Shown: positions 1 through 64,000 of the stretch, one piece after another
How the letters are laid out: each line of letters begins with the position of its first letter
How positions within the stretch are numbered: position 1 is the first letter of the stretch
Assembly (NCBI RefSeq): GCF_900155385.1
Contig: NZ_LT699744.1
Location: forward strand, 792,012-856,011
From: Vreelandella massiliensis
GTDB taxonomy: Bacteria; Pseudomonadota; Gammaproteobacteria; Pseudomonadales; Halomonadaceae
Length of the DNA stretch: 64,000 nt
Reading direction: 5' to 3'
Made by a program: the position numbers and the translations under genes
Notes under the pieces: generated by a model
What the model was told of the DNA's origin: nothing
Database searches by the model: none
The model's input: only the letters and a program-made list of their open reading frames with translations

Positions 1-14
1 CAAGGAGAATGTAT

Positions 15-482
15 ATGCAACAAATGACTCAAACCGCACCGCGCAACACCCGCCAAGGCGGTTTTACTCTAATCGAATTGATGATCGTCGTCGCGATCAT
101 TGGTGTGTTGGCATCCATCGCCGTGCCGCAGTATCAGAACTACACGGCTCGTGCACAGGCATCTGAAGGTTTATCTGTGACAGCTGGAGTAAGAGCGGAT
201 GTTGCTGAACGGTACTCTTTAATCGGCTCAATGCCTGAGACAGACTATTTCGATGATGCCACTGATCTCGGCATTACCGGTCGTTACGTAAGCAAGGTCG
301 CATATAGTGGAGGTGGAAGTAGTGACGGAGTAATCACCGTTACCTTCAACAGTGATAGCGCTCTTAGTGATGACAAAAATACAGCTGTTATGACTATCTC
401 GACTAATAATCCTCAGTCAGGCTGGACATGTGCTGCAGGAAGTGGCATGGATGACAATCAACTTCCAGCCGGCTGTAAATAA
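15..482 (+). CDS. Type IVa pilin, first of a tandem array
   Basis: Predicted major-pilin-type subunit of type IV pili (155 aa). The short basic leader ends in Gly before Phe-Thr-Leu-Ile-Glu, the prepilin peptidase (PilD) cleavage and N-methylation motif with the key Glu+5. It is followed by the hydrophobic assembly helix and the Pro-Gln-Tyr-Gln-Asn-Tyr segment usual in PilA. Two C-terminal cysteines (WTC...AGC) would close the disulfide D-loop. The ATG at 15 is preferred over the in-frame ATG at 9 because AAGGAG at 2-7 lies 7 nt from the former and only 1 nt from the latter. A terminator-like hairpin follows at 522-546, so this gene may be expressed more strongly than or apart from the copies behind it. 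Which paralogue forms the bulk fibre cannot be told from sequence. Confidence 0.9.
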
Positions 483-521
483 TAATTCTTAGTACAATTT
501 CAGCATGAAAAGCTAAATAAT

Positions 522-546
522 GGGGCTGTTTCGACAGCCCCTCTTT
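522..546 (+). terminator. Hairpin after first pilin gene
   Basis: GGGGCTG (522-528) and CAGCCCC (535-541) form a perfect 7-bp stem with a 6-nt loop, followed by TCTTT. This is a Rho-independent terminator or attenuator between the first and second pilin genes. The U tract is short, so read-through into the downstream copies is likely. Confidence 0.65.
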
Positions 547-562
547 ATGGGAAGAAAATGAC

Positions 563-1063
563 ATGAACGGAACTCAACGTGGTTTTACTTTAATTGAGCT
601 GATGATCGTGGTGGCGATTATCGGCGTGCTGGCATCTATCGCGGTGCCGCAGTATCAGAACTACACCGCTAGGTCACAAGTGTCTGAGGCATTCTCACTG
701 GCTGCTGCCTACAAAACGGCATTGACCGAATATTACGCTATTCACGGTCGTTTCCCTCAGAGTAACGAAGAAGCCGGTTTGCCTACAGACCATGCGGCCG
801 TTCATGGAGGCAATGCTAGCCAAGGCTTTGGAGGTTACGTCGAAGCAATCGGCATTTCTCCGGCTACCGGCAATTATAACGCGAGATTTGTTATCGAAAT
901 GAGCGAAACCGCTAACAGCGAAATTGCCGGCGGTTGGATAGTCATGGAGGCGTATGAATCTAGCGGTTCCATCAAGTTTTCCTGTCGCACAACAACAGGT
1001 GCTGGTGAAGCCAGAATTCCGCCTAAATATATGCCTTCGTCCTGCTATGACGAAAAAGAATAG
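563..1063 (+). CDS. Type IVa pilin paralogue 2
   Basis: Type IV pilin-like protein of 166 aa. The leader is only seven residues (ending Gln-Arg-Gly) before the processed N-terminus Phe-Thr-Leu-Ile-Glu, and the first 30 mature residues match copy 1 almost perfectly. The globular part is different, with a C-terminal Cys pair (FSC...SSC) for the D-loop. The DNA of the shared N-terminal segment differs from copy 1 at many synonymous sites, so the protein identity reflects selection rather than recent copying. GGGAAG lies upstream at a usable distance from ATG 563. The gene ends 7 nt before copy 3, which suggests co-transcription. Confidence 0.87.
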
Positions 1064-1070
1064 GTGCTTT

Positions 1071-1622
1071 ATGAAACGATGGACTAGCCAACGTGGTTTT
1101 ACCCTAATCGAGTTAATGATTGTGGTGGCGATCATCGGCGTTCTGGCGTCTATCGCGGTGCCGCAGTATCAGAACTATACGGCGCGGGCGAAAATTTCTG
1201 AGGGATTGAGCCTGCTGAGTGGGTTTAAGCAGCCAATCGCAGAATATCACTCGCTTACCGGAAGTTTACCCACCTCTTTACCGCAGTTGGGGTTGGACAG
1301 TGCTCTTTCTGGAGAAGGCGTGGGTAGCCATTCTGGAACAACAATTCGCGTGCCTTTTGAGTCTATTTTTTTCGAGAGTGACTTGTGGAGCGATTTTGAA
1401 TGGCAGCGAAAAAATGAAGATGAAAGCCAAGCCAACGGTATTCTTGTACTTCGTACACGAGATGCACAGTTGACGGATGGTCAAGATATAGGCCTTCACC
1501 TTCAGGTAAATGCCAGCGGTGGCAGTGTGCGTTATCGTTGCATCGTCAACGAGCAAGCTGAACGGCTTAAATTTGTTCCCTCCAGCTGTCGCGTTGGAAA
1601 CGCCAATGACTTTAATTGGTAA
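1071..1622 (+). CDS. Type IVa pilin paralogue 3
   Basis: Pilin-like protein of 183 aa, the longest of the array. An 8-residue leader (MKRWTSQR) plus Gly precedes the conserved Phe-Thr-Leu-Ile-Glu helix, and the C-terminal Cys pair (YRC...SSC) is present. The longer open frame runs back to 954 inside copy 2, but ATG 1071 gives a pilin leader of normal length with AGGTG just upstream, so it is chosen. The globular domain shares little with copies 1 and 2, apart from the segment just after the helix ([10 protein letters not shown] in place of [10 protein letters not shown]). It could be a second major pilin or a specialised adhesive subunit; no motif decides this. Confidence 0.85.
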
Positions 1623-1628
1623 GTTTTT

Positions 1629-2096
1629 ATGAACAAAAAATGCCAGTCAGGTTTTACCTTAATCGAGTTGATGATCGTAGTGGCGATTATCGGCGTATTG
1701 GCGTCGATTGCCGTGCCGCAGTACCAGAACTAAGTGGCACGAGCGCAGGTGGCGGAAGCACTGAATGTGTTGAGCGGTGTAAAAGTGCAGCTGGGAGAGC
1801 GCTATGCGTTTGACGGTGATTTTGGCAGTGGTGATGATAAGGGCTTAGAGGAACTCGTCAACCAAACCCGGTATATTCAAAGCGTCGATTACTTTTACCG
1901 GGAAGATAACGTAGCTATCGGCATGAACATGCGTGATCGAGCACCGGTAGCTAATGCTATCCGTGGTAAGCGCTTGCGTATTGAGCTTATTGCTGATGGC
2001 GGTTCCATTAAATGGTCATGTATGTCGGCCAAAAACAACGGGATCGAGGCAAAGCATTTGCCAGGTAGCTGTCGAGGAGAGCCTTCAAGTTTTTGA
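1629..2096 (+). pseudogene. Type IVa pilin paralogue 4 with nonsense codon
   Basis: The frame opens at ATG 1629 with a normal leader (MNKKCQSG) and the full Phe-Thr-Leu-Ile-Glu helix. It then meets TAA at 1731-1733, where the other copies have the Tyr codon TAC or TAT of Gln-Tyr-Gln-Asn-Tyr. The same frame continues open to 2096 with a normal pilin body (VARAQVAEAL...) and a C-terminal Cys pair. A single base change (TAC to TAA) explains the break. The 34-residue product would contain only the leader and the assembly helix. The downstream part could restart at GTG 1734 but would lack a leader. No good Shine-Dalgarno precedes 1629. It is probably a recent pseudogene, though a sequencing error at one base would give the same picture. 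Confidence 0.8.
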
Positions 2097-2123
2097 ATAT
2101 GCTAAAACCTTTTGAAGAGCTCT

Positions 2124-2645
2124 ATGCTTAAAGGAAATATTGTGTCGGCCCATCAACGGGGCTTTTCCTTTGTTGAGCTGATGATTGTGGTGCTGATTGT
2201 CAGCTTACTCGTCATTCAAGCAATGCGGGCGTATCGCGATTTCCCGGCGCAAGCGCAGGTGCTTGAAGGCGTGACGCTAACCAGAACGATTAAAATCGAT
2301 CTTGCCGAGTTTGTTGCCAATAATGGTCGGTTGCCTTCTGAGCGCGAGCTAAACGCGATGCAGTCGCAGCTCGACGGTATCTCTGGCAGCTTTCTTGAGC
2401 GCATTGAAGCCGGCGACACCTTGGATGACCCGCCACGCAGCACCTTTCGCCTCTATTTTAAAGACTCCCCCGATGTCGACCCGCAACTTCGCGATGGGGT
2501 TATGGTGATGGTCGCGCGCCTGCCAGAGGGTGGCGGCCAAATTGAGTGGGCCTGCCAAGAAGCCAGCGATCTTCAAGAAAGCGAAGGCGTGGCGATTGAG
2601 GCGCATCTTCTTCGCCCGGCGTGCCGCACCGTGGTGGGTGAGTGA
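2124..2645 (+). CDS. Divergent type IV pilin-like protein (paralogue 5)
   Basis: Pilin-like protein of 173 aa, clearly related to the four genes before it but diverged. The processing site is Gly before Phe-Ser-Phe-Val-Glu, keeping Phe+1 and Glu+5. The helix reads LMIVVLIVSLLVIQAM instead of the array consensus, and the Pro-Gln-Tyr-Gln-Asn motif is missing. C-terminal cysteines (WAC...PAC) are kept. ATG 2124 is preferred over the in-frame TTG at 2112 because GAAGAG (2114-2119) lies just upstream and the leader length is normal. It could be a minor pilin or pseudopilin rather than a major subunit. It ends the array. Confidence 0.75.
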   Translation: MLKGNIVSAHQRGFSFVELMIVVLIVSLLVIQAMRAYRDFPAQAQVLEGVTLTRTIKIDLAEFVANNGRLPSERELNAMQSQLDGISGSFLERIEAGDTLDDPPRSTFRLYFKDSPDVDPQLRDGVMVMVARLPEGGGQIEWACQEASDLQESEGVAIEAHLLRPACRTVVGE

Positions 2646-2698
2646 GAGGCTGCCTTATTCACGGGGCGAGGGTTGTTGATGGTGAAACGAGAAATCAC

Positions 2699-2769
2699 CG
2701 CTCATTCTGAGCTTGTCGAAGAAGAGCGGTGCCATTGCAGTGTGCCCTTCGACAAGCTCAGGGTGAGCG
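2699..2769. repeat. Palindromic intergenic repeat
   Basis: An inverted repeat with arms CTGAGCTTGTCGAAG (2707-2721) and CTTCGACAAGCTCAG (2747-2761), perfect over 15 bp. It extends outward to 2699 and 2769 with two mismatches. The arms resemble REP-like palindromes found between genes of many proteobacteria. It lies just behind the pilin array and before the convergent MNT gene, so it may also act as a bidirectional transcription end, although no U tract follows. Confidence 0.75.
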
Positions 2770-2791
2770 GGAGAGCGTGTCTGGTGAGATG

Positions 2792-3091
2792 TCATAGCAA
2801 AACGCCTTGCGCCTCAGCGATGGCATGAATCTCGCTTTTTTTGAGATTTGGCGCGTTGAGTACGACATCGATCTTGCGATCACCTATAGCCATGATAATG
2901 GCCGTCTCCATCTTTGCCATACTCAGTGCTGGATTATCCACTGAATAGGGCGCCGTCACTAAGAGATCAATATCGCCCCCTTTGGCGCTGTCATCCACGC
3001 GAGAACCAAACAGCTTGACCTCTGCCTGCGGGCCAAAGGTCTTGTCGGCGGCTTTTTTAATCGCGGCGATTTCGGTATTGTTCAAGCGCAT
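2792..3091 (-). CDS. MNT-type nucleotidyltransferase domain protein
   Basis: Small protein of 99 aa with the minimal nucleotidyltransferase motif. Gly-Ser-Arg (near residue 29) is followed by Asp-Ile-Asp (near residue 40) in GSRVDDSAKGGDIDLLV, giving the two metal-binding aspartates, and a later Lys-Ile-Asp-Val-Val supplies the third. Proteins of this size usually pair with a HEPN toxin, which they neutralise by AMPylation, but no HEPN gene is adjacent here. Instead a 76-aa protein lies 5 nt upstream in the same direction, and the two are probably co-transcribed. The N-terminal 13 codons and leader are duplicated at 3484-3526. The toxin-antitoxin role is inferred from family only. Confidence 0.75.
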   Translation of the reverse strand: MRLNNTEIAAIKKAADKTFGPQAEVKLFGSRVDDSAKGGDIDLLVTAPYSVDNPALSMAKMETAIIMAIGDRKIDVVLNAPNLKKSEIHAIAEAQGVLL

Positions 3092-3096
3092 CGTGT

Positions 3097-3327
3097 TTAT
3101 CCCACACCAAACCAGTCCGGGTCAGTGACTGTGGTAAAAATATCTCCCTTAAAGTGGATGGGAGGTACGCTAGCTGGCTTTCGTGATTGGTGCTGGTCTC
3201 CTGTCGCACTTATATCAGGGGATTCAGTGAGCAAAATAACCTTAACATGTTGATTTTTAAGCTGCTCATATTGAGGGATGCGCAAAAACTCGCTCTTAAT
3301 ATCAGCTTCAAACTCAATGGCATACAT
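3097..3327 (-). CDS. Small conserved protein paired with MNT gene
   Basis: Protein of 76 aa beginning MYAIEFEADIKSEFLRIPQ, a start style (EFEADIK...IRIP) common to short bacterial proteins encoded beside PIN or nucleotidyltransferase genes and thought to be antitoxin-like. No catalytic motif is visible. The start at 3327 is well supported by GGAGG six nt upstream on the minus strand; the longer open frame reaching 3564 runs through a decayed MNT fragment and should not be used. The stop is 5 nt before the MNT start, so the two form a pair. Function not assigned. Confidence 0.6.
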   Translation of the reverse strand: MYAIEFEADIKSEFLRIPQYEQLKNQHVKVILLTESPDISATGDQHQSRKPASVPPIHFKGDIFTTVTDPDWFGVG

Positions 3328-3483
3328 TGTGCGCCTCCTATCACTTTGCTGAATATTAGCCTTCAATATTAGCACGTGGTAGGACTCATCCCCGAAAATT
3401 AGCTTGGTGCCGTAACAACCTTCGGTAGCATCTGCCATCAGCTTGGCTGAATCGCCGGGGGGGGGGCGTGCGCCTTTTTTGTT

Positions 3484-3526
3484 CGCGGCGATTTCGGTAC
3501 TGTTCAGGCGCATCGTGCTTCTCCCA
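3484..3526 (-). pseudogene. Duplicated 5' end of MNT gene, decayed
   Basis: Bases 3484-3526 repeat 3062-3104 with 39 of 43 identical. They cover the start codon and first codons of the MNT gene (MRLNSTEIAANKK against MRLNNTEIAAIKK). After this the similarity is lost and a run of ten G (3457-3466) follows, with no nucleotidyltransferase motif afterwards. This is the remnant of a second MNT gene copy, or of a module duplication that later lost its body. The stretch 3328-3483 between it and the 76-aa gene holds no recognisable gene. Confidence 0.65.
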
Positions 3527-3639
3527 TTCAACGCCCGGGTGCTGGCGCTAGAAAAATACGCCACAATGACAAGACGCGCAAACGAGTGGGTAAGAAAGCG
3601 CCCATTATGAGCTGCTTTCCTGGTCGAGATAATTGAAAT

Positions 3640-4458
3640 ATGACGTATTCGTTAACTCAACGCCTTGAGATTGCTATTACCATCGCCGAAGAAGCCGGGC
3701 GAATGATTGTTCAGGCGCGAAAAGAGCACTCATTCGGCCAGCGCTTGAAAGGCGGCGATGAACTGGTGACCGATGCCGATGTGGCGGTCGATCGGCTTAT
3801 CCGCGAGCGGTTGCAGGCGCACTTTCCCGGTGAGACGCTGCTTTCCGAGGAGCTCTCCCCCGATCAGCAACAGTTAGACGCGCCCGCGCTCTGGGTGGTG
3901 GACCCGATCGATGGCACCGTCAATTTCGCCAACGGCCTGCGCCATGTGGCGGTGTCCATCGGCTGGCTCGAAAAGGGCGTGGGCAAAGTGGGCGTGGTGC
4001 ATGCGCCGTTTTTGCAGGAGACCTTTGCCGCCACCAAAGGGCAGGGCGCGACCCTTAACGGCGAGCCGATTCAGCCCAGCGACGCCACCGAGCTCTCCCA
4101 TACGCTGGTCGCCACCGGCTTTCCCTATCAAAAAGTTGACCGCGAAGCGCTACTGACGCGTTTGAGCGCGGTGCTTTCGCATTGTCAGGATATTCGTCGC
4201 AACGGCTCGGCGGCGCTGGATCTGTGCGACGTGGCGTGTGGCCGCCTGGATGCTTACTACGAGAGCGTCTCACCCTGGGACATTGCCGCCGGCTGGCTGA
4301 TCGCCCGGGAAGCGGGAGCGTCCGCCGCGCACCTATCCTCTATCCCCGAGGGAGTGCCCCGTGACCTGTATAGCCGCCACCTGCTTGTCACCGCGCCTGG
4401 AGTACATGAGGCAATGAAAGCGCTACTGCTGGATGCGGACGCCCAACGCCCGGTTTGA
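3640..4458 (+). CDS. Inositol monophosphatase family protein
   Basis: Soluble 272-aa phosphatase of the IMPase fold (inositol monophosphatase, CysQ and FBPase relatives). It has the signature metal-binding motif WVVDPIDGT near residue 87, an upstream Glu (LSEELS near 69) and the second motif SPWDIAAGWLIAREAGA near residue 211, with Asp for the third metal. Length is normal for the family. Substrate cannot be fixed: inositol-1-phosphate, 3'-phosphoadenosine-5'-phosphate and histidinol phosphate enzymes share these motifs. It stands alone, divergent from the MNT module, with a weak ribosome site before ATG 3640. Confidence 0.85.
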   Translation: MTYSLTQRLEIAITIAEEAGRMIVQARKEHSFGQRLKGGDELVTDADVAVDRLIRERLQAHFPGETLLSEELSPDQQQLDAPALWVVDPIDGTVNFANGLRHVAVSIGWLEKGVGKVGVVHAPFLQETFAATKGQGATLNGEPIQPSDATELSHTLVATGFPYQKVDREALLTRLSAVLSHCQDIRRNGSAALDLCDVACGRLDAYYESVSPWDIAAGWLIAREAGASAAHLSSIPEGVPRDLYSRHLLVTAPGVHEAMKALLLDADAQRPV

Positions 4459-4580
4459 AACCTGGGCGCGGAAAGGCACGTAATATAGATGCAGATCAAG
4501 GTGCGCAAGCCAAGCAAGATCTACGCTGACACTGTAGTAACGGCAATATCCATTAACCGCAATGTCTTGTGAGGTGCGCA

Positions 4581-4781
4581 ATGTTAGAGGCTGTCATGCC
4601 GGTCGTTTATGGGGGAATTGGCCTACTGGTGGTGCTTTGCCTGGGGCTAGTGATTTGGCTGAGTAAAAGCATAGGCAACATTAGCGCGCCGGCGCCGGAA
4701 AGCGCTAAGCAAACAACAGGGTATCAAGCGGAAAAAGTGTCTTCGTCCAAAAGCAGGGCGTCCAGCAGTACCAAGAGCTGA
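4581..4781 (+). CDS. Small single-helix membrane protein
   Basis: Hypothetical protein of 66 aa with one clear membrane helix (about residues 7-30, VVYGGIGLLVVLCLGLVIWL) and a polar, Ser/Lys-rich tail. GAGGTG at 4571-4576 sits 4 nt before ATG 4581, which is chosen over the in-frame GTG at 4569. The last 58 bases overlap head-on with the end of the 112-aa gene on the other strand (4724-5062). No family recognised. Confidence 0.55.
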   Translation: MLEAVMPVVYGGIGLLVVLCLGLVIWLSKSIGNISAPAPESAKQTTGYQAEKVSSSKSRASSSTKS

Positions 4782-5062
4782 TCTTGGTGTTCGACCAGGG
4801 CTTTGATGGCGGGGCAGGTTTTTCGGGCCTGCATCAGGGCGGGTAACGGGTGGAGCTTTGCCGCGGGCAGCTCAATAAACTCGACCTCGCCATTGAAGGC
4901 GACATAGCGGTCGTGGCCTGGGCTTTTTAGGGTGAGCCGCTGCTGGTCGTTAACGGTGTGGCAACCCAGCACCCAGCGCGATTCTAGCGCCCAGCTCCGC
5001 TGGCGCTGATGCACCAAGACCAGGGAAAGGCGAAACTGATTGAGGTCGGGTTGCCCGCTCAT
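4724..5062 (-). CDS. Small protein at end of chemosensory operon
   Basis: A 112-aa protein whose start overlaps the stop of cheW (ATGA), so it is translationally coupled to the chemosensory operon and is its last gene. Residues 78-105 (ARKTCPAIKALVEHQDQLLVLLDALLL) resemble the closing strand region of CheW domains, where a loop is followed by a run of hydrophobic residues and 'LLDL'. It may be a short or degenerate CheW-like adaptor. Wsp systems have two CheW proteins (WspB and WspD), which makes that reading attractive but unproven. The 3' end overlaps the convergent 66-aa gene by 58 nt. Confidence 0.6.
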   Translation of the reverse strand: MSGQPDLNQFRLSLVLVHQRQRSWALESRWVLGCHTVNDQQRLTLKSPGHDRYVAFNGEVEFIELPAAKLHPLPALMQARKTCPAIKALVEHQDQLLVLLDALLLDEDTFSA

Positions 5063-5574
5063 CCCAAGCCCGCCTGATAGTCGCTAAACACTTTTTCAAC
5101 ATCCAGCAGGGCAACCGGCTTGCCGGCAAAATCCACCAGGGCGGCGACATAGGGCCGAAAGTGCTCCGGGAGACTTTCCGGTGGGTTTTTCAACTGGCTG
5201 AGGGGCAAATCCGCTACATCCAGCAGTTCATCCACCCGAATACCGCTTTGCATTCCGCTGGCGTGGGTCAGCAGAATCGAGCCAGAAACCGTCTTTTCAG
5301 GCGCGGCAAGTTGCAGCAGTGCGTGCAGCAGAATGACAGACTCGATATCCCCCCGCACATTGATGACCCCCTGCACGGAGTCCGGCATGCCGGGTACGTA
5401 AAAAAGACGCTCATCGCCCGGCAGCACCTCTTGGACAAACTCGCCTCGGAAAGCAAAACATCTGTCGCCCAGCGTGAAAATCACCAGCTTGACGGTGGGC
5501 TCCTCAACGTCCACCACGGCGCTGGCCGCTTCCTGTTTCATCGCCAGGAGTTCATCAGCGCTTGGCGTACTCAT
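5059..5574 (-). CDS. CheW-like coupling protein
   Basis: CheW domain protein of 171 aa that would link the receptor at 12480-14450 to the CheA at 7683-9854. After a 25-residue N-terminal extension it shows the CheW pattern: KLVIFTLGDRCFAF, then FVQEVLP, the conserved GVINVRGDIESVILL (near residue 90), and GKPVALLDVEKVF at the end. Start and stop both overlap neighbours by ATGA, tying it to the GGDEF gene before it and the 112-aa gene after it. Its place behind the output protein resembles the scattered CheW genes of Wsp operons. Confidence 0.9.
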   Translation of the reverse strand: MSTPSADELLAMKQEAASAVVDVEEPTVKLVIFTLGDRCFAFRGEFVQEVLPGDERLFYVPGMPDSVQGVINVRGDIESVILLHALLQLAAPEKTVSGSILLTHASGMQSGIRVDELLDVADLPLSQLKNPPESLPEHFRPYVAALVDFAGKPVALLDVEKVFSDYQAGLG

Positions 5575-7262
5575 AACGCCTCCTCCACCACGACTTGGTT
5601 GCGTCCTTTGTCTTTGGCTCGGTAAAGCGCTTTGTCAGCGGCAATACGCAGCTCTTGAGCGCGAGCATGGTGGGGGAAGCTGCTGATGCCCGCGCTGAAA
5701 GAGCAGGTGAACTCATGATCACCGGCGTTGAAGCGTATGTTGGAAAAGTCTTCGCGCAGTTGATCAATCAGAGTGGCCGCCGACGCCGGGGTAATATTTT
5801 TTAATACAATGGCAAACTCTTCCCCGCCGTAACGCCCGACGATATCGTTAAGGCGCAGGCGGTGGCGCAGTATCCGCGAGAGCGCCAAAAGCACCTGGTC
5901 GCCGGCAACGTGGCCATAGGTGTCATTCACCAATTTAAACCGGTCCAGGTCCAGCATCACCATGCATAGGCTTTCCTGTTGGCGCTTGGCATTGGAGAGG
6001 GCCGCTTCCAAAAGCTCGGTGGTGGTGGTGTGATTGTAAAGCCCGGTAAGGCTGTCTCGAATCATCAGCGCGCGCAGCGAGCGCATCCGCTCCGCGCGCA
6101 GGGAAACCGCGGTCACCAGCTCCTCGGGAATAACCGGTTTGGTGATAAAGCCCTCCACGCCCGCTTGCATGGCCGAGAACTGTTTGCGCCGGTCGGTTTC
6201 GCTGGAAAGGTACACGATCGGTAGGCTCAAGTGCTCGGGTAGCTGGCGAATCAAGGCGGATAACTCAAAGCCGGTGCAGTTGGGCATGTAAACATCCAAC
6301 AGCACAAGGTCAGGGCGAAACTCCTGCAGCGTCGTCAAGACCTCGCCGGGCTCGGAGAGCGAGTGAACCAGCATGCCCGCTTCTTCGAGCATTAGGCCGT
6401 GGTAACGGGCCACCTCCGGTTCATCATCAACGATCAAAATCCGATACGGCTCGAAAGGGCTGTCATCCATGATCTCATCCAGCGCCGTTGCCAACGCCAG
6501 CGGCTTGACGGGCTTGGTGAAATACGTTTTGCACCCCGCTCTCACCGCGCTGAGGCGGGCTTCAAAATCGTCAAAACCGGAAAGCACAATGGCGGGTAGC
6601 TGCTGTCCGGTCACTTTTTGTATCTCGGCCAGCGCCTCCGTGCCAGCGGTTTTCCCCTGAGGAAAGTGGACATCCATGACGACCGCATCGGGGCGCTTTA
6701 ACACCACCGCCTCGTCGAAGGCTTCTGTTTCGGTAAAGTGCTCGACTTGGTAGCCAAAACAGCGCAGCTGATAGCCTAAATGCGTGACATGCTCCAACTC
6801 ATCATCACAGATATACACAAGCTTCTGTTTCTTCACCGCGCTGGCTTGCGCCAGCGGTGGCGCGTTGACTTCAAGCAGGGGCGCCGGCGTTGCGTGGTGG
6901 TGGGGGGCGTCGTCACCGATCAACGTTTGCGTGTGAGCGTCCAGCCGCTGTAGTAAGGCGCTAAGACGGTCGGGCCGGCCTAGGGGCGTGCCGTCATCGA
7001 TGTCATCCAACAGCTGCTGAAGATACGCTTCCGCTTCATCCGCCACCCTGGCAAGCTGGTCAAAGCCAAACGAGTAGCCCGTGCCCTTTAGGCTGTGAAA
7101 TGTCCTGTGCAGCTCAACCGCGGCCATCCTGTTACGGCAAGGGTCGGCCATGAGCGCACTCAGCTGCTGCTGGGCTTCTTCCAAACGCGTGGGGAGCTGG
7201 GCAATAAAGCGAGCGCGAAGCTTGGCGATTTTGTCCTGCAGGGTGGATTGCGTCGAATTCAT
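5571..7262 (-). CDS. Hpt-REC-REC-GGDEF diguanylate cyclase (output)
   Basis: Predicted output protein of the operon, making c-di-GMP from two GTP. Domains in order (563 aa): Hpt with phospho-His in HSLKG near residue 56; first receiver about 147-264 with Asp in VVMDVHFP near 197 and Lys in TKPVKP; second receiver about 274-389 with Asp in LLDVYMP near 323; GGDEF domain about 400-560. The active site reads GGEEF (479-483), and an RxxD inhibition site (RLND) lies five residues before it, so it should be active and product-inhibited. ATG 7262 is preferred to TTG 7265 because GGAGT is 5 nt upstream. WspR has one receiver only; the extra Hpt and receiver indicate phosphorelay input. Stop overlaps cheW. 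Confidence 0.92.
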   Translation of the reverse strand: MNSTQSTLQDKIAKLRARFIAQLPTRLEEAQQQLSALMADPCRNRMAAVELHRTFHSLKGTGYSFGFDQLARVADEAEAYLQQLLDDIDDGTPLGRPDRLSALLQRLDAHTQTLIGDDAPHHHATPAPLLEVNAPPLAQASAVKKQKLVYICDDELEHVTHLGYQLRCFGYQVEHFTETEAFDEAVVLKRPDAVVMDVHFPQGKTAGTEALAEIQKVTGQQLPAIVLSGFDDFEARLSAVRAGCKTYFTKPVKPLALATALDEIMDDSPFEPYRILIVDDEPEVARYHGLMLEEAGMLVHSLSEPGEVLTTLQEFRPDLVLLDVYMPNCTGFELSALIRQLPEHLSLPIVYLSSETDRRKQFSAMQAGVEGFITKPVIPEELVTAVSLRAERMRSLRALMIRDSLTGLYNHTTTTELLEAALSNAKRQQESLCMVMLDLDRFKLVNDTYGHVAGDQVLLALSRILRHRLRLNDIVGRYGGEEFAIVLKNITPASAATLIDQLREDFSNIRFNAGDHEFTCSFSAGISSFPHHARAQELRIAADKALYRAKDKGRNQVVVEEAL

Positions 7263-7289
7263 CAATGACTCCGTTAAGTGAACGCTGAT

Positions 7290-7649
7290 TTACTGACCGT
7301 CAAGCACACCGCGCATGATACGGGGCAGGCTTTCATCGAGCGTAAAATCCTTGACGAGGCAGGCGCTCAGGCCGCTCTCCTGCTGGCGCGCCGCTTCTGG
7401 GTCATCGCCGGTCAGCAGGATAAACGGCAGTGTGTTGCCCTGTTCACGCAGTTCGCGGAAAAACTCAATGCCACTGATCAGCGGCATATTCATGTCACTG
7501 ATGATTAAACCTATCTGCGGGTGGGCGTTGAGTTGCGCCATGCCGTCCACCGCATTGTCGGCGAGCACCGGTTGGTGCCCTTGGGCTTCCAGCACGGCCG
7601 CCACCATCTCCCCAGATAGCGCATCGTCATCCACCACTAATACTTCCAT
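7290..7649 (-). CDS. Single-domain response regulator (CheY-like)
   Basis: A stand-alone receiver domain of 119 aa. It has the acidic pocket VVDDD (residues 5-9), phospho-acceptor Asp52 in SDMNMP, Thr80 and Lys100. It lacks an output domain, so it probably acts through protein contact or as an intermediate in phosphate flow between CheA and the Hpt of the GGDEF protein. AGGAGG lies just before the ATG. It sits 33 nt after cheA and 27 nt before the GGDEF gene in the same operon. Classical Wsp operons have no such gene. Confidence 0.88.
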   Translation of the reverse strand: MEVLVVDDDALSGEMVAAVLEAQGHQPVLADNAVDGMAQLNAHPQIGLIISDMNMPLISGIEFFRELREQGNTLPFILLTGDDPEAARQQESGLSACLVKDFTLDESLPRIMRGVLDGQ

Positions 7650-7682
7650 CGTATCCTCCTGCTGATTTTTTTAAACGGTGGG

Positions 7683-9854
7683 TTATCCCAGTAATAGCTG
7701 CAGGGTTTCCACCAGGCTGCTTTGATCAAAGCTGCCTTTGACAATATAGGCATCCGCGCCCACCGCCAGCCCTCGGCGACGATCGCTCTCTTTTTCCCGC
7801 GAGGTAATGATGATGATGGGGCGGTCTTTGTAGCGCTCCTGTTCGCGTAGGCGGGCGGTCAGGGCAAAGCCATCCATGATCGGCATTTCCACATCCGTTA
7901 GCACGGCGTCGAAGTCGTCCCGCAGCGCTTTTTCCAAGCCATCCTGGCCATTCTCGGCCAGGGTGACTTGGTAGCCATGCGCTTCCAGCACATCCTTCTC
8001 GATCTCACGGGTATTCAGCGAGTCATCCACCACCAGTATCCGGCTCGCGTGTTGCGCGGGTGCGGCTTGGTTGTCAATTGGCGTTTTGGCCTGGCGCGCG
8101 CGCTCTAGGAGGTGGGGCACATGGATAAGGCTGACCAGCTCGTTGTGCCCCGTGGTGACCATGCCTGAAATCAGCGGCTGCTGGCGAAGGTGGCCAGGCA
8201 GCTGCTTGATGACAAGATCCCGCTCCTCGATCAACTCATCCACGATCAGCGCCAGCTTTTCGTGCTGTACATGGAGCACCAGCAATAGCGCTTGATCGGC
8301 TTTTTTAGGGATTTTGGTTGGTGTCTCCGGCAAGTGTATCAACTCGCTCAATGCCAGAACGGGAACAAACTCATTGCGCAGGATAATGGCATTGCGCTCG
8401 GCGACCCTCATCATGGCATCGTGCTTAACGCGCACAAGCTCACTGATGTACTGCGCGGTAAAGCCGAGCTTGTGGCCCTGTACCTTGACCAGCAATACCC
8501 GCATCAGCGCCAGCGACAGTGGCAAGCGCAAATGGAAACGGCTGCCCTGACCGGGGCGGCTATGGACGCGAAGGGCGCCCTGAAGGTTGTCCACCACGGA
8601 GCGTTTGACCACATCCATGCCGACCCCGCGACCCGAGATGTCGGTAATCATGGCGCTGGTGGAAAAGCCGGGCAGAAAAATCAGGTTCATGATTTCCTGG
8701 TCACTCAGGGCATCTAACTGCTCCGGCGGCATCAGGCTTTTTTGCAGCACCTTATCGCGGATGGCCTGCAGGGAAATGCCGCGCCCGTCATCGCGCACCT
8801 CGATGACCACCCAGCTACCGTCCTGCCAAGCACTCAGGGTGATGACGCCTTGCGGTGGCTTGCCTGCTGCCTCTCGCTCTTGCGGCGTTTCCAGGCCGTG
8901 ATCCAGGCCGTTGCGCAGCAGGTGAACGATCGGGTCGGCGAGTTGATCAATCATCTGGCGGTCAAGCTCTATGTCCGACCCTATCACCCGGCATTCGACC
9001 TGCTTGCCCATGGAGCGTGCCATCTCGCGCACCATGCGGCCGGCCGAGTCAAAAAGGGTCGATAGGGGAAGCATCCGCATCTGCATGGCCTTTTCATGCA
9101 GCTCCTGCATGAGCGACTCCTGCCTCTGCACGCCGGTGCGCAGTTCACGGTTGAACAGATCCAGCGTGTTCAACCAGCGCGAGTCTGCCTGGCTGGCGCC
9201 GAGCTTGAGCTGTCGTGAATCCTTGACCAGCTCTCGCATATGGGCGTGGCTGGAGACCACCTCGCCCATCAACTTGATCAACTCATCCAGGCGGGTGAGC
9301 TTGATACGCACGCTGTCATTGGTCTTGAGGCTGGCTTCTGGGGCGGGTGATTCGCGCTTTGGCGGCTCGGGCGAGGAGGGCGGTGCCTGGGGCGCGGCGG
9401 CTTCCTCTGGCTGGCCCTGCTCCGGCTGGGGCTGTTCTGGTTGTGACTGCTCTGCTTGGGGCTGTGCGGCTTGCGTCAATGCCTGGCAAAGTGCCGCGTC
9501 CTTGTCCGGTAACTGGGTGGGGTCTTGGTGCTCCGCAAGCTGGTCAACCTGGTGGGTGAGGGTATCGATGGTTTGATAAAGCAGGTCGGCGTGTTGGGCG
9601 GCATCAAAGGTCACCTTGCCCTCCCGCAGCGCGCTTAAAAGATCTTCCAGGGCGTGAGCGGTTTCGGTGATGGGCGTCAGTTTGAGCATCCGCGAAGAGC
9701 CCTTGAGCGTATGGGCCGAGCGAAACAGACTGTTCACTTGCTCCGCGTCGGCTTGCCCCTGCTCCAACTGTGCGACGCCCTCGCTGAGCTCTCGCAGGTG
9801 GTCTCTGGCTTCCTCGATAAAACGCACGACAAAGCGGCTAATATCCAGCGCCAT
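7683..9854 (-). CDS. CheA-type hybrid histidine kinase with C-terminal receiver
   Basis: Chemosensory histidine kinase of 723 aa, WspE-like. The N-terminal Hpt domain carries His48 in SAHTLKGSS. A Pro/Gln/Glu-rich linker (about 130-175) follows, then dimerisation and a full kinase domain: N-box LLRNGLDHGLE, G1 VRDDGRGIS and G2 GRGVGMDVV. A CheW-like P5 domain comes next, and a receiver (about 600-723) with Asp in LTDVEMP. There is no P2 domain, as expected for hybrid CheA proteins. It should take input from the receptor at 12480 and pass phosphate to its own receiver, CheB and the Hpt/REC proteins downstream. It starts 3 nt after cheR. Confidence 0.93.
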   Translation of the reverse strand: MALDISRFVVRFIEEARDHLRELSEGVAQLEQGQADAEQVNSLFRSAHTLKGSSRMLKLTPITETAHALEDLLSALREGKVTFDAAQHADLLYQTIDTLTHQVDQLAEHQDPTQLPDKDAALCQALTQAAQPQAEQSQPEQPQPEQGQPEEAAAPQAPPSSPEPPKRESPAPEASLKTNDSVRIKLTRLDELIKLMGEVVSSHAHMRELVKDSRQLKLGASQADSRWLNTLDLFNRELRTGVQRQESLMQELHEKAMQMRMLPLSTLFDSAGRMVREMARSMGKQVECRVIGSDIELDRQMIDQLADPIVHLLRNGLDHGLETPQEREAAGKPPQGVITLSAWQDGSWVVIEVRDDGRGISLQAIRDKVLQKSLMPPEQLDALSDQEIMNLIFLPGFSTSAMITDISGRGVGMDVVKRSVVDNLQGALRVHSRPGQGSRFHLRLPLSLALMRVLLVKVQGHKLGFTAQYISELVRVKHDAMMRVAERNAIILRNEFVPVLALSELIHLPETPTKIPKKADQALLLVLHVQHEKLALIVDELIEERDLVIKQLPGHLRQQPLISGMVTTGHNELVSLIHVPHLLERARQAKTPIDNQAAPAQHASRILVVDDSLNTREIEKDVLEAHGYQVTLAENGQDGLEKALRDDFDAVLTDVEMPIMDGFALTARLREQERYKDRPIIIITSREKESDRRRGLAVGADAYIVKGSFDQSSLVETLQLLLG

Positions 9855-9857
9855 GCT

Positions 9858-11366
9858 TTACTCCCTCTCCTGTACGCCGGGCGTCGGCGTATGCGCAAGG
9901 CGGGCCAACTGATGCTCAATCAAAAATACAACATCCGATCGATTGAGGTTCAACGGCAGCACCTCAAGGCCCGTGGGCGCTCCTTCCTGACCCTGTAGGC
10001 AGCGCTGAGCGGCTTTGTAGGCTCGCGACGCCAAGGCGCTCTTGTGACCGTGATGGCACACCTGCGCCAGATAGTAGTGAGCGGGCCAGCAGTCGGGCCT
10101 GATATACACCGCTTTCTTGAATGCCTTCTCCGCTTCGTCGAACTGCGACTGCCACTTGTGCAATAAGCCCTGAAGCACCAGGGCATCCAGCCACCAGGGC
10201 TCGACACGCAGCTGCGCCTCCACAAGCGCTAAAGCGTCAGCGAACTGTTTGCGGTTGCCCAGCAGCCAGGCCTTGAGCAGCCGAGCTTCGCGCACATGGT
10301 GGCCCGCGGCCAAAAGCTGATCGAGTTGCTGGCTGGCTAAATGGCTTTCCTGGTTTAGCAAGCGCTGAACAATATCGTCGGTGCGGGCGCTTGGCGTGGG
10401 GGCGGGCGCGGCTTTTTTCTCGCCTTGCGGCGGTGGAGAAGGCGGCGGCGCAGCAGAACGAGCGCGGGTTGCACGCGGGGGCTTGGTCGCTGCCCGTTTC
10501 CTTGCCGTACCCGAGGTGATGCCCAAAGGGCGGGGAGCGGTATAAGAGGGGGGTAAAAGCGCCTGACCCTTGACGAAGTAGTAGTGCCCTTGCTCTTCGA
10601 CCAGGGTAAAAACGCCTAGATCATTGGCCAGGGTTTCCGAGCTGCCGACGATCAAAAAGCCGTCGGGTTTCAGCATCTCCGCCAGTTTGCGCTGGATTTT
10701 TAAGCGCGTATCCGTATCAAAGTAGATGGAAACGTTGCGAAACAGAATCACATCGTACTCTTGCCGCTCGGCGGGGCAGTGGGCAGCCAGCAGATTGAGC
10801 TCGTGAAAGGTCACGCGATGGCGTAGTGGGGGCTTTAGCTGAAAATGCGGGCCTGCCGACTCAAAGTAGCGAAGGCGAAGGGGCTCGGGAACACCGCGAA
10901 AGGAGAAGGGCGAATAGAGGCCCTCACGCGCCTTGCGCAGTATCTGACGATCCAGGTCGCCGCCGGCGACCTGAAACAGATCCGCTGCTTGCTCCCCCCA
11001 TGCCTCTTCCAGGGCAATCACCAGGCTGTAGGGCTCTTCACCGGATGAGCAGCCTGCACTCAAGATGTTAACCGGCGGGTGGTGGCCCTTTAGACGCAGC
11101 CAGCGCGGCAAGAGATGCTGGGTAAGCAGTTCTAACTGGGCATTTTCACGAAAAAAGTAGGTTTCATTTACCGTCAACTGGCTGACGAGATCCTTAATCA
11201 GCTCCTCGTTTTGCTGCAGCATGGGGAGCAAGTCTTCAAGGCGCTTGTTCTCGACCCGAGCCGCCGTCTGCAGGGCCTTGTGCAGACGGTCTTCAGCAAT
11301 GCCTTCCAGAAGCAAGCCGCAGTGCTGCTTGATCAGTGCCTTGAAAGGGTGAAGCGCATTATGCAT
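9858..11366 (-). CDS. CheR methyltransferase with TPR extension
   Basis: Receptor glutamate methyltransferase of 502 aa, WspC-like. The N-terminal CheR domain has NETYFFRE (about residue 67), the SAM-binding ILSAGCSSGEEPYSL motif (about 100-115) and the RNVSIYF segment (about 211). A Pro/Ala/Arg-rich linker (about 280-325) leads to TPR-like helices at about 340-470 (for example YYLAQVCHHGHKSALASRAYKAAQRCL). TPR-tailed CheR proteins are typical of Wsp-like and other non-flagellar chemosensory systems. It overlaps cheB by 8 nt, which suggests translational coupling. It methylates the receptor to set its sensitivity, opposite to CheB. Confidence 0.92.
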   Translation of the reverse strand: MHNALHPFKALIKQHCGLLLEGIAEDRLHKALQTAARVENKRLEDLLPMLQQNEELIKDLVSQLTVNETYFFRENAQLELLTQHLLPRWLRLKGHHPPVNILSAGCSSGEEPYSLVIALEEAWGEQAADLFQVAGGDLDRQILRKAREGLYSPFSFRGVPEPLRLRYFESAGPHFQLKPPLRHRVTFHELNLLAAHCPAERQEYDVILFRNVSIYFDTDTRLKIQRKLAEMLKPDGFLIVGSSETLANDLGVFTLVEEQGHYYFVKGQALLPPSYTAPRPLGITSGTARKRAATKPPRATRARSAAPPPSPPPQGEKKAAPAPTPSARTDDIVQRLLNQESHLASQQLDQLLAAGHHVREARLLKAWLLGNRKQFADALALVEAQLRVEPWWLDALVLQGLLHKWQSQFDEAEKAFKKAVYIRPDCWPAHYYLAQVCHHGHKSALASRAYKAAQRCLQGQEGAPTGLEVLPLNLNRSDVVFLIEHQLARLAHTPTPGVQERE

Positions 11367-12483
11367 TGAGGCCCGCCTTCAGGTGGTGCAGATAACCGCT
11401 GGGCGTCAACGCCAGAATACGCTGCATTTCATCGGCAAGCTTTTCCAAGGGCAGCTCACGGTGCACGCCGCCGAGCTTCACCGCCTCTTGGTTCATGCCG
11501 TAGATGAGCGAACTGGCTTCATCCTGCGCGAGACCAACGCCGCCTTTTGCATGGATTTTTTGCATTCCAGCGGCGCCGTCCCGACCCATGCCGGTCAGAA
11601 TGACCCCGATGGCTTCCTTGCCATAAACCTCGGCAACGGAGGCGAGTAGGTGATCGCAGCTGGGGCGATAAATATCCGTTGCGGTTCTGGCTTGGAGGGC
11701 AACCCGGTGGTAAGGGGTGACGGTCAGGTGGGTTTCCGAGGGCGAGATATACACATGGCCCGCCTTGAGGGGTTCGCCCTCCTCCGCCACCTTGACGTTG
11801 ACATGGCACATCCCTGATAGCCATTGGGCCATGCCCTCTACGAAGCCGTCACACATATGCTGGGCCAGCAGAATCGGGGCCGGAAAGGTGGCTTCCAGGC
11901 GCGGCAGTAAACGGGCCAGCGCCTGAGGGCCGCCGGTTGACGAGGCCAAGGCAAAGACGTGCTGGTAAGGGCGCGCCTTGGCGTCGCCAGGGGCCGACCG
12001 GGGAAAGGGCGAGCCCTCAACCGGGGCTTTTGAGGCCACAAGCGGTGGTGTCGCGACGTTATTCGTCATGATTCTGCGCTTGATGCGGGTAATCACAGGC
12101 ACGCCGGCGAGCAGGCGTGCCTTACGCACAAACTGGGCGGCCTGAGACGGAGTCAAGTCAGGCTTGGCGATCACCTCCAGCGCCCCCATATCCAGCGCCT
12201 CGCACGCCATTTCCGCATCGGTTTCGCTGCTCACCACCAGAATCGGCACGGCCTTTTCGTGCATGATGGCTTCGATGGCCTGTAGGCCGCTCATGACGGG
12301 CATGTGTAAGTCCATGGTCACAAGGTCGGGGCGGTGCTCGCGGACCAGCTCGACCGCTTCCTCGCCATTGCGGGCTTCCGCAACGACCGCCATGCCACCT
12401 TGCTCCAGCAATTCCCGGAGCAGGGCGCGGGCCGTGGCACTGTCATCGACCACCAACACCCGATACCGCTTGGTGGGATTCAC
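11359..12483 (-). CDS. CheB methylesterase
   Basis: Receptor methylesterase/deamidase of 374 aa, WspF-like. Receiver domain (1-120) with Asp58 in VTMDLHMPVMSG; catalytic domain from about residue 175 with the Ser in ASSTGGPQAL, His in LAQHMCDGF and Asp in LTGMGRDGA, so the Ser-His-Asp triad is complete. ATGA overlap with the receptor gene at its start and 8-nt overlap with cheR at its end. In Wsp systems loss of this protein locks the receptor on and raises c-di-GMP; the same is expected here. Confidence 0.94.
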   Translation of the reverse strand: MNPTKRYRVLVVDDSATARALLRELLEQGGMAVVAEARNGEEAVELVREHRPDLVTMDLHMPVMSGLQAIEAIMHEKAVPILVVSSETDAEMACEALDMGALEVIAKPDLTPSQAAQFVRKARLLAGVPVITRIKRRIMTNNVATPPLVASKAPVEGSPFPRSAPGDAKARPYQHVFALASSTGGPQALARLLPRLEATFPAPILLAQHMCDGFVEGMAQWLSGMCHVNVKVAEEGEPLKAGHVYISPSETHLTVTPYHRVALQARTATDIYRPSCDHLLASVAEVYGKEAIGVILTGMGRDGAAGMQKIHAKGGVGLAQDEASSLIYGMNQEAVKLGGVHRELPLEKLADEMQRILALTPSGYLHHLKAGLNA

Positions 12484-14450
12484 CGTTTGTCTCCATGGGT
12501 TCGGAACTCTTGCACTAGCTCCATCAGGCTGCGCGACATCGACAGCATATCCTCGCTGATTTCGGTAATGGAGCGTACCGACTGCGCGTTATGAGAGCTG
12601 GCCGAGGCAATATCGCGCAGCGCCACCACCACCTGGTTGCTGGCGGTTTTTTGCTGCTTGGTGGAGAGCGAAATCTGCTCGGCGGCGCTGCTGGTTTGGC
12701 TGGCTGCCTCCAGCAGGTCATTGAGGTCTTCTGCGGTGTTGGCGCTCACTTCCAGCCCCGATTGAATGGAGTTGGCGCCTTTTTCCGAGGTGATCACCAG
12801 GCGGCTGATGGCATCTTGAATTTCCTGGATATGGTCTTCGATCTCTCGGGTGGAGTCGGTCACGCTGTCGGCGAGGCGGCGGATTTCACTGGCCACCACG
12901 GAAAAACGCTTGCCCGATTCGCCGGCGCTGGAGGCTTCCAGGGCGGCGTTGAAGGCGATGAGCTTGGTCTGGTCGGCGAGGTTGTTGATCAGGTCCATGA
13001 CCTTGCTGATCTGCTTGGATTTGGCCCCAAGCTCCATGATTTCTGCCAGGCTCTGCTGGTTATCCGAATAAATATCACCCATGCGATCCTGCAGCTGCTG
13101 CATGGCATCCACCCCCTTGCGGCTGTTGTCCAGGGTCAGATTGGCCACTTCCACCACGGACTGGGAGTGATCGGCAATGTGGGTTGAAGAGGTGGAGAGC
13201 TCCTCCATGGTCGAGGTGATCTCAGCCACCGAGGAGGACATCTCTTCCACCGCTGCCGCCATGGACTGGCTGACTTCATCCTGAAGGTCGCTGTTGCGAC
13301 CCACCAGGCCCGCGGTGTACGCCAGATTGCGCGCCGAGGCGTTGAGCTGGGTGGAGCTATGGGTCACGCTTCTGACCACCCCTTCAATTCTTTCCAGCAA
13401 GCGGTTGGTCTGAGTGGCCATCTGGTGCCATTCGGTCTGCTTGGGCGCCTCCAGGCGTTGCTCCAGATCCAGGGTCTGGGTGATATGTTCCAGCTGCTGT
13501 TGAAAGTGCTGCAAGGGGCGCGTCAGGGTCAGCGCCAGCCAGTAAACCAGAAGGCCGCTGACAAGCGTCACCAGCAGGGCCAGGCCGCCCAGTAGCGTGA
13601 GTAGCTTGGTGGAAACGGCGTTGACTTCCTCGGCGTCCACCAGTAGCAGGAACTGCCAGCCGGTCGCCGGCACGCTAACCGAGGAGGCCAGCCAAGGCTG
13701 GTCGTTGAACGTTACCGACTGAATCCCTTCCAAGCCCGGTTGAAAATCGGGCACGACGTCTCGCAACGCTTTCTGAAGCAGCGCCGGATCAGAGTGCGCC
13801 AGCACCTGCCCGTCTGCGTCCAGCATGACCAACTGGCTATTCCAGCGCATCTCCTGCTGCAACAGTTCATCCACCATCGCGGAAATGTGCAGGTCTCCGC
13901 CCAGGATGTGATCAGGGTTTTGTGCAAGAGGCACCGCCAGGGTCATGGTGAGATCGCCGGTCAACAGGTCGACGTACACCGGGGTCAGGATTAGGTCATT
14001 TTTCTCTTCTGCCTGAATAAACCAGGGGCGGGTTCGGGGGTCGGCGCCCGGCGGTAGCGCAATGGGGGGCTGCGATTGAATCACCTGGCCATCGTCGGTA
14101 CCGATATGCACCAGATCAAACCCCTGCGCCTCTTTGGCCACCGTGAGAAAGTCTTGCCAGACGGTTCGGTCTTCCGGGTTGCCGGGCAAGTGCCGTGCCA
14201 GCGCTTGTAGTTGCTTTTTTTTGTCCACCAGCCACTCATGGGCCTGGGATTGGGCTTTCTGCAGGCTATTGTGCATCTCACTGGCAACCGCCCGGTCCAC
14301 TTCTTGGGTGAGGAGTTGTCCCGCGAGTAAACTCAGCAAGGCCAAGGCCAAGAGCATCAGCGTTGAAACCGACACCAGAAATTTCTTTTGTAGCGAGAGT
14401 TTCTGCCAGCCACGGAAGCGGACGGATGCTGCGGTTGTTGAAGGCTTCAT
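12480..14450 (-). CDS. Methyl-accepting chemotaxis receptor with dCache-like sensor
   Basis: Transmembrane receptor of 656 aa, first gene of the chemosensory operon. TM1 spans about 24-46, followed by a periplasmic sensor of about 235 residues with the double-Cache pattern (DPRTRPWFIQAEEKNDLILTP then VYVDLLTGDLTMTLAVPL). TM2 is at about 283-308, then HAMP and a long cytoplasmic coiled coil. The signalling tip reads AFNAALEASSAGESGKRFSVV rather than the usual [22 protein letters not shown], a variant consistent with a non-flagellar class. ATG 14450 is chosen over GTG 14477, which has no ribosome site. The ligand is unknown; Cache sensors often bind small metabolites. Promoter not clear in the 229 bp upstream. 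Confidence 0.92.
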   Translation of the reverse strand: MKPSTTAASVRFRGWQKLSLQKKFLVSVSTLMLLALALLSLLAGQLLTQEVDRAVASEMHNSLQKAQSQAHEWLVDKKKQLQALARHLPGNPEDRTVWQDFLTVAKEAQGFDLVHIGTDDGQVIQSQPPIALPPGADPRTRPWFIQAEEKNDLILTPVYVDLLTGDLTMTLAVPLAQNPDHILGGDLHISAMVDELLQQEMRWNSQLVMLDADGQVLAHSDPALLQKALRDVVPDFQPGLEGIQSVTFNDQPWLASSVSVPATGWQFLLLVDAEEVNAVSTKLLTLLGGLALLVTLVSGLLVYWLALTLTRPLQHFQQQLEHITQTLDLEQRLEAPKQTEWHQMATQTNRLLERIEGVVRSVTHSSTQLNASARNLAYTAGLVGRNSDLQDEVSQSMAAAVEEMSSSVAEITSTMEELSTSSTHIADHSQSVVEVANLTLDNSRKGVDAMQQLQDRMGDIYSDNQQSLAEIMELGAKSKQISKVMDLINNLADQTKLIAFNAALEASSAGESGKRFSVVASEIRRLADSVTDSTREIEDHIQEIQDAISRLVITSEKGANSIQSGLEVSANTAEDLNDLLEAASQTSSAAEQISLSTKQQKTASNQVVVALRDIASASSHNAQSVRSITEISEDMLSMSRSLMELVQEFRTHGDKR

Positions 14451-14679
14451 GCGCCTATTTTCTCCTAAACAGGTCACTCAAACATCAAAGGCGCCAAGAA
14501 CGAGCCAAACAGAAAGGCCAAGCGGATGATCTTCCTGAGGTTTGGTGGATACAGTGGGTGGATACGGCGCTTCAGGTGAAGAGTATCTTGGCTGAACGCA
14601 TCTTGTAAGTGCTGATACGCGTCAAGTTTATCCGCATCTCACTCAAGTCGGGGTGTCGACGCCGATTTGTCGGGGCTCC
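14451..14679. other. Intergenic region before chemosensory operon
   Basis: No gene. On the minus strand a possible -35 TTGACG (14620-14625) lies at a plausible distance before the receptor gene, but the matching -10 is poor (AGATGC). No flagellar sigma-28 box is evident, which argues against control with the flagellar regulon. The end of the tyrosine ammonia-lyase gene borders it on the right, with only a 4-bp stem and no U tract, so read-through from the PYP operon is possible. Confidence 0.3.
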
Positions 14680-16230
14680 TTAAGCCAGCGGCGCCAGCAA
14701 GCCCTCGACTTGGTGCGGGTCAAGCAGCGCTTGTGCGACCGATTCGATCTCTTCGGCCAAAGGGCGGTCCTCTTGCAGAGTGGTCGCGTGTTGGCGTGCC
14801 CACCGATGCAGCGCCTGGGAAGCCGGGCTCAATGCCTCGGTGCCAGTGATATCCACCGCTTGCGCCAGTACCAATACCTCTATCGCCAGAATCTGATAGA
14901 GCTGAGTGAGGCTCGTACTGACGCGGCGAGCGGCGATGGTCCCAAGCGGCACGATATCCTGATTATCGGCATTGGTGGGTATCGATTGAACGGAGGCGGG
15001 CATGGCGTGGCTGCGAAGCTCCGCGACGAGCGCCGTGGCGCTGACCTGGGCGCCCATGAAGCCGCTATGCAAACCGGTATCTTGCGGCTGCATGAAGGCC
15101 GGCAGGCCGTTATTGCGCACCGGGTCCGTGATACGGGCGATGCGTCGTTCACTGTAGAGCGCAAGCTGTATGACCGCACTGTTTAAGTGATCGCTGGCAA
15201 AGGCGAGGTGTTGACCAAAAAAGTTGCCGCCATGCAGTATCGCGTCTGCGTCCGGGAAGAGTAACGGGTTGTCGCTCACCGAGGCGAGCTCTGTTTCGAC
15301 GCTGCTGGCGTGCTGGGTGCAGACATCCCAAGCGGCGCCCAGGGCTTGAGGGGCGCAGCGCAGGGTGTAGGCGTCTTGGGGTAGCGGCTGGTCGCGAGCA
15401 ATGCCCTCTAGCGAGCGGGGCAGCGCCGTGGCACTGAGCGGTTTTAGCGCGCGGCTTTCGCCGGAGAGCGCCCACAGCCAGCGATGCAGCTGTTGTTGCC
15501 CGGGGTGCGGGCGTACCGCGCCAATTCGCGGATGAAATGCCTCCCGGTGCCCCTCCAGCAGTTCCGCGTAGAGCAGCACGCATAGCGTGCTCAGCTTGAT
15601 CGCACGCTGCGCGCGGACCGCGTTGAGCGCGGCAATACCGACGGTCACCGAGGTGCCGTTGACCAGGGCAATCGCATCTTTATGCGCCAATGTCAGCGGC
15701 TCGATGCCAAGCTGGCGGTGTGCCTCGGCGCTTTCGATCCACGGCCCCCCTTTAACGCTCACTCGCCCTTCGCCAGCCAGGGCGCGCGCCCAGTGCGCGA
15801 GCGGGGTTAAATCACCGCTGGCGCCGACGGTGCCGCGCGCAGGGATCTCGGGGGTTATCTGGTGCGTCAACCAGAATAGCGCGCGTTCGATCAGCGCGAG
15901 GCTAACCCCTGAATGGCCTTGGCAGAGGCTAACCAAGCGGGCGGTCATCAGCGCCCGGGCTTGGTCGATGGCGAGCGGCTCCCCCACGCCGCTACAGAGG
16001 TGATACACCAGGTTACGTTGCAAAAGGGCGGACTGCTCTGGTGCCACGTAGGTGCTGGCCAGTGGGCCGTAACCGGTGGTGACGCCGTAAATGCGCTGAC
16101 GTTGTTCGATACGGCTGAGCAGAAAGGCATGGGCCTTTTCCACGTTGTCGCGCTCATGGGACGAGAGCGTCGCGGTACCGCGGGCAAGCGCCACGGCTTC
16201 AAGCTGCTCAAGGGTGAGGGATGTCAGCAT
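14680..16230 (-). CDS. Tyrosine ammonia-lyase for PYP chromophore
   Basis: Aromatic amino-acid lyase of 516 aa. The Ala137-Ser138-Gly139 triad in GTVGASGDLTPLAH self-cyclises to the MIO cofactor, and TTGYG near residue 51 holds the catalytic Tyr. General annotation would be histidine ammonia-lyase, but residues 77-78 are His-Leu (NLVYHLCSGVG), matching the selectivity switch His89-Leu90 of Rhodobacter sphaeroides tyrosine ammonia-lyase. The gene lies 33 nt behind p-coumarate:CoA ligase and the photoactive yellow protein gene. It should deaminate L-tyrosine to p-coumaric acid, the PYP chromophore. AAGGAC lies 8 nt before ATG 16230. No hut genes are nearby. Confidence 0.9.
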   Translation of the reverse strand: MLTSLTLEQLEAVALARGTATLSSHERDNVEKAHAFLLSRIEQRQRIYGVTTGYGPLASTYVAPEQSALLQRNLVYHLCSGVGEPLAIDQARALMTARLVSLCQGHSGVSLALIERALFWLTHQITPEIPARGTVGASGDLTPLAHWARALAGEGRVSVKGGPWIESAEAHRQLGIEPLTLAHKDAIALVNGTSVTVGIAALNAVRAQRAIKLSTLCVLLYAELLEGHREAFHPRIGAVRPHPGQQQLHRWLWALSGESRALKPLSATALPRSLEGIARDQPLPQDAYTLRCAPQALGAAWDVCTQHASSVETELASVSDNPLLFPDADAILHGGNFFGQHLAFASDHLNSAVIQLALYSERRIARITDPVRNNGLPAFMQPQDTGLHSGFMGAQVSATALVAELRSHAMPASVQSIPTNADNQDIVPLGTIAARRVSTSLTQLYQILAIEVLVLAQAVDITGTEALSPASQALHRWARQHATTLQEDRPLAEEIESVAQALLDPHQVEGLLAPLA

Positions 16231-16263
16231 GCAAAACGTCCTTATTGGGGCGGGGCGGCCAGG

Positions 16264-17394
16264 CTACCAGTCGGTTAATTTACCCATGGCGTTGGTGGGG
16301 AGCGCGTCGCCATAGGTGATCGACACGGGCCGCTTGGCGGAGGGCCAATCGCTGATGGCCTTTTCCAGACGCGTCGCCGCCTCATCGCGGTACGCCTCTG
16401 TGGGCACCACGAAGGCCTTCAGACGCGTCTGGCCATGGGATTGAGTGGGCCTGACGGCGCACTGCTGCACTTCCGGCAGCGCTTCCAGTTCGCGCGCGAC
16501 CGCTGACGGGCTGACGTTGACGCCGCCCACCGAGACCACGTCGTCATGCCGGCTGCCCAGCGTAAAGCGTCGCGCATCTTCCCATGCCACATGGTCTGGC
16601 AGGTGGGCTCGTTGAGGGCGTGCGTCGGCGGCGATGAGCGTATCGGATGTCTCTCTTTGCCAGTGGGAGAGCAGGGTATAAGACTCGGCGGGGGCGAATC
16701 GGGTGGCGACGCCGCCGGTTTCCGAACTGCCGTAGATCTCCATCAGCGGCATGCCGCGCGCGGCAAGCGCGCTGGCCACCTCGCCGGGTAGCGGCGCGGT
16801 GGAGCTCACCCCAAGCCCATTCGGGGGCCAACCAGCACGAGCCTTGGCAAGATACGCCCAGCGTGGCGGTACGGTGACGACCACATCGCCTTCATGCAGC
16901 GTGGGTAACGTTTTATCGGCCAACTGTACCTCAAGGCCATTGACAGCGGGGTAGGCCACGCCGAGCATGAAGCCGTAGAGGTGATGCAGTGGCAGCCAAG
17001 CCACGACGCGTTTGGGGGTTACCTGCTCGGCAATACGCTGATGCAGCGCTCGTGCTTCGGCGTCGATATCCGCCCAGCGGTGGTGGCAGGCCTTCCGCTC
17101 GCCGGTGCTGCCCGAGGTGTGAAAGACCAAGCCAGAGGTGTGAGCCACCGCCCGCCCAATCAGTGCCGCCCAGGCGTCGACGCTCTCCTCCATCAACAGA
17201 CGATCTTCCATGCCGGTTTCATGCAGACAAAAAAACTCCGCCACACTGGAGGCTAAATAAAGACGCTCCAGCGAATCGATCGCAGGAGCGTCGGATAGCG
17301 AGGAGAGCGGTACACCCCGGTAATCGCTAAGCTCTGTGGCCAGTAGTGAGTGCAATACGGCGCGAATCAGCGGCGGGGTCATCCATGTAGGCAC
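16264..17394 (-). CDS. p-Coumarate:CoA ligase of the PYP cluster
   Basis: AMP-forming acyl-CoA ligase family protein of 376 aa, well short of the usual 500-550. Visible motifs are the phosphate loop HTSGSTGERK near residue 92, the adenylate-binding EIYGSSETGG near 215, and GGVNVSPSAV near 290 in the C-terminal part. The shortening seems to lie before the phosphate loop and in the C-terminal lid. Position between the PYP gene and tyrosine ammonia-lyase indicates that it activates p-coumarate to its CoA thioester for attachment to the PYP cysteine. GTG 17394 is used, since AAGGA lies 9 nt upstream; ATG 17382 has no such site. Confidence 0.85.
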   Translation of the reverse strand: MPTWMTPPLIRAVLHSLLATELSDYRGVPLSSLSDAPAIDSLERLYLASSVAEFFCLHETGMEDRLLMEESVDAWAALIGRAVAHTSGLVFHTSGSTGERKACHHRWADIDAEARALHQRIAEQVTPKRVVAWLPLHHLYGFMLGVAYPAVNGLEVQLADKTLPTLHEGDVVVTVPPRWAYLAKARAGWPPNGLGVSSTAPLPGEVASALAARGMPLMEIYGSSETGGVATRFAPAESYTLLSHWQRETSDTLIAADARPQRAHLPDHVAWEDARRFTLGSRHDDVVSVGGVNVSPSAVARELEALPEVQQCAVRPTQSHGQTRLKAFVVPTEAYRDEAATRLEKAISDWPSAKRPVSITYGDALPTNAMGKLTDW

Positions 17395-17455
17395 GTACGG
17401 CTTTCCTTCGTTGTGGGCTTTAAAGGGCTATGGGTTTAAAAGGTGTGGGCGAGGT

Positions 17456-17833
17456 TTACAGCCGTTTAACGAAAACCCAATAGGTATCGCCTGAAATCGC
17501 CTTTTTCATATGCACCTTCACCTTGGTGGGCTGCATTTGGTAATCAAACACGTACTCAAACATCGTGTTCAAGTCGCCGCTTTTCACCCCTTCTTTGAAG
17601 CGGCCTTCGAACTCTTTGCCTTGGGTGCACGGCGCGACTTCTTTGAAGAAGTTTTTACCGATCACACTTTTCGGATCGCGTCCGGTAATGCCCCCTTCGG
17701 CGGCGTTGTACTGCAAAATCTTGCCATCCTTATCCAGCTGGATAGCGCCAAAGGCGAGCTCATCCAGCTTTTTGTCATCCATCGAGGCTAAGCTATTTTC
17801 AATGTCGTCGCTGCCAAAACGCACCATCTCCAT
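17456..17833 (-). CDS. pyp: Photoactive yellow protein (blue-light sensor)
   Basis: Cytosolic PAS-fold photoreceptor of exactly 125 aa, the length of the Halorhodospira halophila protein, and recognisably the same sequence through most of its length. All chromophore-pocket residues are in register: Tyr42, Glu46, Thr50, Arg52 and the p-coumaroyl attachment site Cys69 in APCT. It binds p-coumaric acid by a thioester and undergoes a blue-light photocycle. AAGGAG lies 6 nt before the ATG. The two chromophore genes follow on the same strand, and a probable promoter is at 17891-17919. What it signals to is not known in any organism with this classical form; the neighbouring c-di-GMP operon is a candidate by position only. 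Confidence 0.97.
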
Positions 17834-17890
17834 GACGGTCTCCTTGTGAAAGCTGCAGGTTGTAGAGGCGGTTAAGTAAGCCTCACGCTT

Positions 17891-17919
17891 AAGTTAGCAG
17901 CGATGAGTTGCGCATGCAA
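17891..17919 (-). promoter_or_regulatory. Probable sigma-70 promoter of pyp operon
   Basis: On the minus strand TTGCAT (17914-17919) and TAACTT (17891-17896) are separated by 17 bp. They lie about 60 nt before the pyp start and its strong Shine-Dalgarno (AAGGAG at 17840-17845). This would let pyp be expressed apart from the large operon upstream. A hairpin GCACC/GGTGC behind that operon (about 17975-17996) lacks a U tract. Confidence 0.45.
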
Positions 17920-17996
17920 TAGTTGTATAGCTTTTGTACGACTATAGGCCGAGCGATCGGCTAACGCTCGATAGGGCACCCTCTTTTCAAGGTGCG

Positions 17997-20900
17997 TCAG
18001 CGTGAAAGCCAGCCGCCTTTCTGACGGCTGTCCAAGGATTTGAGCTCCTTGGCGGCGCGCGTGCTGCTGATACGCTGCGTCGTGAGGTCCCGATAAATAC
18101 GATCGGCCCGGCGCCGGCGGCGAACGGCATCGCCCACATCGAGAAACGCCTCGAGAAATCCCAGCAGGGGTTGCCAGAGTCCGTGATGGGCTGCCACGTC
18201 AGCATCGTCTGTCTTTTCCAGGGCCTTGCGCCTGGCCTCTAGGCGCTTTTCGATTAGCTCGAGTTCCGCCTCGGCTCTCTCCTCCTGTGCCAGGGGGCGC
18301 TCGCGAACCTGCTTGAGCAGCGCCTGCATGTACTCCATTGACAGTACGCCGTACGCCTTGAATTCACTCAGAAACTTGAGGGCCTGGCGAGCCTGGCGCG
18401 AGTCGCCGTGAAGGAGCTTCTCGCCGGCGTGATACAGGCTGTCCCAGGCCTGCCAGCGGTAGACCCAATCAAGCCCGGTGCCCTTGATGTTCTGCATGCC
18501 GATGATGCGATTGGTGTAGCCGGGGGGTGTCCGCTCGGCAACGAGATCCACCAGCGCCTCGCCGCTGACGGTGGGCGAGGGCACTACTTCCAGGCGGCCT
18601 TTGAACCATTGCCACAGAAGTTCCCGGGCATCCTTCTCGAGCGCGCTCTTCTCAAGAGAGGCAGCGGATTGCCGCGAGGCCAGCCGCTGGTCGAGCGCAT
18701 CGAATCCCTTCCACTCCTTGAGAGTGATCCGGTGCTGCTCAAGAACGGCCTTTCTGCACGCCTCGGAGAGCTCTTCCTCGAACGCGGTCAAGCAGGGCGA
18801 GGGGTCGTCCAAGTGGTCGTCGAGCTCACTCTTGTCGGGGGTTACCTCAAGGCCTTCGAGCATCGCCGCGAGTCTGTCGATCACCGCCTCTCGCGAGGTG
18901 GGCACTCGCAGGTGCTGGGCTTGTCGCCGCCAGGTGTCGCGGGGGGAGGCCTCCTCGGTGAACAAAGAGGCGTCGGCGTAGCGACGCTCCCAAGCCCGCT
19001 CGATGTCGTCCATCAGCCCTTCTAGGTTGGTGCCGATGAGAAAGTGCCTATCGGCGCTGATGTCGTTGACCAGGATATCGGCAAAGACACGCGAGCGTGC
19101 TTGGCGGTCGGCACGGTTGTTGATCAGCGTCGTGACCCAGACGCCGGGGTCTTTCTGGGGATCTTGAGTGTCAAAGCCCATGCGGTGCCAGTTACCAAGA
19201 GCACCCAGGCGCTCATTGGCCGACATGCCGTTGGTGAACGTAAGGGTGCGCCCCCGCACCCGGGCGGGCGGGTACTCTTTCAGCGCGCCAAGATCCGGGA
19301 TGACGTGATCGGCCATGGCCTTGAGGGCGAAGAGCGGAGAAAGCCCGAGTGTTTCGGCCAGGCGCACCACCAAGGCAATGTTGGCCGGATGCTCCGCGTA
19401 GGGAAAGCGCGCCAGTATATCTTCGGGCAAGAGCGCGATATTGATCCAGTCGCTGTGAAAGCAGCGCGTGTCAAGCTTACGGCACGTCTGCTCGAGGATG
19501 GGCAGCATCTCTTCTTCGCTGGTGACCAGGGACCCCCGGCGCGGAATAAACTCGGTCATGACCTGCGGGATATCGATGCCGGCGGGACCCTGGATATCTT
19601 CGTGGTCAGGGTAGGTGTTGGTAATGGTGGCGATGTCGTCGCGCATCCACTGCTTTTGCAGTATCTGGACGTAGAAGGCGCGAAGGCCCATGCACTCCCA
19701 CAAAAAGACATCCACGTCGAGCTTTCTTGCCAGCTTGGTGATGGACGCCTGCTCCCAGATGGTGGCCTTGTCGTAGGGGCGAAAGAGCAGCATTTCCTGC
19801 AGCGGCCGGTGGCTTTCGCCGTGGAGTAGCACGGTTTCGCTGCCGGTGCTCTTGGATAGCACCTCAAGGCCGAGCCCGTTGAATAGGGCAGCCTTGAGGC
19901 GCTCGGTTCCCGATTTGCCGCGCGTTCCCCAGCCACCGATCACTAGCGCCAAGCCGTTGCGGGCGCGCCGGGTCGTGGCGTTGGTAACGGCATGGCGCCC
20001 GAGAAAGAGCGCGCCCATGCCACCCAGAAATACCATCAGCTGGCGCAGGCTGTTTTGGTACAGCGAGACGAAGTAGTCGGTATAGCGCTGCCACCACTCC
20101 AGCAACAGTGGCGATAGCCAGGCCAGCGAAAAAAAGCGCGTCACCGCCGGGTCGGCGGGCAGTGCGTGGCCCTCGAAGTCGGTATGGGGACGAAAGCGGA
20201 CCTGAAAGCCGAGGCGCCTGAGTGCTTCGACATAGCCCCTTACCGACATCCCGCGCCCTGGCTCCCAGTTGCGCAGCCTGGCATAGCGCGAAAAGCCGAA
20301 GGTGAGCTTGAGCCTTGCCTTGAGGCGGGCGATGAAACCCTTGGGTGGGGTGATCTCGGTGACGCCCTCGCTGGTGTAGAGGTGCATCGGCTGGGTCGGC
20401 CAGCCCTGGTCGAGGCTTGAAATAAGTTGATCGACCAGCGGCAGGTAAGGGCGCCACCCAGCCTCTTCGGGCATTTGCAGCGGCTCGCCGGGCACCTGAG
20501 TGGCGCTCAGCTCGGCTAGGCGCGCCGAGGGCACTTGCAGAAGTCCGTAGTAGACGCGTCCGAGGGTGTGATACCCCGCCTGGCGCTTGGAGGCGGAAGC
20601 GTGGGTCATCTCGTACCACAGCCGCCAGAGACGAAAGCGAAAGCGCTCCCAGCGCCGCCATGAAAGCCGCCGGCCTTTGACACTCACATCCAGCCCAAAA
20701 CCCTGCTGGGTGAAGAGACCCAGCACCCGCCCCAAGCGATCCGCGTCCACGGCTCGGGGGAGTTTCAGCCGCCGTGTCTTTTTCGCGGGGGTGTTATCCA
20801 GATGGTGCTTGATGTGCTCGTGCAGTGCCCGGGCCTCGGGGTCGGCCAGGCACCAGAGCCGCTCGCGTGCCTGGGCGGCCCAGCGCCGCACCCGAAAGTC

Positions 20901-22160
20901 GAGGGCCTGGGTGTTGAGTCGGGTGAGCACGCCAAGGCCCTCTTCGGCCCAGGTATCGATGTCATCCTGGCGCTCTTGCTCAAGAAGCACGAACGCGATG
21001 GCCGGTATCCCATGGCAGTAAAGGCGCAGGGTGGTCGCGCACGTCTCCTCTCGCGTGTTGCTCTCGAGCAGGCGGCGCACAAGCGGCAGCGTATGCGCAT
21101 GGGCTTTTACCAGGCGGGGCAGGGCGTGTACGGCAAGGTTGCGTACCGCCTGGGCCTCATCCTTGAGTGTCAAATGCTCAAGCAGGCTTTCAAGCGCCTG
21201 AGGCGCCCGGTCTACCAGCAGCTCAATCAGTGCCTGGCGCACCGTGGGGCTGTCGTCACGGCAGGCGCTTTCCAGCAGCGCCGGGGGGATCTTTTCCTGC
21301 GCTGCCAATACCTTGACGGCGTGCTGGCGCACGAAGAAATCGTCGCCCTTGGCCGGGGAGGCAAGGCGCCGCTCAATGATGGTCAGCACTTCTTCATGGC
21401 CCAGAGCGCTGAGCAGGGAGAGCGCCTCGGTTTGCAACCACACCGGCTCGGCATGATCCATCGCCAGGCGGTAGGTACTGCTTAGGGTGGCGTTGCTCAG
21501 GCACGCTTCGTGCGCGCTTTGGGGTAGGGCGCGAATACACGCCGACAGCGCCTTGAAAGCGGCCAGGCGGACGTTGTGATCGCCATCGTGCTCAAGTAGG
21601 CCACTTAGGTGCCGCTCCAGCGCCAACCGCTGCCAACGCTCGAGCACGCGGCTTTCACCGCCTTCCTCGGCCTGGAGGTGGGCGGCACCCAGCACGCCGA
21701 GGCGCTCTAGGCTAACGCTTAGGTGACGCTCGCAGGCGGCATACTGCCTGCGGTAGCGCTCGCTGACCGCATCGGCGCCGAACCAGCGCTTCAAGGCGCG
21801 CCGGTCGCCTTGAAGCTTGAACCCGCTGGCGCCGAGGTCGCGGGCATGGTCGAGTACGTGGGCCTGGATCTCGGCTTCCGAGCGGGCGCGATTCAGACGC
21901 CGCCTAAAGGCTTCCTGTGCCGCCCTGAGCCGTGCCATCTCCCGCTGGCGATCCGTCAGCCAGTCGAGCAGGGTCGCCAGCAGCGTTCTGCGCAGGCTGT
22001 CCTGGTCCCGGCTCGGGGCCCGGCGCTCCTCCTGATGGTAGAAGCGCAGGATGGCGGCTATTTGGTGGCGATGCAGCCGCTGCCAAGTCGCGGAAAGCCC
22101 TTCGGTCAAGACCTCCTCAAGTTGCCCGTTGGCGTTACGCGGCCGCATATTTCTGCCCAA
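17997..22160 (-). CDS. HEAT-repeat protein fused to CapB/PgsB-like amide ligase
   Basis: Large protein of 1387 aa. Residues about 150-450 form helical HEAT-like repeats (RLAAFKALSACIRAL, VRQHAVKVLAAQE, VRNLAVHALPRLV). A hydrophobic segment near 695-725 precedes a full poly-gamma-glutamate synthase-type (Mur ligase-like) domain from about 735. It contains the ATP loop GGWGTRGKSGTERL, then WECMGL, TNTYPDHEDIQGP, FTNGMSANER and NNRADRQAR, each matching the order seen in PgsB/CapB. A charged helical tail of about 350 residues follows. PgsB is about 390 aa alone, so the added parts are unusual. TTG 22160 has GAGG upstream; ATG 22148 is an alternative. It is last in the five-gene operon and probably forms the amide-bond polymerase with the CapC-like protein. 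Confidence 0.82.
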   Translation of the reverse strand: MGRNMRPRNANGQLEEVLTEGLSATWQRLHRHQIAAILRFYHQEERRAPSRDQDSLRRTLLATLLDWLTDRQREMARLRAAQEAFRRRLNRARSEAEIQAHVLDHARDLGASGFKLQGDRRALKRWFGADAVSERYRRQYAACERHLSVSLERLGVLGAAHLQAEEGGESRVLERWQRLALERHLSGLLEHDGDHNVRLAAFKALSACIRALPQSAHEACLSNATLSSTYRLAMDHAEPVWLQTEALSLLSALGHEEVLTIIERRLASPAKGDDFFVRQHAVKVLAAQEKIPPALLESACRDDSPTVRQALIELLVDRAPQALESLLEHLTLKDEAQAVRNLAVHALPRLVKAHAHTLPLVRRLLESNTREETCATTLRLYCHGIPAIAFVLLEQERQDDIDTWAEEGLGVLTRLNTQALDFRVRRWAAQARERLWCLADPEARALHEHIKHHLDNTPAKKTRRLKLPRAVDADRLGRVLGLFTQQGFGLDVSVKGRRLSWRRWERFRFRLWRLWYEMTHASASKRQAGYHTLGRVYYGLLQVPSARLAELSATQVPGEPLQMPEEAGWRPYLPLVDQLISSLDQGWPTQPMHLYTSEGVTEITPPKGFIARLKARLKLTFGFSRYARLRNWEPGRGMSVRGYVEALRRLGFQVRFRPHTDFEGHALPADPAVTRFFSLAWLSPLLLEWWQRYTDYFVSLYQNSLRQLMVFLGGMGALFLGRHAVTNATTRRARNGLALVIGGWGTRGKSGTERLKAALFNGLGLEVLSKSTGSETVLLHGESHRPLQEMLLFRPYDKATIWEQASITKLARKLDVDVFLWECMGLRAFYVQILQKQWMRDDIATITNTYPDHEDIQGPAGIDIPQVMTEFIPRRGSLVTSEEEMLPILEQTCRKLDTRCFHSDWINIALLPEDILARFPYAEHPANIALVVRLAETLGLSPLFALKAMADHVIPDLGALKEYPPARVRGRTLTFTNGMSANERLGALGNWHRMGFDTQDPQKDPGVWVTTLINNRADRQARSRVFADILVNDISADRHFLIGTNLEGLMDDIERAWERRYADASLFTEEASPRDTWRRQAQHLRVPTSREAVIDRLAAMLEGLEVTPDKSELDDHLDDPSPCLTAFEEELSEACRKAVLEQHRITLKEWKGFDALDQRLASRQSAASLEKSALEKDARELLWQWFKGRLEVVPSPTVSGEALVDLVAERTPPGYTNRIIGMQNIKGTGLDWVYRWQAWDSLYHAGEKLLHGDSRQARQALKFLSEFKAYGVLSMEYMQALLKQVRERPLAQEERAEAELELIEKRLEARRKALEKTDDADVAAHHGLWQPLLGFLEAFLDVGDAVRRRRRADRIYRDLTTQRISSTRAAKELKSLDSRQKGGWLSR

Positions 22161-22204
22161 GATGCCTCTTTCGGTTAAATCCCACTGCCTGTGCTGTGCC
22201 CTCT

Positions 22205-25200
22205 TTAATCACGTTGCACCATAAACGTATCGGTAAGCCCCATGGCACTCAGCCGCTGGCGGAGCGTCTCGACGCCTTGCGCATTTGTGCCTACCTGGAC
22301 GCGATAAACGCCACCACCGTCCACCAGACGGGTTGGCGCATCTAGCTTCCGGTCGATTTTTGTTTGCAGCTCAAGCGCGGCGGCTTCTGTGCTCAATGCC
22401 ATGACTTGCAAATAGCGGTCCACGTCATGGGGGATGGCCGTGCCACGGGTTTCCCGAGAGGTCGAGGGTATGGCCACCATGAACGTATCGGCAAAGCCCA
22501 TGGCAGTCAGTTGTTGACGAAGCGCCTCGACGTCTTGCGCATTTGCACCGACCTGGACGCGATAAAAGCCACCGCGGTTCACCAAGCGTGTGGGGGCGCC
22601 GAGTTGGCGATCGAGTCTCTCCCGTAGCGCAAGGGCCGAGGCTTGCGTACTCAACGCCACTACTTGTAGATAGCGATCCACGTCGTGGGAAGCCGGTGGA
22701 GGTGCTGCTCTATCGGCTGTCGTAGCATCGCTAACGTACAGCGGCGTCAGGCGGTTGGTATCAACATGCGAGCGCTGCTGAGCACGGCGCAGGTTCACGA
22801 AGTTCATTTCATCTGGGCGCATGAAGGGGCTCAGGCGCCCCTGATTGTCGTCAAGGGAGAAGTTCAGCTGCCAGCGCGTGGCCTCGCGCTGAATGTCGTA
22901 GCTCACTTCGGCGCCCAAGGCCAGGGCGTTGGAATCCTTGCCCCAGCGCAGCCAGTCGAGGCTCAGGAAAAGATCGGAGCGGTCGAGCGAGCTTTCGCGG
23001 TCATCGTCGGCCAGGTAGTGGCGATAGCGCATGCCAGCTTCGGCGGCAAGCGGGCCGAACAGCTGACCGGCGGCCGCTTCCAGGCGCCAGTGATCCGGCG
23101 ACAGCAGATTGAGATCCTCGTTGCTGACCACCGCCCCCTCGAGATACCAGCGCTGATCCCGCCAGGGCCACCAGGTGAGGCGATCGCCAAGGCTTAGGCT
23201 GCGCCGGTGATCGGCGGTATAGGGCGTGAAGATATCGGGGTCGATGTTGTCCAGGGCTGAGGCGGGCACGCTGTCCAGGCTCAGCCAGTGCTGATCGAGA
23301 ACAAGCTCGGGTTCATGGTCAAGCGTGGGGGAGAGTTCGTACTCTCTTGCCAGCCGTGTTTGCAGCTGTGCCGACCAGAGCCGGTCATCCACCCCGGAAA
23401 TGCTGCCGGGTTGCACCTGGGCTTCTCCGTACAACTGCAGTGTCCAGGGGCGTTGGGCGGGGTAGATATCCAGCCATTGGCGCGCGCCGAACAGCGATTG
23501 GCCACCCTCCAGGTGGCGCAGAAAAAGATCGCTTTGGCTGTAGATAGACGTATCGTTCAAGCCGAGGGGGTGATCAAGACGCTTACGGTAGCGCAACCCG
23601 CCCTCGATGGAGCCTGAATCCTGAACCGAGGTGATGGCATCATCGCTGCCCGCCAGACGCTTGTCGATATGCAGATAGAAGCCTGGGCTACCCGGGGTGG
23701 CCCCCGGTTCCTGGCTGTCGTGGGCCTGCCAGGCCAAGGGGGTGGGGAGCTCGGGCGCCTTTGGACCTTCGGCTGGCGCCGCCAGGGTTTCCTGTCGCGT
23801 TCGAGACGCCAGCGGTGGGCTTTCAGGGGCCTCGCGCAAGGCGTAGAGGCGGTAGTAGCGATCCTTATCCGTGGCCGAAAGCACCAGCGTCTGCAGGCCG
23901 GGCTCAATATAGCGGTAGCGGGGTGGGGTGCCGCCCGGCCGCCACTGCTCGATACGCACCCAGGCCGGGCCTTTGAGCTGAAAGCGCACCGGCTGGCTGG
24001 GCGAGGCAATGTGGTAGAGGCGATCGCTGGCGGCTTCCTCCTCCAGCGGGGAAAGCGGCGCATCGGTGCGCCTGAGCCTGGCGCTGACAAACTGCTGCTG
24101 GGCCGGTTCTTCGAGCCAGAGGCGCAGGGCATGCACGCCTTCATCGAAGGAGAGAGGCAGACGCGCGCGGGGCTCATCGAGGGTTACCCGTCTCGGGGGG
24201 CTATCATCAATCTGCACCATCACCGTGGCGGGAATGCGCCGGTTATAGGGCAGCGCTTTCTGCTCAAGCGCAAGCGTCAATGCAACGGGCTGCGGGTAGT
24301 CGAAGGTCAACCCTCGGGTATCGCGCCCGTGCAGAAAAAAGGCGTCATTGGTCTCGTCAAGCAAGGCCTTGCGCACTCGGCTAAAGGGGGCTTGCCACTG
24401 CTTCTCGAAGGGCAGCGGAAGAACGCCGGCATTCTCAAGACTGGTAGGCTGAAGCTGCCAGCTGAGCCCTTCCAGGGCCTTGTCACGTATGTCCCGCAAC
24501 GCCGGCAGATGCGTATAGGGCTTGGTCAGGCGGGCGATCCTGGCGGCCAATTCGTCATGGCGCTGCGGTTTTTGCTGCATTTCCCAAAGCAGGGTCATCG
24601 CCCGGGCATGGGTCTGCTCGGCATCGGGTACGGGGTCAGCGGGTGAGGGGAGCGGTGTCTCCAGGGCCACGGCATGGCTGCCGGGCGGCCATCCCGGGGG
24701 CTCGACGGGCCGGGCGGGAAAGCGTAAGCCGGCAAGTGAGTGGGCAAGCGCAGGTGTTGCTGCCGGCTCGAGCCCGCCTGCGTCTATCAGCCCATGGGTG
24801 TAGAGGCTTTCGGCAGGCAGCACGGGAAGCGGCACTGCCCGGCAATCGCTGATCAGCCGGTAGTCGGGCCTTTGCCGTGTGTCGCCGGAGGGCGCCTGAA
24901 AGCTGCCCGCAGGCGAGAGCAGGGCGCGCAGTGCCAGCGGCATCACCGGCGGCAGTATGGCCCAGCGGCTTTTGGGTTGCCACTGATCGATCTGAAACAG
25001 GTGAGCATGGGTTTGCGGCTGTAGGCGCAGGCGCTGCAGCCCCGGCGGTATCCGCAGCAGCACGTCATCAGCGATGCTGGTCGTCGGCTGCCCTGCGAGC
25101 GGCGCCAGGTAGGGATTTATCGGCTGGGCAGGCAGCGGGTGCAGACGGCGTTCGCCGGCGATTTCCGCCACCAGCCAGTCCAGGTCCTCCGGGCTATTGT

Positions 25201-27967
25201 CGGGGTCGAGCCGGCGCGCCTGGACGCGCAGTATCCGCGGCCCGACGACCTCTATCTCCACCGGCGCCTGCGCGGTGGCGCGAGGCAGCACCAGTGGCTT
25301 GCGGGTGACCTCGCTTTCAAGGGTGGCAAAGCCCGCCGACTGCGTTACCTCAGCCGTTAGTGAGTGCCACTCAAACCCCTTATCTGAGTCCAGGGACCAG
25401 GCAAGCCAACGCTCCACCGCCGCTTCGCGGGCGGCCCTGCCGGGGGTTGCCAGGGCGGCGGCAATGTTGCGGGCCTGTTGCAGCCGGGAGAGAGCCTTTT
25501 GACCGGCGACGCCGGCCGCTTTCCAGTGCCTGGCGGCTTCTTCGTCGCGCCCTCTGCGGGCGGCTTGCTCACCGAGCAGATAGGCCCGGCGAGTGGGTGG
25601 CAGCGTTGCCAGCGCCTGGTCGGCTGCGATCGGCCACTCGGCGTCAAAGGCGGCAAGCGCGAGCCAGTTGGGCGCTTGGCCGAGCCTTGCCAGTACCAGC
25701 CCCAGCTGGGTCGCCCAGAGCGGCTCGCCGCTTTGGTGAAGGGCTTGGCCCAAAGGGTTGAGCAGGGTTGGATCCCCTTCCCGGAGAAAGCGTGCCGCGA
25801 GCAGACGGATCTGGCTGTTCCAGTCCTGGGTCGCCTGGTACTGCGTCAGAAGGTCTTGGGTGGCAAGCTCGCGCGCCTGTGAGTCCGCGCCCAGAAGAGC
25901 CGCCGCCTGGCGCTGCCTGAGAGCCGTGAAGTGCTCGTCCAGGGCCTTGAGGGCTTGCTGGGAGAGCCGGTAGGCTTCGGCATTTTGGCCGTAACCCAGG
26001 CTGCCGAGGGCTTCCATCACCTCAAGCCACTGCTCGTTGGCGGCGGCCTTGCGTGCGGCACCAAGCCGGGCCTCAAGCCGCACAGGGCTCGGCGGTGAGT
26101 TCTCTGGGTGGAGGTGATCAAGCCAGGCGGATTGCGCGGCGTGCAGTTCGCGCAGCAGCGGGTACCACTGATTGGCCAGGGCGCGCTCGGAGGAGATAAC
26201 GGTTGGCAATGGCCGGGAGGCGGGGTCCGCCACGGCCTGAAAGCGCTGGTGAAGGTGAGCCACCAGCGCCACGGGAGGCTGGCTTTCCAGAGCTTTCAGG
26301 TAGGCGCTTTCGTCCGCAACGAAGGGCTGGCTGGCGCGGTACTGCAGGGCGAGTTTAACGGGATGGCTCGCTTCCACCCGTACCCTGGCCACGTGCCTTG
26401 GCAGGTCGAGCTCGATACTCGCCACGGGCAGGTGGTGGCCCGGTTCGCGATGGGCAGCAAAGAGCCCCTCAAGCGTCGGGGGAATCCGCTTTTGCAGATG
26501 GGACAGCAGCGCCTCTTGGGGCGAGTCGACCTCAAGGCCGTCAGGGTCAAGCGCGAGCAGCCGGGCCGGTCCATCGTCATAGCGCACGCGCAGCGTGGCT
26601 CCGGAGGCTAAAAAAGGCGTTGCGACCGCCAGGCGCAGTCGTGAGGGGCCTTCACGTGGGGGGAGCGGGTAGCTTGTGGGGCTCGTCCCCAGGCTGACGA
26701 AGGCGCCCTTGGACATCTGATCGAAAATCCCGCTGCCTTGACGAGCATCCTGAAACGCATTGCTGAGAAAATAGCGGGGCGCATCGAGAAGCTCACCGGG
26801 GGCAACCGCGCTGAACCAGGCGGCCTTCGTGCGCGTCGGTTCGGCATCGGGGTAGAGGTTGCGAAAGAAGCGCTGGCGGAATTCGATGTTCGCGGCCAGG
26901 GCGTCAGCCACGGGGTCTCGCTGGGTACCGGGTGCCGGCGCCAGCCGGGCAAGCGCAAGGTCGGCGGCCCCTTCGAGGTGATTGCTGCGGGCCAGGGCGT
27001 CGATCTCGGCAAGGGGGTTGCCGTTATGGGCCAGGGGCGTGTTCAGCAGCTGTCGGGTGCGCGCCTCGACCGTCGGCTCGGGTGCGTTGCTTTCCAGAAA
27101 ATAGGCGTGCCGCTCGGCGTGCTCAAGGCTGATCAGCAAGGCGTTCCGAGCGCGCAGGCCAAGGCGGTGGCGCCCCTTCGGGATGACCAGATAGCGTCTT
27201 TCCATGTCGCCGTGAAGCAGGCAGCTGTCGGTGTCCCGGCGCTGGGCATTGGGGGTGAGCTGGGGGCGACGCGGATCGGTCGGCTGCCAGTCGCTGCCAT
27301 CCAGTTGCCACTCCAGGCCGGAGCGCGGTGGGTCGCTGTAGTATGCAGGAGCGCCCGGACGGCTTGCCAGCGCCAGTACCGCCGGCCCCTTAACCTCTCG
27401 ATAAACGGCGTTTTCAGCGGGCAGTTCATAAGCGGTCACCTGGCTGCCGTCCTCGTTGTATAAGCGGACCTTGGGCAGTGGCAGATCGAGCGGGCGGTAG
27501 GTATCGGGTGCGTCGATGGGGTCCGGTTCGGCGACTAGCAAGCGGCCATTGTTCGCCCCCTCCAGACGGGCGTAGCCGGCTTCCGACGCGTTGGCGATGT
27601 GAAACCACTCCCCCGACTCGGTGCCGGTTGTCCACGCCACCGCTTGCCAGAGACGGGCATCCCGGGAAAGCCAGAGCCGTGGCGGGCGGCTTTCATCCTC
27701 GCCCTGCCAGCGCAGATACCCAGGTGCCGGCACGGCGAAAAGCCCACTATTCGGTGTTTCCAGACCGGCTTTTTCAAGGATTACCGCCTCACGGGCGGGC
27801 CGCCAGATGAGCCGTTCGCCCTGGTGGTTGCGGTCGAGTGCATGCAGTGGGTCTGCCGAATAGACAGGGGGCAGTGCCAGGGCCAGAGCCGGTATCAGAA
27901 AGCCCAAAAGCAGCGGCAAGGCCACTAGGCATGTTTTTCGCAGGGTGGCTTGTGAGTGCAAGATCAT
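22205..27967 (-). CDS. Giant secreted protein, probable outer-membrane exporter with two SPOR domains
   Basis: Protein of 1920 aa with a signal peptide (cleavage after ALALA near residue 32). The N-terminal half is beta-rich, then comes an alpha-helical, TPR-like solenoid (about 600-900) rich in Ala/Leu/Gln. Residues about 1480-1750 look like an outer-membrane beta-barrel, with alternating aromatic strands such as QRWYLEGAVVS, AEAGMRYRHYL and LFLSLDWLRWG. Two tandem SPOR-type domains (HDVDRYLQV...FYRVQVG) end the protein. Helical repeat plus barrel recalls exopolysaccharide exporters such as PgaA and BcsC, with SPOR domains giving peptidoglycan contact. Start overlaps the upstream gene (ATGA). 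Export of the polymer is inferred from architecture and operon; no close family recognised. Confidence 0.65.
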   Translation of the reverse strand: MILHSQATLRKTCLVALPLLLGFLIPALALALPPVYSADPLHALDRNHQGERLIWRPAREAVILEKAGLETPNSGLFAVPAPGYLRWQGEDESRPPRLWLSRDARLWQAVAWTTGTESGEWFHIANASEAGYARLEGANNGRLLVAEPDPIDAPDTYRPLDLPLPKVRLYNEDGSQVTAYELPAENAVYREVKGPAVLALASRPGAPAYYSDPPRSGLEWQLDGSDWQPTDPRRPQLTPNAQRRDTDSCLLHGDMERRYLVIPKGRHRLGLRARNALLISLEHAERHAYFLESNAPEPTVEARTRQLLNTPLAHNGNPLAEIDALARSNHLEGAADLALARLAPAPGTQRDPVADALAANIEFRQRFFRNLYPDAEPTRTKAAWFSAVAPGELLDAPRYFLSNAFQDARQGSGIFDQMSKGAFVSLGTSPTSYPLPPREGPSRLRLAVATPFLASGATLRVRYDDGPARLLALDPDGLEVDSPQEALLSHLQKRIPPTLEGLFAAHREPGHHLPVASIELDLPRHVARVRVEASHPVKLALQYRASQPFVADESAYLKALESQPPVALVAHLHQRFQAVADPASRPLPTVISSERALANQWYPLLRELHAAQSAWLDHLHPENSPPSPVRLEARLGAARKAAANEQWLEVMEALGSLGYGQNAEAYRLSQQALKALDEHFTALRQRQAAALLGADSQARELATQDLLTQYQATQDWNSQIRLLAARFLREGDPTLLNPLGQALHQSGEPLWATQLGLVLARLGQAPNWLALAAFDAEWPIAADQALATLPPTRRAYLLGEQAARRGRDEEAARHWKAAGVAGQKALSRLQQARNIAAALATPGRAAREAAVERWLAWSLDSDKGFEWHSLTAEVTQSAGFATLESEVTRKPLVLPRATAQAPVEIEVVGPRILRVQARRLDPDNSPEDLDWLVAEIAGERRLHPLPAQPINPYLAPLAGQPTTSIADDVLLRIPPGLQRLRLQPQTHAHLFQIDQWQPKSRWAILPPVMPLALRALLSPAGSFQAPSGDTRQRPDYRLISDCRAVPLPVLPAESLYTHGLIDAGGLEPAATPALAHSLAGLRFPARPVEPPGWPPGSHAVALETPLPSPADPVPDAEQTHARAMTLLWEMQQKPQRHDELAARIARLTKPYTHLPALRDIRDKALEGLSWQLQPTSLENAGVLPLPFEKQWQAPFSRVRKALLDETNDAFFLHGRDTRGLTFDYPQPVALTLALEQKALPYNRRIPATVMVQIDDSPPRRVTLDEPRARLPLSFDEGVHALRLWLEEPAQQQFVSARLRRTDAPLSPLEEEAASDRLYHIASPSQPVRFQLKGPAWVRIEQWRPGGTPPRYRYIEPGLQTLVLSATDKDRYYRLYALREAPESPPLASRTRQETLAAPAEGPKAPELPTPLAWQAHDSQEPGATPGSPGFYLHIDKRLAGSDDAITSVQDSGSIEGGLRYRKRLDHPLGLNDTSIYSQSDLFLRHLEGGQSLFGARQWLDIYPAQRPWTLQLYGEAQVQPGSISGVDDRLWSAQLQTRLAREYELSPTLDHEPELVLDQHWLSLDSVPASALDNIDPDIFTPYTADHRRSLSLGDRLTWWPWRDQRWYLEGAVVSNEDLNLLSPDHWRLEAAAGQLFGPLAAEAGMRYRHYLADDDRESSLDRSDLFLSLDWLRWGKDSNALALGAEVSYDIQREATRWQLNFSLDDNQGRLSPFMRPDEMNFVNLRRAQQRSHVDTNRLTPLYVSDATTADRAAPPPASHDVDRYLQVVALSTQASALALRERLDRQLGAPTRLVNRGGFYRVQVGANAQDVEALRQQLTAMGFADTFMVAIPSTSRETRGTAIPHDVDRYLQVMALSTEAAALELQTKIDRKLDAPTRLVDGGGVYRVQVGTNAQGVETLRQRLSAMGLTDTFMVQRD
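22207..22688 (-). repeat. Tandem SPOR-coding repeat (258-bp period)
   Basis: Two in-frame copies of an 80-residue SPOR-type unit lie at about 22465-22688 and 22207-22430, offset by 258 bp (86 codons), for example TAGCGATCCA at 22671 against TAGCGGTCCA at 22413. Protein units share HDVDRYLQV-ALST, a linker APTRLV-GG, YRVQVG-NAQ and a closing MG--DTFMV. The copies differ at several positions, so the duplication is not brand new. Confidence 0.8.
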
Positions 27968-30420
27968 GGGCTCTGCTCGGTGAAGGTTTGGATGCGCTTG
28001 TATTCGCCGGGGAGGATCTCGTAGACGACGAGGTAACCAGGGCCGCCGCTTTCTCGGGTGAACGTCAGCTCAAAAGGCCCCTCGGGAAGATCCTCGCCCA
28101 GCTCAAAGAGCAGCATCTGTCCGTCAGCGACGTCTTCGCTCTGGTGATCAAGCACATAGCCCTGCGGACGCGTCGCGCCCTCGGGTCTGATGATGTAGCG
28201 CTGCTCTGTGTTTGTCCAGGCGGTTACCGGGCCCGAGGCAAGACGACCGGCGTTGAGGCGGGCGTGAATCACGCTGGGCCGGTTCGGCTGAGTGCGGTAG
28301 AAACGCGCCCCGATGAGCCGCGACGCTTCGGGGTGGGCCGGCAGGGTGAAGTGCAGCGGCTGGTCCTTCAGGCGGTAGCCTAGGCGCCGGATGTAGCCCT
28401 CTTCATTGGGATAGCGATAGTTCAAAAGCCACTCGCCGGCACTGCTTGAGTCGAGCGCGATGCTCTGTCTGCCGGTTGCCGTACTTGGCAGAAGAAGACT
28501 TCCGCGCCTGCCGCTCAAAAGGTGCTCGCGCCTCTGGCCACCCAGACGGACGCTCAGGCGGAAGGGCTCGGCCGAGTCGCGCAGATAGATCAGCTCGGGC
28601 TCGATTCGGTGATCGGCGAGGGGTGTTTCAAAGACAACGGAGGCCTCGATGGCGTGCTTTGGGCTTCCACTGCCTTCGTTTCCACGGTCTTCCGCCAGCG
28701 GCTGAAAATAGACCGGCAACCCTTGGGGGCGAAGCTGCGCTAGGTTCTCTGCCGGCAGCAGCAGTCGTGCGCCATGGGCGCCACGCTGAGGTTCCAGGCC
28801 CTCCCACGCATAGTCACCGGCAAGAAGTGCCGGATTGCGCTCGGGCGGGCTTGACTGCAGATGTAGCACCACGCTCTGGGTAGTGGCCGTTCCGGCCGGC
28901 AGGGGGTCGAGCAGAAACCATCGCGGCCGTGGAGACGCGTCCCCCTTCCAGGGATAGTAGTCCTCGGGCACACGCCTTGTATGCGCCAGGTCCGGCGGGC
29001 GGGTATAGGCGCTCACGAGAACCGAGTCATCGCTTGTGATCTCGACCCGGCTGACCTGGGGGGAGAGGCGAAAGAAGAAGCTTGCCGGTTGCGAGGTGTC
29101 GGCAATGGCCGGCGTCGAGGCCACCCGATCGAAGGCCGAAGGCGGCAGGCTGGGCGTCAGCTCGCCTTGCTCGAGAAGCTTATCTTGGGCGTCGTAGAAA
29201 CGGTAGGTGGCTTCAGTAGGGGTCTGAGCCGGCAGCGGCACCCCCTGACCAAAAGCGCGCAGGTCCAGCCGCAGGGGCGTGCGGTGGTGTTCATTCGGCG
29301 TTAGCCGGTAATTGACTCCCCCTTGTCCGGCCTGATGGGCGCGCAGATAGAGGGGCTCGGGCAGGGCGCTGGTGTGGGGGCTCTCAGCCGGAAAGATGTC
29401 GAGAAGCCCGGGCCTGTTTGACTGCACAAGCACAAGGCCCTTTTCGAAGTGCCGCGGCATACGACCGAGTGCTCGTGGCAGCTCAAGGGATTCAAGGCGG
29501 GCGGGTTCAAGCTCCTCGGTCAGTTGGTGAAACGTCAGCCGCAAGGGGGCGCCGCCGTTTTCCAGATCCCTGAATTGAACCACGTAGTCGCCGCTGGCTG
29601 GGATGGGGACAACACCAAAACGCTTGCGATCGATATAGCGTCCGGGCGCCTGAACGGTCAGTGCCGGGTCGACGGTGGATTCAAGCCCTTCGACGCTGAA
29701 AAGCCGCCCTTGTGGCGGGCGGGTGCCCAGGGGTGCCGTGGGTCGCCAGCGGGTCTGCAGCAGGTGGCGTTTCTCCTGTTCGCTCAAGAGCACCGGTGGC
29801 GCGATGATTGCCTCGGAAAGGCGCTCACGCTCTGCCTGGGCCAGGCGCTCCCACTCCACCGCTGCTTCTCTCGGGCTCTGGCGCTCTTCACGGTAGAAGC
29901 GCAGGGCCAGGTTGCGCAGTGGTTCTGTCAAAGGCTCGGCGCGTAGCTTCAGGTAGGCGGCGTCGGGCAACGCCTTGAGGTTTAAGTTGAAGGCCTGCCC
30001 ACTGGCCACCGATAGCTCTTGCTCGGCGTAGAGGTAGGGCGGCACCGGCGTTCCCGCCTTTTCCAGACGTGGCGGCAACCGGGTTTCATGGGTGTATCGG
30101 CCTCTTTTCAGTAATCGGCGCTTGTCATCCAGCACCTCGTAGACCAGGGTATAGCGCAGCTCCGCCTCTCTGGGGGTGTCCGGCGCGACGCCTGCGTGGG
30201 TCAGCAGGCGCACTTGGCTAGGCCGATTGATAAGAGGAAAGGTGAGCCATTCATCCCCAGAGAGAAAATAGACTCGGGTGGTATGGGTCTCAAGGTCCAG
30301 CGTTTTTACGAGCGCGGGCAAGCTGGTGGGTAGTTGCCAGAAAGGGCGCAGGGCGTGATACCCCGCGACGAGTAGCGCCGAGAGCAGTGCCAGCAGAAAA
30401 ATCCGGCCTATCCACCTCAT
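27964..30420 (-). CDS. Membrane-anchored periplasmic protein of polymer locus
   Basis: Protein of 818 aa with one N-terminal membrane helix (about residues 6-24) and no other, so the rest should lie in the periplasm. The body is beta-rich with many short strands and Pro/Arg/Gly turns, and shows no catalytic motif I can name. Its style resembles the N-terminal half of the 1920-residue protein that follows, including repeated -RYYIRPEG- and -RFYRT- strands, which suggests related carbohydrate- or polymer-binding beta-sandwich units. Both ends overlap neighbours by ATGA, so it is translated together with the CapC-like protein and the exporter. A periplasmic bridge between ligase complex and outer membrane is inferred. 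It does not resemble CapA/PgsA, the third protein of known poly-gamma-glutamate systems. Confidence 0.6.
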   Translation of the reverse strand: MRWIGRIFLLALLSALLVAGYHALRPFWQLPTSLPALVKTLDLETHTTRVYFLSGDEWLTFPLINRPSQVRLLTHAGVAPDTPREAELRYTLVYEVLDDKRRLLKRGRYTHETRLPPRLEKAGTPVPPYLYAEQELSVASGQAFNLNLKALPDAAYLKLRAEPLTEPLRNLALRFYREERQSPREAAVEWERLAQAERERLSEAIIAPPVLLSEQEKRHLLQTRWRPTAPLGTRPPQGRLFSVEGLESTVDPALTVQAPGRYIDRKRFGVVPIPASGDYVVQFRDLENGGAPLRLTFHQLTEELEPARLESLELPRALGRMPRHFEKGLVLVQSNRPGLLDIFPAESPHTSALPEPLYLRAHQAGQGGVNYRLTPNEHHRTPLRLDLRAFGQGVPLPAQTPTEATYRFYDAQDKLLEQGELTPSLPPSAFDRVASTPAIADTSQPASFFFRLSPQVSRVEITSDDSVLVSAYTRPPDLAHTRRVPEDYYPWKGDASPRPRWFLLDPLPAGTATTQSVVLHLQSSPPERNPALLAGDYAWEGLEPQRGAHGARLLLPAENLAQLRPQGLPVYFQPLAEDRGNEGSGSPKHAIEASVVFETPLADHRIEPELIYLRDSAEPFRLSVRLGGQRREHLLSGRRGSLLLPSTATGRQSIALDSSSAGEWLLNYRYPNEEGYIRRLGYRLKDQPLHFTLPAHPEASRLIGARFYRTQPNRPSVIHARLNAGRLASGPVTAWTNTEQRYIIRPEGATRPQGYVLDHQSEDVADGQMLLFELGEDLPEGPFELTFTRESGGPGYLVVYEILPGEYKRIQTFTEQSP

Positions 30421-33400
30421 CGCGGCCCTCCTGTGTCCCTCTCGCCTGATGAATGCAGCAGGAAGGCGCGGCTGGCGGCAAAGGCCTCAAGCCTTGTTGC
30501 CAGGTTATCGTCGGTCTTGAACGTCAGCGTTTTCTGGCTAATGGGCGCCAGATTGGCTAAGGCTAAGAGATGCTCACCATCCGTTGTGATAAGGAGAAAG
30601 GCCTGATCGGTATCCGGTGTCAGTAGGCGGGTGAGGCGGTAGCCTGGCATCTGTTGCAGCTGGCGCAGAGCCATGATGTCGCCGGTTAGGTGGTAGCGAA
30701 AGAGCAGGGCGCGCATGGCCGTCGGTAGCGACTGGCTGGCAACGCCGCGCACCGTTGCCTGCTCGGCGAGAGGTGCTTTTACGGTCTCGATGCCCAGTGC
30801 CTGAAATTGGGCCTTTTGCTGGCGCCTTTGGGATTGCGGGGCGAAGGCATCGCGTGCCTGGGACGTCAGCCAGAGGCTGGCAAACTGCTTGTTGCGTGTG
30901 GCGTCAAGGTATTGCGCCTGGGCATTGAAGCCTACCTCGTAGCCGGCGGTGCTTGCCTCGCCTTGCCTTTCCTTGAGCTTAAGTCCCAGTGTCGAAAGCC
31001 CGGATTCAAGCTCACGGCCCAGTGGCGTGCTGGAAAGCAGCGGCTCTCCTGTCACGGCAACGCCACTGGCCAGTGCCACAAGGCCCGGCTGGGAAAGAGC
31101 GGGCAGGTTTTCCATGCCCCGTACCTGGCTGATCATAAGCGGGGCATCACCGGCCTCGCGCACCAGCGTCTGATGCACCTGGTTGAATAGATGCAGTGGC
31201 GGTGTGGGATCGAGCGCATCAAGCTGGCCCGCGGGGTTGGGGAAGGGGTGCCGGCCGGCGATTAAAAGCGCCTTCGCCTTGAGCTGCCGGAAAAGGGCCA
31301 CGCCGGCTTCCAGCGTATGCTGCTCGAAGAAGGGCCTTGGTACCTCGACCAGCTGCGCCTGCGACTCACCCACGCGGAAAATATAGGTGCCCCATGGGGG
31401 GCGGCTGTTTCTGTTGGCTGCTTCAAGCACGAGAAATGACGCATCAGACGTTGCAAAGCGAATAAGGCAGTAACCCACCCCCCGGGCCAGGCTATCGAGG
31501 TAGGCCAGCTCTTGTTGGCCGGCTCTTGAGTCAAACGCGGGATGCTCGATCAGCTTGAGCAGCGGCGTCAGCACTTCCCGGTCGAAATACAGCAAAGTGG
31601 CGAGGCCCGGCTCGATGAAAGTGGGCTGGCCAACGTTGCGAAGCCGTACGGCCCGATCGATCAAGTAGGCGTGAAGCGAGCCTTGGCGTTCTCGTCGGCC
31701 AGCCTCCGGTTGAGCGTTGTGCTCGATAAGCGAAAGGGCAGTGTTTCTCGACAGCAAAAGCTCGGCAAAGCCGCCGGCTGTGGACTCGCGCTGGATGTTG
31801 TGGTCCCGAGGGCTCTCCCATCTCAGGTTCACACGACCAAGCACCTCCTCCATGGGAGTTAGCTTGAGATCCGCCGGGAGCTTCTGTTTTACCCGCAGGG
31901 CGGTTTCATGGTGGGTGGAAGTGAGGCGTAGCTGCAGGCTGTTTCCCGGACTCATGTGGCGATGAAAACGGTGAAAGAGAGTGTCGGGATGTCGTGTCGC
32001 ATCGATGGCGCCTTGCGCGGGGGAGCGTAGCGTGATTCCGCCGATGGCAAGCGCTGCCGCCTTTTGTTGATGAAAAAGCGCAAGACCGGCATCAGCGGCA
32101 CCGAGTTCACCGCCATCCGGTACTTGGATCACAAGCTCGCTCTGGGTACGGGTGTCGATGACATAGGTGCCGAAGCCTCTTGGCAGCGTGTTTTCCCGCA
32201 GTACGAGGTAGCGGTCTTCCAAAACCCGTAGGTCGTAGTCGAGCTTGCCAAGCATCAAGCGCGCACGCTGCAGGTGGCGGGGGCTTCTGTTGCGGCGAAA
32301 ATCTTGCAGGGTAGAAAGGGCGTCTTCAAACAGCGTCAGCTGCTGAGACGTCGGCAGAGGCGTCGTTTCACGCTCGATGCTGGCGTATTCCAGGATCCGC
32401 TGGCGCAGCATGAAGGATTCAAGCGTGGTGTCGCCTATCATGGGGGTGGGCGAGACGGGCGCCTTCGGCTCATCCATCAGTTTGAGCGGCAGAAGGCTCA
32501 GGGCAAAGCCGAAAAAGCTTGCCAGGATCACCGCGACAAGTGAGGTCTGAAGGGTTGCCCGGGTGACGAGAATGCCGATGTCCTTGTCGTGGATCTTAAT
32601 CGCCAGTAGGGCGGAAATCAGGTAGCCAAAGGCGAAGTAGCTCCTGGCGTCGATTTCAGGAGCCCACTCGTTTAGCGCATGGCCGAGAAGCAGCTTGTAG
32701 ACGAGCCCCAGGGTGAAGAATAGGAAAAGCTTGCGGGCGCCAGTGAGAGTGGCAAGCGAAAGCCAGGGCAGCTTGAACAGCAATTTCACCATCAAGAGCA
32801 GCACCGCCACTTCTATAAAGGTAAACGCCAAAGAAACCGGCTGATACCACTGCAGCGCTAGCAGGGAGGGGATGATGATGCCGTTGAACTCCCAGGCGTA
32901 ATGCAGGTTCATGCGCGAGGCAATCAAGGCCGTAGTCAGAAGGATGATGTAGGCCTTGGGGCTATCGAAGATGGAGCTTGCGATATCCTCGTAGAGATAG
33001 GCGAGGTTACCCAGCGAGAAGTTGGTAAGCGCCATCAGCCCGAAGCGCACCAGCACAAAGGTGAGAAAGAGCGTAACCAGAAGCCAAAGGGAGCCGCGCA
33101 CCAGGCCCGGCTTCCAGAAATTGTGGGCGATGAGGGCGACGATGATCAGCCCGAAGCTGTGCAACTGGTTTTCATAATCGAACCGCAGGCCGAAGTGCTG
33201 ATTGGCGTAGGCGCCTATATCGGGAAGCAAAAAGCCGTCGAACACCACGCGCACGGCAACGCTTGCCAGCAGAATGGCGAAGAAGCGCTCGCGACCGAAG
33301 AAGTGGGCAAGCCCCAAATAGCGTCCGCCCAGAGCGGAAATACTCCAAACCAGCAGGTAGGTGACGATGCCCTCGGCGATGATCACCGCCACGTTCCAGG

Positions 33401-33575
33401 GGCGAAACAGCAGCAGGGGGACCAGATAGCCGGGTACCACCAGGCCGGCAAGACTCCAACCCAGACGCAGGTTGAAGAAAGCCACTACCCCAACACCTAC
33501 CCAGACGGTGGTGATAACGGAGCTTGCTAGGCTTCCCTCGGGGAATATCGGCAGGACCGGGAGCTCCCAGCTCAT
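30417..33575 (-). CDS. CapC/PgsC-like polytopic membrane protein with large C-terminal domain
   Basis: Protein of 1052 aa. The first 360 residues hold about ten membrane helices arranged as two CapC-like units. The first has AGLVVPGYLVPLL near residue 40, then an alternating helix pair, then FGRERFFAILLASVAVRVVFD, in the same order as in PgsC (GLVVPGYL...GRRKFAA). The second has NGIIIPSLLAL near 220 followed by TGARKLFLF. PgsC alone is about 150 aa, so this is a duplicated form. The remaining 690 residues are soluble and unrecognised, with repeated segments of mixed alpha/beta pattern (GVALFRQLKAKALLIAG, AGLALFHQQKAAALAIGG). Expected to work with the CapB-like ligase in the inner membrane. 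Overlaps the next gene by ATGA. Confidence 0.78.
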   Translation of the reverse strand: MSWELPVLPIFPEGSLASSVITTVWVGVGVVAFFNLRLGWSLAGLVVPGYLVPLLLFRPWNVAVIIAEGIVTYLLVWSISALGGRYLGLAHFFGRERFFAILLASVAVRVVFDGFLLPDIGAYANQHFGLRFDYENQLHSFGLIIVALIAHNFWKPGLVRGSLWLLVTLFLTFVLVRFGLMALTNFSLGNLAYLYEDIASSIFDSPKAYIILLTTALIASRMNLHYAWEFNGIIIPSLLALQWYQPVSLAFTFIEVAVLLLMVKLLFKLPWLSLATLTGARKLFLFFTLGLVYKLLLGHALNEWAPEIDARSYFAFGYLISALLAIKIHDKDIGILVTRATLQTSLVAVILASFFGFALSLLPLKLMDEPKAPVSPTPMIGDTTLESFMLRQRILEYASIERETTPLPTSQQLTLFEDALSTLQDFRRNRSPRHLQRARLMLGKLDYDLRVLEDRYLVLRENTLPRGFGTYVIDTRTQSELVIQVPDGGELGAADAGLALFHQQKAAALAIGGITLRSPAQGAIDATRHPDTLFHRFHRHMSPGNSLQLRLTSTHHETALRVKQKLPADLKLTPMEEVLGRVNLRWESPRDHNIQRESTAGGFAELLLSRNTALSLIEHNAQPEAGRRERQGSLHAYLIDRAVRLRNVGQPTFIEPGLATLLYFDREVLTPLLKLIEHPAFDSRAGQQELAYLDSLARGVGYCLIRFATSDASFLVLEAANRNSRPPWGTYIFRVGESQAQLVEVPRPFFEQHTLEAGVALFRQLKAKALLIAGRHPFPNPAGQLDALDPTPPLHLFNQVHQTLVREAGDAPLMISQVRGMENLPALSQPGLVALASGVAVTGEPLLSSTPLGRELESGLSTLGLKLKERQGEASTAGYEVGFNAQAQYLDATRNKQFASLWLTSQARDAFAPQSQRRQQKAQFQALGIETVKAPLAEQATVRGVASQSLPTAMRALLFRYHLTGDIMALRQLQQMPGYRLTRLLTPDTDQAFLLITTDGEHLLALANLAPISQKTLTFKTDDNLATRLEAFAASRAFLLHSSGERDTGGPR

Positions 33576-33611
33576 CGGGACAGGCTCCGGCGGCTCGGGT
33601 AGCGACGGCTA

Positions 33612-36332
33612 TCAGTCGGTGTCACGGTCATCCTCGGCAAGCCCACTCCCCGTCAGTTGATGCTTGGCCAGTTCCTCACGCAGTGAAAGCGCGGGGAGCC
33701 GGATCTCAATACACAGGCCCTGGCCCAAGGCGGAATGGCCCTGGAGCTTGCCGCCCCACTCGTGTACCCGGCGGCGCGCTTGAGCGAGGCGCTGAAAGGC
33801 GGGGGGAAGCTCCCCGCTGTCTTCTTCAAGCAGCGCCTTGAAGCGCTCGTCGGGCATGCCGTAGCCCTGATTTTCCAGGCGTAGCAGCACCCGGCTTTTT
33901 CCTTCGTGCGTTTGCTGCTCAAGATCGAGCATGACCTTCTTACCGGCAATGCAGTCCTCGGCGAGAACTTCCATGATGTCATCGAGTACCTCAATGACAT
34001 TACCTGCGTCGACGCGCACCAAGGTATCGACCGCGCTCTCACCGGTGGCAAGCTCAAGCCCACCGGCTTCAAGGCGCGGCGCCCAGCGTCGTGTGGTCTC
34101 CTCGAGCAGGGTTACAGGGTTCACGGGGAAATCGGTGAGCCTGTGAATATCGGCAGCGCTTTGATGGTGTTGTGTTGCCTGTTTCGAGCTCTGAAGGGCG
34201 GATTCAAGCGCTGCCTGCAGGTGGCTTGCTTCATCGCTTGCAGGCAGAGCCCTTGCCGCCCGCAGGCTCGATTCAATCCGTTGGCAGAGGTCGGCGTCGA
34301 TCATGCGGCTGACATCCTGTTTGAGCCGCTCGAGCCACACCACCTGGCTGACATCCACGAGTTCAAACAGAAAACCCAGAAAATGCAGGGGGGTGTCTTC
34401 CCGCTCGGAACTGCCCGGCTTTAGGCTCTCTTCCCGGGCGTCTTCTTCCAGCGCCTGGGCCTTGAGAGGGCGCACATTAAGCAAACAAGCACTGCCTGCC
34501 AAGGGCAGGTCGACGGCAAATACTCGCGGCTGGTCGGTCTGTACCAGGTACTGCAGGTGACGGCGAGCCTGGGAAAGGGGCATGTCGCCAAGGGTCGCGA
34601 GGACATCGGCGGCGGTCAGCGAGAAGATGGAGAGATCCGCGCGCCGGGCCAGGTCCTTCATTCGACGGTTGACCTGGGAGACCTGGCCGAAGGCGTCGTA
34701 GAGGATGGTGCTGGTCTTGAGGTTGTCAAAAACGTCTTCGAGCAGCGAAATACGGCGCTCGAGCAGCAGCGCCATGTCGCTTAGAGACTGGTACTCAGCT
34801 TTCAGGGAGTCGAGTTTCAGCAGTCGTGCCCATTCGCTGGATTCGCGCTCCTGGCGCGCCTGAAAGCGCTGGCGCCGATACAGCAGCTCGCCGATGCGCT
34901 CGCTGAAATCGCCGAGCAGCGAAAGAAAGAAGGGCGTTTCGTCGAGTGTTTGCTTTGTCACCTCCCCACTGAAAAAGCCCAGAACCCGCCCGTTGAACTC
35001 TAGTGGCACGAGAAACTGCCGGCTATCGGGCGCGGGGTTTTTGAGAAAGGCTTGGTTCAAGAGCAAAGGGCCGCCTTCGAGCCGCGCTGAGGCGTAAGGT
35101 GTGCGCTCGAAATCGCGCCGGCGCTCATCGATGTCCTCGATGGAGCAGCCGTAGGCCTTAACCTCGCGGACGTGATGGCGCCCTGGAATGCGCTCAAGCA
35201 CGATGGCTTTTTCCAGATTCAGCAGCTGGGTGGTCAGCAGGATGACGTGGCCCCACGGATCGTCGCTGGTATTGAAGTCCGTGGGTAGCAAGCGGTCCTG
35301 AAGATAGCCGCTGCTGGTGCGCAATACCTGCCTCACCGTACTCGATTCACGCCGCTGTTCACGCCGGGAGATCAGATACCAGAGCAGCAGGTGAAAAGCG
35401 ATAAGCTGGCTGGTGGGCACTATCCAGCCGACAAAATGCAGGGCGGCCCAGCCAGCGGCAAACAGCACAAGGCTTCCGCCAATGGCGATGCCAAGCGCAT
35501 GGGATACCCCCCAAAAGACATACAGCAGGATCGCGGCCACTATCAGCACGCCCCAGAACAGCAGGTTCTGCCAGGGTGTGATCCTGTGCAGCGAGGATGG
35601 CTGCAGCAGCGTCTCCACCGCGTAGCCGGCATGCATCAGCCGGGATATCTCGCCTTTAACGGAAAGGGGCGTTTGCAGGGGTGGGTTCAGCGAGTCGATG
35701 CCTTGCCCGATGAGCACCGCCCGGCCATTGATCAGGTCGGGGGTGAGGTCGCCTTTCAGCACGCGATCGAGCCTGATCAGCGGGAGATGATTGATGCCGG
35801 GGCGAAAGTCAATGAGAAACGCCTCCCCGGCCACCTCCTCTTGACCGGCAAGGTTTGCGACGGCCGCTTCCAGGCTGGTGACGGTGTCATCGCCAATGCG
35901 TGGGTGCGGCTGATGCAAGCCTACGTCTTCAGGCCAGGGCGAGGGCGCCGGGGTTATCACAGACGCGTGCGAAGAAGTCTGGTCATGGGCCTCACCGATG
36001 ACTACCCCCTGCTGCCGCGCAGCATCAAGGCCTGCCTTCGATACGCGTGGCGGCGGGTACATCACGCCGATGGCAGCGGGCTCGAAGCGTTTAAGCTGCT
36101 GGATCAACAAAGGCCACTCATCTTCTTCCAGGGTTTGCAGGTCGCCTTCTACCAGCAGCACCTGGGAGGGTGGCTGATCGATGGGGGGCATTAGCCGATG
36201 GTACTCACGATAGACCGAGGCGTCGGGCAGGCGAAAAACGCCTGCGTAGTCAGCAAGCCAGATAAGGACAAGGGTCACAATGGCGATCAGAAGGCCCGCG
36301 GCCCGCCAGCGGCTCAATGGGATCAGAAGCAT
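33612..36332 (-). CDS. CHASE2 membrane sensor with degenerate kinase-like end
   Basis: Protein of 906 aa leading the polymer operon. TM1 about 10-28; periplasmic CHASE2-type domain about 35-270 (VLLVEGDLQTLEEDEWPLL, DFRPG, GRAVLIGQG); three TM helices about 275-345; then a GAF-like region (about 370-490), a coiled coil with a PAS-like part (about 520-640) and a C-terminal HATPase-like segment. The latter has an N-box-like VIEVLDDIMEVLAED, ENQGYGMPDERF in place of DxGxG and ALGQGLCIEI as the last glycine motif, but no convincing phospho-His box. It may bind ATP weakly or act as a pseudokinase. It likely senses envelope state and controls the CapB/CapC machine; its link is by operon position. 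Confidence 0.75.
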   Translation of the reverse strand: MLLIPLSRWRAAGLLIAIVTLVLIWLADYAGVFRLPDASVYREYHRLMPPIDQPPSQVLLVEGDLQTLEEDEWPLLIQQLKRFEPAAIGVMYPPPRVSKAGLDAARQQGVVIGEAHDQTSSHASVITPAPSPWPEDVGLHQPHPRIGDDTVTSLEAAVANLAGQEEVAGEAFLIDFRPGINHLPLIRLDRVLKGDLTPDLINGRAVLIGQGIDSLNPPLQTPLSVKGEISRLMHAGYAVETLLQPSSLHRITPWQNLLFWGVLIVAAILLYVFWGVSHALGIAIGGSLVLFAAGWAALHFVGWIVPTSQLIAFHLLLWYLISRREQRRESSTVRQVLRTSSGYLQDRLLPTDFNTSDDPWGHVILLTTQLLNLEKAIVLERIPGRHHVREVKAYGCSIEDIDERRRDFERTPYASARLEGGPLLLNQAFLKNPAPDSRQFLVPLEFNGRVLGFFSGEVTKQTLDETPFFLSLLGDFSERIGELLYRRQRFQARQERESSEWARLLKLDSLKAEYQSLSDMALLLERRISLLEDVFDNLKTSTILYDAFGQVSQVNRRMKDLARRADLSIFSLTAADVLATLGDMPLSQARRHLQYLVQTDQPRVFAVDLPLAGSACLLNVRPLKAQALEEDAREESLKPGSSEREDTPLHFLGFLFELVDVSQVVWLERLKQDVSRMIDADLCQRIESSLRAARALPASDEASHLQAALESALQSSKQATQHHQSAADIHRLTDFPVNPVTLLEETTRRWAPRLEAGGLELATGESAVDTLVRVDAGNVIEVLDDIMEVLAEDCIAGKKVMLDLEQQTHEGKSRVLLRLENQGYGMPDERFKALLEEDSGELPPAFQRLAQARRRVHEWGGKLQGHSALGQGLCIEIRLPALSLREELAKHQLTGSGLAEDDRDTD

Positions 36333-36538
36333 GGAGGCTACCTAGGGTAAATGAAAAGGAATCGGCTGGTAGCCAAGTGTCTTCTTGCTAGATCTTTGCG
36401 CTTAGTTGAAAACATACAATAAATAATGCTTTTTATTCAAACGCACTACGGAGCAGAGGTTGCGGCTTTCCATGGCTTACAGAATAAAACCCTGATTCGC
36501 AAGCCCGGCTCGGGTCGTGAAGAAGTGACGGGTCATGG

Positions 36539-36544
36539 TAAAAT
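36539..36544 (+). promoter_or_regulatory. Possible -10 element before methyltransferase
   Basis: TAAAAT within TGGTAAAATCG fits a -10 box whose start site would fall about 30 nt before ATG 36582. The -35 region is weak (GTGAAG). It supports the shorter start of the methyltransferase, since the ATG at 36426 would lie upstream of it. Confidence 0.35.
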
Positions 36545-36581
36545 CGCCGCTCCAAGCGCTTCTCCTCGAGACCTTGCCTGC

Positions 36582-37760
36582 ATGCACCTGACCCATCTTC
36601 TCGCCCGGTGGCAGCCGCTCTGGCGCCCCTTGCCGTTTCAGCACCCCGTCCTGCCCTGGGAGGCGGACTACCCCGAGCTTGGCGCTATGCTGCGTTCGCT
36701 GACCGATGAGGACTGTGCGCGCCTGGAAGACGACCCCTTCACCGACTCCCCACTGGCTCGCTGGTTACCGGTCGAGGCGCTTGCCGAGCTCGTGACACTG
36801 CCCGCGCTTTCTGCCCGGAATGCAACGAAACTGCCCGAGGCCTGGTGCCAGCATGTGGGCGGGCGCAAGTGGCAGCAGATCGAGGCCTTTGCCGAGCGGC
36901 TTGCCTTCATCCCGGGCCAGAAGCTTGTCGAGTGGTGCGCCGGCAAGGGCCACCTGTCGCGTACCCTGGCGCGCCTGCTCGAGAGCGAGGTTTCAGCCCT
37001 CGAGTGGCAGCAGGCACTCTGTGACCAGGGGCAGGCCTTGGCCGAGCGTCAGGGCGTGGCGCTTCGGATGTGCCGGCAGGATGTGCTGGCTCCCGAAGTG
37101 GCCGATGCGCTCAAGCCCGACAGCCATCTCATGGCCCTGCACGCCTGTGGCGACCTGCACGTGCGCCTGCTCGAGCTTGCCGCCGAGCGCGGCAGTGCCG
37201 TCACTCTTGCACCCTGCTGCTACCAGCGCACCACGGCCGAGCACTACCGGCCGCTCTCCCGGGAAGGGCGCCGGCTCTGCGAGCGTTTCGGGCTTTCACT
37301 CAGCCGCGAGGACCTTGCCCTTGCCGTGCAGGAAACCGTCACCGCCCCGCGCAATGTACGCCTGAACCGCCAGAAAGCCAGTGCCTGGCGGCTGGGTTTC
37401 GATGAGCTTCAGCGCGAACTGCGCGGCCTGGACGCCTATCTGCCCGTGCCGAGCCTTGCCTACGGAGCGCTGCCTTCAAGCTTCGAGGGTTTCTGCCACT
37501 GGGCGGCAGATCGAAAGGCGATCACGCTTCCCGACGGGATCGACTGGGCGCGACATGAACAGGCCGGCTGGCGCCGCCATGGTGAGGTGGCACGGCTTGA
37601 ACTGGTGCGCCACCTGTTTCGCCGGCCTCTGGAAGTATGGCTTGCCCGGGACCGTGCCCGAATGCTTGAGGAGGCGGGCCTTGCGGTGGAGCTCGGTACC
37701 TTCTGCAAGCGAAGCCTTACCCCGCGCAACCTCATGCTGCGTGCCAGGGCGCCAGCCTGA
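36582..37760 (+). CDS. SAM-dependent methyltransferase, METTL25/RRNAD1-like
   Basis: Protein of 392 aa from the preferred start. The SAM-binding glycine loop reads VEWCAGKGHLSRTLARLL near residue 117. It is followed by the acidic LEWQQAL, then HACGDLHVRLLELA and LAPCCYQRT, a set of motifs shared with the eukaryotic METTL25/RRNAD1 type (Methyltransf_32) and its bacterial relatives. The substrate is not known. The frame is open back to ATG 36426, but those 52 residues have no family features and precede a likely -10 box, so 36582 is used; no strong ribosome site is visible at either. It converges with the Mut7-C gene, stops 6 nt apart. Confidence 0.75.
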   Translation: MHLTHLLARWQPLWRPLPFQHPVLPWEADYPELGAMLRSLTDEDCARLEDDPFTDSPLARWLPVEALAELVTLPALSARNATKLPEAWCQHVGGRKWQQIEAFAERLAFIPGQKLVEWCAGKGHLSRTLARLLESEVSALEWQQALCDQGQALAERQGVALRMCRQDVLAPEVADALKPDSHLMALHACGDLHVRLLELAAERGSAVTLAPCCYQRTTAEHYRPLSREGRRLCERFGLSLSREDLALAVQETVTAPRNVRLNRQKASAWRLGFDELQRELRGLDAYLPVPSLAYGALPSSFEGFCHWAADRKAITLPDGIDWARHEQAGWRRHGEVARLELVRHLFRRPLEVWLARDRARMLEEAGLAVELGTFCKRSLTPRNLMLRARAPA

Positions 37761-37765
37761 TTCGT

Positions 37766-38551
37766 TCATTGCAGGCGTTTTCGCAGCCGTTCCACCATTG
37801 ACCGCATGCGCTCGACATGACTGCCGTGCCAGTAGAGATGGCCGCAGTTCTCGCACTCGAAAAAGTGCTCGACATGGGCCCGGGTGCGCGGCTCCAGGCG
37901 ATCCTGAACATCCGCCTTGTCCACCTCCACCAGCAGGCCGTTGCAGCGAGTGCAGCGTGTGAAGGGCGCAAGGGCATTCACCAGATCGAAGGTGCTGCAC
38001 ACCTCCTCAAGCTGAGCCAAGGGCTTGATGTTGCGCACGAAATGCGCCTGCTCGATGCGTCGGCGCATTAGCAGCCCACGGTCACGGCTGAGCACGATCC
38101 GCTTCTCGCTCTCGGCAAGCTTGGCGATCTCGTCATCCTCGATGGCGTGGTGATAGCGGCAGTCAAAGCCGAGCAGGCGCAGGTGGCGGGCAAGCTTGCC
38201 CAGGTGGGCATCAAGCACGAAGCGCGGCCTTGGCGCAGGTCGTGGGCGCAGGTGGCACACGGGGGCTACCGGCGGCACCAACGACCAGGGATAGACCTCG
38301 ATCTGCTCGCCGCCTTCCAGCTGGCAGAAGAATCCCGCTGATTCGCCATTTACGAGGATCACGTCCACTTCGGTATGAGGCACACCCAGAGACTCGATCA
38401 CATCCTTGACCGCCGCCTTAGGGGGAACGTCACGGCTGAAGGCGCGCGATCGCCGCTCCCTGGGCAGGAAGTCGTTGAGCTCGCCATGAAAGCGAAAGAT
38501 GGTCTGTCGGGTGTGGCCTATTCCATTGCCGTCATGGGTCATGAGCGCCAT
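37766..38551 (-). CDS. Mut7-C RNase domain protein with ubiquitin-like N-terminus
   Basis: Protein of 261 aa. An N-terminal ubiquitin/ThiS-like part (about 18-100, RFHGELNDFLP...VILVNGESAGF) precedes a Mut7-C PIN-fold domain starting FVLDAHLGKLARHLRLLGFD, with the key Asp in its first motif and SRDRGLL later. A C-terminal zinc ribbon has two Cys pairs (RCTRCNGLL and CENCGHLYW). This matches the bacterial Mut7-C family, predicted RNases. The second ATG (38542) has GAGG 9 nt upstream and may be the true start. The gene's start overlaps the end of the monooxygenase remnant by 13 nt, so its translation may depend on that remnant. Confidence 0.85.
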   Translation of the reverse strand: MALMTHDGNGIGHTRQTIFRFHGELNDFLPRERRSRAFSRDVPPKAAVKDVIESLGVPHTEVDVILVNGESAGFFCQLEGGEQIEVYPWSLVPPVAPVCHLRPRPAPRPRFVLDAHLGKLARHLRLLGFDCRYHHAIEDDEIAKLAESEKRIVLSRDRGLLMRRRIEQAHFVRNIKPLAQLEEVCSTFDLVNALAPFTRCTRCNGLLVEVDKADVQDRLEPRTRAHVEHFFECENCGHLYWHGSHVERMRSMVERLRKRLQ

Positions 38552-38739
38552 GCCTCGGCGACAATCTCGTAGCTCTTAGGGAAATGCTCGAGGCCCTCGC
38601 GAACGGTTTCGGGGCCGCCGAGGATGGCGGTACCCAGGAACTGCTGGTGTTCGGCCATCCAGAAGCGGATGAAGCCCAGCCGCTCGGTAAGCTGCGCCAG
38701 GTCGAGGACGGGGAGAGGTGTATCGGTGAGCCGGGGCAT
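38539..38739 (-). pseudogene. Internally deleted luciferase-like monooxygenase remnant
   Basis: An open frame of 66 codons with a good ribosome site (GGAG before ATG 38739) that joins three distant pieces of LLM-class flavin-dependent oxidoreductases. The start, LTDTPLPVLDLAQ, is the typical N-terminus. ERLGFIRFWMAEHQ is the following helix and strand. ILGGPETVREGLE and KSYEIVAEAW belong near the C-terminus of these roughly 330-residue enzymes. About 80 percent of the gene is missing in several in-frame deletions. It cannot form the TIM barrel, but it may persist because it carries translation into the Mut7-C gene, which it overlaps. Confidence 0.75.
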
Positions 38740-39222
38740 GAGAACTCCATGGTGCGGGTTTGCCTGAGCCTTCTACCATCGGGGCGGCGGGCGCGATATG
38801 CAATCTCCGGCGGGGTTTGGGCATCATCAATCGCTTGATCCTGTGATGACGCGTTGCATTTTTCACGGACTCACGGACCTTGGGTTTCAGCCGTTATCTT
38901 ATTGGAGGTCATGATGGTCGCAGCAAGAAAGATGTGGACGGATCAAGCCGCTTCCAAAGCTTTCAGCATTGCGCCGCGCCGGTAGGGGTGTCCGTGCGCC
39001 TGCTGGGTGACTATGGATGTGGCTCGCGGGCGGATTTCGGTCGAGCTTTTTTTATAAATAAATCTAACTTGTTCTCATTTGCATTACTTTTGCTATCTGG
39101 TATTCTGCATCGCCATCAGCAGGCCATGTCCCCAGGCTCACGCTCTGCGAGCCCAGCCCGTTACGTCTGCTGTATGTGCTTGTTTATGCATCCCTAGCAT
39201 CCAATGACTGGAAACGATCATC
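38740..39222. other. Intergenic region before TonB receptor
   Basis: Nearly 500 bp without a supported gene. A 105-codon frame (38880-39197) has no family features and atypical composition. The right half is AT-rich (39048-39090) and holds the Fur-like site and presumably the promoter of the haem operon. Confidence 0.5.
39065..39086 (+). promoter_or_regulatory. Possible Fur box upstream of haem receptor
   Basis: TAACTTGTTCTCATTTGCATTA reads on the other strand with AATG-AAATGAGAAC, resembling the repeated NAT(A/T)AT units of Fur operators. It lies in the AT-rich stretch about 140 nt before the receptor start, where iron control of a haem operon would be expected. Match is partial. Confidence 0.35.
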
Positions 39223-41109
39223 ATGAAGTTGCGCTCGACCCTTACCCTTGCTTCCACCCTGCCTTTGAGTCTCGTGCTGAACACCTCACTTCAAGCGTCG
39301 GACGTCGTGCTTGAGCCCCAGGTGGTCACCGGGCAGATCATTAGCGGTGCAGACCGTCACCCGGGAACCGTCGATCGGGTCAGCGCCGAAGAGATCGCCC
39401 GTAGCGGTGCCACAAGCGTGCAGGAAGTGCTGCAGAATCTGCCGGGGGTGTATCTGCAAAAGGCGGGCAACGTGGCTCAGGACGCGCCCAGCATTCGCGG
39501 CTTCTCCGCCGAACAGACGCTGGTGCTGGTCGACGGCAAACGGGTACCCAATACCGACCGTAACCTGAGCTTTCAGCCGGCCTATCGCTACAACTGGGTA
39601 CCGGTAAGCCAGATCGAGCGTGTGGAAGTGATTCGCGGGCCGGCGGCCACGCTCTACGGCGCCGATGCCATGGCCGGGGTGATCAACATCGTGACCAAAA
39701 AGGCCGGTAAGGAGTGGGTGGCAAGCGTGGACGGCGAGCTGGGCTACCGGGACGGCGACCATCAGAGCGACTGGGTCAGCGCCGCCGTGGGCGGCCCGCT
39801 TGGCAGCCGCGGCGATTTCAATCTGTCGGTCTCCGAGCGCAACGAAGAGCCCATCGTGGCCGACGACGGCACTACCCGCACCTCCGAGCTAAATAGCCGC
39901 ACGCTGCAGACCGGGGTCGGCATCGCGCTGAGCGATACCGACCGCGTGGAGGTGGACCTGCTGCTGGGTCGCGACGAGGCCTGGGAAATCGGTCCCGCCC
40001 ACGGTTTTGGCATGCGCACCACCGAGCTTGAGCAGGATCGCCGTCTGCTCTCGACCAGTTACCTGACTCGCCTGGGTGGTTTCGACCTGCAGTTCAGCGC
40101 CACCCAAGGCAGAACCGACCTGCTGGAGGGCTCAAGCGACTGGGAAGTGGATGAAGACAACTACGAGGCCAGCCTGGAAGGACGCCTGGGCGAGCGCCAT
40201 CGGCTGTCCACCGGGCTCTTGCACCGCCGAGAAGACGTCGCGCGCAACGACAAAGACTTTGACGATAGCGTCAATGCCACCACGCTGACGTTTCAGGATC
40301 GCATCAGCCTGACGTCGCGCCAGGCCCTGACGCTTGGCGTGGCCTATGACCACCACAGCCGCTACGACGATGAAATCAGCCCGAGCATTTACTGGAACTG
40401 GGGTGGGATGACGGGCCTCGGTCTCAAGGCCGGCTACGGCGAAAGCTACATGGCGCCGGGGCTTTCCAAGGCTACTTCCGACTACGTGATTCCCGCCGGC
40501 CCCACCCGGCGCTACGAAGGCAACGACGACCTTGAGCCGGAAACCAACGCCACCTTTGAGCTGGGCGCAAGCTACAGCCAGCCGGAGTGGGAAACCAGCA
40601 TCACGCTGTTTCACAACCGCATCGATGATCTGATCACGACCGGTGAGTATCAGGATGGCCGCGTCACCGTGGCCCAGTACCAGAATGTGGATGAGGCCAT
40701 CACCCAGGGGGTGGAAGCCGAGTTTGACCTGCGCGCTGGCGAGTACAGCCGCCTGCGCGCCAGCTACACCTGGCTTGACAGCGAAAATCGCGCCGAGCGC
40801 TATCGCGGCAATGCGCTTGCCGATACTCCCGAACATCTGTTCAAGGTGGTGGCCGAGCACACCCTGCCCAACGTCGGCAGCACCTTGTACGGGGCCTGGC
40901 GCTATACCGCAAGCCAGTACGCCGACAGCGCCAACAGCGACAAGATCGACGCTTATCACGTGGTGGATCTGGGCGTGAGTCAGCCCGTAGGCCAGTACGC
41001 CAACGTCCGCCTGGGGCTGGATAACGTATTCGACGAAGTGGTGGAAAGCGGCGGTGAGTTTCTTGAGCCCGGCCGCGAGCTTTCGCTTCGCGTAAGCGCC
41101 GACTTCTAA
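39223..41109 (+). CDS. TonB-dependent outer-membrane receptor, probably for haem
   Basis: Protein of 628 aa. Signal peptide with cleavage near LQAS (residue 26), a TonB-box-like VVTGQ (about 33-37), plug domain (about 45-155) with SVQEVLQNLPGVY, LVLVDGKRVPN, ERVEVIRGPAATLYGADAMAGVINIVTK, then a 22-strand barrel ending in aromatic SADF. In the barrel YGESYMAPGLS and GNDDLEPETN occupy the places of FRAP and NPNL in haem receptors, so the haem motif is not strict. The gene is the head of an hmu cluster, which supports haem as the substrate, but a catecholate siderophore is possible. A strong hairpin separates it from hmuS. Confidence 0.88.
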   Translation: MKLRSTLTLASTLPLSLVLNTSLQASDVVLEPQVVTGQIISGADRHPGTVDRVSAEEIARSGATSVQEVLQNLPGVYLQKAGNVAQDAPSIRGFSAEQTLVLVDGKRVPNTDRNLSFQPAYRYNWVPVSQIERVEVIRGPAATLYGADAMAGVINIVTKKAGKEWVASVDGELGYRDGDHQSDWVSAAVGGPLGSRGDFNLSVSERNEEPIVADDGTTRTSELNSRTLQTGVGIALSDTDRVEVDLLLGRDEAWEIGPAHGFGMRTTELEQDRRLLSTSYLTRLGGFDLQFSATQGRTDLLEGSSDWEVDEDNYEASLEGRLGERHRLSTGLLHRREDVARNDKDFDDSVNATTLTFQDRISLTSRQALTLGVAYDHHSRYDDEISPSIYWNWGGMTGLGLKAGYGESYMAPGLSKATSDYVIPAGPTRRYEGNDDLEPETNATFELGASYSQPEWETSITLFHNRIDDLITTGEYQDGRVTVAQYQNVDEAITQGVEAEFDLRAGEYSRLRASYTWLDSENRAERYRGNALADTPEHLFKVVAEHTLPNVGSTLYGAWRYTASQYADSANSDKIDAYHVVDLGVSQPVGQYANVRLGLDNVFDEVVESGGEFLEPGRELSLRVSADF

Positions 41110-41116
41110 TCCCGCG

Positions 41117-41148
41117 CCCCGCGCCTGCCGCCACCGGCAGGCGCGGGG
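41117..41148 (+). terminator. Perfect 14-bp hairpin between receptor and hmuS
   Basis: CCCCGCGCCTGCCG (41117-41130) and CGGCAGGCGCGGGG (41135-41148) form a perfect 14-bp, GC-rich stem with a 4-nt loop. No U tract follows (TTCC). It may reduce read-through or protect the receptor mRNA from 3' decay, giving more receptor than downstream proteins. Confidence 0.6.
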
Positions 41149-41189
41149 TTCCAAGGCACTAATATTTGCGCTCGACAGGAAATAAAAAG

Positions 41190-42290
41190 ATGCATGCCAT
41201 GTTTGATATCAGCCCGAAAGATACCCCGCTTGCCACGCCGTTTTTGACCGACCTTGCAAGGAAGTATCAAGTGCTGCAGGAAAGTGGCACCGCCGTACGC
41301 CGCCGGGATGCGGCCTATGCGCTTGGCTGCAGCGAGGCCGAGCTTGTGGATGCCCAGGCCGGCGAGCTGCGCCGTATTCGTCTGGACGCGCGCTTCGGCG
41401 AGCAGATCGAGGCGTTTCACCGGCTGGGCTACCTGATGACCCTGACGCGTAACGAGGCCGCCGTGCACGAGCGCAAGGGCAGCTACCCGCCGGCAAGAAT
41501 CAACGGCCCCATGGGCCTTGTGATCAGCAAGGGGCGCAAGATTGATCTGCGCATTATCGTGGGGCGCTGGCGCTTCGGCTTTGCCGTGGCGGAGCCGGTG
41601 AAAGACGGCGTGCGCTATAGCCTGCAGTTTTTTGACGCGCAGGGCGACGCCGTGCAGAAGATCTTTTTGCAGCCGGAAAGCGACTTTGACGCCTACCTGG
41701 CGCTGGTGGATGAATTTCGCGCCGATGACCAAACCACGCCGCTGGCCGTGGAAGACGGGCCGGAAGAGACAGCCTATGCCCGGGATGCCGAGGTGGACAC
41801 CGCAGCGCTTGCCCGGGAGTGGGACGAGATGACCGACGTGCATCAGTTCAGGGGCATGCTCGAACGCCACGGTGTCAGCCGCCAGCAGGCGTTTCGCCTG
41901 GTCGGGCCTACCCGGGCCGAGCCGTTTGCACCGGCCGGCGTGACCGCGCTTCTGGAGCAGGCCGCTGACCGCGGCGTGCCGATCATGTGCTTTGTCGGCA
42001 ACCGCGGCAATATCCAGATTCACTCTGGGGCGATCAGCCGGGTCAAGACCATGGGGCCCTGGCTCAACGTGCTCGACCCTGAGTTCAACCTGCACCTGCA
42101 GATGGACAAGGTGACCCACGCCTGGGTGGTGCGCAAACCGTCGAGGGACGGCATTATCACCTCCATTGAGCTTTACATGGAGAACGGCGACACCGCGGCC
42201 CAGTTCTTTGGCGTGCGCACCCGGGAGGAGGACCCCGAGTGGCGCGGTCTGGCCGAATCCATGCTGAATCCGGAGCGAGCCTGCGCATGA
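41190..42290 (+). CDS. hmuS: Haem-degrading/haem-trafficking factor HmuS
   Basis: Cytoplasmic haem-handling protein of 366 aa, the HemS/ChuS/HmuS family, with the two tandem HemS repeats (about 20-175 and 195-355). Repeats share patterns such as YLMTLTRNEAAVHERKGSY in the first and VPIMCFVGNRGNIQIHSGAI in the second, followed by the VLDPEFNLHLQMD segment. ATG 41190 with CAGGA 9 nt upstream is used; the open frame begins at TTG 41166. It probably takes haem from the ABC importer and breaks it or passes it on. Its stop overlaps the next gene (ATGA), so the two are coupled. Confidence 0.9.
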   Translation: MHAMFDISPKDTPLATPFLTDLARKYQVLQESGTAVRRRDAAYALGCSEAELVDAQAGELRRIRLDARFGEQIEAFHRLGYLMTLTRNEAAVHERKGSYPPARINGPMGLVISKGRKIDLRIIVGRWRFGFAVAEPVKDGVRYSLQFFDAQGDAVQKIFLQPESDFDAYLALVDEFRADDQTTPLAVEDGPEETAYARDAEVDTAALAREWDEMTDVHQFRGMLERHGVSRQQAFRLVGPTRAEPFAPAGVTALLEQAADRGVPIMCFVGNRGNIQIHSGAISRVKTMGPWLNVLDPEFNLHLQMDKVTHAWVVRKPSRDGIITSIELYMENGDTAAQFFGVRTREEDPEWRGLAESMLNPERACA

Positions 42291-43102
42291 GTACGCCAAT
42301 GCTGAAGACGCGCCGGCTGCTGGGCGGTGTCGCCGTGGCGTGTGCCGCGGCCCTGGTGGGGGCCGCGGCGCTGGCGGCCGTGGCGGTGATCGTGCTTGGC
42401 AGCACCGCCCTGGGGCCGCTGATCGCCTGGATGGGCCCCTACAGCCTGATGCTGGCCGCCTTCGCTGGCGGCTTTGCCACCACACTTCTAGTGGCGCGCA
42501 TTGCCACCTCAAGAAGCGGCGGCACTTCCACCAGCACGCTGCTGCTCGGCGGCATTGCCATCAACATCATCACCGGCTCCGGCATCGGCCTGTTTACCTA
42601 CATGGCCGACGACGCCCAGCTGCGCACCCTGACGTTCTGGTCCATGGGCAGCCTGGGCGGAGCCATGTGGGAGGTGGTGCTAGCCGCCGGTTCGCTGATC
42701 GTGCTGGCGCTTGTGCTGCTGCCGCGCCTGGCGCGCCCGCTCAACGCGCTGCTGCTGGGCGAATCCGAGGCTCGCCACCTGGGGATCGACGTCAATCGGG
42801 TCAAGTATCGGGTGATGCTGCTCAGCGCGCTGGCGGTGGGGGCGGCGGTAGCGGCCGCCGGCATGGTGGGCTTTGTGGGGCTGATCGTGCCGCACTTGGT
42901 ACGCATGACGCTGGGTCCGGACCATCGCTATCTGCTGCCGGCCTCGGCGCTTCTGGGGGGCCTGTTTCTGGTGGTGGCGGATATGCTGGCGCGTAGCCTG
43001 ATCGCCCCGGCGGAGCTGCCTATCGGGCTTTTGACCTCGATGATTGGCGGGCCTTTCTTTATTGCCCTGATCATCGTGCAGGGGAGGAAATACCGGCTAT
43101 GA
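42287..43102 (+). CDS. hmuU: Haem ABC permease HmuU, N-terminally replaced
   Basis: FecCD-family permease of 271 aa, where 330-350 is normal. From about residue 27 on it aligns with the family: GAALAAVAVIVLG, then STSTLLLGGIAINII, FWSMGSLGGAMW, LGESEARHLGID, GFVGLIVPHLVR and AELPIGLLTSMIGGP. The first two membrane helices are missing, including the LPR-LA-L-GAALA-SGA-Q--NPLA signature. In their place is MSTPMLKTRRLLGGVAVACAA, which reads like a periplasmic binding-protein signal peptide. No hmuT gene is present, although hmuT usually lies here. The simplest reading is a deletion joining the hmuT start to hmuU. Function is doubtful. Overlaps hmuS and hmuV by ATGA. Confidence 0.82.
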   Translation: MSTPMLKTRRLLGGVAVACAAALVGAAALAAVAVIVLGSTALGPLIAWMGPYSLMLAAFAGGFATTLLVARIATSRSGGTSTSTLLLGGIAINIITGSGIGLFTYMADDAQLRTLTFWSMGSLGGAMWEVVLAAGSLIVLALVLLPRLARPLNALLLGESEARHLGIDVNRVKYRVMLLSALAVGAAVAAAGMVGFVGLIVPHLVRMTLGPDHRYLLPASALLGGLFLVVADMLARSLIAPAELPIGLLTSMIGGPFFIALIIVQGRKYRL

Positions 43103-43884
43103 CGCTTACAGCCAAAGGCATCAGCTACCGGGTGGGTCGCCACACGCTGGTGGAAAACGTCGACGTCGAGGTGATGCCCGGCCGAGTCACCGCGGTACTC
43201 GGGCCCAACGGCGCGGGCAAAAGTAGTCTACTAAACGTTCTGACCGGCGAGGCGTCGCCTAGCGCCGGACAGATGACGCTCAACGGCGAGCCCTATGCCG
43301 CCTGGTGTCGTGAAGATATCGCCCGCCAGGTCGCGGTGCTGCCGCAAAAATCCACGCTCAACTTTCCGTTTCACGCCCTTGAGGTGGTCATGATGGGGCG
43401 TATTCCCCACGCCAGCGGCCACGCCCGGGATCTGGAGATTGCCCAGGCGTGCCTGAAGGAAGCCGGCTGCCTGCACCTGGCTAAGCGCTCGTTTCCGGTG
43501 CTCTCCGGCGGCGAGCAGCAGCGCGTGCAGCTGGCCCGGGTGCTGGCGCAGATCTATAACGACGCCTCTGAGTCGCTGGAAATCGCCCGCTATCTGCTTT
43601 TGGACGAGCCCACCGCCGCGCTCGACCCGGCCCATCAGCAGCTGACCCTTGAAATCGCCCGGCGCCAAGCGACGCTAGGGCTTGGCGTGCTGATCATCCT
43701 TCACGACCTGAACCTGGCCGCGCGCTATGCCGATCATGTCTTACTGCTGCAAAACGGCCGCTGTATCGCCCAGGGCGCAACGGATACGGTGCTTGAGGAT
43801 GAGCGACTGTCCGCGCTTTATCAGCTGCCCATGCGGGTGATCGATCACCCCGTACGCCCGCACAAGCTGGTGGTGGCCTGCTGA
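43099..43884 (+). CDS. hmuV: Haem ABC transporter ATPase HmuV
   Basis: ATP-binding subunit of 261 aa in the FepC/HmuV family. Walker A GPNGAGKSS (about residue 35), Q-loop VLPQKST, signature LSGGEQQRVQLAR (about 137), Walker B YLLLDEPTAALD (about 168) and H-loop ILHDLNLAARYADH are all intact. The ATGA overlap with hmuU implies coupled translation. It would energise haem import through HmuU; since the partner permease lacks its first helices and the binding protein is missing, the complex may be inactive in this strain. Confidence 0.93.
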   Translation: MTLTAKGISYRVGRHTLVENVDVEVMPGRVTAVLGPNGAGKSSLLNVLTGEASPSAGQMTLNGEPYAAWCREDIARQVAVLPQKSTLNFPFHALEVVMMGRIPHASGHARDLEIAQACLKEAGCLHLAKRSFPVLSGGEQQRVQLARVLAQIYNDASESLEIARYLLLDEPTAALDPAHQQLTLEIARRQATLGLGVLIILHDLNLAARYADHVLLLQNGRCIAQGATDTVLEDERLSALYQLPMRVIDHPVRPHKLVVAC

Positions 43885-44046
43885 GCGAGCGGCGCCGGCC
43901 CGGCTAAGCCTTTAGCGCGAATATCGACCACCTCCAGCGCCGCATTCGCGAAATCACCCAAATCCGAAGTCAGATTTTCGTGTGGCAACGATAGGCAGTC
44001 GCCCGTGCTAAAGTGGAGAAAGTTTTCCCTTTCAAGGTGCTATTCG

Positions 44047-45648
44047 ATGGAGCGCTTTTTTAATAACGCCGGCCCAACTAAGCCAGACAAGCATTATCAT
44101 ATTGATCCGCTGATGCGTGTCGACTGGGAAGAGATTGGAGCGTTGATCGCGCAAGAGCGCTACTTCGTGCTGCACGCGCCGCGCCAGACAGGCAAGACCA
44201 CCACGCTGCTGGCGATGATGAAAGCACTCAACGAGGCGGGGCGTTACGCCTGCGCCTACGCCAATATCGAAGGGGCGCAGGCGGCGCGGGGCGATGAAAG
44301 CAAGGGCATTCCGGCGGCGTGCAGTGCCATTGCGCGCTCTATCCAGCTCTATCTGGGCGATGCCTCGCTGGATGCCTGGTTGATGGCCCAGCGCGGTAGC
44401 AGTGCGCAGGATCTCCTCACCCGCCTGCTTGGTGAATGGAGCATGACGGCGGACAAGCCCACCGTACTGTTTCTCGACGAAGTCGATGCCCTGGTGGGCG
44501 ATACGCTGATATCGCTTTTGCGACAGATCCGCGCCGGCTACGCCCAGCGCCCGGAGGCGTTTCCGCAGTCGATTGTGCTCTGCGGCGTGCGCGACGTGCG
44601 CGATTACCGCATGCACCAGGAAGGTGCGCAGGTGATCACCGGCGGCAGCGCGTTCAATATCAAAGCTGAATCGCTGCGTATGGGTAATTTTACCTATGAA
44701 GAGTGCGAGCAACTTTGGTGTCAGCATACCGAAGCCACCGGGCAGCTTTTGGACCCGGCGATTTTTCCCGAGCTATGGGAAGACACCCGCGGCCAGCCGT
44801 GGCTGGTCAATGCCTTGGGTTACGAGCTGACCTGGCGCTTCAGGCCCGCCCGCGATCGCACGCGCCTGCTCACGCTAGAGGATTACCGCGCCGCCCGGGA
44901 AAAACTCATTCAATCCCGCGCCACGCACCTCGACCAGTTGACCGACAAACTACGCGAGCCGCGCGTGCAGCGGGTGATGAGTGCGCTGCTCTCCAGCGAA
45001 GAGAGTGTCGATATCGATGCGGTCAAGCCAGACGACCAGCAGTATGTCGAAGACTTGGGCCTGATCGAGACGTACCCGTCCCTGCGTATCAGTAACCGTA
45101 TCTATCGCGAAGTCATCCCGCGCGATCTTACCTGGATCATGCAGACGCGCATTCCCAACCAAGAACAAGCCTGGTACCTCACTCCCGAACGTCGGCTGGA
45201 CGTGCCCAAGCTGTTGGCAGGATTTCAGCAGTTTTTCCGCGAGCACGCCGAGAGTTGGCTGGAGCGCTTTCAGTATAAAGAAGCCGGGCCGCAGCTTGTG
45301 ATGCAGGCGTTTTTGCAGCGCATTATCAACGGCGGCGGGCGTATCACGCGCAAATATGGCCTGGGGCGCAAGCGCATCGACTTATTGATCGAGTGGCCGC
45401 TGAATGAAGCAAAAGGCTTTAACGGCCCGGTACAGCAGGTGGTGATTGAGCTCAAAATTCAACGCGACAGCCGGGAGGCCACCGTAGCGAAGGGCGTCGC
45501 GCAAACAGCCGGTTATGCGGACCAAGTGGGTGCCGATGAAGCCCATCTTGTGGTGTTCAACCGCGCGGATGATGTGCCATGGGAAGAGAAAATCTGGCAG
45601 GGCACTGAACACCACGGCGATAGGCCTATCCACACTTGGGGCGCTTAA
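44047..45648 (+). CDS. AAA-like ATPase with PD-(D/E)XK-type C-terminus
   Basis: Protein of 533 aa. It opens with the family hallmark FNNAGPTKPDKHYHIDPL, followed by Walker A HAPRQTGKTTTL near residue 45 and Walker B TVLFLDEVDAL near 140, with helical winged regions in the middle. The last 110 residues show a nuclease-like core, GRKRIDLLIEWP then VVIELKIQR, fitting the Asp...Glu-X-Lys pattern of PD-(D/E)XK folds. Such ATPases are common, poorly studied and often in variable gene sets; a defence or DNA-maintenance role is a guess. AAGGTG lies 7 nt before ATG 44047, chosen over the frame start at 44005. It stands alone between the haem operon and dabA. Confidence 0.75.
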   Translation: MERFFNNAGPTKPDKHYHIDPLMRVDWEEIGALIAQERYFVLHAPRQTGKTTTLLAMMKALNEAGRYACAYANIEGAQAARGDESKGIPAACSAIARSIQLYLGDASLDAWLMAQRGSSAQDLLTRLLGEWSMTADKPTVLFLDEVDALVGDTLISLLRQIRAGYAQRPEAFPQSIVLCGVRDVRDYRMHQEGAQVITGGSAFNIKAESLRMGNFTYEECEQLWCQHTEATGQLLDPAIFPELWEDTRGQPWLVNALGYELTWRFRPARDRTRLLTLEDYRAAREKLIQSRATHLDQLTDKLREPRVQRVMSALLSSEESVDIDAVKPDDQQYVEDLGLIETYPSLRISNRIYREVIPRDLTWIMQTRIPNQEQAWYLTPERRLDVPKLLAGFQQFFREHAESWLERFQYKEAGPQLVMQAFLQRIINGGGRITRKYGLGRKRIDLLIEWPLNEAKGFNGPVQQVVIELKIQRDSREATVAKGVAQTAGYADQVGADEAHLVVFNRADDVPWEEKIWQGTEHHGDRPIHTWGA

Positions 45649-45688
45649 GCTGTCTTTGTTAATGGCGACCAGGCGAACGTTAAATGTT

Positions 45689-48217
45689 TTACGTTTCCAT
45701 TGGGCGGCCTTTTTGCACTGTTTGACGATGTAGCGGCGCTGCTGCACGCTTTGCGTCTGGTCCGGGATCGGCCGGGAGGCGCGGCAGCGGGTGCCATTCG
45801 GCCTGTGCGAGGCGCTCCAGTCCGTTCGGCGTCCATCTCAATAAGTGTAGCCAACCGTGATCGACCAGTTGGCGGAGCATCTCGTGACGCTCAAGGATGC
45901 CCTCGATGGCCTCGCGCGGGGCCTCGATACAGACCGAAAGGCGCAACGGTTCGTGCATCCAGCGCGCACCATCGTGGAGCGACTGTAGTGGCAGGCCGAT
46001 CCGCAGGTCGCCGCCGTTGCCTTCGAACACGCCCAGATGCCCGCCGACCACGTTGTGTAGCACCTTGTTGCCGCTGCCATAGTGTGGGTTGTCGGTCACT
46101 GAGGCGTTGTACTGCATGTTGATCCAGTGGGTGACAATCATGGGCGCGGTCATGATCTGCTCCAGCCCCTGGAAGTCCGTATCCTGCTGCCAGTCATAGT
46201 CATGCAGGAAGGTGCGTCCCTCCAGGTCGACCCCGCGGGTACGGGCGCGCGGCGCGATAATGAAGGCGGCGTTGCCGGCCAGCCCCCATTCCGGCCGCAC
46301 TTCGGACCAGTCTCGCGCACGCCGCTGCAGATCCTCCGCCACCGGCGTCTTGTCGTCCACGCCGAGAGAGGCACCGCGCTCCCGCTGGACCTGGTGCGTC
46401 GCCGCTGCCAGCCACGCGGGAAGGTCGGCCTCCAGCGCTTCGGCCTCGGCGTCGAAGAGCGTCAGGGCATCGGTGGTAGTGTTGTGCAGCGCCGCCACGA
46501 AGCGCACACCCTCCGGCAGCGCATGGCCATGCTCGCGCAGACCGGCCCGCACTTGGGGGTCATTGAGCAGGGCGGCCAGTACTCGCACATTGATCTCGCC
46601 GGTTTGGCCACCGCAGGCGCCGCAGTCCAGCCCGGCGGCATGCGGATTGTTGTGGCTGTGACTGCCGTGACCGACCAGCAACACCACTGGGGCGAAACGG
46701 GTCAGGCCCATGCCCTTCAGGATGCCATCGGTCAATTCGACCTGTTCCTCCAGCGACAGGGGCGCCGCGTCGCGGCTCAGCCGCCAGCGCGTGTCAGGCC
46801 AGGTCAGGTCGTTGAACGGGTGGGCCGAGCCCGCATCGGGAATGAAAGTGCGCTTTAACAGCTTCCACAGGCCGCTCAGTCCGGCGCTTTCCACCATGCT
46901 GAAAGCCGAGCCGGCGCCACCGCTCCACTGCTGCCAGCGCGCCTTCGGGGCCAGCTGGCGCTGCCGGTACCGCGTCAGATCGCCTGCCTCGGTGTCGGCC
47001 TCGGTCACGGTGATCCCGGCGCGCAGCAGCCCCGGCAGTTGCGGGCGCACCGTATTCCCGCCGGCCGGCGCATAGGCGATCGGCAGGCCGAAGAAACCGG
47101 CGAAGCCCAGGGTCTCGATGTCCGGGTGCTGGGCCTCCAGGGCGCGGCGCATGCGCTCTGAGCGCACATCGATACAGAAGGCCGCCTGCAGGCGCGGGCG
47201 TTCCGGCGCGCTTGCAAGGGGCTCGGTTGTCTCTCGGGGTGACAAGCGTGCCGCCAGGTGCGCCTGATAGGCCAGCTCCGCCGCACGCTGCCAGATCCAG
47301 AAGGGCGCCAGTGCCGTCTCGTGCCGCTTGAGCAACGCGGGCAACTGGTGCAACTGCTGCTGCCAGCGATACTGCAAGCGTTGCGCGGCCGCCGCTGACT
47401 GGCGGTGCTGCAAGCGCCACAGTGCCAGCTCCCAGGCCAGCCGAATGGCGATCAGCTCCGGCAGCTCATCGTGGCTGTCGCCATCCAGTTGCGCCTGCCA
47501 GCGCTCGTAGGCGAGCCAGGAGGCCCAGCCGTTGACGTCCAGCAGCAGGGCATGGGCATGGTCGGTCAGCACCCCCTCGGTCAGGCCTAGCTCCTCGATG
47601 GCAGTGGCCAGCAGGGTGTCGGCATCCTCCGGCAGGGAGGCGAAGATCTCGGGCAGCGCCGGGCTTTCCATCAGAATGGCGATGCCGTGATCCACCCGCG
47701 TGACTTCCAGCCAGGCGGCATACAAAGACGGCTCCGCGCGCGACAGAGGGCCATCGGCCTGATAGCGCGCGGCGCAGAACTGGCTGATCTGGTGGGTGAT
47801 CTCGTCCCGCCAGGCGACCTGATGGTATTGATCGCGCTCGGCATCCAGCCAGTCCCCCAGGCTGTGCCAGTGCGGCAAGGCCGGCGTATCCCGTAGTGCC
47901 GCCAACAGGCTCGCGGTACTGGCGTGCTCACCCCGTTCGGCGGCAGCTGCCTGCAGATGCGCCGCTGTGATGCGTCCGGCCTCCCAGAGTCCGGCATAAT
48001 GCTCGGCGGGCATCAGCACGCGGGCATGCGCCAGTGCCGAGAGGCGAGCCGCGACCCTTTCCAGCGGCTGGTCGCGCATCTCCCACCAGGGGTTCACGGC
48101 GATCAGCTGGTCCAGCGGCCAGGTCGGTGCGATGCGCCCCCCCGCAGCCTGCAGGGCCTGACGCTGCCCTGCCGTCAGCGTCGGGGCGGGAGAACGGAGG
48201 TTGTGATGATGAGACAT
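45689..48217 (-). CDS. dabA: Inorganic carbon transporter subunit DabA
   Basis: Protein of 842 aa (DUF2309), the carbonic-anhydrase-like subunit of the DabAB energy-coupled CO2/bicarbonate accumulation system. The beta-carbonic-anhydrase-type zinc site is visible: Cys and Asp of FCIDVRSE at about 348 and 350, His of VGHGSH at about 517, Cys of LDCGACGG at about 532, with the 15-residue spacing known for the family. ATG 48217 is used since AGGAG lies 8 nt upstream; TTG 48223 would be only 2 nt from it. Stop-start contact with dabB shows an operon. In a heterotroph it would supply bicarbonate for anaplerosis or pH balance. Confidence 0.93.
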   Translation of the reverse strand: MSHHHNLRSPAPTLTAGQRQALQAAGGRIAPTWPLDQLIAVNPWWEMRDQPLERVAARLSALAHARVLMPAEHYAGLWEAGRITAAHLQAAAAERGEHASTASLLAALRDTPALPHWHSLGDWLDAERDQYHQVAWRDEITHQISQFCAARYQADGPLSRAEPSLYAAWLEVTRVDHGIAILMESPALPEIFASLPEDADTLLATAIEELGLTEGVLTDHAHALLLDVNGWASWLAYERWQAQLDGDSHDELPELIAIRLAWELALWRLQHRQSAAAAQRLQYRWQQQLHQLPALLKRHETALAPFWIWQRAAELAYQAHLAARLSPRETTEPLASAPERPRLQAAFCIDVRSERMRRALEAQHPDIETLGFAGFFGLPIAYAPAGGNTVRPQLPGLLRAGITVTEADTEAGDLTRYRQRQLAPKARWQQWSGGAGSAFSMVESAGLSGLWKLLKRTFIPDAGSAHPFNDLTWPDTRWRLSRDAAPLSLEEQVELTDGILKGMGLTRFAPVVLLVGHGSHSHNNPHAAGLDCGACGGQTGEINVRVLAALLNDPQVRAGLREHGHALPEGVRFVAALHNTTTDALTLFDAEAEALEADLPAWLAAATHQVQRERGASLGVDDKTPVAEDLQRRARDWSEVRPEWGLAGNAAFIIAPRARTRGVDLEGRTFLHDYDWQQDTDFQGLEQIMTAPMIVTHWINMQYNASVTDNPHYGSGNKVLHNVVGGHLGVFEGNGGDLRIGLPLQSLHDGARWMHEPLRLSVCIEAPREAIEGILERHEMLRQLVDHGWLHLLRWTPNGLERLAQAEWHPLPRLPADPGPDAKRAAAPLHRQTVQKGRPMET

Positions 48218-48219
48218 AC

Positions 48220-49788
48220 TCAATACTCCTGTGTCAGGTGAAGCGGCGCAGGGCTTTCAGTACGCTTGGCGTTCAGGCTTGGCGGCAAGCGCACCGGCCA
48301 TAGCCGCAGGGTGGTGCGGGTGAACCACTCATCGAGATAGAGCCCGGCATAGAGATGCAGGTTGACGCGTCGGGCCAGCGCACTGTCGCTGCGTGTCAGC
48401 CAAGCGTGCAGGCCGAATAGAGCCAGCACCAGCATGGCTACCCAGGCATCCGCCAGCGGATCCAGTAGGGGCACGCTTTCCGGCAGCAGCTGTCCGGCGC
48501 CCAGCTTGAGCAGGCTGTAGATCATCAGCAGGGCCAGGGACAGCATCGCCCAGGGCATCCAGCCGATACCGCCATGACGGGCCAGCAGCACGATCAGCGC
48601 CATGCTTAGCAGCAGCCAGGGGCTGAAGGGGCCGGCCGGCGTCACCGTCAGCGCGGCCAGCGTTACTGCCGGCACTATCCAGAGCGTGGCCAGGGCCCAT
48701 TGCCGAAACCCTGTTCGGGGTGCGGGCAGGAAGTGGCGCAGCAGATGCTGCTGGACCGCACTGCCCGCTGCCAGAAAGGCGTGCGCCTTGTAGAAGGAGT
48801 GGGCGATCAGGTGCAGCAGTGCCAGTTCATACAGTCCCAGCGCGCACTCGACCAGCATCAGGCCCATTTGGGCGCTGGTGGACCAGGCCAGTCGCACCTT
48901 GACGCTGATGCGGGTGGTCATGATCAGCGCGGCCAGTAGGGTAGTCAGGCCGGCGACGCCCAGCAGCAGCCAGCGTGCCGGGTCGGCCAGTGCCAGCAAC
49001 GGTCCGAAGACGAGCAGCAGGTAGCCGCCGAGGTTGATCACGCCCGCATGCAGCAGCGCCGAGACCGGCGTCGGCGCCTCGGTGACCTGGATCAGCCAGC
49101 CATGCACCGGCAACTGGGCACACTTGATCAGCGCGGTCAGGGCAATCAGTCCCAGCGCGATCTGGCTGGACACATCCAGCGGCGCCGTCTGTGCGGTAGC
49201 CACCAGCTGCGAGATTACCGCCGTGCCGTGGGCCTGGTACAGCAGCACGAAGGCCGCCAACAGCGAGATCTCTGCCAGCCGCGCCAGGAGAAACTTCTTA
49301 TGCGCGCCCAGTGCTGCCCGCGGGCGCTCTGGGTAGGTCATCAGGAGCTTGTGCAGGGAGAGGCTGATCATCACCCAGCCGACCCAGAACAGCAGCAGGT
49401 GATCGCTGATCAGCACCAGCGTCACCGCCGCCAGGGTGCGCTGCAGCCAGCGCGCATAGTGATCAGCGCGACGATCTCCCGCCATGTAGCGCTGCGAGAA
49501 CGGCAGAATCACCAGCGCCAGCAGCAGCACGAGTGTCAATAGTGTCAGCGTCAGGGGGTTGCCGCTGAGGCCCGCCAGCGGCGTCACCGGTGCCAGCCAC
49601 TGCCAGAGGCTCAGTCCGGCGACGATGGTCAGTCCCGCAAGTGGCACCGCCGAGGAGAGATGACACACCGGCACGCGAGGCTGGGTGGTCAGGGCCTGCC
49701 TGCGCGAGTGGGCTGCGCCGAGCAGGAACAGCATCGGCACCGCCACCAGCAGCAGGGACATCAGTACGTTCGAGGGTTCGGGTGTCAT
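48220..49788 (-). CDS. dabB: Inorganic carbon transporter subunit DabB
   Basis: Polytopic protein of 522 aa related to NADH dehydrogenase subunit L and Mrp antiporters. About 13 membrane helices fill the sequence, and the proton-channel family features are kept (ARLAEISLLAAFVLLYQ; IKCAQLPVHGWLIQVTEAPTPVSALLHAGVINLGGYLL). It is expected to couple ion flow to DabA. AGGAG lies 8 nt before ATG 49788. dabA follows with stop and start in contact. A LysR gene is divergent, 122 bp away, as often seen for this pair. Confidence 0.92.
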   Translation of the reverse strand: MTPEPSNVLMSLLLVAVPMLFLLGAAHSRRQALTTQPRVPVCHLSSAVPLAGLTIVAGLSLWQWLAPVTPLAGLSGNPLTLTLLTLVLLLALVILPFSQRYMAGDRRADHYARWLQRTLAAVTLVLISDHLLLFWVGWVMISLSLHKLLMTYPERPRAALGAHKKFLLARLAEISLLAAFVLLYQAHGTAVISQLVATAQTAPLDVSSQIALGLIALTALIKCAQLPVHGWLIQVTEAPTPVSALLHAGVINLGGYLLLVFGPLLALADPARWLLLGVAGLTTLLAALIMTTRISVKVRLAWSTSAQMGLMLVECALGLYELALLHLIAHSFYKAHAFLAAGSAVQQHLLRHFLPAPRTGFRQWALATLWIVPAVTLAALTVTPAGPFSPWLLLSMALIVLLARHGGIGWMPWAMLSLALLMIYSLLKLGAGQLLPESVPLLDPLADAWVAMLVLALFGLHAWLTRSDSALARRVNLHLYAGLYLDEWFTRTTLRLWPVRLPPSLNAKRTESPAPLHLTQEY

Positions 49789-49910
49789 GAGCGGTCTCCT
49801 GAGTCATCAAACAGGGAACGGAACCGACAGTATCACCACTTCACTTCATTAATTTAAATATATATATTTTGACAAAACGTTCTTTTTTATAAATGTATTA
49901 GGAGGCCGCC
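49789..49910. promoter_or_regulatory. Divergent dabB/lysR control region
   Basis: A 122-bp gap between divergent genes, strikingly AT-rich at 49845-49870 compared with both flanks. TTGACA at 49869-49874 points towards lysR, but no -10 at normal spacing leaves room for the Shine-Dalgarno (AGGAGG, 49900-49905). The AT-rich part is the likely place for both the dabB promoter and the LysR-type binding site (T-N11-A). Confidence 0.4.
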
Positions 49911-50816
49911 ATGCAGCGACTCAACTACCGCCACCTTTTCTATTTCTGGCAGGTGGCCCGCAGCGGGCATCTGACTCGCAGCGCCGAACAGCTGCACATC
50001 TCCCAATCAGCGCTCTCCGCGCAGATCCAGCAGCTTGAACGCAGCATGGAGGTACAGCTCTTTGAGCGACGCGGGCGTACCCTACAGCTCACCGCCACAG
50101 GCCAGCGGGTGCTGGGCTACGCGGAGGAGATCTTCCGCAAGGGGGAGGAGCTGGAATCCATGCTGCGCCACGGTATCGAACCGGAGTTCCAGCAGCTGCG
50201 TATTGGCACCCTCTCAAGCATGTCGCGCAACTTCATCGACCAGTTCATCGCTCCGCTGCTGCACGACTCGCGCGTGCGCTTTAGCCTGCATGCAGGGGCC
50301 ATGGCGCCGCTGCTCGACGGCCTGGCGCAGCACCGCTTCGACTTGATTCTCACCAACACCGCTGTCTCTGGCGACGACGGCGAACAGTCGTGGCAGGCGC
50401 AACTGCTCGACTGCCAGCCCCTGGCCATCGTCGGTCCGCCGCAGGGCCGTCCCGACGGTGACTTTCCCCACGGCTATGAAGGCTGGCGCTGGGTTCTACC
50501 GGGCGCGGGCAGCGAAATACGCGCCGCCTTCGACGGCTTTTGCAGCCTCCATCAGTACCGACCGGACGTGCTGGCCGAAGTCGATGATATGGCCATGCTC
50601 CGCCTGCTCGCGCGCGACAGCGGCGCCCTCGCTCTCCTCCCCGAAGTCGTTGCCCACGACGAAATCGCCAGTGGCATCCTGGTTCCCTACATGACGTTGC
50701 CCAACGTCCACGAATCCTTCTACGCTGTCACCGTCCGACGTCAGTTCATGCCCGACATCCTGCGGCGTCTCCTAGCGCGCGGCGACACCCTGAGCGAAGT
50801 GAGCGGCCTCTCGTAG
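49911..50816 (+). CDS. LysR-type regulator of dabBA
   Basis: Transcription factor of 301 aa. N-terminal winged helix-turn-helix, residues 3-62 (LNYRHLFYFWQVARSGHLTRSAEQL, then SQSALSAQIQQLE). The start is of the NhaR subgroup, and the effector domain runs from about 90. AGGAGG stands 5 nt before ATG 49911. Divergent placement from dabBA suggests it controls that operon, probably with a carbon- or pH-related effector. The link is inferred from layout. Confidence 0.88.
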   Translation: MQRLNYRHLFYFWQVARSGHLTRSAEQLHISQSALSAQIQQLERSMEVQLFERRGRTLQLTATGQRVLGYAEEIFRKGEELESMLRHGIEPEFQQLRIGTLSSMSRNFIDQFIAPLLHDSRVRFSLHAGAMAPLLDGLAQHRFDLILTNTAVSGDDGEQSWQAQLLDCQPLAIVGPPQGRPDGDFPHGYEGWRWVLPGAGSEIRAAFDGFCSLHQYRPDVLAEVDDMAMLRLLARDSGALALLPEVVAHDEIASGILVPYMTLPNVHESFYAVTVRRQFMPDILRRLLARGDTLSEVSGLS

Positions 50817-50977
50817 GCAACGCCGTGTCATCTGCTGGAGAAACATGCCCTGAACCGGCAGCTGTAGCAGGCTTTATGCAGCGCTTCCCTAGTGGTAGGC
50901 ATACATTCTGGCTGAGTGGTTAAACAGAATTTTTATACCGTTATCTTGAAATTTAGGTAGTGGCAGCATCGCTTTAG

Positions 50978-52333
50978 CTATACCTTCGTCAAAATTGTCT
51001 CTTTCGATGCCCGTTCGCGCTCTGCGTAGAGTGATAGCTCGTCAGTTACCGGAGCACCCAACGCGTCTTCAAAAGCATCACGATTCGCGTTACCCGCGTA
51101 GGCTTCATTCTGTTTTCCTCCCAGGTTTGATTGAAAAATGCCCGCAGCGCTCACCGGCAAGAAGTCTTCATAAGTAATGGGCCGGGCTTCAACTCGGCCT
51201 TGTTCGATCAATGCCTCAATATCGGTATCGAGATGATTTTGAGCGACTTGCCCCTTCTCGGTCAGATGATAGTGAAAATACGCCAAACCCTCCTGGCGCA
51301 TTGCCTCATAGTTATCAGGGAACGTGGAAAATACGCTTTGCATTACCGCTTGGTGGGCATCGTTATCCAGCCCAACGGTTTGCTTTCGAGCTTCATTAAG
51401 CAACTGGTCATAAAGCGCACGCCCTTTCGGCGTTAGCGCCACACCACGCTGCTCAATTTCGCCAAAGCGAGCGGTGTGGGTGCCTTGCTCGTCACCGGCA
51501 AAGCGTATCGATTCTTCTAACGCTTTAAAGCTGGTTTGACGCAGCAAAATAGGGCACTCACGGCGCGGAGGCCCTTCAATGACGGCCTTCGGGTTCATGC
51601 CCATCTCCGCCATGCGGCGCTGTACTTCGTCAATATTCAGAGTTCGCGGCGTCAGGTGATTAATATGCGGCCCACGAAAGCACACCACATCGGCAATCAA
51701 GCGGTGCTCATCATGCAGCGCATGATAGGTAGCCAAGTCAACGGTCGCATCCTGGTGCCAACGGAAGGTTTCCAGGGCTTCTTTCACGAACCGGTCGGCC
51801 TCTTCGCGGGTTAACCCACCCTGAGTCTCATGACGCTCGACAAGCGCGCGCGCTCCTGGGGTAAAAATATCGCGCTTTGCCAGAATTTCTTCTGAACGCT
51901 GGCGCAGGGCCTTGCTTTCAATGAGCTCTAAACGCAGTAGTGAGGTAAACACACGGAAAGGGTTCGTCGCCAGCGCATCATCGTCAATGGGCCGGAAGGC
52001 AGTTGAGTGAACGGGCACTCCCGCTTCAGATAGGTCGTAATAACCGACCGGATACATGCCCATTACGGCAAACAGGCGGCGAAGCATGGAAAGCTCTGCG
52101 GCAGTACCCACGCGAATTGCGCCGTGGCGCTCTACGCTCAAACGCGCCAAGTCACCTTGCGCTTCCAGGCGGCGATGCAGTTCAGGCTGCTGGCTAAGCG
52201 TTTCTTGGTTAACGCACTCGACAAGTTCAAGCAGCGTACCGTACTGCGGCACTTCCGCTTGATACATGGCCGACATAGCCTTAGAGAAACGGTCACGAAT
52301 ATCATTGGTTGAAAGATAGTTCGGTTGCGTCAT
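50978..52333 (-). CDS. 2-Oxoadipate dioxygenase/decarboxylase (HglS/YdcJ family)
   Basis: Non-haem iron enzyme of 451 aa in the DUF1338/YdcJ family, which converts 2-oxoadipate to D-2-hydroxyglutarate in lysine breakdown. The start STNDIRDRFSKAMSAMYQAEVPQYGTLL and the metal-site region GAIRVGT (His in ERHGAIR, about residue 70), RGPHINHLTPR (about 225) and EGPPRRECPILLRQTSFKA (about 253) are diagnostic; a late Glu (ITYEDFLPVSAAGIFQSNL) completes the site. Length is normal. AGAGG lies 9 nt before the start. It follows the OGFr-domain gene after 56 bp on the same strand. No other lysine genes are in the window. Confidence 0.88.
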   Translation of the reverse strand: MTQPNYLSTNDIRDRFSKAMSAMYQAEVPQYGTLLELVECVNQETLSQQPELHRRLEAQGDLARLSVERHGAIRVGTAAELSMLRRLFAVMGMYPVGYYDLSEAGVPVHSTAFRPIDDDALATNPFRVFTSLLRLELIESKALRQRSEEILAKRDIFTPGARALVERHETQGGLTREEADRFVKEALETFRWHQDATVDLATYHALHDEHRLIADVVCFRGPHINHLTPRTLNIDEVQRRMAEMGMNPKAVIEGPPRRECPILLRQTSFKALEESIRFAGDEQGTHTARFGEIEQRGVALTPKGRALYDQLLNEARKQTVGLDNDAHQAVMQSVFSTFPDNYEAMRQEGLAYFHYHLTEKGQVAQNHLDTDIEALIEQGRVEARPITYEDFLPVSAAGIFQSNLGGKQNEAYAGNANRDAFEDALGAPVTDELSLYAERERASKETILTKV

Positions 52334-52389
52334 TTCGTTGACCTCTCTTATAGGTAGGGCCTCGGATGATCAAATCCATCAGTTTCCTA

Positions 52390-52896
52390 TTAAAACGCAT
52401 CACGCCAATACGCCAAGGAGGTCTCGGACACCACGCCACGTTGAGTCCCGATGGTTATCACCGCGTCCTGGAAAGCGCGCGCCAGCGTCTCTTGGTGACA
52501 AAGGGCCAGCGAGCGGATGATGCGGGTAATCCGCAAGTGATTATGCCCCCCGGCTTTGAGCCAGATGTGCGTCTGCATAGACAGCGACGGCCCGGCGACG
52601 ATGGTATCGCCGCGACGCTCTAGGCCAAAGAAATCCAGCATCACAGCCAGCGAGCGTTGTTGATGCTCGCGCATCGTGGTGTCTTCTTTAAAAGCGGCTT
52701 GTACCGCCGGCGTCAACACAGGCGCAAAGGCATTGAACCGACTAGCTTCCGGAATGGGAAACAGCCACTGAATGTAGTCGTGGGTGTGCTCTAGCCAAAA
52801 CGGCGACAGCGCCCAGAGGTCCGTTATCATACGGCCCTGATGGTCGGGCGCTTCGCCTCGGTAAAACGCGATCAAACGGGTGTCATTTTGCATCAT
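52390..52896 (-). CDS. OGFr-domain protein
   Basis: Protein of 168 aa containing the opioid growth factor receptor conserved region, seen from LIAFYRGEAPDHQGRMITD and HDYIQWLFPIPEASRFN (about residues 8-55). The domain is found in animals and in scattered bacteria, where its function is unknown. The rest is helical. Two ATG codons (52896, 52893) both fit GAGG upstream. It probably shares a transcript with the hglS-type gene after it. A preceding minus-strand frame of about 30 codons (ending AYTHSPDVPVATQRKEAA) stops in TGA overlapping its start and may be the tail of a lost gene. Confidence 0.8.
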   Translation of the reverse strand: MMQNDTRLIAFYRGEAPDHQGRMITDLWALSPFWLEHTHDYIQWLFPIPEASRFNAFAPVLTPAVQAAFKEDTTMREHQQRSLAVMLDFFGLERRGDTIVAGPSLSMQTHIWLKAGGHNHLRITRIIRSLALCHQETLARAFQDAVITIGTQRGVVSETSLAYWRDAF

Positions 52897-52987
52897 GCTG
52901 CCTCTTTGCGTTGAGTGGCCACTGGCACGTCGGGCGAATGGGTGTAGGCCACCAGTTCACTCGAACTGCCTGGTGCCCCGGCTGAGA

Positions 52988-53110
52988 CTACACACCGTTC
53001 TCATGACGATAGCCCAAGGTCTCGAGCAAGGTAATCAAAGTGCCGTACTGACCGTGAACATCCCCGATGATGTCATAATGTGTCACGTCGTTCCGTGGAA
53101 GTGTGACCAT
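52988..53110 (-). pseudogene. Metallophosphatase N-terminal fragment
   Basis: A 40-codon frame from ATG 53110 that contains YDIIGDVHGQYGTLITLLETLGY, the first metal-binding motif (GDxHG) and following helix of PrpE/PPP-type metallophosphoesterases. The frame ends in TAG where the families continue with the GDRV/GDFIDRGP block. The remaining 200 or so residues are absent; downstream bases read into an unrelated frame. It is a truncated remnant, probably cut by a deletion that brought it next to the OGFr-domain gene. Confidence 0.7.
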
Positions 53111-53398
53111 GCATTCCCTTCTGCGTCAGTAGAAGAGACAGTGTGGCAGGTCGATGCGACATTAAGCGTCGCACAGGCGAGATAAGCTACGCTTGAATTT
53201 TGTGCGTGTGATCATGATGCGCAGCATACGTGGTTTGAACGCCTATGATCGCTTGTGGGGCACCCGAGTATCCGCCTGATTGAGGCTTATGTGTAAGACA
53301 TGGAGTGGCTGTGGCCGCAACGAGGTTGTGGTAAGTGATACTGAGAGCTAGATGTCGCTGGTTGCTGCTCTCGCATGGAACCCATGGGAGCTATAACG

Positions 53399-53438
53399 AA
53401 AAACCGCCACTCGGCATGACCCGTAAGCGGCGGTTTTT
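53399..53438 (-). terminator. Terminator behind tRNA-Pro
   Basis: AAAAACCGCC (53399-53408) and GGCGGTTTTT (53429-53438) are exact inverse complements around a 20-nt loop. On the minus strand the stem ends in a U run 12 nt after the tRNA CCA end, fitting Rho-independent termination of the tRNA transcript. It is symmetrical and could also work for plus-strand transcription. The 288 bp to its left (53111-53398) hold no recognisable gene. Confidence 0.8.
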
Positions 53439-53449
53439 ATTGAATATTC

Positions 53450-53526
53450 TGGTCGGAGCGACAGGATTCGAACCTGCGACCTTTGCAACCCCATTGCAAC
53501 GCGCTACCAAGCTGCGCCACGCTCCG
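53450..53526 (-). tRNA. tRNA-Pro (anticodon GGG)
   Basis: 77 nt including encoded CCA. The acceptor stem CGGAGCG/CGCTCCG is perfect, the D-arm contains AGCTTGGTAGC, the anticodon stem TTGCA/TGCAA encloses the loop ATGGGGT with anticodon GGG, and the T-arm has GGTTCGAATCC. Reads Pro codon CCC (and CCU by wobble). Confidence 0.97.
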
Positions 53527-53571
53527 ACTGGGCCTTGTGGTACTGCGTAATAGCGCCTCAAGACGGTGCGT

Positions 53572-53600
53572 ATACTAGCGGTTTACGGAGCAAATGAAAA
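53572..53600 (-). promoter_or_regulatory. Probable tRNA-Pro promoter
   Basis: On the minus strand TTTTCA (53595-53600) and TAGTAT (53572-53577) are spaced by 17 bp and lie about 45 nt before the tRNA 5' end. No GC-rich discriminator is evident. Confidence 0.35.
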
Positions 53601-53690
53601 GCCCATTTTCGCTTCTTTTCAATCGCTTGGATTTACCGGTGGCGTGAATGCTAAAGTGAGTGCTTATATCCACACGCTACAAGGGGATTT

Positions 53691-55319
53691 ATGTATTATC
53701 GCCAAGCCAAATCCGGGTGGTTAAAGGGAATGAACCCAAGGGTGACGATCATCGCGATCGCCATCATTATTGTAGCGCTGGTTTACGGTGCGTTTTTTAC
53801 CGCAAGGCTGGAGGTAGGGCTTGCGGTAATGCGAGCGGTGTTAAATCCGTTTCTGGAGTGGTATTACGTGCTGTTGGTGGCCTTTTTGCTCTTTTTTATG
53901 ATCTGGTTGGGCACCGGGCGGTATAAAAAGGTGCGCTTGGGCGGCGATTACGAGCAGCCCGAGTTCACGTTCTTTTCTTGGGTCTCGATGCTGTTTGCCG
54001 CAGGTACCGGGGTGGGCATTCTGTTCTGGGCCGTGGCGCAACCTATTATGCAGTTTCAGGGCAACCCTTTTATCGAAGAGGGCATGACACCGGATGCCGC
54101 GCGCGTTGCCATGCGGTTGACGTACTTTCATTGGGGCCTCAATGGCTGGGCGATTTTTTCGTTTGTCGCGCTGGTGCTGGCGTACTTTACTTATCGGCAT
54201 AAGTTGCCGCTCACGGTTCGTTCTGGCTTGGAACCCATCCTGGGGGAGAGAAACCACGGCGTCATGGGAGATGCGGTGGATTTACTCGCCGTGTTCGGCA
54301 CGGTGTTTGGGATTGCCACGACCCTGGGGCTGGGTGTACAGCAGATGAATGCGGGATTTAGCGCGGTGCTTGGCTGGGAGGCCGACATGACACTGCAGTT
54401 GGTGATTACCGCAGTGATTATGTCGATCGCAACGTTCTCTGTGGTGTCGGGGGTTAAGCGCGGCGTGCGTGTGTTGTCGGAGGCGAACTTCTGGCTGAGC
54501 ATTGCCGTGGTGGTATTCCTGCTTCTATTTGGCCCCACCCAGTACTTGTTCGGTATTACCATCGAATCGGCGGGCGACTATATTCAAAACCTTTTTAGTA
54601 TGTCGTTTCATACCAACGCCACGATCGATGATGGCTGGCAGTCCGAGTGGACGGTATTCTTCTGGGGCTGGTGGCTGGCGTGGTCGCCGTTTGTGGGGAT
54701 GTTTATTGCCCGGGTTTCCCGCGGCCGCACGTTTCGTGAGTTTGTCATGGGCGTGCTGCTAGTGCCGACGTTGATCACCGTGGTGTGGATTGGCCTTTTT
54801 GGCGGTACCGCGCTCTACCACGAGCTGTTTGGCAATGGCGGCATTATCGCGGCGGTGGATAACGATGTGGCGTCGGCGCTGTTTGCCACTGTGGCGAGCA
54901 TGGACCTTGGCATGGCGGGAACGGCCGTTTCTGCGGCACTGGTGGTGTTGATCGCCACTTACTTGATTACATCTGCTAATGCCGGGACGCTGGTGATCAA
55001 TACGATTCTCTCCGGCGGTGATCCCGAGCCACCCACGGCACACCGGATTCTTTGGGGTGTGGTGCTCGGGCTTTTGACCTCTGTCTTGCTGTTAGCAGGC
55101 GGGCTGGAAACGCTGCAATCCGCAGTCATTATGGCGGCGCTGCCGTTTTCGGCCATCATCGTGTTGATGATGGTTGGCCTGCTAAAAGCGTTACACCGCG
55201 AACGCTACGCTGCCCGTACGGGTGAGCGCGCGGAAGCACCGCGCGAGCCGTGGGTGGATCTGGACGATGCCGGTAGCACGCCGACCCCCGTGAGTATCGG
55301 CGAACGCAACCTCGACTAG
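53691..55319 (+). CDS. BCCT family osmolyte/betaine transporter
   Basis: Inner-membrane transporter of 542 aa, betaine/carnitine/choline family, with about 12 helices. The family motifs are present: GTGVGILFWAVAQP near residue 105 and the aromatic WTVFFWGWWLAWSPFVGMFIARVSRGRTFREF near 320. Likely imports glycine betaine or another quaternary amine with Na+ for osmoprotection; the short cytosolic C-terminus argues against the long osmosensing tail of BetP. AAGGGG lies just before ATG 53691. It ends 15 nt from the convergent ppnN stop. It may instead import choline or carnitine. Confidence 0.92.
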   Translation: MYYRQAKSGWLKGMNPRVTIIAIAIIIVALVYGAFFTARLEVGLAVMRAVLNPFLEWYYVLLVAFLLFFMIWLGTGRYKKVRLGGDYEQPEFTFFSWVSMLFAAGTGVGILFWAVAQPIMQFQGNPFIEEGMTPDAARVAMRLTYFHWGLNGWAIFSFVALVLAYFTYRHKLPLTVRSGLEPILGERNHGVMGDAVDLLAVFGTVFGIATTLGLGVQQMNAGFSAVLGWEADMTLQLVITAVIMSIATFSVVSGVKRGVRVLSEANFWLSIAVVVFLLLFGPTQYLFGITIESAGDYIQNLFSMSFHTNATIDDGWQSEWTVFFWGWWLAWSPFVGMFIARVSRGRTFREFVMGVLLVPTLITVVWIGLFGGTALYHELFGNGGIIAAVDNDVASALFATVASMDLGMAGTAVSAALVVLIATYLITSANAGTLVINTILSGGDPEPPTAHRILWGVVLGLLTSVLLLAGGLETLQSAVIMAALPFSAIIVLMMVGLLKALHRERYAARTGERAEAPREPWVDLDDAGSTPTPVSIGERNLD

Positions 55320-55334
55320 ATGTTAGTAGGCGCG

Positions 55335-56717
55335 TTAATTGAGCACGTAGCAGGGCGTATAGGGCTCTCCATCGAGCTTCATGCGCCCTTGTGCGACAAA
55401 CGATGTCAGCAGTGCATCCAGTCGGCGCATGAGTTCAGGAGCGGCGGTCAGCTCGAATGGGCCGTGGGCCTCGATGGCGCGGATGCCTTGCTCTTTCACG
55501 TTGCCCGAGACAATCCCCGAAAAAGCGCGGCGAAGATTGGCGGCAAGCTCATGGGTGGGTTGATCGCTGTCGAGCTTAAGCGCACGCATGGCGGCGTGAG
55601 TGGGATCAAACGGGGCTTGAAAATCCCGCGCCACGGTTAAGCGCCAGTTGTAGTAGAAGGCGTCTTGATGGGTGCGGCGAAATTCGGTGACTTCATCTAC
55701 CCCGCGGCGCATGCGGCGCGCGACCTCGACCGGGTCACCGGTGATGATGGTGTAATAGCCACGCACCTCCTCGCCTAGGGTATAGACCAAGAACTCATCG
55801 ATTTTATTGAAGTAATCCGCTGAATTCGCTGGGCCAGTGAGGATCAGCGGGAAGGGGATATCGACGTTACTGGGGTGGAGCAGAATGCCCAGCAGATAGA
55901 GAATTTCCTCCGCCGTCCCTACGCCACCGGGGAAGACGATAATGCCGTGGCCTAGGCGCACAAAGGCTTCCAGGCGCTTTTCAATATCTGGCATGACGAC
56001 GAGTTCATTGACGATAGGGTTAGGCGCTTCGGCGGCAATAATCCCGGGTTCCGATATGCCCAGGTAGCGGCTGTTATCGCGGCGCTGCTTGGCGTGGGCG
56101 ACATTAGCCCCTTTCATGGGACCTTTCATCGCGCCGGGGCCGCAGCCGGTGCAAATATCCAGGTCGCGCAGCCCTAAGTGGTACCCGACGTCCTTGGTGT
56201 ATTCGTACTCTTCGCGGCCGATAGAGTGTCCGCCCCAACATACCACTAAGCTTGGATCGCGGCCGGGTTTTAAAGTGCCGGCCTTACGCAGAATGTGGAA
56301 CACGGCGTTGGTGGTGCCGTCGCCGGTGGTGAGGTCAAAGCGGTTGTGCTGCTGAATTTCATTGTAGACGTAGACAATATCGCGGATGACGGCCGAGAGG
56401 TGCTCGCGGATACCGCGAATCATGTGCCCGTCGACAAAAGCCTCCGCTGGCGCATTGGTGAGCTTCAGGCGAATGCCGCGATCCTGCTGCAGCACTTCAA
56501 TATCAAAATCTTTATACGCCTCCATGAGCGCCAGGCTGTCATCGGTTGGGTTGCCGCAGTTGAGGACCGCCAGCGCGCAACGGCGGAGCAGGTCGTGCAA
56601 GCCGCTTTTCGAGGTGCGGTGCAGCCTGTTCACTTCGTGCTGCGAAAGCACTTCGAGGCTACCTTCAGGAGAGATGATGCTCGACAGCGTCGGGCGCGGC
56701 TGGGGTATATGGCTCAT
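55335..56717 (-). CDS. ppnN: Pyrimidine/purine nucleotide 5'-monophosphate nucleosidase PpnN
   Basis: Cytosolic enzyme of 460 aa, YgdH/PpnN family, which hydrolyses nucleoside monophosphates to base and ribose 5-phosphate and is a (p)ppGpp target in E. coli. The LOG-type core has GGHSIGREEYEYTKDVGYHLGLRDLDICTGCGPGAMKGPM (split here across residues about 155-195) and the nucleotide site FPGGVGTAEEILYLLG near 270. The N-terminal and C-terminal extensions that mark PpnN as against small LOG proteins are complete. It stands alone, divergent from the lysR gene at 56860. Confidence 0.93.
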   Translation of the reverse strand: MSHIPQPRPTLSSIISPEGSLEVLSQHEVNRLHRTSKSGLHDLLRRCALAVLNCGNPTDDSLALMEAYKDFDIEVLQQDRGIRLKLTNAPAEAFVDGHMIRGIREHLSAVIRDIVYVYNEIQQHNRFDLTTGDGTTNAVFHILRKAGTLKPGRDPSLVVCWGGHSIGREEYEYTKDVGYHLGLRDLDICTGCGPGAMKGPMKGANVAHAKQRRDNSRYLGISEPGIIAAEAPNPIVNELVVMPDIEKRLEAFVRLGHGIIVFPGGVGTAEEILYLLGILLHPSNVDIPFPLILTGPANSADYFNKIDEFLVYTLGEEVRGYYTIITGDPVEVARRMRRGVDEVTEFRRTHQDAFYYNWRLTVARDFQAPFDPTHAAMRALKLDSDQPTHELAANLRRAFSGIVSGNVKEQGIRAIEAHGPFELTAAPELMRRLDALLTSFVAQGRMKLDGEPYTPCYVLN

Positions 56718-56859
56718 AAGGGGCTATTCGTCCTAGGCTGGTTCGACTGGCAGGCGAAATATTACCACGAGGCTTGGCGGGATACAGCGGCGGGGGCGAG
56801 GTGAGCTCGCATGTGTGCTAATATAGCGCCGCTTACCTCGTCACACTCTGGCTCTTGCT

Positions 56860-57765
56860 ATGTTTAATGCGCACTACTTTCGTACTTACATCACGCTGGT
56901 AGAAACGGGCAGTTTTACCCGCACCGCGCAGCGGCTGGAGATGACCCAACCAGGCGTCAGCCAGCATATTCGCAAGCTGGAAACCTACCTAGGCAAGACG
57001 TTGCTGGAGCGCCAAGGGCGGCGCTTCACTCTCACCGAAGCCGGACGGCGCGCTTACGATTATGCGCTCAAGCTCTTCGCCGAGCACGAACAGTTTCGTC
57101 ACGGATTGGATGACGATTCGCTAGACAGTGGGGAGTGCCGTATCGCCTCGCCGGGCAGCGTCGGGTTGATGTTCTACCCCTACATTTTGGGTCAGCAGCA
57201 AATGCGGCCCAATCTGACCGTTAACTACAGCTTCGCCTTCAACCATGAAATCGTCACCGATTTGATCCATGGCCGTTACGATATTGGCATTGTGACGGAG
57301 GCGGTGAAGCATACCGAGCTAAGCTGTGCGATTTGGCATAAAGAGCCGCTATGCTTGGTGGTGCCCGCCGATTTTGCTGGCAGCACGCTCTCGGATCTGA
57401 TGGGGATTGGCTTTATCAACTATTATGACGGCATCAACCAAGCCACGGCGCTGCTTCGAGAGAATTACCCCGATGAGTTTCGCTCAATGGCGCACTTTCG
57501 CCACCAGGGGTTTACCAACGAAGTGAGCATGGTGCTGGATGCGGTCGCGCGGGGATTGGGTTTTACCGTGGTGTCTCGGCTGGTGCTGGAAACCTCTCCC
57601 TGGCAGCGTCAGGTCAAGGAGCTTAGCCTGGCCAATGCCGTGGACGAGGTGCTGTATCTGGTACACCGCCGGGGCGTTACCTTGCCCAAACGCTATGAAA
57701 CGCTGCTCACGGGGTTCCGTGAGCAGCGCGGCCATGAAAAAGCCTACGAGAAAGCGCCCAATTAA
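56860..57765 (+). CDS. LysR-type transcriptional regulator
   Basis: Protein of 301 aa with an N-terminal winged helix-turn-helix (about 3-60, [20 protein letters not shown] then [13 protein letters not shown]) and a standard effector domain (from about 90, [17 protein letters not shown]). It is a separate subgroup from the dab regulator. Its last 4 nt overlap the end of gcvP on the other strand. Divergent neighbour is ppnN across 142 bp, which includes a TAATAT-like -10 (about 56820). Target unknown; gcv or ppnN are possible from position. Confidence 0.88.
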
Positions 57766-60701
57766 TCGCGGTACTCGTCGATGCTCGGGCAGGAGCAGAT
57801 CAGCTGTCGGTCGCCAAAGACGTTATCCACGCGGTTCACCGCCGGCCAATACTTCGCCGCTTTCACCGCCTCGGTAGGGAAGGCGCCGAGTTCGCGGTCA
57901 TAGGGGCGCTCCCATTGGGCATCCATCACATCCGCCATGGTGTGTGGCGCGTTGACCAGCGGGTTATTCTCCAGTGGCCATTCGCCGCTTTCGACACGGC
58001 CAATCTCCTCACGGATACGCACCATCGCCTCGCAGAAACGGTCGATTTCGTACAGCGACTCTGACTCCGTCGGCTCGATCATAAGCGTTCCCGGCACGGG
58101 GAAAGACATGGTCGGGGCGTGGAAACCGTAATCCATCAGGCGCTTGGCGATATCCTCTTCGCTGATACCCGAGGCGGCTTTCAACGGGCGGATATCGATG
58201 ATGCACTCGTGGGCCACGGTGCCGTTTTCGCCCTTGTAGAGCACCGGGTAGCTCGCTTCCAAGCGCTTGGCGATATAGTTGGCGTTAAGAATCGCGAGTT
58301 CCGTTGCTTCGCGTAAACCACGCGCGCCCATCATTTTGATGTATGCCCACGAGATCGGCAGGATCGAGGCGCTACCGAAAGCAGCGGCGGAAACCGCGCC
58401 GCTTGAGGACTGCACGCCTTCGATCGGAGTAACGACGTGGTTGGCCACAAACGGCGCCAGGTGCGCTTTGACGCCGATCGGCCCCATGCCAGGGCCGCCA
58501 CCGCCGTGGGGAATGCAGAACGTCTTATGCAGGTTGAGGTGCGAGACATCGCCGCCGAAATCCCCCGGACGGGTGATGCCAACCTGAGCGTTCATGTTGG
58601 CGCCATCGACATACACCTGCCCGCCGTGCTGATGCACGACATCGCACACGGCTTGGACGTGAGATTCAAACACGCCGTGAGTCGAGGGGTAGGTGATCAT
58701 GATCGCGGAAAGCCGCTCACTGTATTGCTCGGCTTTTTGGGTGAGATCCGCAAGGTCAATATTGCCATTGTTGTCGCACTCCACTACGACCACCTTCATT
58801 CCCAGCATGGCGGCGGAAGCGGGGTTGGTGCCATGGGCGGAGCTTGGGATCAAGCAGACATCGCGGTGAGCTTGGTGCTGGGCGGCCTGGTAGCGGCGAA
58901 TGGCCAATAGGCCAGCGTACTCGCCCTGGGCGCCGGAGTTGGGCTGCATCGAGATGTGATCGTAACCGGTAATTTCGACCAGAAAGGCCGCCAGCTCGTC
59001 GATCATCTGGTGGTAACCGGCGACCTGATCGCGCGGGGCGAAGGGGTGCAGGTGCGCAAAGGCCGGCCAAGAGATGGGAATCATCTCGCTGGTGGCGTTG
59101 AGCTTCATGGTGCACGAACCCAGCGGAATCATCGCGTGTGCCAGCGACAGGTCCTTGTTTTCCAAACGCTTCAAATAGCGCAGCATCTCGGTTTCGCTGC
59201 GGTAGCGCTTGAAGGTCGGGTGGGTGAGGAAATCGCTTGTCCGCTTGCAGGCAGCGGGAATGCCGGAGAGGCCTTCAGCGAGGACCTTTTCGTCGAGCCC
59301 TGCCACGGAAAGACCATGCTCATCGCCGAGCACCACGTCAAACAGCAGCGTGACATCGTGGGCGGTGGTGGTTTCATCCAGGCTGATGCCCACATCGCCG
59401 TCGGCGAAGTAGCGCAGATTGACGTCGTGAGTCATCGCCCGGCCGTGGATCTTGCCGCTGTCCACGCCGCTTAGGCGCAGCGTATCGAACCAGGTGTCGT
59501 GGGCCAGCGTAATACCTGCCTGCTTTAGGCCATGGGCCAGTATCGTGGTTAGGCGGTGTACGCGGTGGGCAATGGTGCGCAGGCCCTCGGCGCCGTGGTA
59601 GGTGGCGTAGAAGCCGGCGATATTGGCCAAAAGCGCCTGCGCGGTGCAGATGTTGGAGGTGGCTTTCTCGCGGCGAATGTGCTGCTCGCGAGTCTGCATC
59701 GCCATGCGTAGCGCCGTGGCACCACGGCTGTCTTTGGAAACACCGATAATACGTCCGGGAATCGAGCGCTTGAGTTTATCGGAGGTGGCAAAAAACGCCG
59801 CATGCGGGCCGCCGAAGCCCATCGGCACCCCAAAGCGCTGGGAGCTACCCACGACGATATCGGCTCCGAGTGCTCCGGGCTCTTTGAGCAATACCAGGCT
59901 TAACAGATCGGTCGCCACGCAGGTCATTACGCCGCTCTCGGCGGCGGTGCGCAGAAGCGGTGATAAGTCACGCAGCTGGCCGCTATCGCCGGGGTACTGC
60001 AGCAGAGCGCCAAAGACGTCGTGTTCGCCTAGGGTGTCGGCGGGGGCGATGATCAGCTCAAAGCCGAAGAACGTCGCGCGGGTTTTGAGGACATCCAGCG
60101 TCTGGGGGAACACATCCTCGGCGATGAAGAAGGCGTTAGATTTGCTCTTCTTGTTGGCGCGCTTACATAGCGCCATGGCTTCCGCCGCGGCGGTGGCTTC
60201 ATCCAGTAGCGATGCGTTGGCAAGCTCCATGCCGGTTAAATCCATCACCACCTGTTGGAAATTGAGTAGCCCTTCCAAGCGGCCTTGTGAAATCTCGGGC
60301 TGGTAGGGCGTATAGGCGGTATACCAGCCGGGATTTTCCAACACGTTACGCTGAATCACCGCGGGCATATGGGTGCCGTAGTAGCCCTGGCCGATAAAAT
60401 TCTTCGCGACGCGATTCTGCCGTGCAAGCTGCGCCAGGTAATCGAGCGCTTCCGCTTCGCTGCGTGGCTCATCCAGCGCCAGCTCACGGCCGAGGCGGAT
60501 GCCGCTTGGCACCGTCTGCTCGATCAAGTCGGCCATCGACGCCACCCCCAGGGTGTTGAGCATGGCGTGCGTATCGTGGGCATCAGGGCCGTTGTGACGC
60601 TTGATAAAGGCATCATGGTCGGCAAGGGCCGCCAAGCGACGAGAGGCGAAAGACGAAGGTTCAGACGTCGCGGACGCGAAGGACTCAGGGCGATGAGACA
60701 T
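57762..60701 (-). CDS. gcvP: Glycine dehydrogenase (decarboxylating), P-protein
   Basis: PLP enzyme of the glycine cleavage system, 979 aa, fused alpha-beta form of normal length. The PLP lysine lies in [19 protein letters not shown] near residue 727. The start region FIKRHNGPD and the block [36 protein letters not shown] (split over about 93-130) are diagnostic. It decarboxylates glycine and passes aminomethyl to the lipoyl arm of GcvH. ATG 60701 gives the usual N-terminus; the open frame extends to 60767. It follows gcvH by 109 bp, probably one operon. Confidence 0.96.
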
Positions 60702-60810
60702 AGGGGGTATTCCCAAGACGGTTCCAGACAAAAAGGGTGGCCAGGCGGAGCGCCTACCTGCTAGCAAACTGGATGAGACCAGCAGGCGGCAATAGCGGTA
60801 AAAGCGGTGT

Positions 60811-61197
60811 TTAGCTGTCGGCGTCGATGGTGGCTTGGTAACCGTCGGCGTCCAGTAAGCCTTCCACCGCGCCGTCGAGGCGAACCTTCATGATCCAGCC
60901 GCCTTCGTAAGGCGCTTCGTTGACGGTTTCCGGGGCGTCTTCCAGGTCATCATTCACCTCAATGACCTCGCCATTAACCGGGGCGTAAAGGTCAGAGGCG
61001 GCTTTGACTGACTCGATGACCCCAAACTCGTCGCCTTTGCTCAGCGTTTGGCCCACTTCAGGTAGCTCGACAAACACCACATCGCCCAGTGCTTCTTGGG
61101 CGTGGTCGGTGATACCCACGGTGACCGTACCGTCACCGTTATCCAGCACCCATTCGTGGCTTTCAGCGTAGTGGAGGTTTTCCGGAACTTGGCTCAT
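60811..61197 (-). CDS. gcvH: Glycine cleavage system H protein
   Basis: Lipoyl carrier of 128 aa. HEWV near residue 11, [12 protein letters not shown] near 30 and the lipoylation lysine in ESVKAASD near 65 are all present, followed by the closing GGWIMKVRL. It shuttles the aminomethyl group between GcvP and GcvT. AGGAAA precedes ATG 61197. First gene of the gcvH-gcvP unit; a perfect palindrome lies about 95 bp upstream. Confidence 0.97.
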
Positions 61198-61606
61198 GAT
61201 GATTTCCTATATGAAACAGTCGTTAACCCGTGCTCGCCCCGTGCTCTCATGCCGAGGCAAAGCGCTTCAAAAAGTAGTGCGCATGTTACCTTGTTTCCTT
61301 TAGGAAACAAATTTCTTGTCACCCCCTTTGTTATTGCGGTGAGTTGTTTTAGTTTATGGCGCTGGCTTTGCTAATAGCACTGCCAAAAGTAGCGATTCTT
61401 ACTGATAAATAACGCATAGGTTATGAGGAAAACCACAATAAAGCGCTACAGTGTGTGAAATCACGGCGTAGGCGTTGAGGCGCGATACGTGACGGCGCAT
61501 ATAATGGTCATCTGAATAACCACGGTAAACGTAGCAAAACAGCAGTACGCCTGCTTACAAAACCAACGATATAAAGCAACCGTAAAGGGTTATAAGGAGA
61601 ATAGCA
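61198..61606. other. Divergent gcvH / symporter control region
   Basis: About 400 bp without a gene between two divergent glycine-related genes. It holds the 20-bp palindrome at 61291-61310 and AT-rich stretches at 61330-61450. I looked for the paired glycine riboswitch cores and did not find them on either strand. Confidence 0.5.
61291..61310. promoter_or_regulatory. Perfect 20-bp palindrome, likely operator
   Basis: TTGTTTCC (61291-61298) and GGAAACAA (61303-61310) around TTTA form a perfect dyad, typical of a dimeric repressor or activator site. It lies about 95 bp before gcvH and about 300 bp before the symporter, so it most likely controls gcvHP. No U run or loop size speaks for a terminator. 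The regulator is not in the window unless it is the LysR at 56860. Confidence 0.6.
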
Positions 61607-63013
61607 GTGGAAACATTAACGAGCCTCTTTGGGGCGATAAATGGGGTCGTATGGGGCCCTATCATGCTGATTTTACTTCTAGGTGTGGGGATTTACCTGC
61701 AGCTTGGCTTGAAACTGATGCCGATAAGAAAGCTCGGTATGGGTTTCAAGCTAATGTGGCAGGGGCGGGATGAAAAGCACACGCCTGAAGGCAAGCCCAA
61801 AACCGACGATGACGGCGAAATTTCTCCGTTTAACGCCTTGATGACCGCCCTTTCGGCCACCATCGGCACGGGTAATATCGCCGGTGTGGCGACCGCGATT
61901 GCTTTGGGTGGCCCGGGTGCGGTGTTCTGGATGTGGATTACAGCGCTTGTGGGCATGGCCACCAAGTTCGCCGAAGCCGTGCTCGCGGTACGCTTTCGTG
62001 AAACCGATAGCACGGGCTTTCACGTTGGCGGGCCGATGTTCTACATCAAAAATGGCCTAGGTAAAAAGTGGCTGTGGCTCGGTGGCGCCTTTGCCTTCTT
62101 TGGTGCCGTGGCGGCCTTCGGTATCGGTAACACCGTGCAGTCCAACTCCGTTGCCGATGCGATGAATTCGACCTTTGGCGTTCCCGCCTGGTTGACTGGC
62201 CTTGTGATCATGGTGCTATCGGGTGCGGTGATCCTGGGGGGTATCAAGCGTATCGCCAAAGTGGCAGGTAAGCTTGTGCCGATCATGGGTATTGCCTATG
62301 TTTTAGCCGGTATCGTGGTGCTGATTATTAACGCGCCCCAAATCGGCGAAGCGTTCAGCATGATCTTCTATTACGCCTTTAATCCGCATGCGGCCATGGG
62401 TGGTTTCGCGGGTGCCGCGGTAATGGCGGCCATCCGTTTCGGTGTGGCGCGCGGTATCTTCTCCAACGAAGCAGGCCTGGGTAGCGCGCCTATTGCGCAC
62501 GCCGCTGCTAAGACCAAAAACCCGGTGCGTCAGGGTCTTATCGCGATGCTGGGTACCTTTATCGATACTATCGTCGTTTGTACGATTACGGCGCTGGTGA
62601 TTCTCACCTCCACCGTTTGGGTTGACGGTGAAGCGGGGGCCTCATTGACCGCGCTGTCATTTGACGCGGCGCTGCCAGGCTTAGGGAACGAGATTGTTTC
62701 GCTGGCGCTGGCGATTTTTGCCTTCACGACCATTCTGGGTTGGTCGTTCTACGGTGAAAAGTGCTTCCAGTTCCTATTTGGCACCCGTTCGATCATGCTC
62801 TACCGCGTATTGTTCGTGATTGCCATTCCGCTGGGTGCCATGGCGAACCTTGGTTTTATCTGGCTGATGGCAGACACCTTCAACGCCATGATGGCCATTC
62901 CCAACTTGATCGCCTTGGCGCTGCTGTCGCCAGTGGTCTTCAAGCTAACCAAAGACTACTTCGACGGTAAAGACATCTTGCCTGGCGAAGAGCTGGACCA
63001 CGATAAATCGTAA
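61607..63013 (+). CDS. AGCS-family sodium:amino-acid symporter (alanine/glycine)
   Basis: Inner-membrane symporter of 468 aa with about 11 helices. The AGCS hallmark ALSATIGTGNIAGVATAI lies near residue 82, and GGPGAVFWMWITALVGMATKFAEA and FSNEAGLGSAPIAHA further on. Members import alanine or glycine with Na+. GTG 61607 is the start, since AAGGAG lies 7 nt upstream. The setting between gcvH and gcvT makes glycine the probable substrate, feeding the cleavage system. A strong terminator follows. Confidence 0.94.
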   Translation: METLTSLFGAINGVVWGPIMLILLLGVGIYLQLGLKLMPIRKLGMGFKLMWQGRDEKHTPEGKPKTDDDGEISPFNALMTALSATIGTGNIAGVATAIALGGPGAVFWMWITALVGMATKFAEAVLAVRFRETDSTGFHVGGPMFYIKNGLGKKWLWLGGAFAFFGAVAAFGIGNTVQSNSVADAMNSTFGVPAWLTGLVIMVLSGAVILGGIKRIAKVAGKLVPIMGIAYVLAGIVVLIINAPQIGEAFSMIFYYAFNPHAAMGGFAGAAVMAAIRFGVARGIFSNEAGLGSAPIAHAAAKTKNPVRQGLIAMLGTFIDTIVVCTITALVILTSTVWVDGEAGASLTALSFDAALPGLGNEIVSLALAIFAFTTILGWSFYGEKCFQFLFGTRSIMLYRVLFVIAIPLGAMANLGFIWLMADTFNAMMAIPNLIALALLSPVVFKLTKDYFDGKDILPGEELDHDKS

Positions 63014-63074
63014 TAGTGCGTGGGCAGTTGACGTTGATAATGTGATTAAGGTGACCTAGCGTTACCCCCATCGA

Positions 63075-63111
63075 GAGTAGGAAGGCACGCAGTGGCTTCC
63101 TGCTCTTTTTT
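63075..63111 (+). terminator. Rho-independent terminator behind symporter
   Basis: GAGTAGGAAG (63075-63084) pairs with CTTCCTGCTC (63096-63105) over 10 bp with one T-G wobble, followed by seven T. It separates the symporter from gcvT, which starts only 20 nt later and so needs its own promoter or read-through. Confidence 0.88.
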
Positions 63112-63130
63112 CTATCCATGAGGAACTGAC

Positions 63131-64000
63131 ATGAGCGACTTGAAACAGACACCACTTTACTCCCTACACGTGGAGCTAAGGGCGAAGATGGTGCCCTTTG
63201 CTGGCTACGAAATGCCGGTGCAATACCCACTCGGGGTGAAAAAGGAGCACGAGCACACCCGCGCTCAGTGTGGACTGTTTGATGTTTCGCACATGGGCCA
63301 GATTACCGTGAGTGGCGATGGGGTGGCCGAAGCCTTAGAGACACTGATCCCAGCCGATATTGTAGGGCTTGCGCCAGGCGCTCAGCGCTACGGTCTCTTT
63401 ACCAGCACCGAGGGTGGGATTTTAGACGATTTGATGATCGTGAATGCCGATGACCATTTCTATCTGGTGGTCAATGCGGCGTGCAAAGAGCAGGATCTCG
63501 CTCACTTGCGTGCGAACTTGGGCGAAACACATAGCATCGAACTTCTTGATGACCGCGCTCTGCTCGCGCTTCAAGGCCCGAAGGCAGCAGAGGTGATGGA
63601 GCGGCTATGCCCCAAAGCATGCGAGCTGGTGTTTATGCAACATTCGCGCTTTACGCTTGCCGAAGGCGAGCTTGCAGGCGAAGAGATCTGGGTAAGCCGC
63701 AGCGGCTATACCGGCGAGGATGGTTTTGAAATTTCCGTGGCGGCAGATGCCGCAGAAGCACTCGCCAAACAGCTATTGGCAGAGCCCGAGGTGGAAGCGA
63801 TTGGTCTCGGCGCTCGCGACTCTCTACGCTTGGAAGCCGGCCTTTGCCTCTATGGACATGATATGGACGCAGAAACCACGCCGGTTGAAGCGGGGCTGAT
63901 TTGGGCGATTAGCAAGCCGCGTCGGCATGGCGGAGAGCGTGCCGGCGGTTTCCCGGGGGCGGATCTGATCTTGCATCAGGTCGATGCCAAGGATCACTCG
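63131..64000 (+). CDS. gcvT: Glycine cleavage system T protein (aminomethyltransferase), 3' end cut by window
   Basis: The first 290 codons of GcvT, open to the window end, with about 70-80 residues expected to be missing. Features seen: PLYSLHVELRAKMVPFAGYEMPVQY at the start, the catalytic-site GLFDVSHMGQ near residue 48, YGLFTSTEGGILDDLMI near 88, the folate-pocket SRSGYTGEDGFEIS near 190, and GLGARDSLRLEAGLCLYG near 230. It transfers the methylene unit from GcvH to tetrahydrofolate. GAGGA lies just before ATG 63131. It is separated from gcvH and gcvP and read in the opposite direction. Confidence 0.95.
   Translation, partial: MSDLKQTPLYSLHVELRAKMVPFAGYEMPVQYPLGVKKEHEHTRAQCGLFDVSHMGQITVSGDGVAEALETLIPADIVGLAPGAQRYGLFTSTEGGILDDLMIVNADDHFYLVVNAACKEQDLAHLRANLGETHSIELLDDRALLALQGPKAAEVMERLCPKACELVFMQHSRFTLAEGELAGEEIWVSRSGYTGEDGFEISVAADAAEALAKQLLAEPEVEAIGLGARDSLRLEAGLCLYGHDMDAETTPVEAGLIWAISKPRRHGGERAGGFPGADLILHQVDAKDHS

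What the first reader, a model, noticed from the sequence alone, without database searches (positions are those of the whole stretch)
17997..36332. Candidate new Gram-negative system: CapB/CapC-like polymer synthesis with its own outer-membrane exporter
Five co-directional genes, most overlapping by ATGA, encode a CHASE2 sensor, a duplicated CapC/PgsC-like membrane protein, an anchored periplasmic beta protein, a 1920-aa secreted protein with a probable barrel, and a HEAT-repeat/CapB ligase fusion. The CapB domain keeps the ATP loop GTRGKSG, PDHEDIQGP, NGMSANER and NNRADR blocks in PgsB order; the CapC part keeps AGLVVPGYL and the GRERFFA-type motif. Known poly-gamma-glutamate loci are small (B, C, A, E), mostly Gram-positive, and lack an envelope-spanning exporter; CapA is absent here. 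I infer an amide-linked polymer exported across two membranes.
Basis: partly seen in the sequence, partly recalled or inferred. Interest (0 to 1): 0.93.

Follow-up and report, generated by a model that had tools for sequence, protein, structure and literature searches.

The report
Gram-negative polyglutamate-type polymer export module
A Halomonas-like Gram-negative bacterium carries a gene set, kept in largely the same order in many distantly related Gram-negative bacteria, that is predicted to build a polyglutamate-like polymer at the inner membrane and likely to pass it out through its own outer-membrane channel, which would make the export of such polymers testable gene by gene.

Summary
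Five co-directional genes (17997-36332, minus strand) encode a CHASE2 protein, a CapC with two CapC repeats, a membrane-anchored protein (P3), a 1920-aa secreted protein (P4) and a HEAT-repeat/PgsB-like ligase. Congeners have a sixth gene, Hyd, between genes 3 and 4; this copy lacks it, but the genome's second set has it. Of 56 loci with at least 9 kb upstream of the ligase, 41 keep CapC-P3-Hyd-P4-ligase in order, across distant Gram-negative groups. New evidence: (1) P4 is predicted to end in a 14-strand barrel like CymA/OmpG and, less closely, BcsC and PelB; (2) Hyd is predicted to fold like N-formylglutamate amidohydrolase, poly-gamma-glutamate hydrolases and carboxypeptidases; (3) CapC carries two Hyd-like domains that in this strain lack the conserved His residues. 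Best reading: a gamma-glutamyl polymer synthase coupled to a periplasmic conduit and outer-membrane channel. In 398 same-phylum genomes, the 7 with a PgsB-like ligase are the same 7 that have this fused form. Against: scores below the PgsB/PgsC cut-offs, no polymer known, and 6 of 6 alphaproteobacterial genomes searched lack P4.

The parts
33612..36332 (-). Gene 1, 906 aa: CHASE2 sensor (aa 20-268) with a degenerate histidine-kinase-like C-terminus (aa 785-881)
   Evidence: PF05226 44.5 bits over cut-off; HATPase_c 16.4 bits below cut-off. No His column is kept by at least 12 of 14 aligned relatives.
30417..33575 (-). Gene 2, 1052 aa: CapC/PgsC-like membrane protein, two CapC repeats plus two Hyd-like C-terminal domains
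   Evidence: PF14102; TIGR04011 58.9 bits, below its cut-off 96.45; hhalign to the Hyd family
33096..33500 (-). CapC repeat 1 (aa 26-160)
   Evidence: PF14102 85.5 bits
32577..32930 (-). CapC repeat 2 (aa 216-333)
   Evidence: PF14102 60.9 bits
31716..32360 (-). Hyd-like domain 1 in CapC (aa about 406-620), conserved Hyd His replaced
   Evidence: hhalign 98.1%, E 9.8e-14; hmmsearch hit
30819..31643 (-). Hyd-like domain 2 in CapC (aa about 645-919), conserved Hyd His replaced
   Evidence: hhalign 98.2%, E 3.1e-14, 98.4% on its own; hmmsearch hit
27964..30420 (-). Gene 3 (P3), 818 aa: one N-terminal hydrophobic stretch, otherwise no Pfam domain
   Evidence: ATGA overlap with gene 2
22205..27967 (-). 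Gene 4 (P4), 1920 aa: N-terminal hydrophobic stretch (aa 14-32), presumed periplasmic part, predicted barrel, two SPOR domains
   Evidence: ATGA overlap with gene 3
22847..23692 (-). Predicted 14-strand beta barrel (aa 1426-1707 of P4)
22214..22672 (-). Two SPOR domains after the barrel (aa about 1766-1918)
   Evidence: PF05036 53.8 bits, 2 stretches; second repeat placed from the match to the second set, 1835-1920
17997..22160 (-). Gene 5, up to 1387 aa: HEAT repeats fused to PgsB/CapB-like ligase (TTG start, or ATG 12 bases on)
18996..19979 (-). PgsB-like ligase region (aa 728-1055), with GGWGTRGKSGTE loop
   Evidence: TIGR04012 172.9 bits; the loop is invariant in the 18 aligned sequences
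21051..21608 (-). HEAT repeats (aa 185-370)
   Evidence: PF02985 25.7 bits over its cut-off, PF13646 26.4 just below its cut-off; the profile matches designed alphaRep proteins, best E 4.4e-14

Best explanation
This is a gene module, of six genes in its closest relatives and of five here, that encodes a PgsB-like ligase fused to HEAT repeats and a doubled CapC, and it is predicted to make a gamma-glutamyl polymer at the inner membrane and to export it through a dedicated outer-membrane channel. Inferred steps: (a) the ligase would join glutamate by ATP-driven amide bonds on the cytoplasmic side, with the HEAT part likely a scaffold; (b) the doubled CapC would carry the chain across the inner membrane, and its two Hyd-like domains, which here lack the conserved His residues, would hold the chain in the periplasm; (c) P3, anchored in the inner membrane, would bridge to P4; (d) P4 would pass the chain through its 14-strand barrel, held to the cell wall in this strain by SPOR domains; (e) Hyd, present in most relatives and in the second set of this genome, would cut stalled or misrouted chain, as AlgL does for alginate (recalled); (f) the CHASE2 protein, a kinase relative without the usual His, would sense an external signal. 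Shown: gene order and its conservation, family matches, predicted folds, homology of the CapC tails to Hyd. Not shown: the polymer, its chemistry, export.
Confidence: 0.66

Rival explanations
1. The same machine, but the polymer is a different amide chain, for example poly-aspartate, a mixed glutamyl peptide or a glutamylated carrier, so the system is PGA-like and not PGA.
For: Scores below the PgsB and PgsC equivalog cut-offs; 0 of 398 same-phylum genomes has a match over the PgsB cut-off; Hyd is nearer in fold to 2odf and N-formylglutamate amidohydrolase 2q7s than to gamma-PGA hydrolases, and carboxypeptidases tie with the latter.
Against: Three gamma-PGA hydrolases and an N-formylglutamate amidohydrolase are among the five best fold matches of Hyd; no other NCBIfam ligase family matched.
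Confidence: 0.21
2. The polymer is made but stays in the periplasm or anchored to the envelope, and P4 is an anchor or sensor in the outer membrane rather than a channel (for example an osmotic gel in the periplasm).
For: Six alphaproteobacterial genomes with the core genes lack P4; SPOR domains here, one OmpA domain inside L080's P4 and one weak LysM hit (0.024) occur in P4 proteins.
Against: A 14-strand barrel of porin type is predicted from a 50-sequence alignment, and P4 ends within 600 bases of the ligase in 56 of 73 loci with at least 400 bases upstream.
Confidence: 0.15
3. The window copy is a decaying spare: it has lost Hyd and the second set does the work.
For: Hyd is absent from this copy and found once in the genome, in the second set; the two sets are about 42-61% identical by protein.
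Against: All five ORFs align over nearly their whole length with relatives; clean ATGA junction between P3 and P4, and no adapter motif in the window, whereas set B holds one.
Confidence: 0.12

Closest known systems
PgsBCA / CapBCA(DE) poly-gamma-glutamate synthase
   Same: PgsB-like ligase and CapC as core pair
   Different: Ligase fused to HEAT repeats, CapC doubled with two added domains, no CapA in the genome, added P3, P4 and CHASE2 proteins and, in relatives, Hyd; scores below equivalog cut-offs
Synthase-dependent polysaccharide exporters (BcsC, PgaA, PelB, AlgK/AlgE)
   Different: Partner is an amide ligase, not a glycosyltransferase; nearest barrels are CymA and OmpG; a solenoid was not demonstrated
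Gamma-PGA hydrolases PghP/YndL (PF05908) and N-formylglutamate amidohydrolase
   Same: Predicted fold of the sixth protein Hyd; invariant His/Asp/His/Glu set
   Different: No Pfam match to that family; encoded inside the synthesis module; absent from this window's copy
capBCA of Gram-negatives (Fusobacterium nucleatum, Cloacimonadota)
   Same: PGA synthesis genes in a Gram-negative (PMC3815933 and PMC13082233, passages)
   Different: The Cloacimonadota operon is the three-gene CapB, CapC, CapA type; the passages seen name no exporter

Membership tests
PgsB/CapB ligase (TIGR04012) | Significant match to the family and to no other ligase family | tested here: met
   E 8.3e-51, only ligase model at E<=1
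PgsB/CapB ligase (TIGR04012) | Score over the curated equivalog cut-off (222.7 bits) | tested here: not met
   172.9 bits; second set 193.6
CapC/PgsC | Pfam PF14102 over cut-off | tested here: met
   131.5 bits, both halves over 27 bits
CapC/PgsC | TIGR04011 over equivalog cut-off (96.45) | tested here: not met
   58.9 bits
PgsBCA/CapBCA synthase complex | CapA/PgsA (PF09587) present | tested here: not met
   0 matches in the whole genome; control rings in B. subtilis. PMC5542703 treats CapA as accessory (passage)
PgsBCA/CapBCA synthase complex | Makes gamma-linked glutamate polymer | not testable with these tools
   needs chemistry
Outer-membrane polymer exporter (BcsC/PgaA/PelB type) | C-terminal single-chain beta barrel | tested here: met
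Outer-membrane polymer exporter (BcsC/PgaA/PelB type) | Periplasmic TPR superhelix | tested here: inconclusive
   TPR_2 in 2 of 25, best E 0.071, TPR_16 in 1; hits at 0.084 and 0.87
Outer-membrane polymer exporter (BcsC/PgaA/PelB type) | Partner glycosyltransferase synthase | tested here: not met
   no glycosyltransferase domain in the five proteins at E<=1
Gamma-PGA hydrolase PF05908 (for Hyd) | Pfam match | tested here: not met
   0 of 40 members
Gamma-PGA hydrolase PF05908 (for Hyd) | Same fold | tested here: met
Gamma-PGA hydrolase PF05908 (for Hyd) | Zinc site geometry | tested here: inconclusive
   H123, D127, H189, E267 invariant in 40 of 40; coordinates were not examined

The most novel reading that the evidence does not exclude
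A diderm-specific secretion machine for an amide polymer: the polyglutamate ligase pair has recruited a HEAT scaffold, a hydrolase-like partner with two dead copies built into CapC as periplasmic chain holders, an inner-membrane bridge and its own outer-membrane barrel, giving the amide counterpart of the cellulose and Pel export machines.
Probability: 0.5. Interest if true: 0.86.

Novelty: new variant of a known kind. Interest (0 to 1): 0.74.

Why it matters
PGA producers listed in one review are Gram-positives, archaea and one Gram-negative, Fusobacterium nucleatum (PMC3815933, passages), and the passages seen here name no route for the polymer across an outer membrane. A conserved gene set with a predicted channel, a hydrolase-like partner and Hyd-like domains inside CapC makes that question testable gene by gene. 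It also gives candidate producers among halophiles, sulfur oxidisers and animal symbionts: in lucinid-clam symbionts of the Tropical Eastern Pacific, CapB and CapC genes were reported as enriched and listed under storage compounds (PMC11168628, passages), and a Thiodiazotropha locus here (L024) has CapC-P3-Hyd-P4-ligase together.

Tried and rejected
Ordinary polysaccharide export operon: rejected, no glycosyltransferase. A ligase family other than PgsB: no NCBIfam match at E<=1. A local oddity of one strain: rejected. Sequencing artefact for the missing Hyd: no adapter motif in the window and a clean junction. Solved-structure sequence searches gave only HEAT-type matches and chance-level hits for the ligase, P3, P4 and Hyd. 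Promoter-like sites were at chance (3 found, 3.0 expected); terminator-like sites were 29 against 15.8 expected and were not followed. A search of ten genomes lacking P4 next to the ligase found it elsewhere, or 2 kb past the fetched stretch, in four (L076, L034, L026, L042) and not in six alphaproteobacteria (L074, L078, L082, L085, L088, L094; class recalled from the names); L086 was not searched. A 780-aa ORF beside CapC in L082 had no NCBIfam match. Paper searches (several lists capped, e.g. 15 of 92, 20 of 63, 15 of 1,655, 10 of 203) listed no title or abstract on a HEAT-fused PgsB or on an outer-membrane exporter for polyglutamate; the 20 papers listed have no 'HEAT repeat'. Most subscription journals are outside that library.

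Full report
What is there. The window lies in a genome of 3.44 Mb in 23 contigs. The nearest named ligase is 98% identical and from Halomonas alkaliantarctica, so the host is taken to be a Halomonas relative and its phylum Pseudomonadota (inference). Five minus-strand genes at 17997-36332 were translated. Pfam and NCBIfam give CHASE2 for gene 1, CapC for gene 2, nothing for gene 3, two SPOR domains for gene 4, and HEAT repeats plus PgsB for gene 5. CapC is doubled: each half passes the PF14102 cut-off alone. The PgsB and PgsC equivalog cut-offs are not reached. The locus is 63.2% G+C against 59.4% for the rest of the window.

The sixth gene. tblastn against two congeners and the second set in the same genome, with their ORF lists, showed a gene of about 295 aa between genes 3 and 4 that this window lacks. 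It starts with a hydrophobic stretch and is taken as secreted (by eye). The protein search with gene 5 gave 1306 matches at E<=0.001 among the 7997 candidates scored; the best 120 listed cover 79-100% of the query. A scan of genome contigs found 330 encoding stretches, of which the best 80 were kept (L018-L097). Profiles built in the box mapped the neighbours. Of the 80 loci, 56 have at least 9 kb upstream of the ligase: 41 read CapC-P3-Hyd-P4-ligase, 6 CHASE2-CapC-P3-Hyd-ligase without P4, 1 CapC-P3-P4-ligase, 1 Hyd-P4-ligase, 2 P4-ligase, 2 CHASE2-ligase and 3 the ligase alone. P4 ends within 600 bases of the ligase in 56 of 73 loci with at least 400 bases upstream. The 10-kb flank is too short to reach CHASE2 in most loci, so its linkage is shown only where the sequence reaches it: the window, the second set, the congener loci L016 (partial) and L017, and the alphaproteobacterial sets. 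Record titles of the 80 ligase loci include gammaproteobacteria, Nitrosomonas, Ramlibacter, Erythrobacter-type genera, Desulfobacterales, Nitrospirae, Planctomycetota, Hydrogenedentes, Verrucomicrobiia, Sulfidibacter and Sulfurovum.

How common. In 398 genomes of the same phylum, 7 carry the fused ligase. A search with the plain PgsB family found the same 7 and no other at E<=1e-20, none over the cut-off, with open frames of 1109-1431 aa (the 1109-aa case, G111, has the HEAT part on another contig). In the genus, 4 of 82 genomes have it. The spread is patchy, which suggests horizontal transfer (inference).

Hyd-like domains inside CapC. A profile of Hyd alone hits the window CapC twice, at residues 408-541 and 687-772 (34 of 52 kept CapC sequences hit, 3 of them twice; many are cut by locus ends). 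Profile-profile comparison gives 98% and E near 1e-14 for both parts. At the position of invariant H123 the window reads Asp in one copy and Arg in the other, and at H189 both read Arg. A relative, L079, keeps His at the first of these positions but has Arg at the second. Hence in this strain CapC would hold two non-catalytic, polymer-binding domains (inference).

The sensor. Gene 1 resembles a histidine kinase, but no His column is kept in at least 12 of 14 relatives, and the aligned ATPase block shows no N-box Asn by eye. It is likely a non-catalytic sensor.

Two sets. The genome has a second set: CHASE2, CapC and the start of P3 at the edge of contig C1, and the end of P3, Hyd, P4 and ligase on C2. 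P4 there is interrupted at an adapter motif, an assembly fault. Hyd occurs once in the genome, in that set; the other three hits are the CapC domains.

Mechanism and limits. The reading follows from the pair PgsB plus CapC, the fold of Hyd, and the barrel. The exact polymer is inferred. PGA made without PgsA is on record in B. subtilis (PMC6029982, abstract), so the lack of CapA is no obstacle. Natrialba is said to make PGA against dehydration in high salt (PMC3815933, passage); the same use is plausible here. The strongest result against the model is that six of six alphaproteobacterial genomes with the core module have no P4, so P4 is not universal.

Novelty. [quoted passage not shown] No title or abstract listed describes the HEAT fusion, the hydrolase-like CapC tails or an outer-membrane exporter. 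It is a new variant of a known kind, with an export half that looks new for this polymer if confirmed.

Noticed in passing
window 14680-17833 (-): Photoactive yellow protein gene (TIGR02373 215 bits; best solved-structure hit E 1e-64) with a 4-coumarate-CoA ligase-like gene and an aromatic amino acid ammonia-lyase gene, directly downstream of the finding.
   Followed up: partly
window 7683-14477 (-): A chemotaxis set (MCP with Cache domain, CheB, CheR, CheA with response regulator) adjoins the photoactive yellow protein genes; the pair suggests a light-taxis unit.
   Followed up: no
L015:12067-12079; G000:C2: Illumina adapter motif inside the second-set P4 gene: an assembly fault that splits the ORF.
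   Followed up: yes
window 41166-43102 (+): A HemS-like ORF overlaps an iron/haem-type permease ORF whose match starts about 90-130 residues into BtuC models, with no periplasmic binding protein gene between; looks like a deletion.
   Followed up: partly
window 45689-49788 (-): Large ORF without NCBIfam match beside an NADH-quinone oxidoreductase subunit L-like gene (501.7 bits); resembles a DabA/DabB inorganic-carbon pump (recalled), with a LysR-type-looking gene upstream.
   Followed up: no
L074, L078, L082, L085, L088, L094: Alphaproteobacterial versions of the module lack P4 genome-wide; five of the six (all but L082) keep only a short P3 of 251-264 aa, and L082's P3 is cut by the locus edge.
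   Followed up: partly
L080 (P4, residue about 597): An OmpA-type motif lies inside the presumed periplasmic part of P4 in a Sulfuricellaceae genome.
   Followed up: no
window 44005-45648 (+): 547-aa ORF with a Walker-type loop near its start (by eye) and no NCBIfam match, between haem-uptake and carbon-pump-like genes.
   Followed up: no
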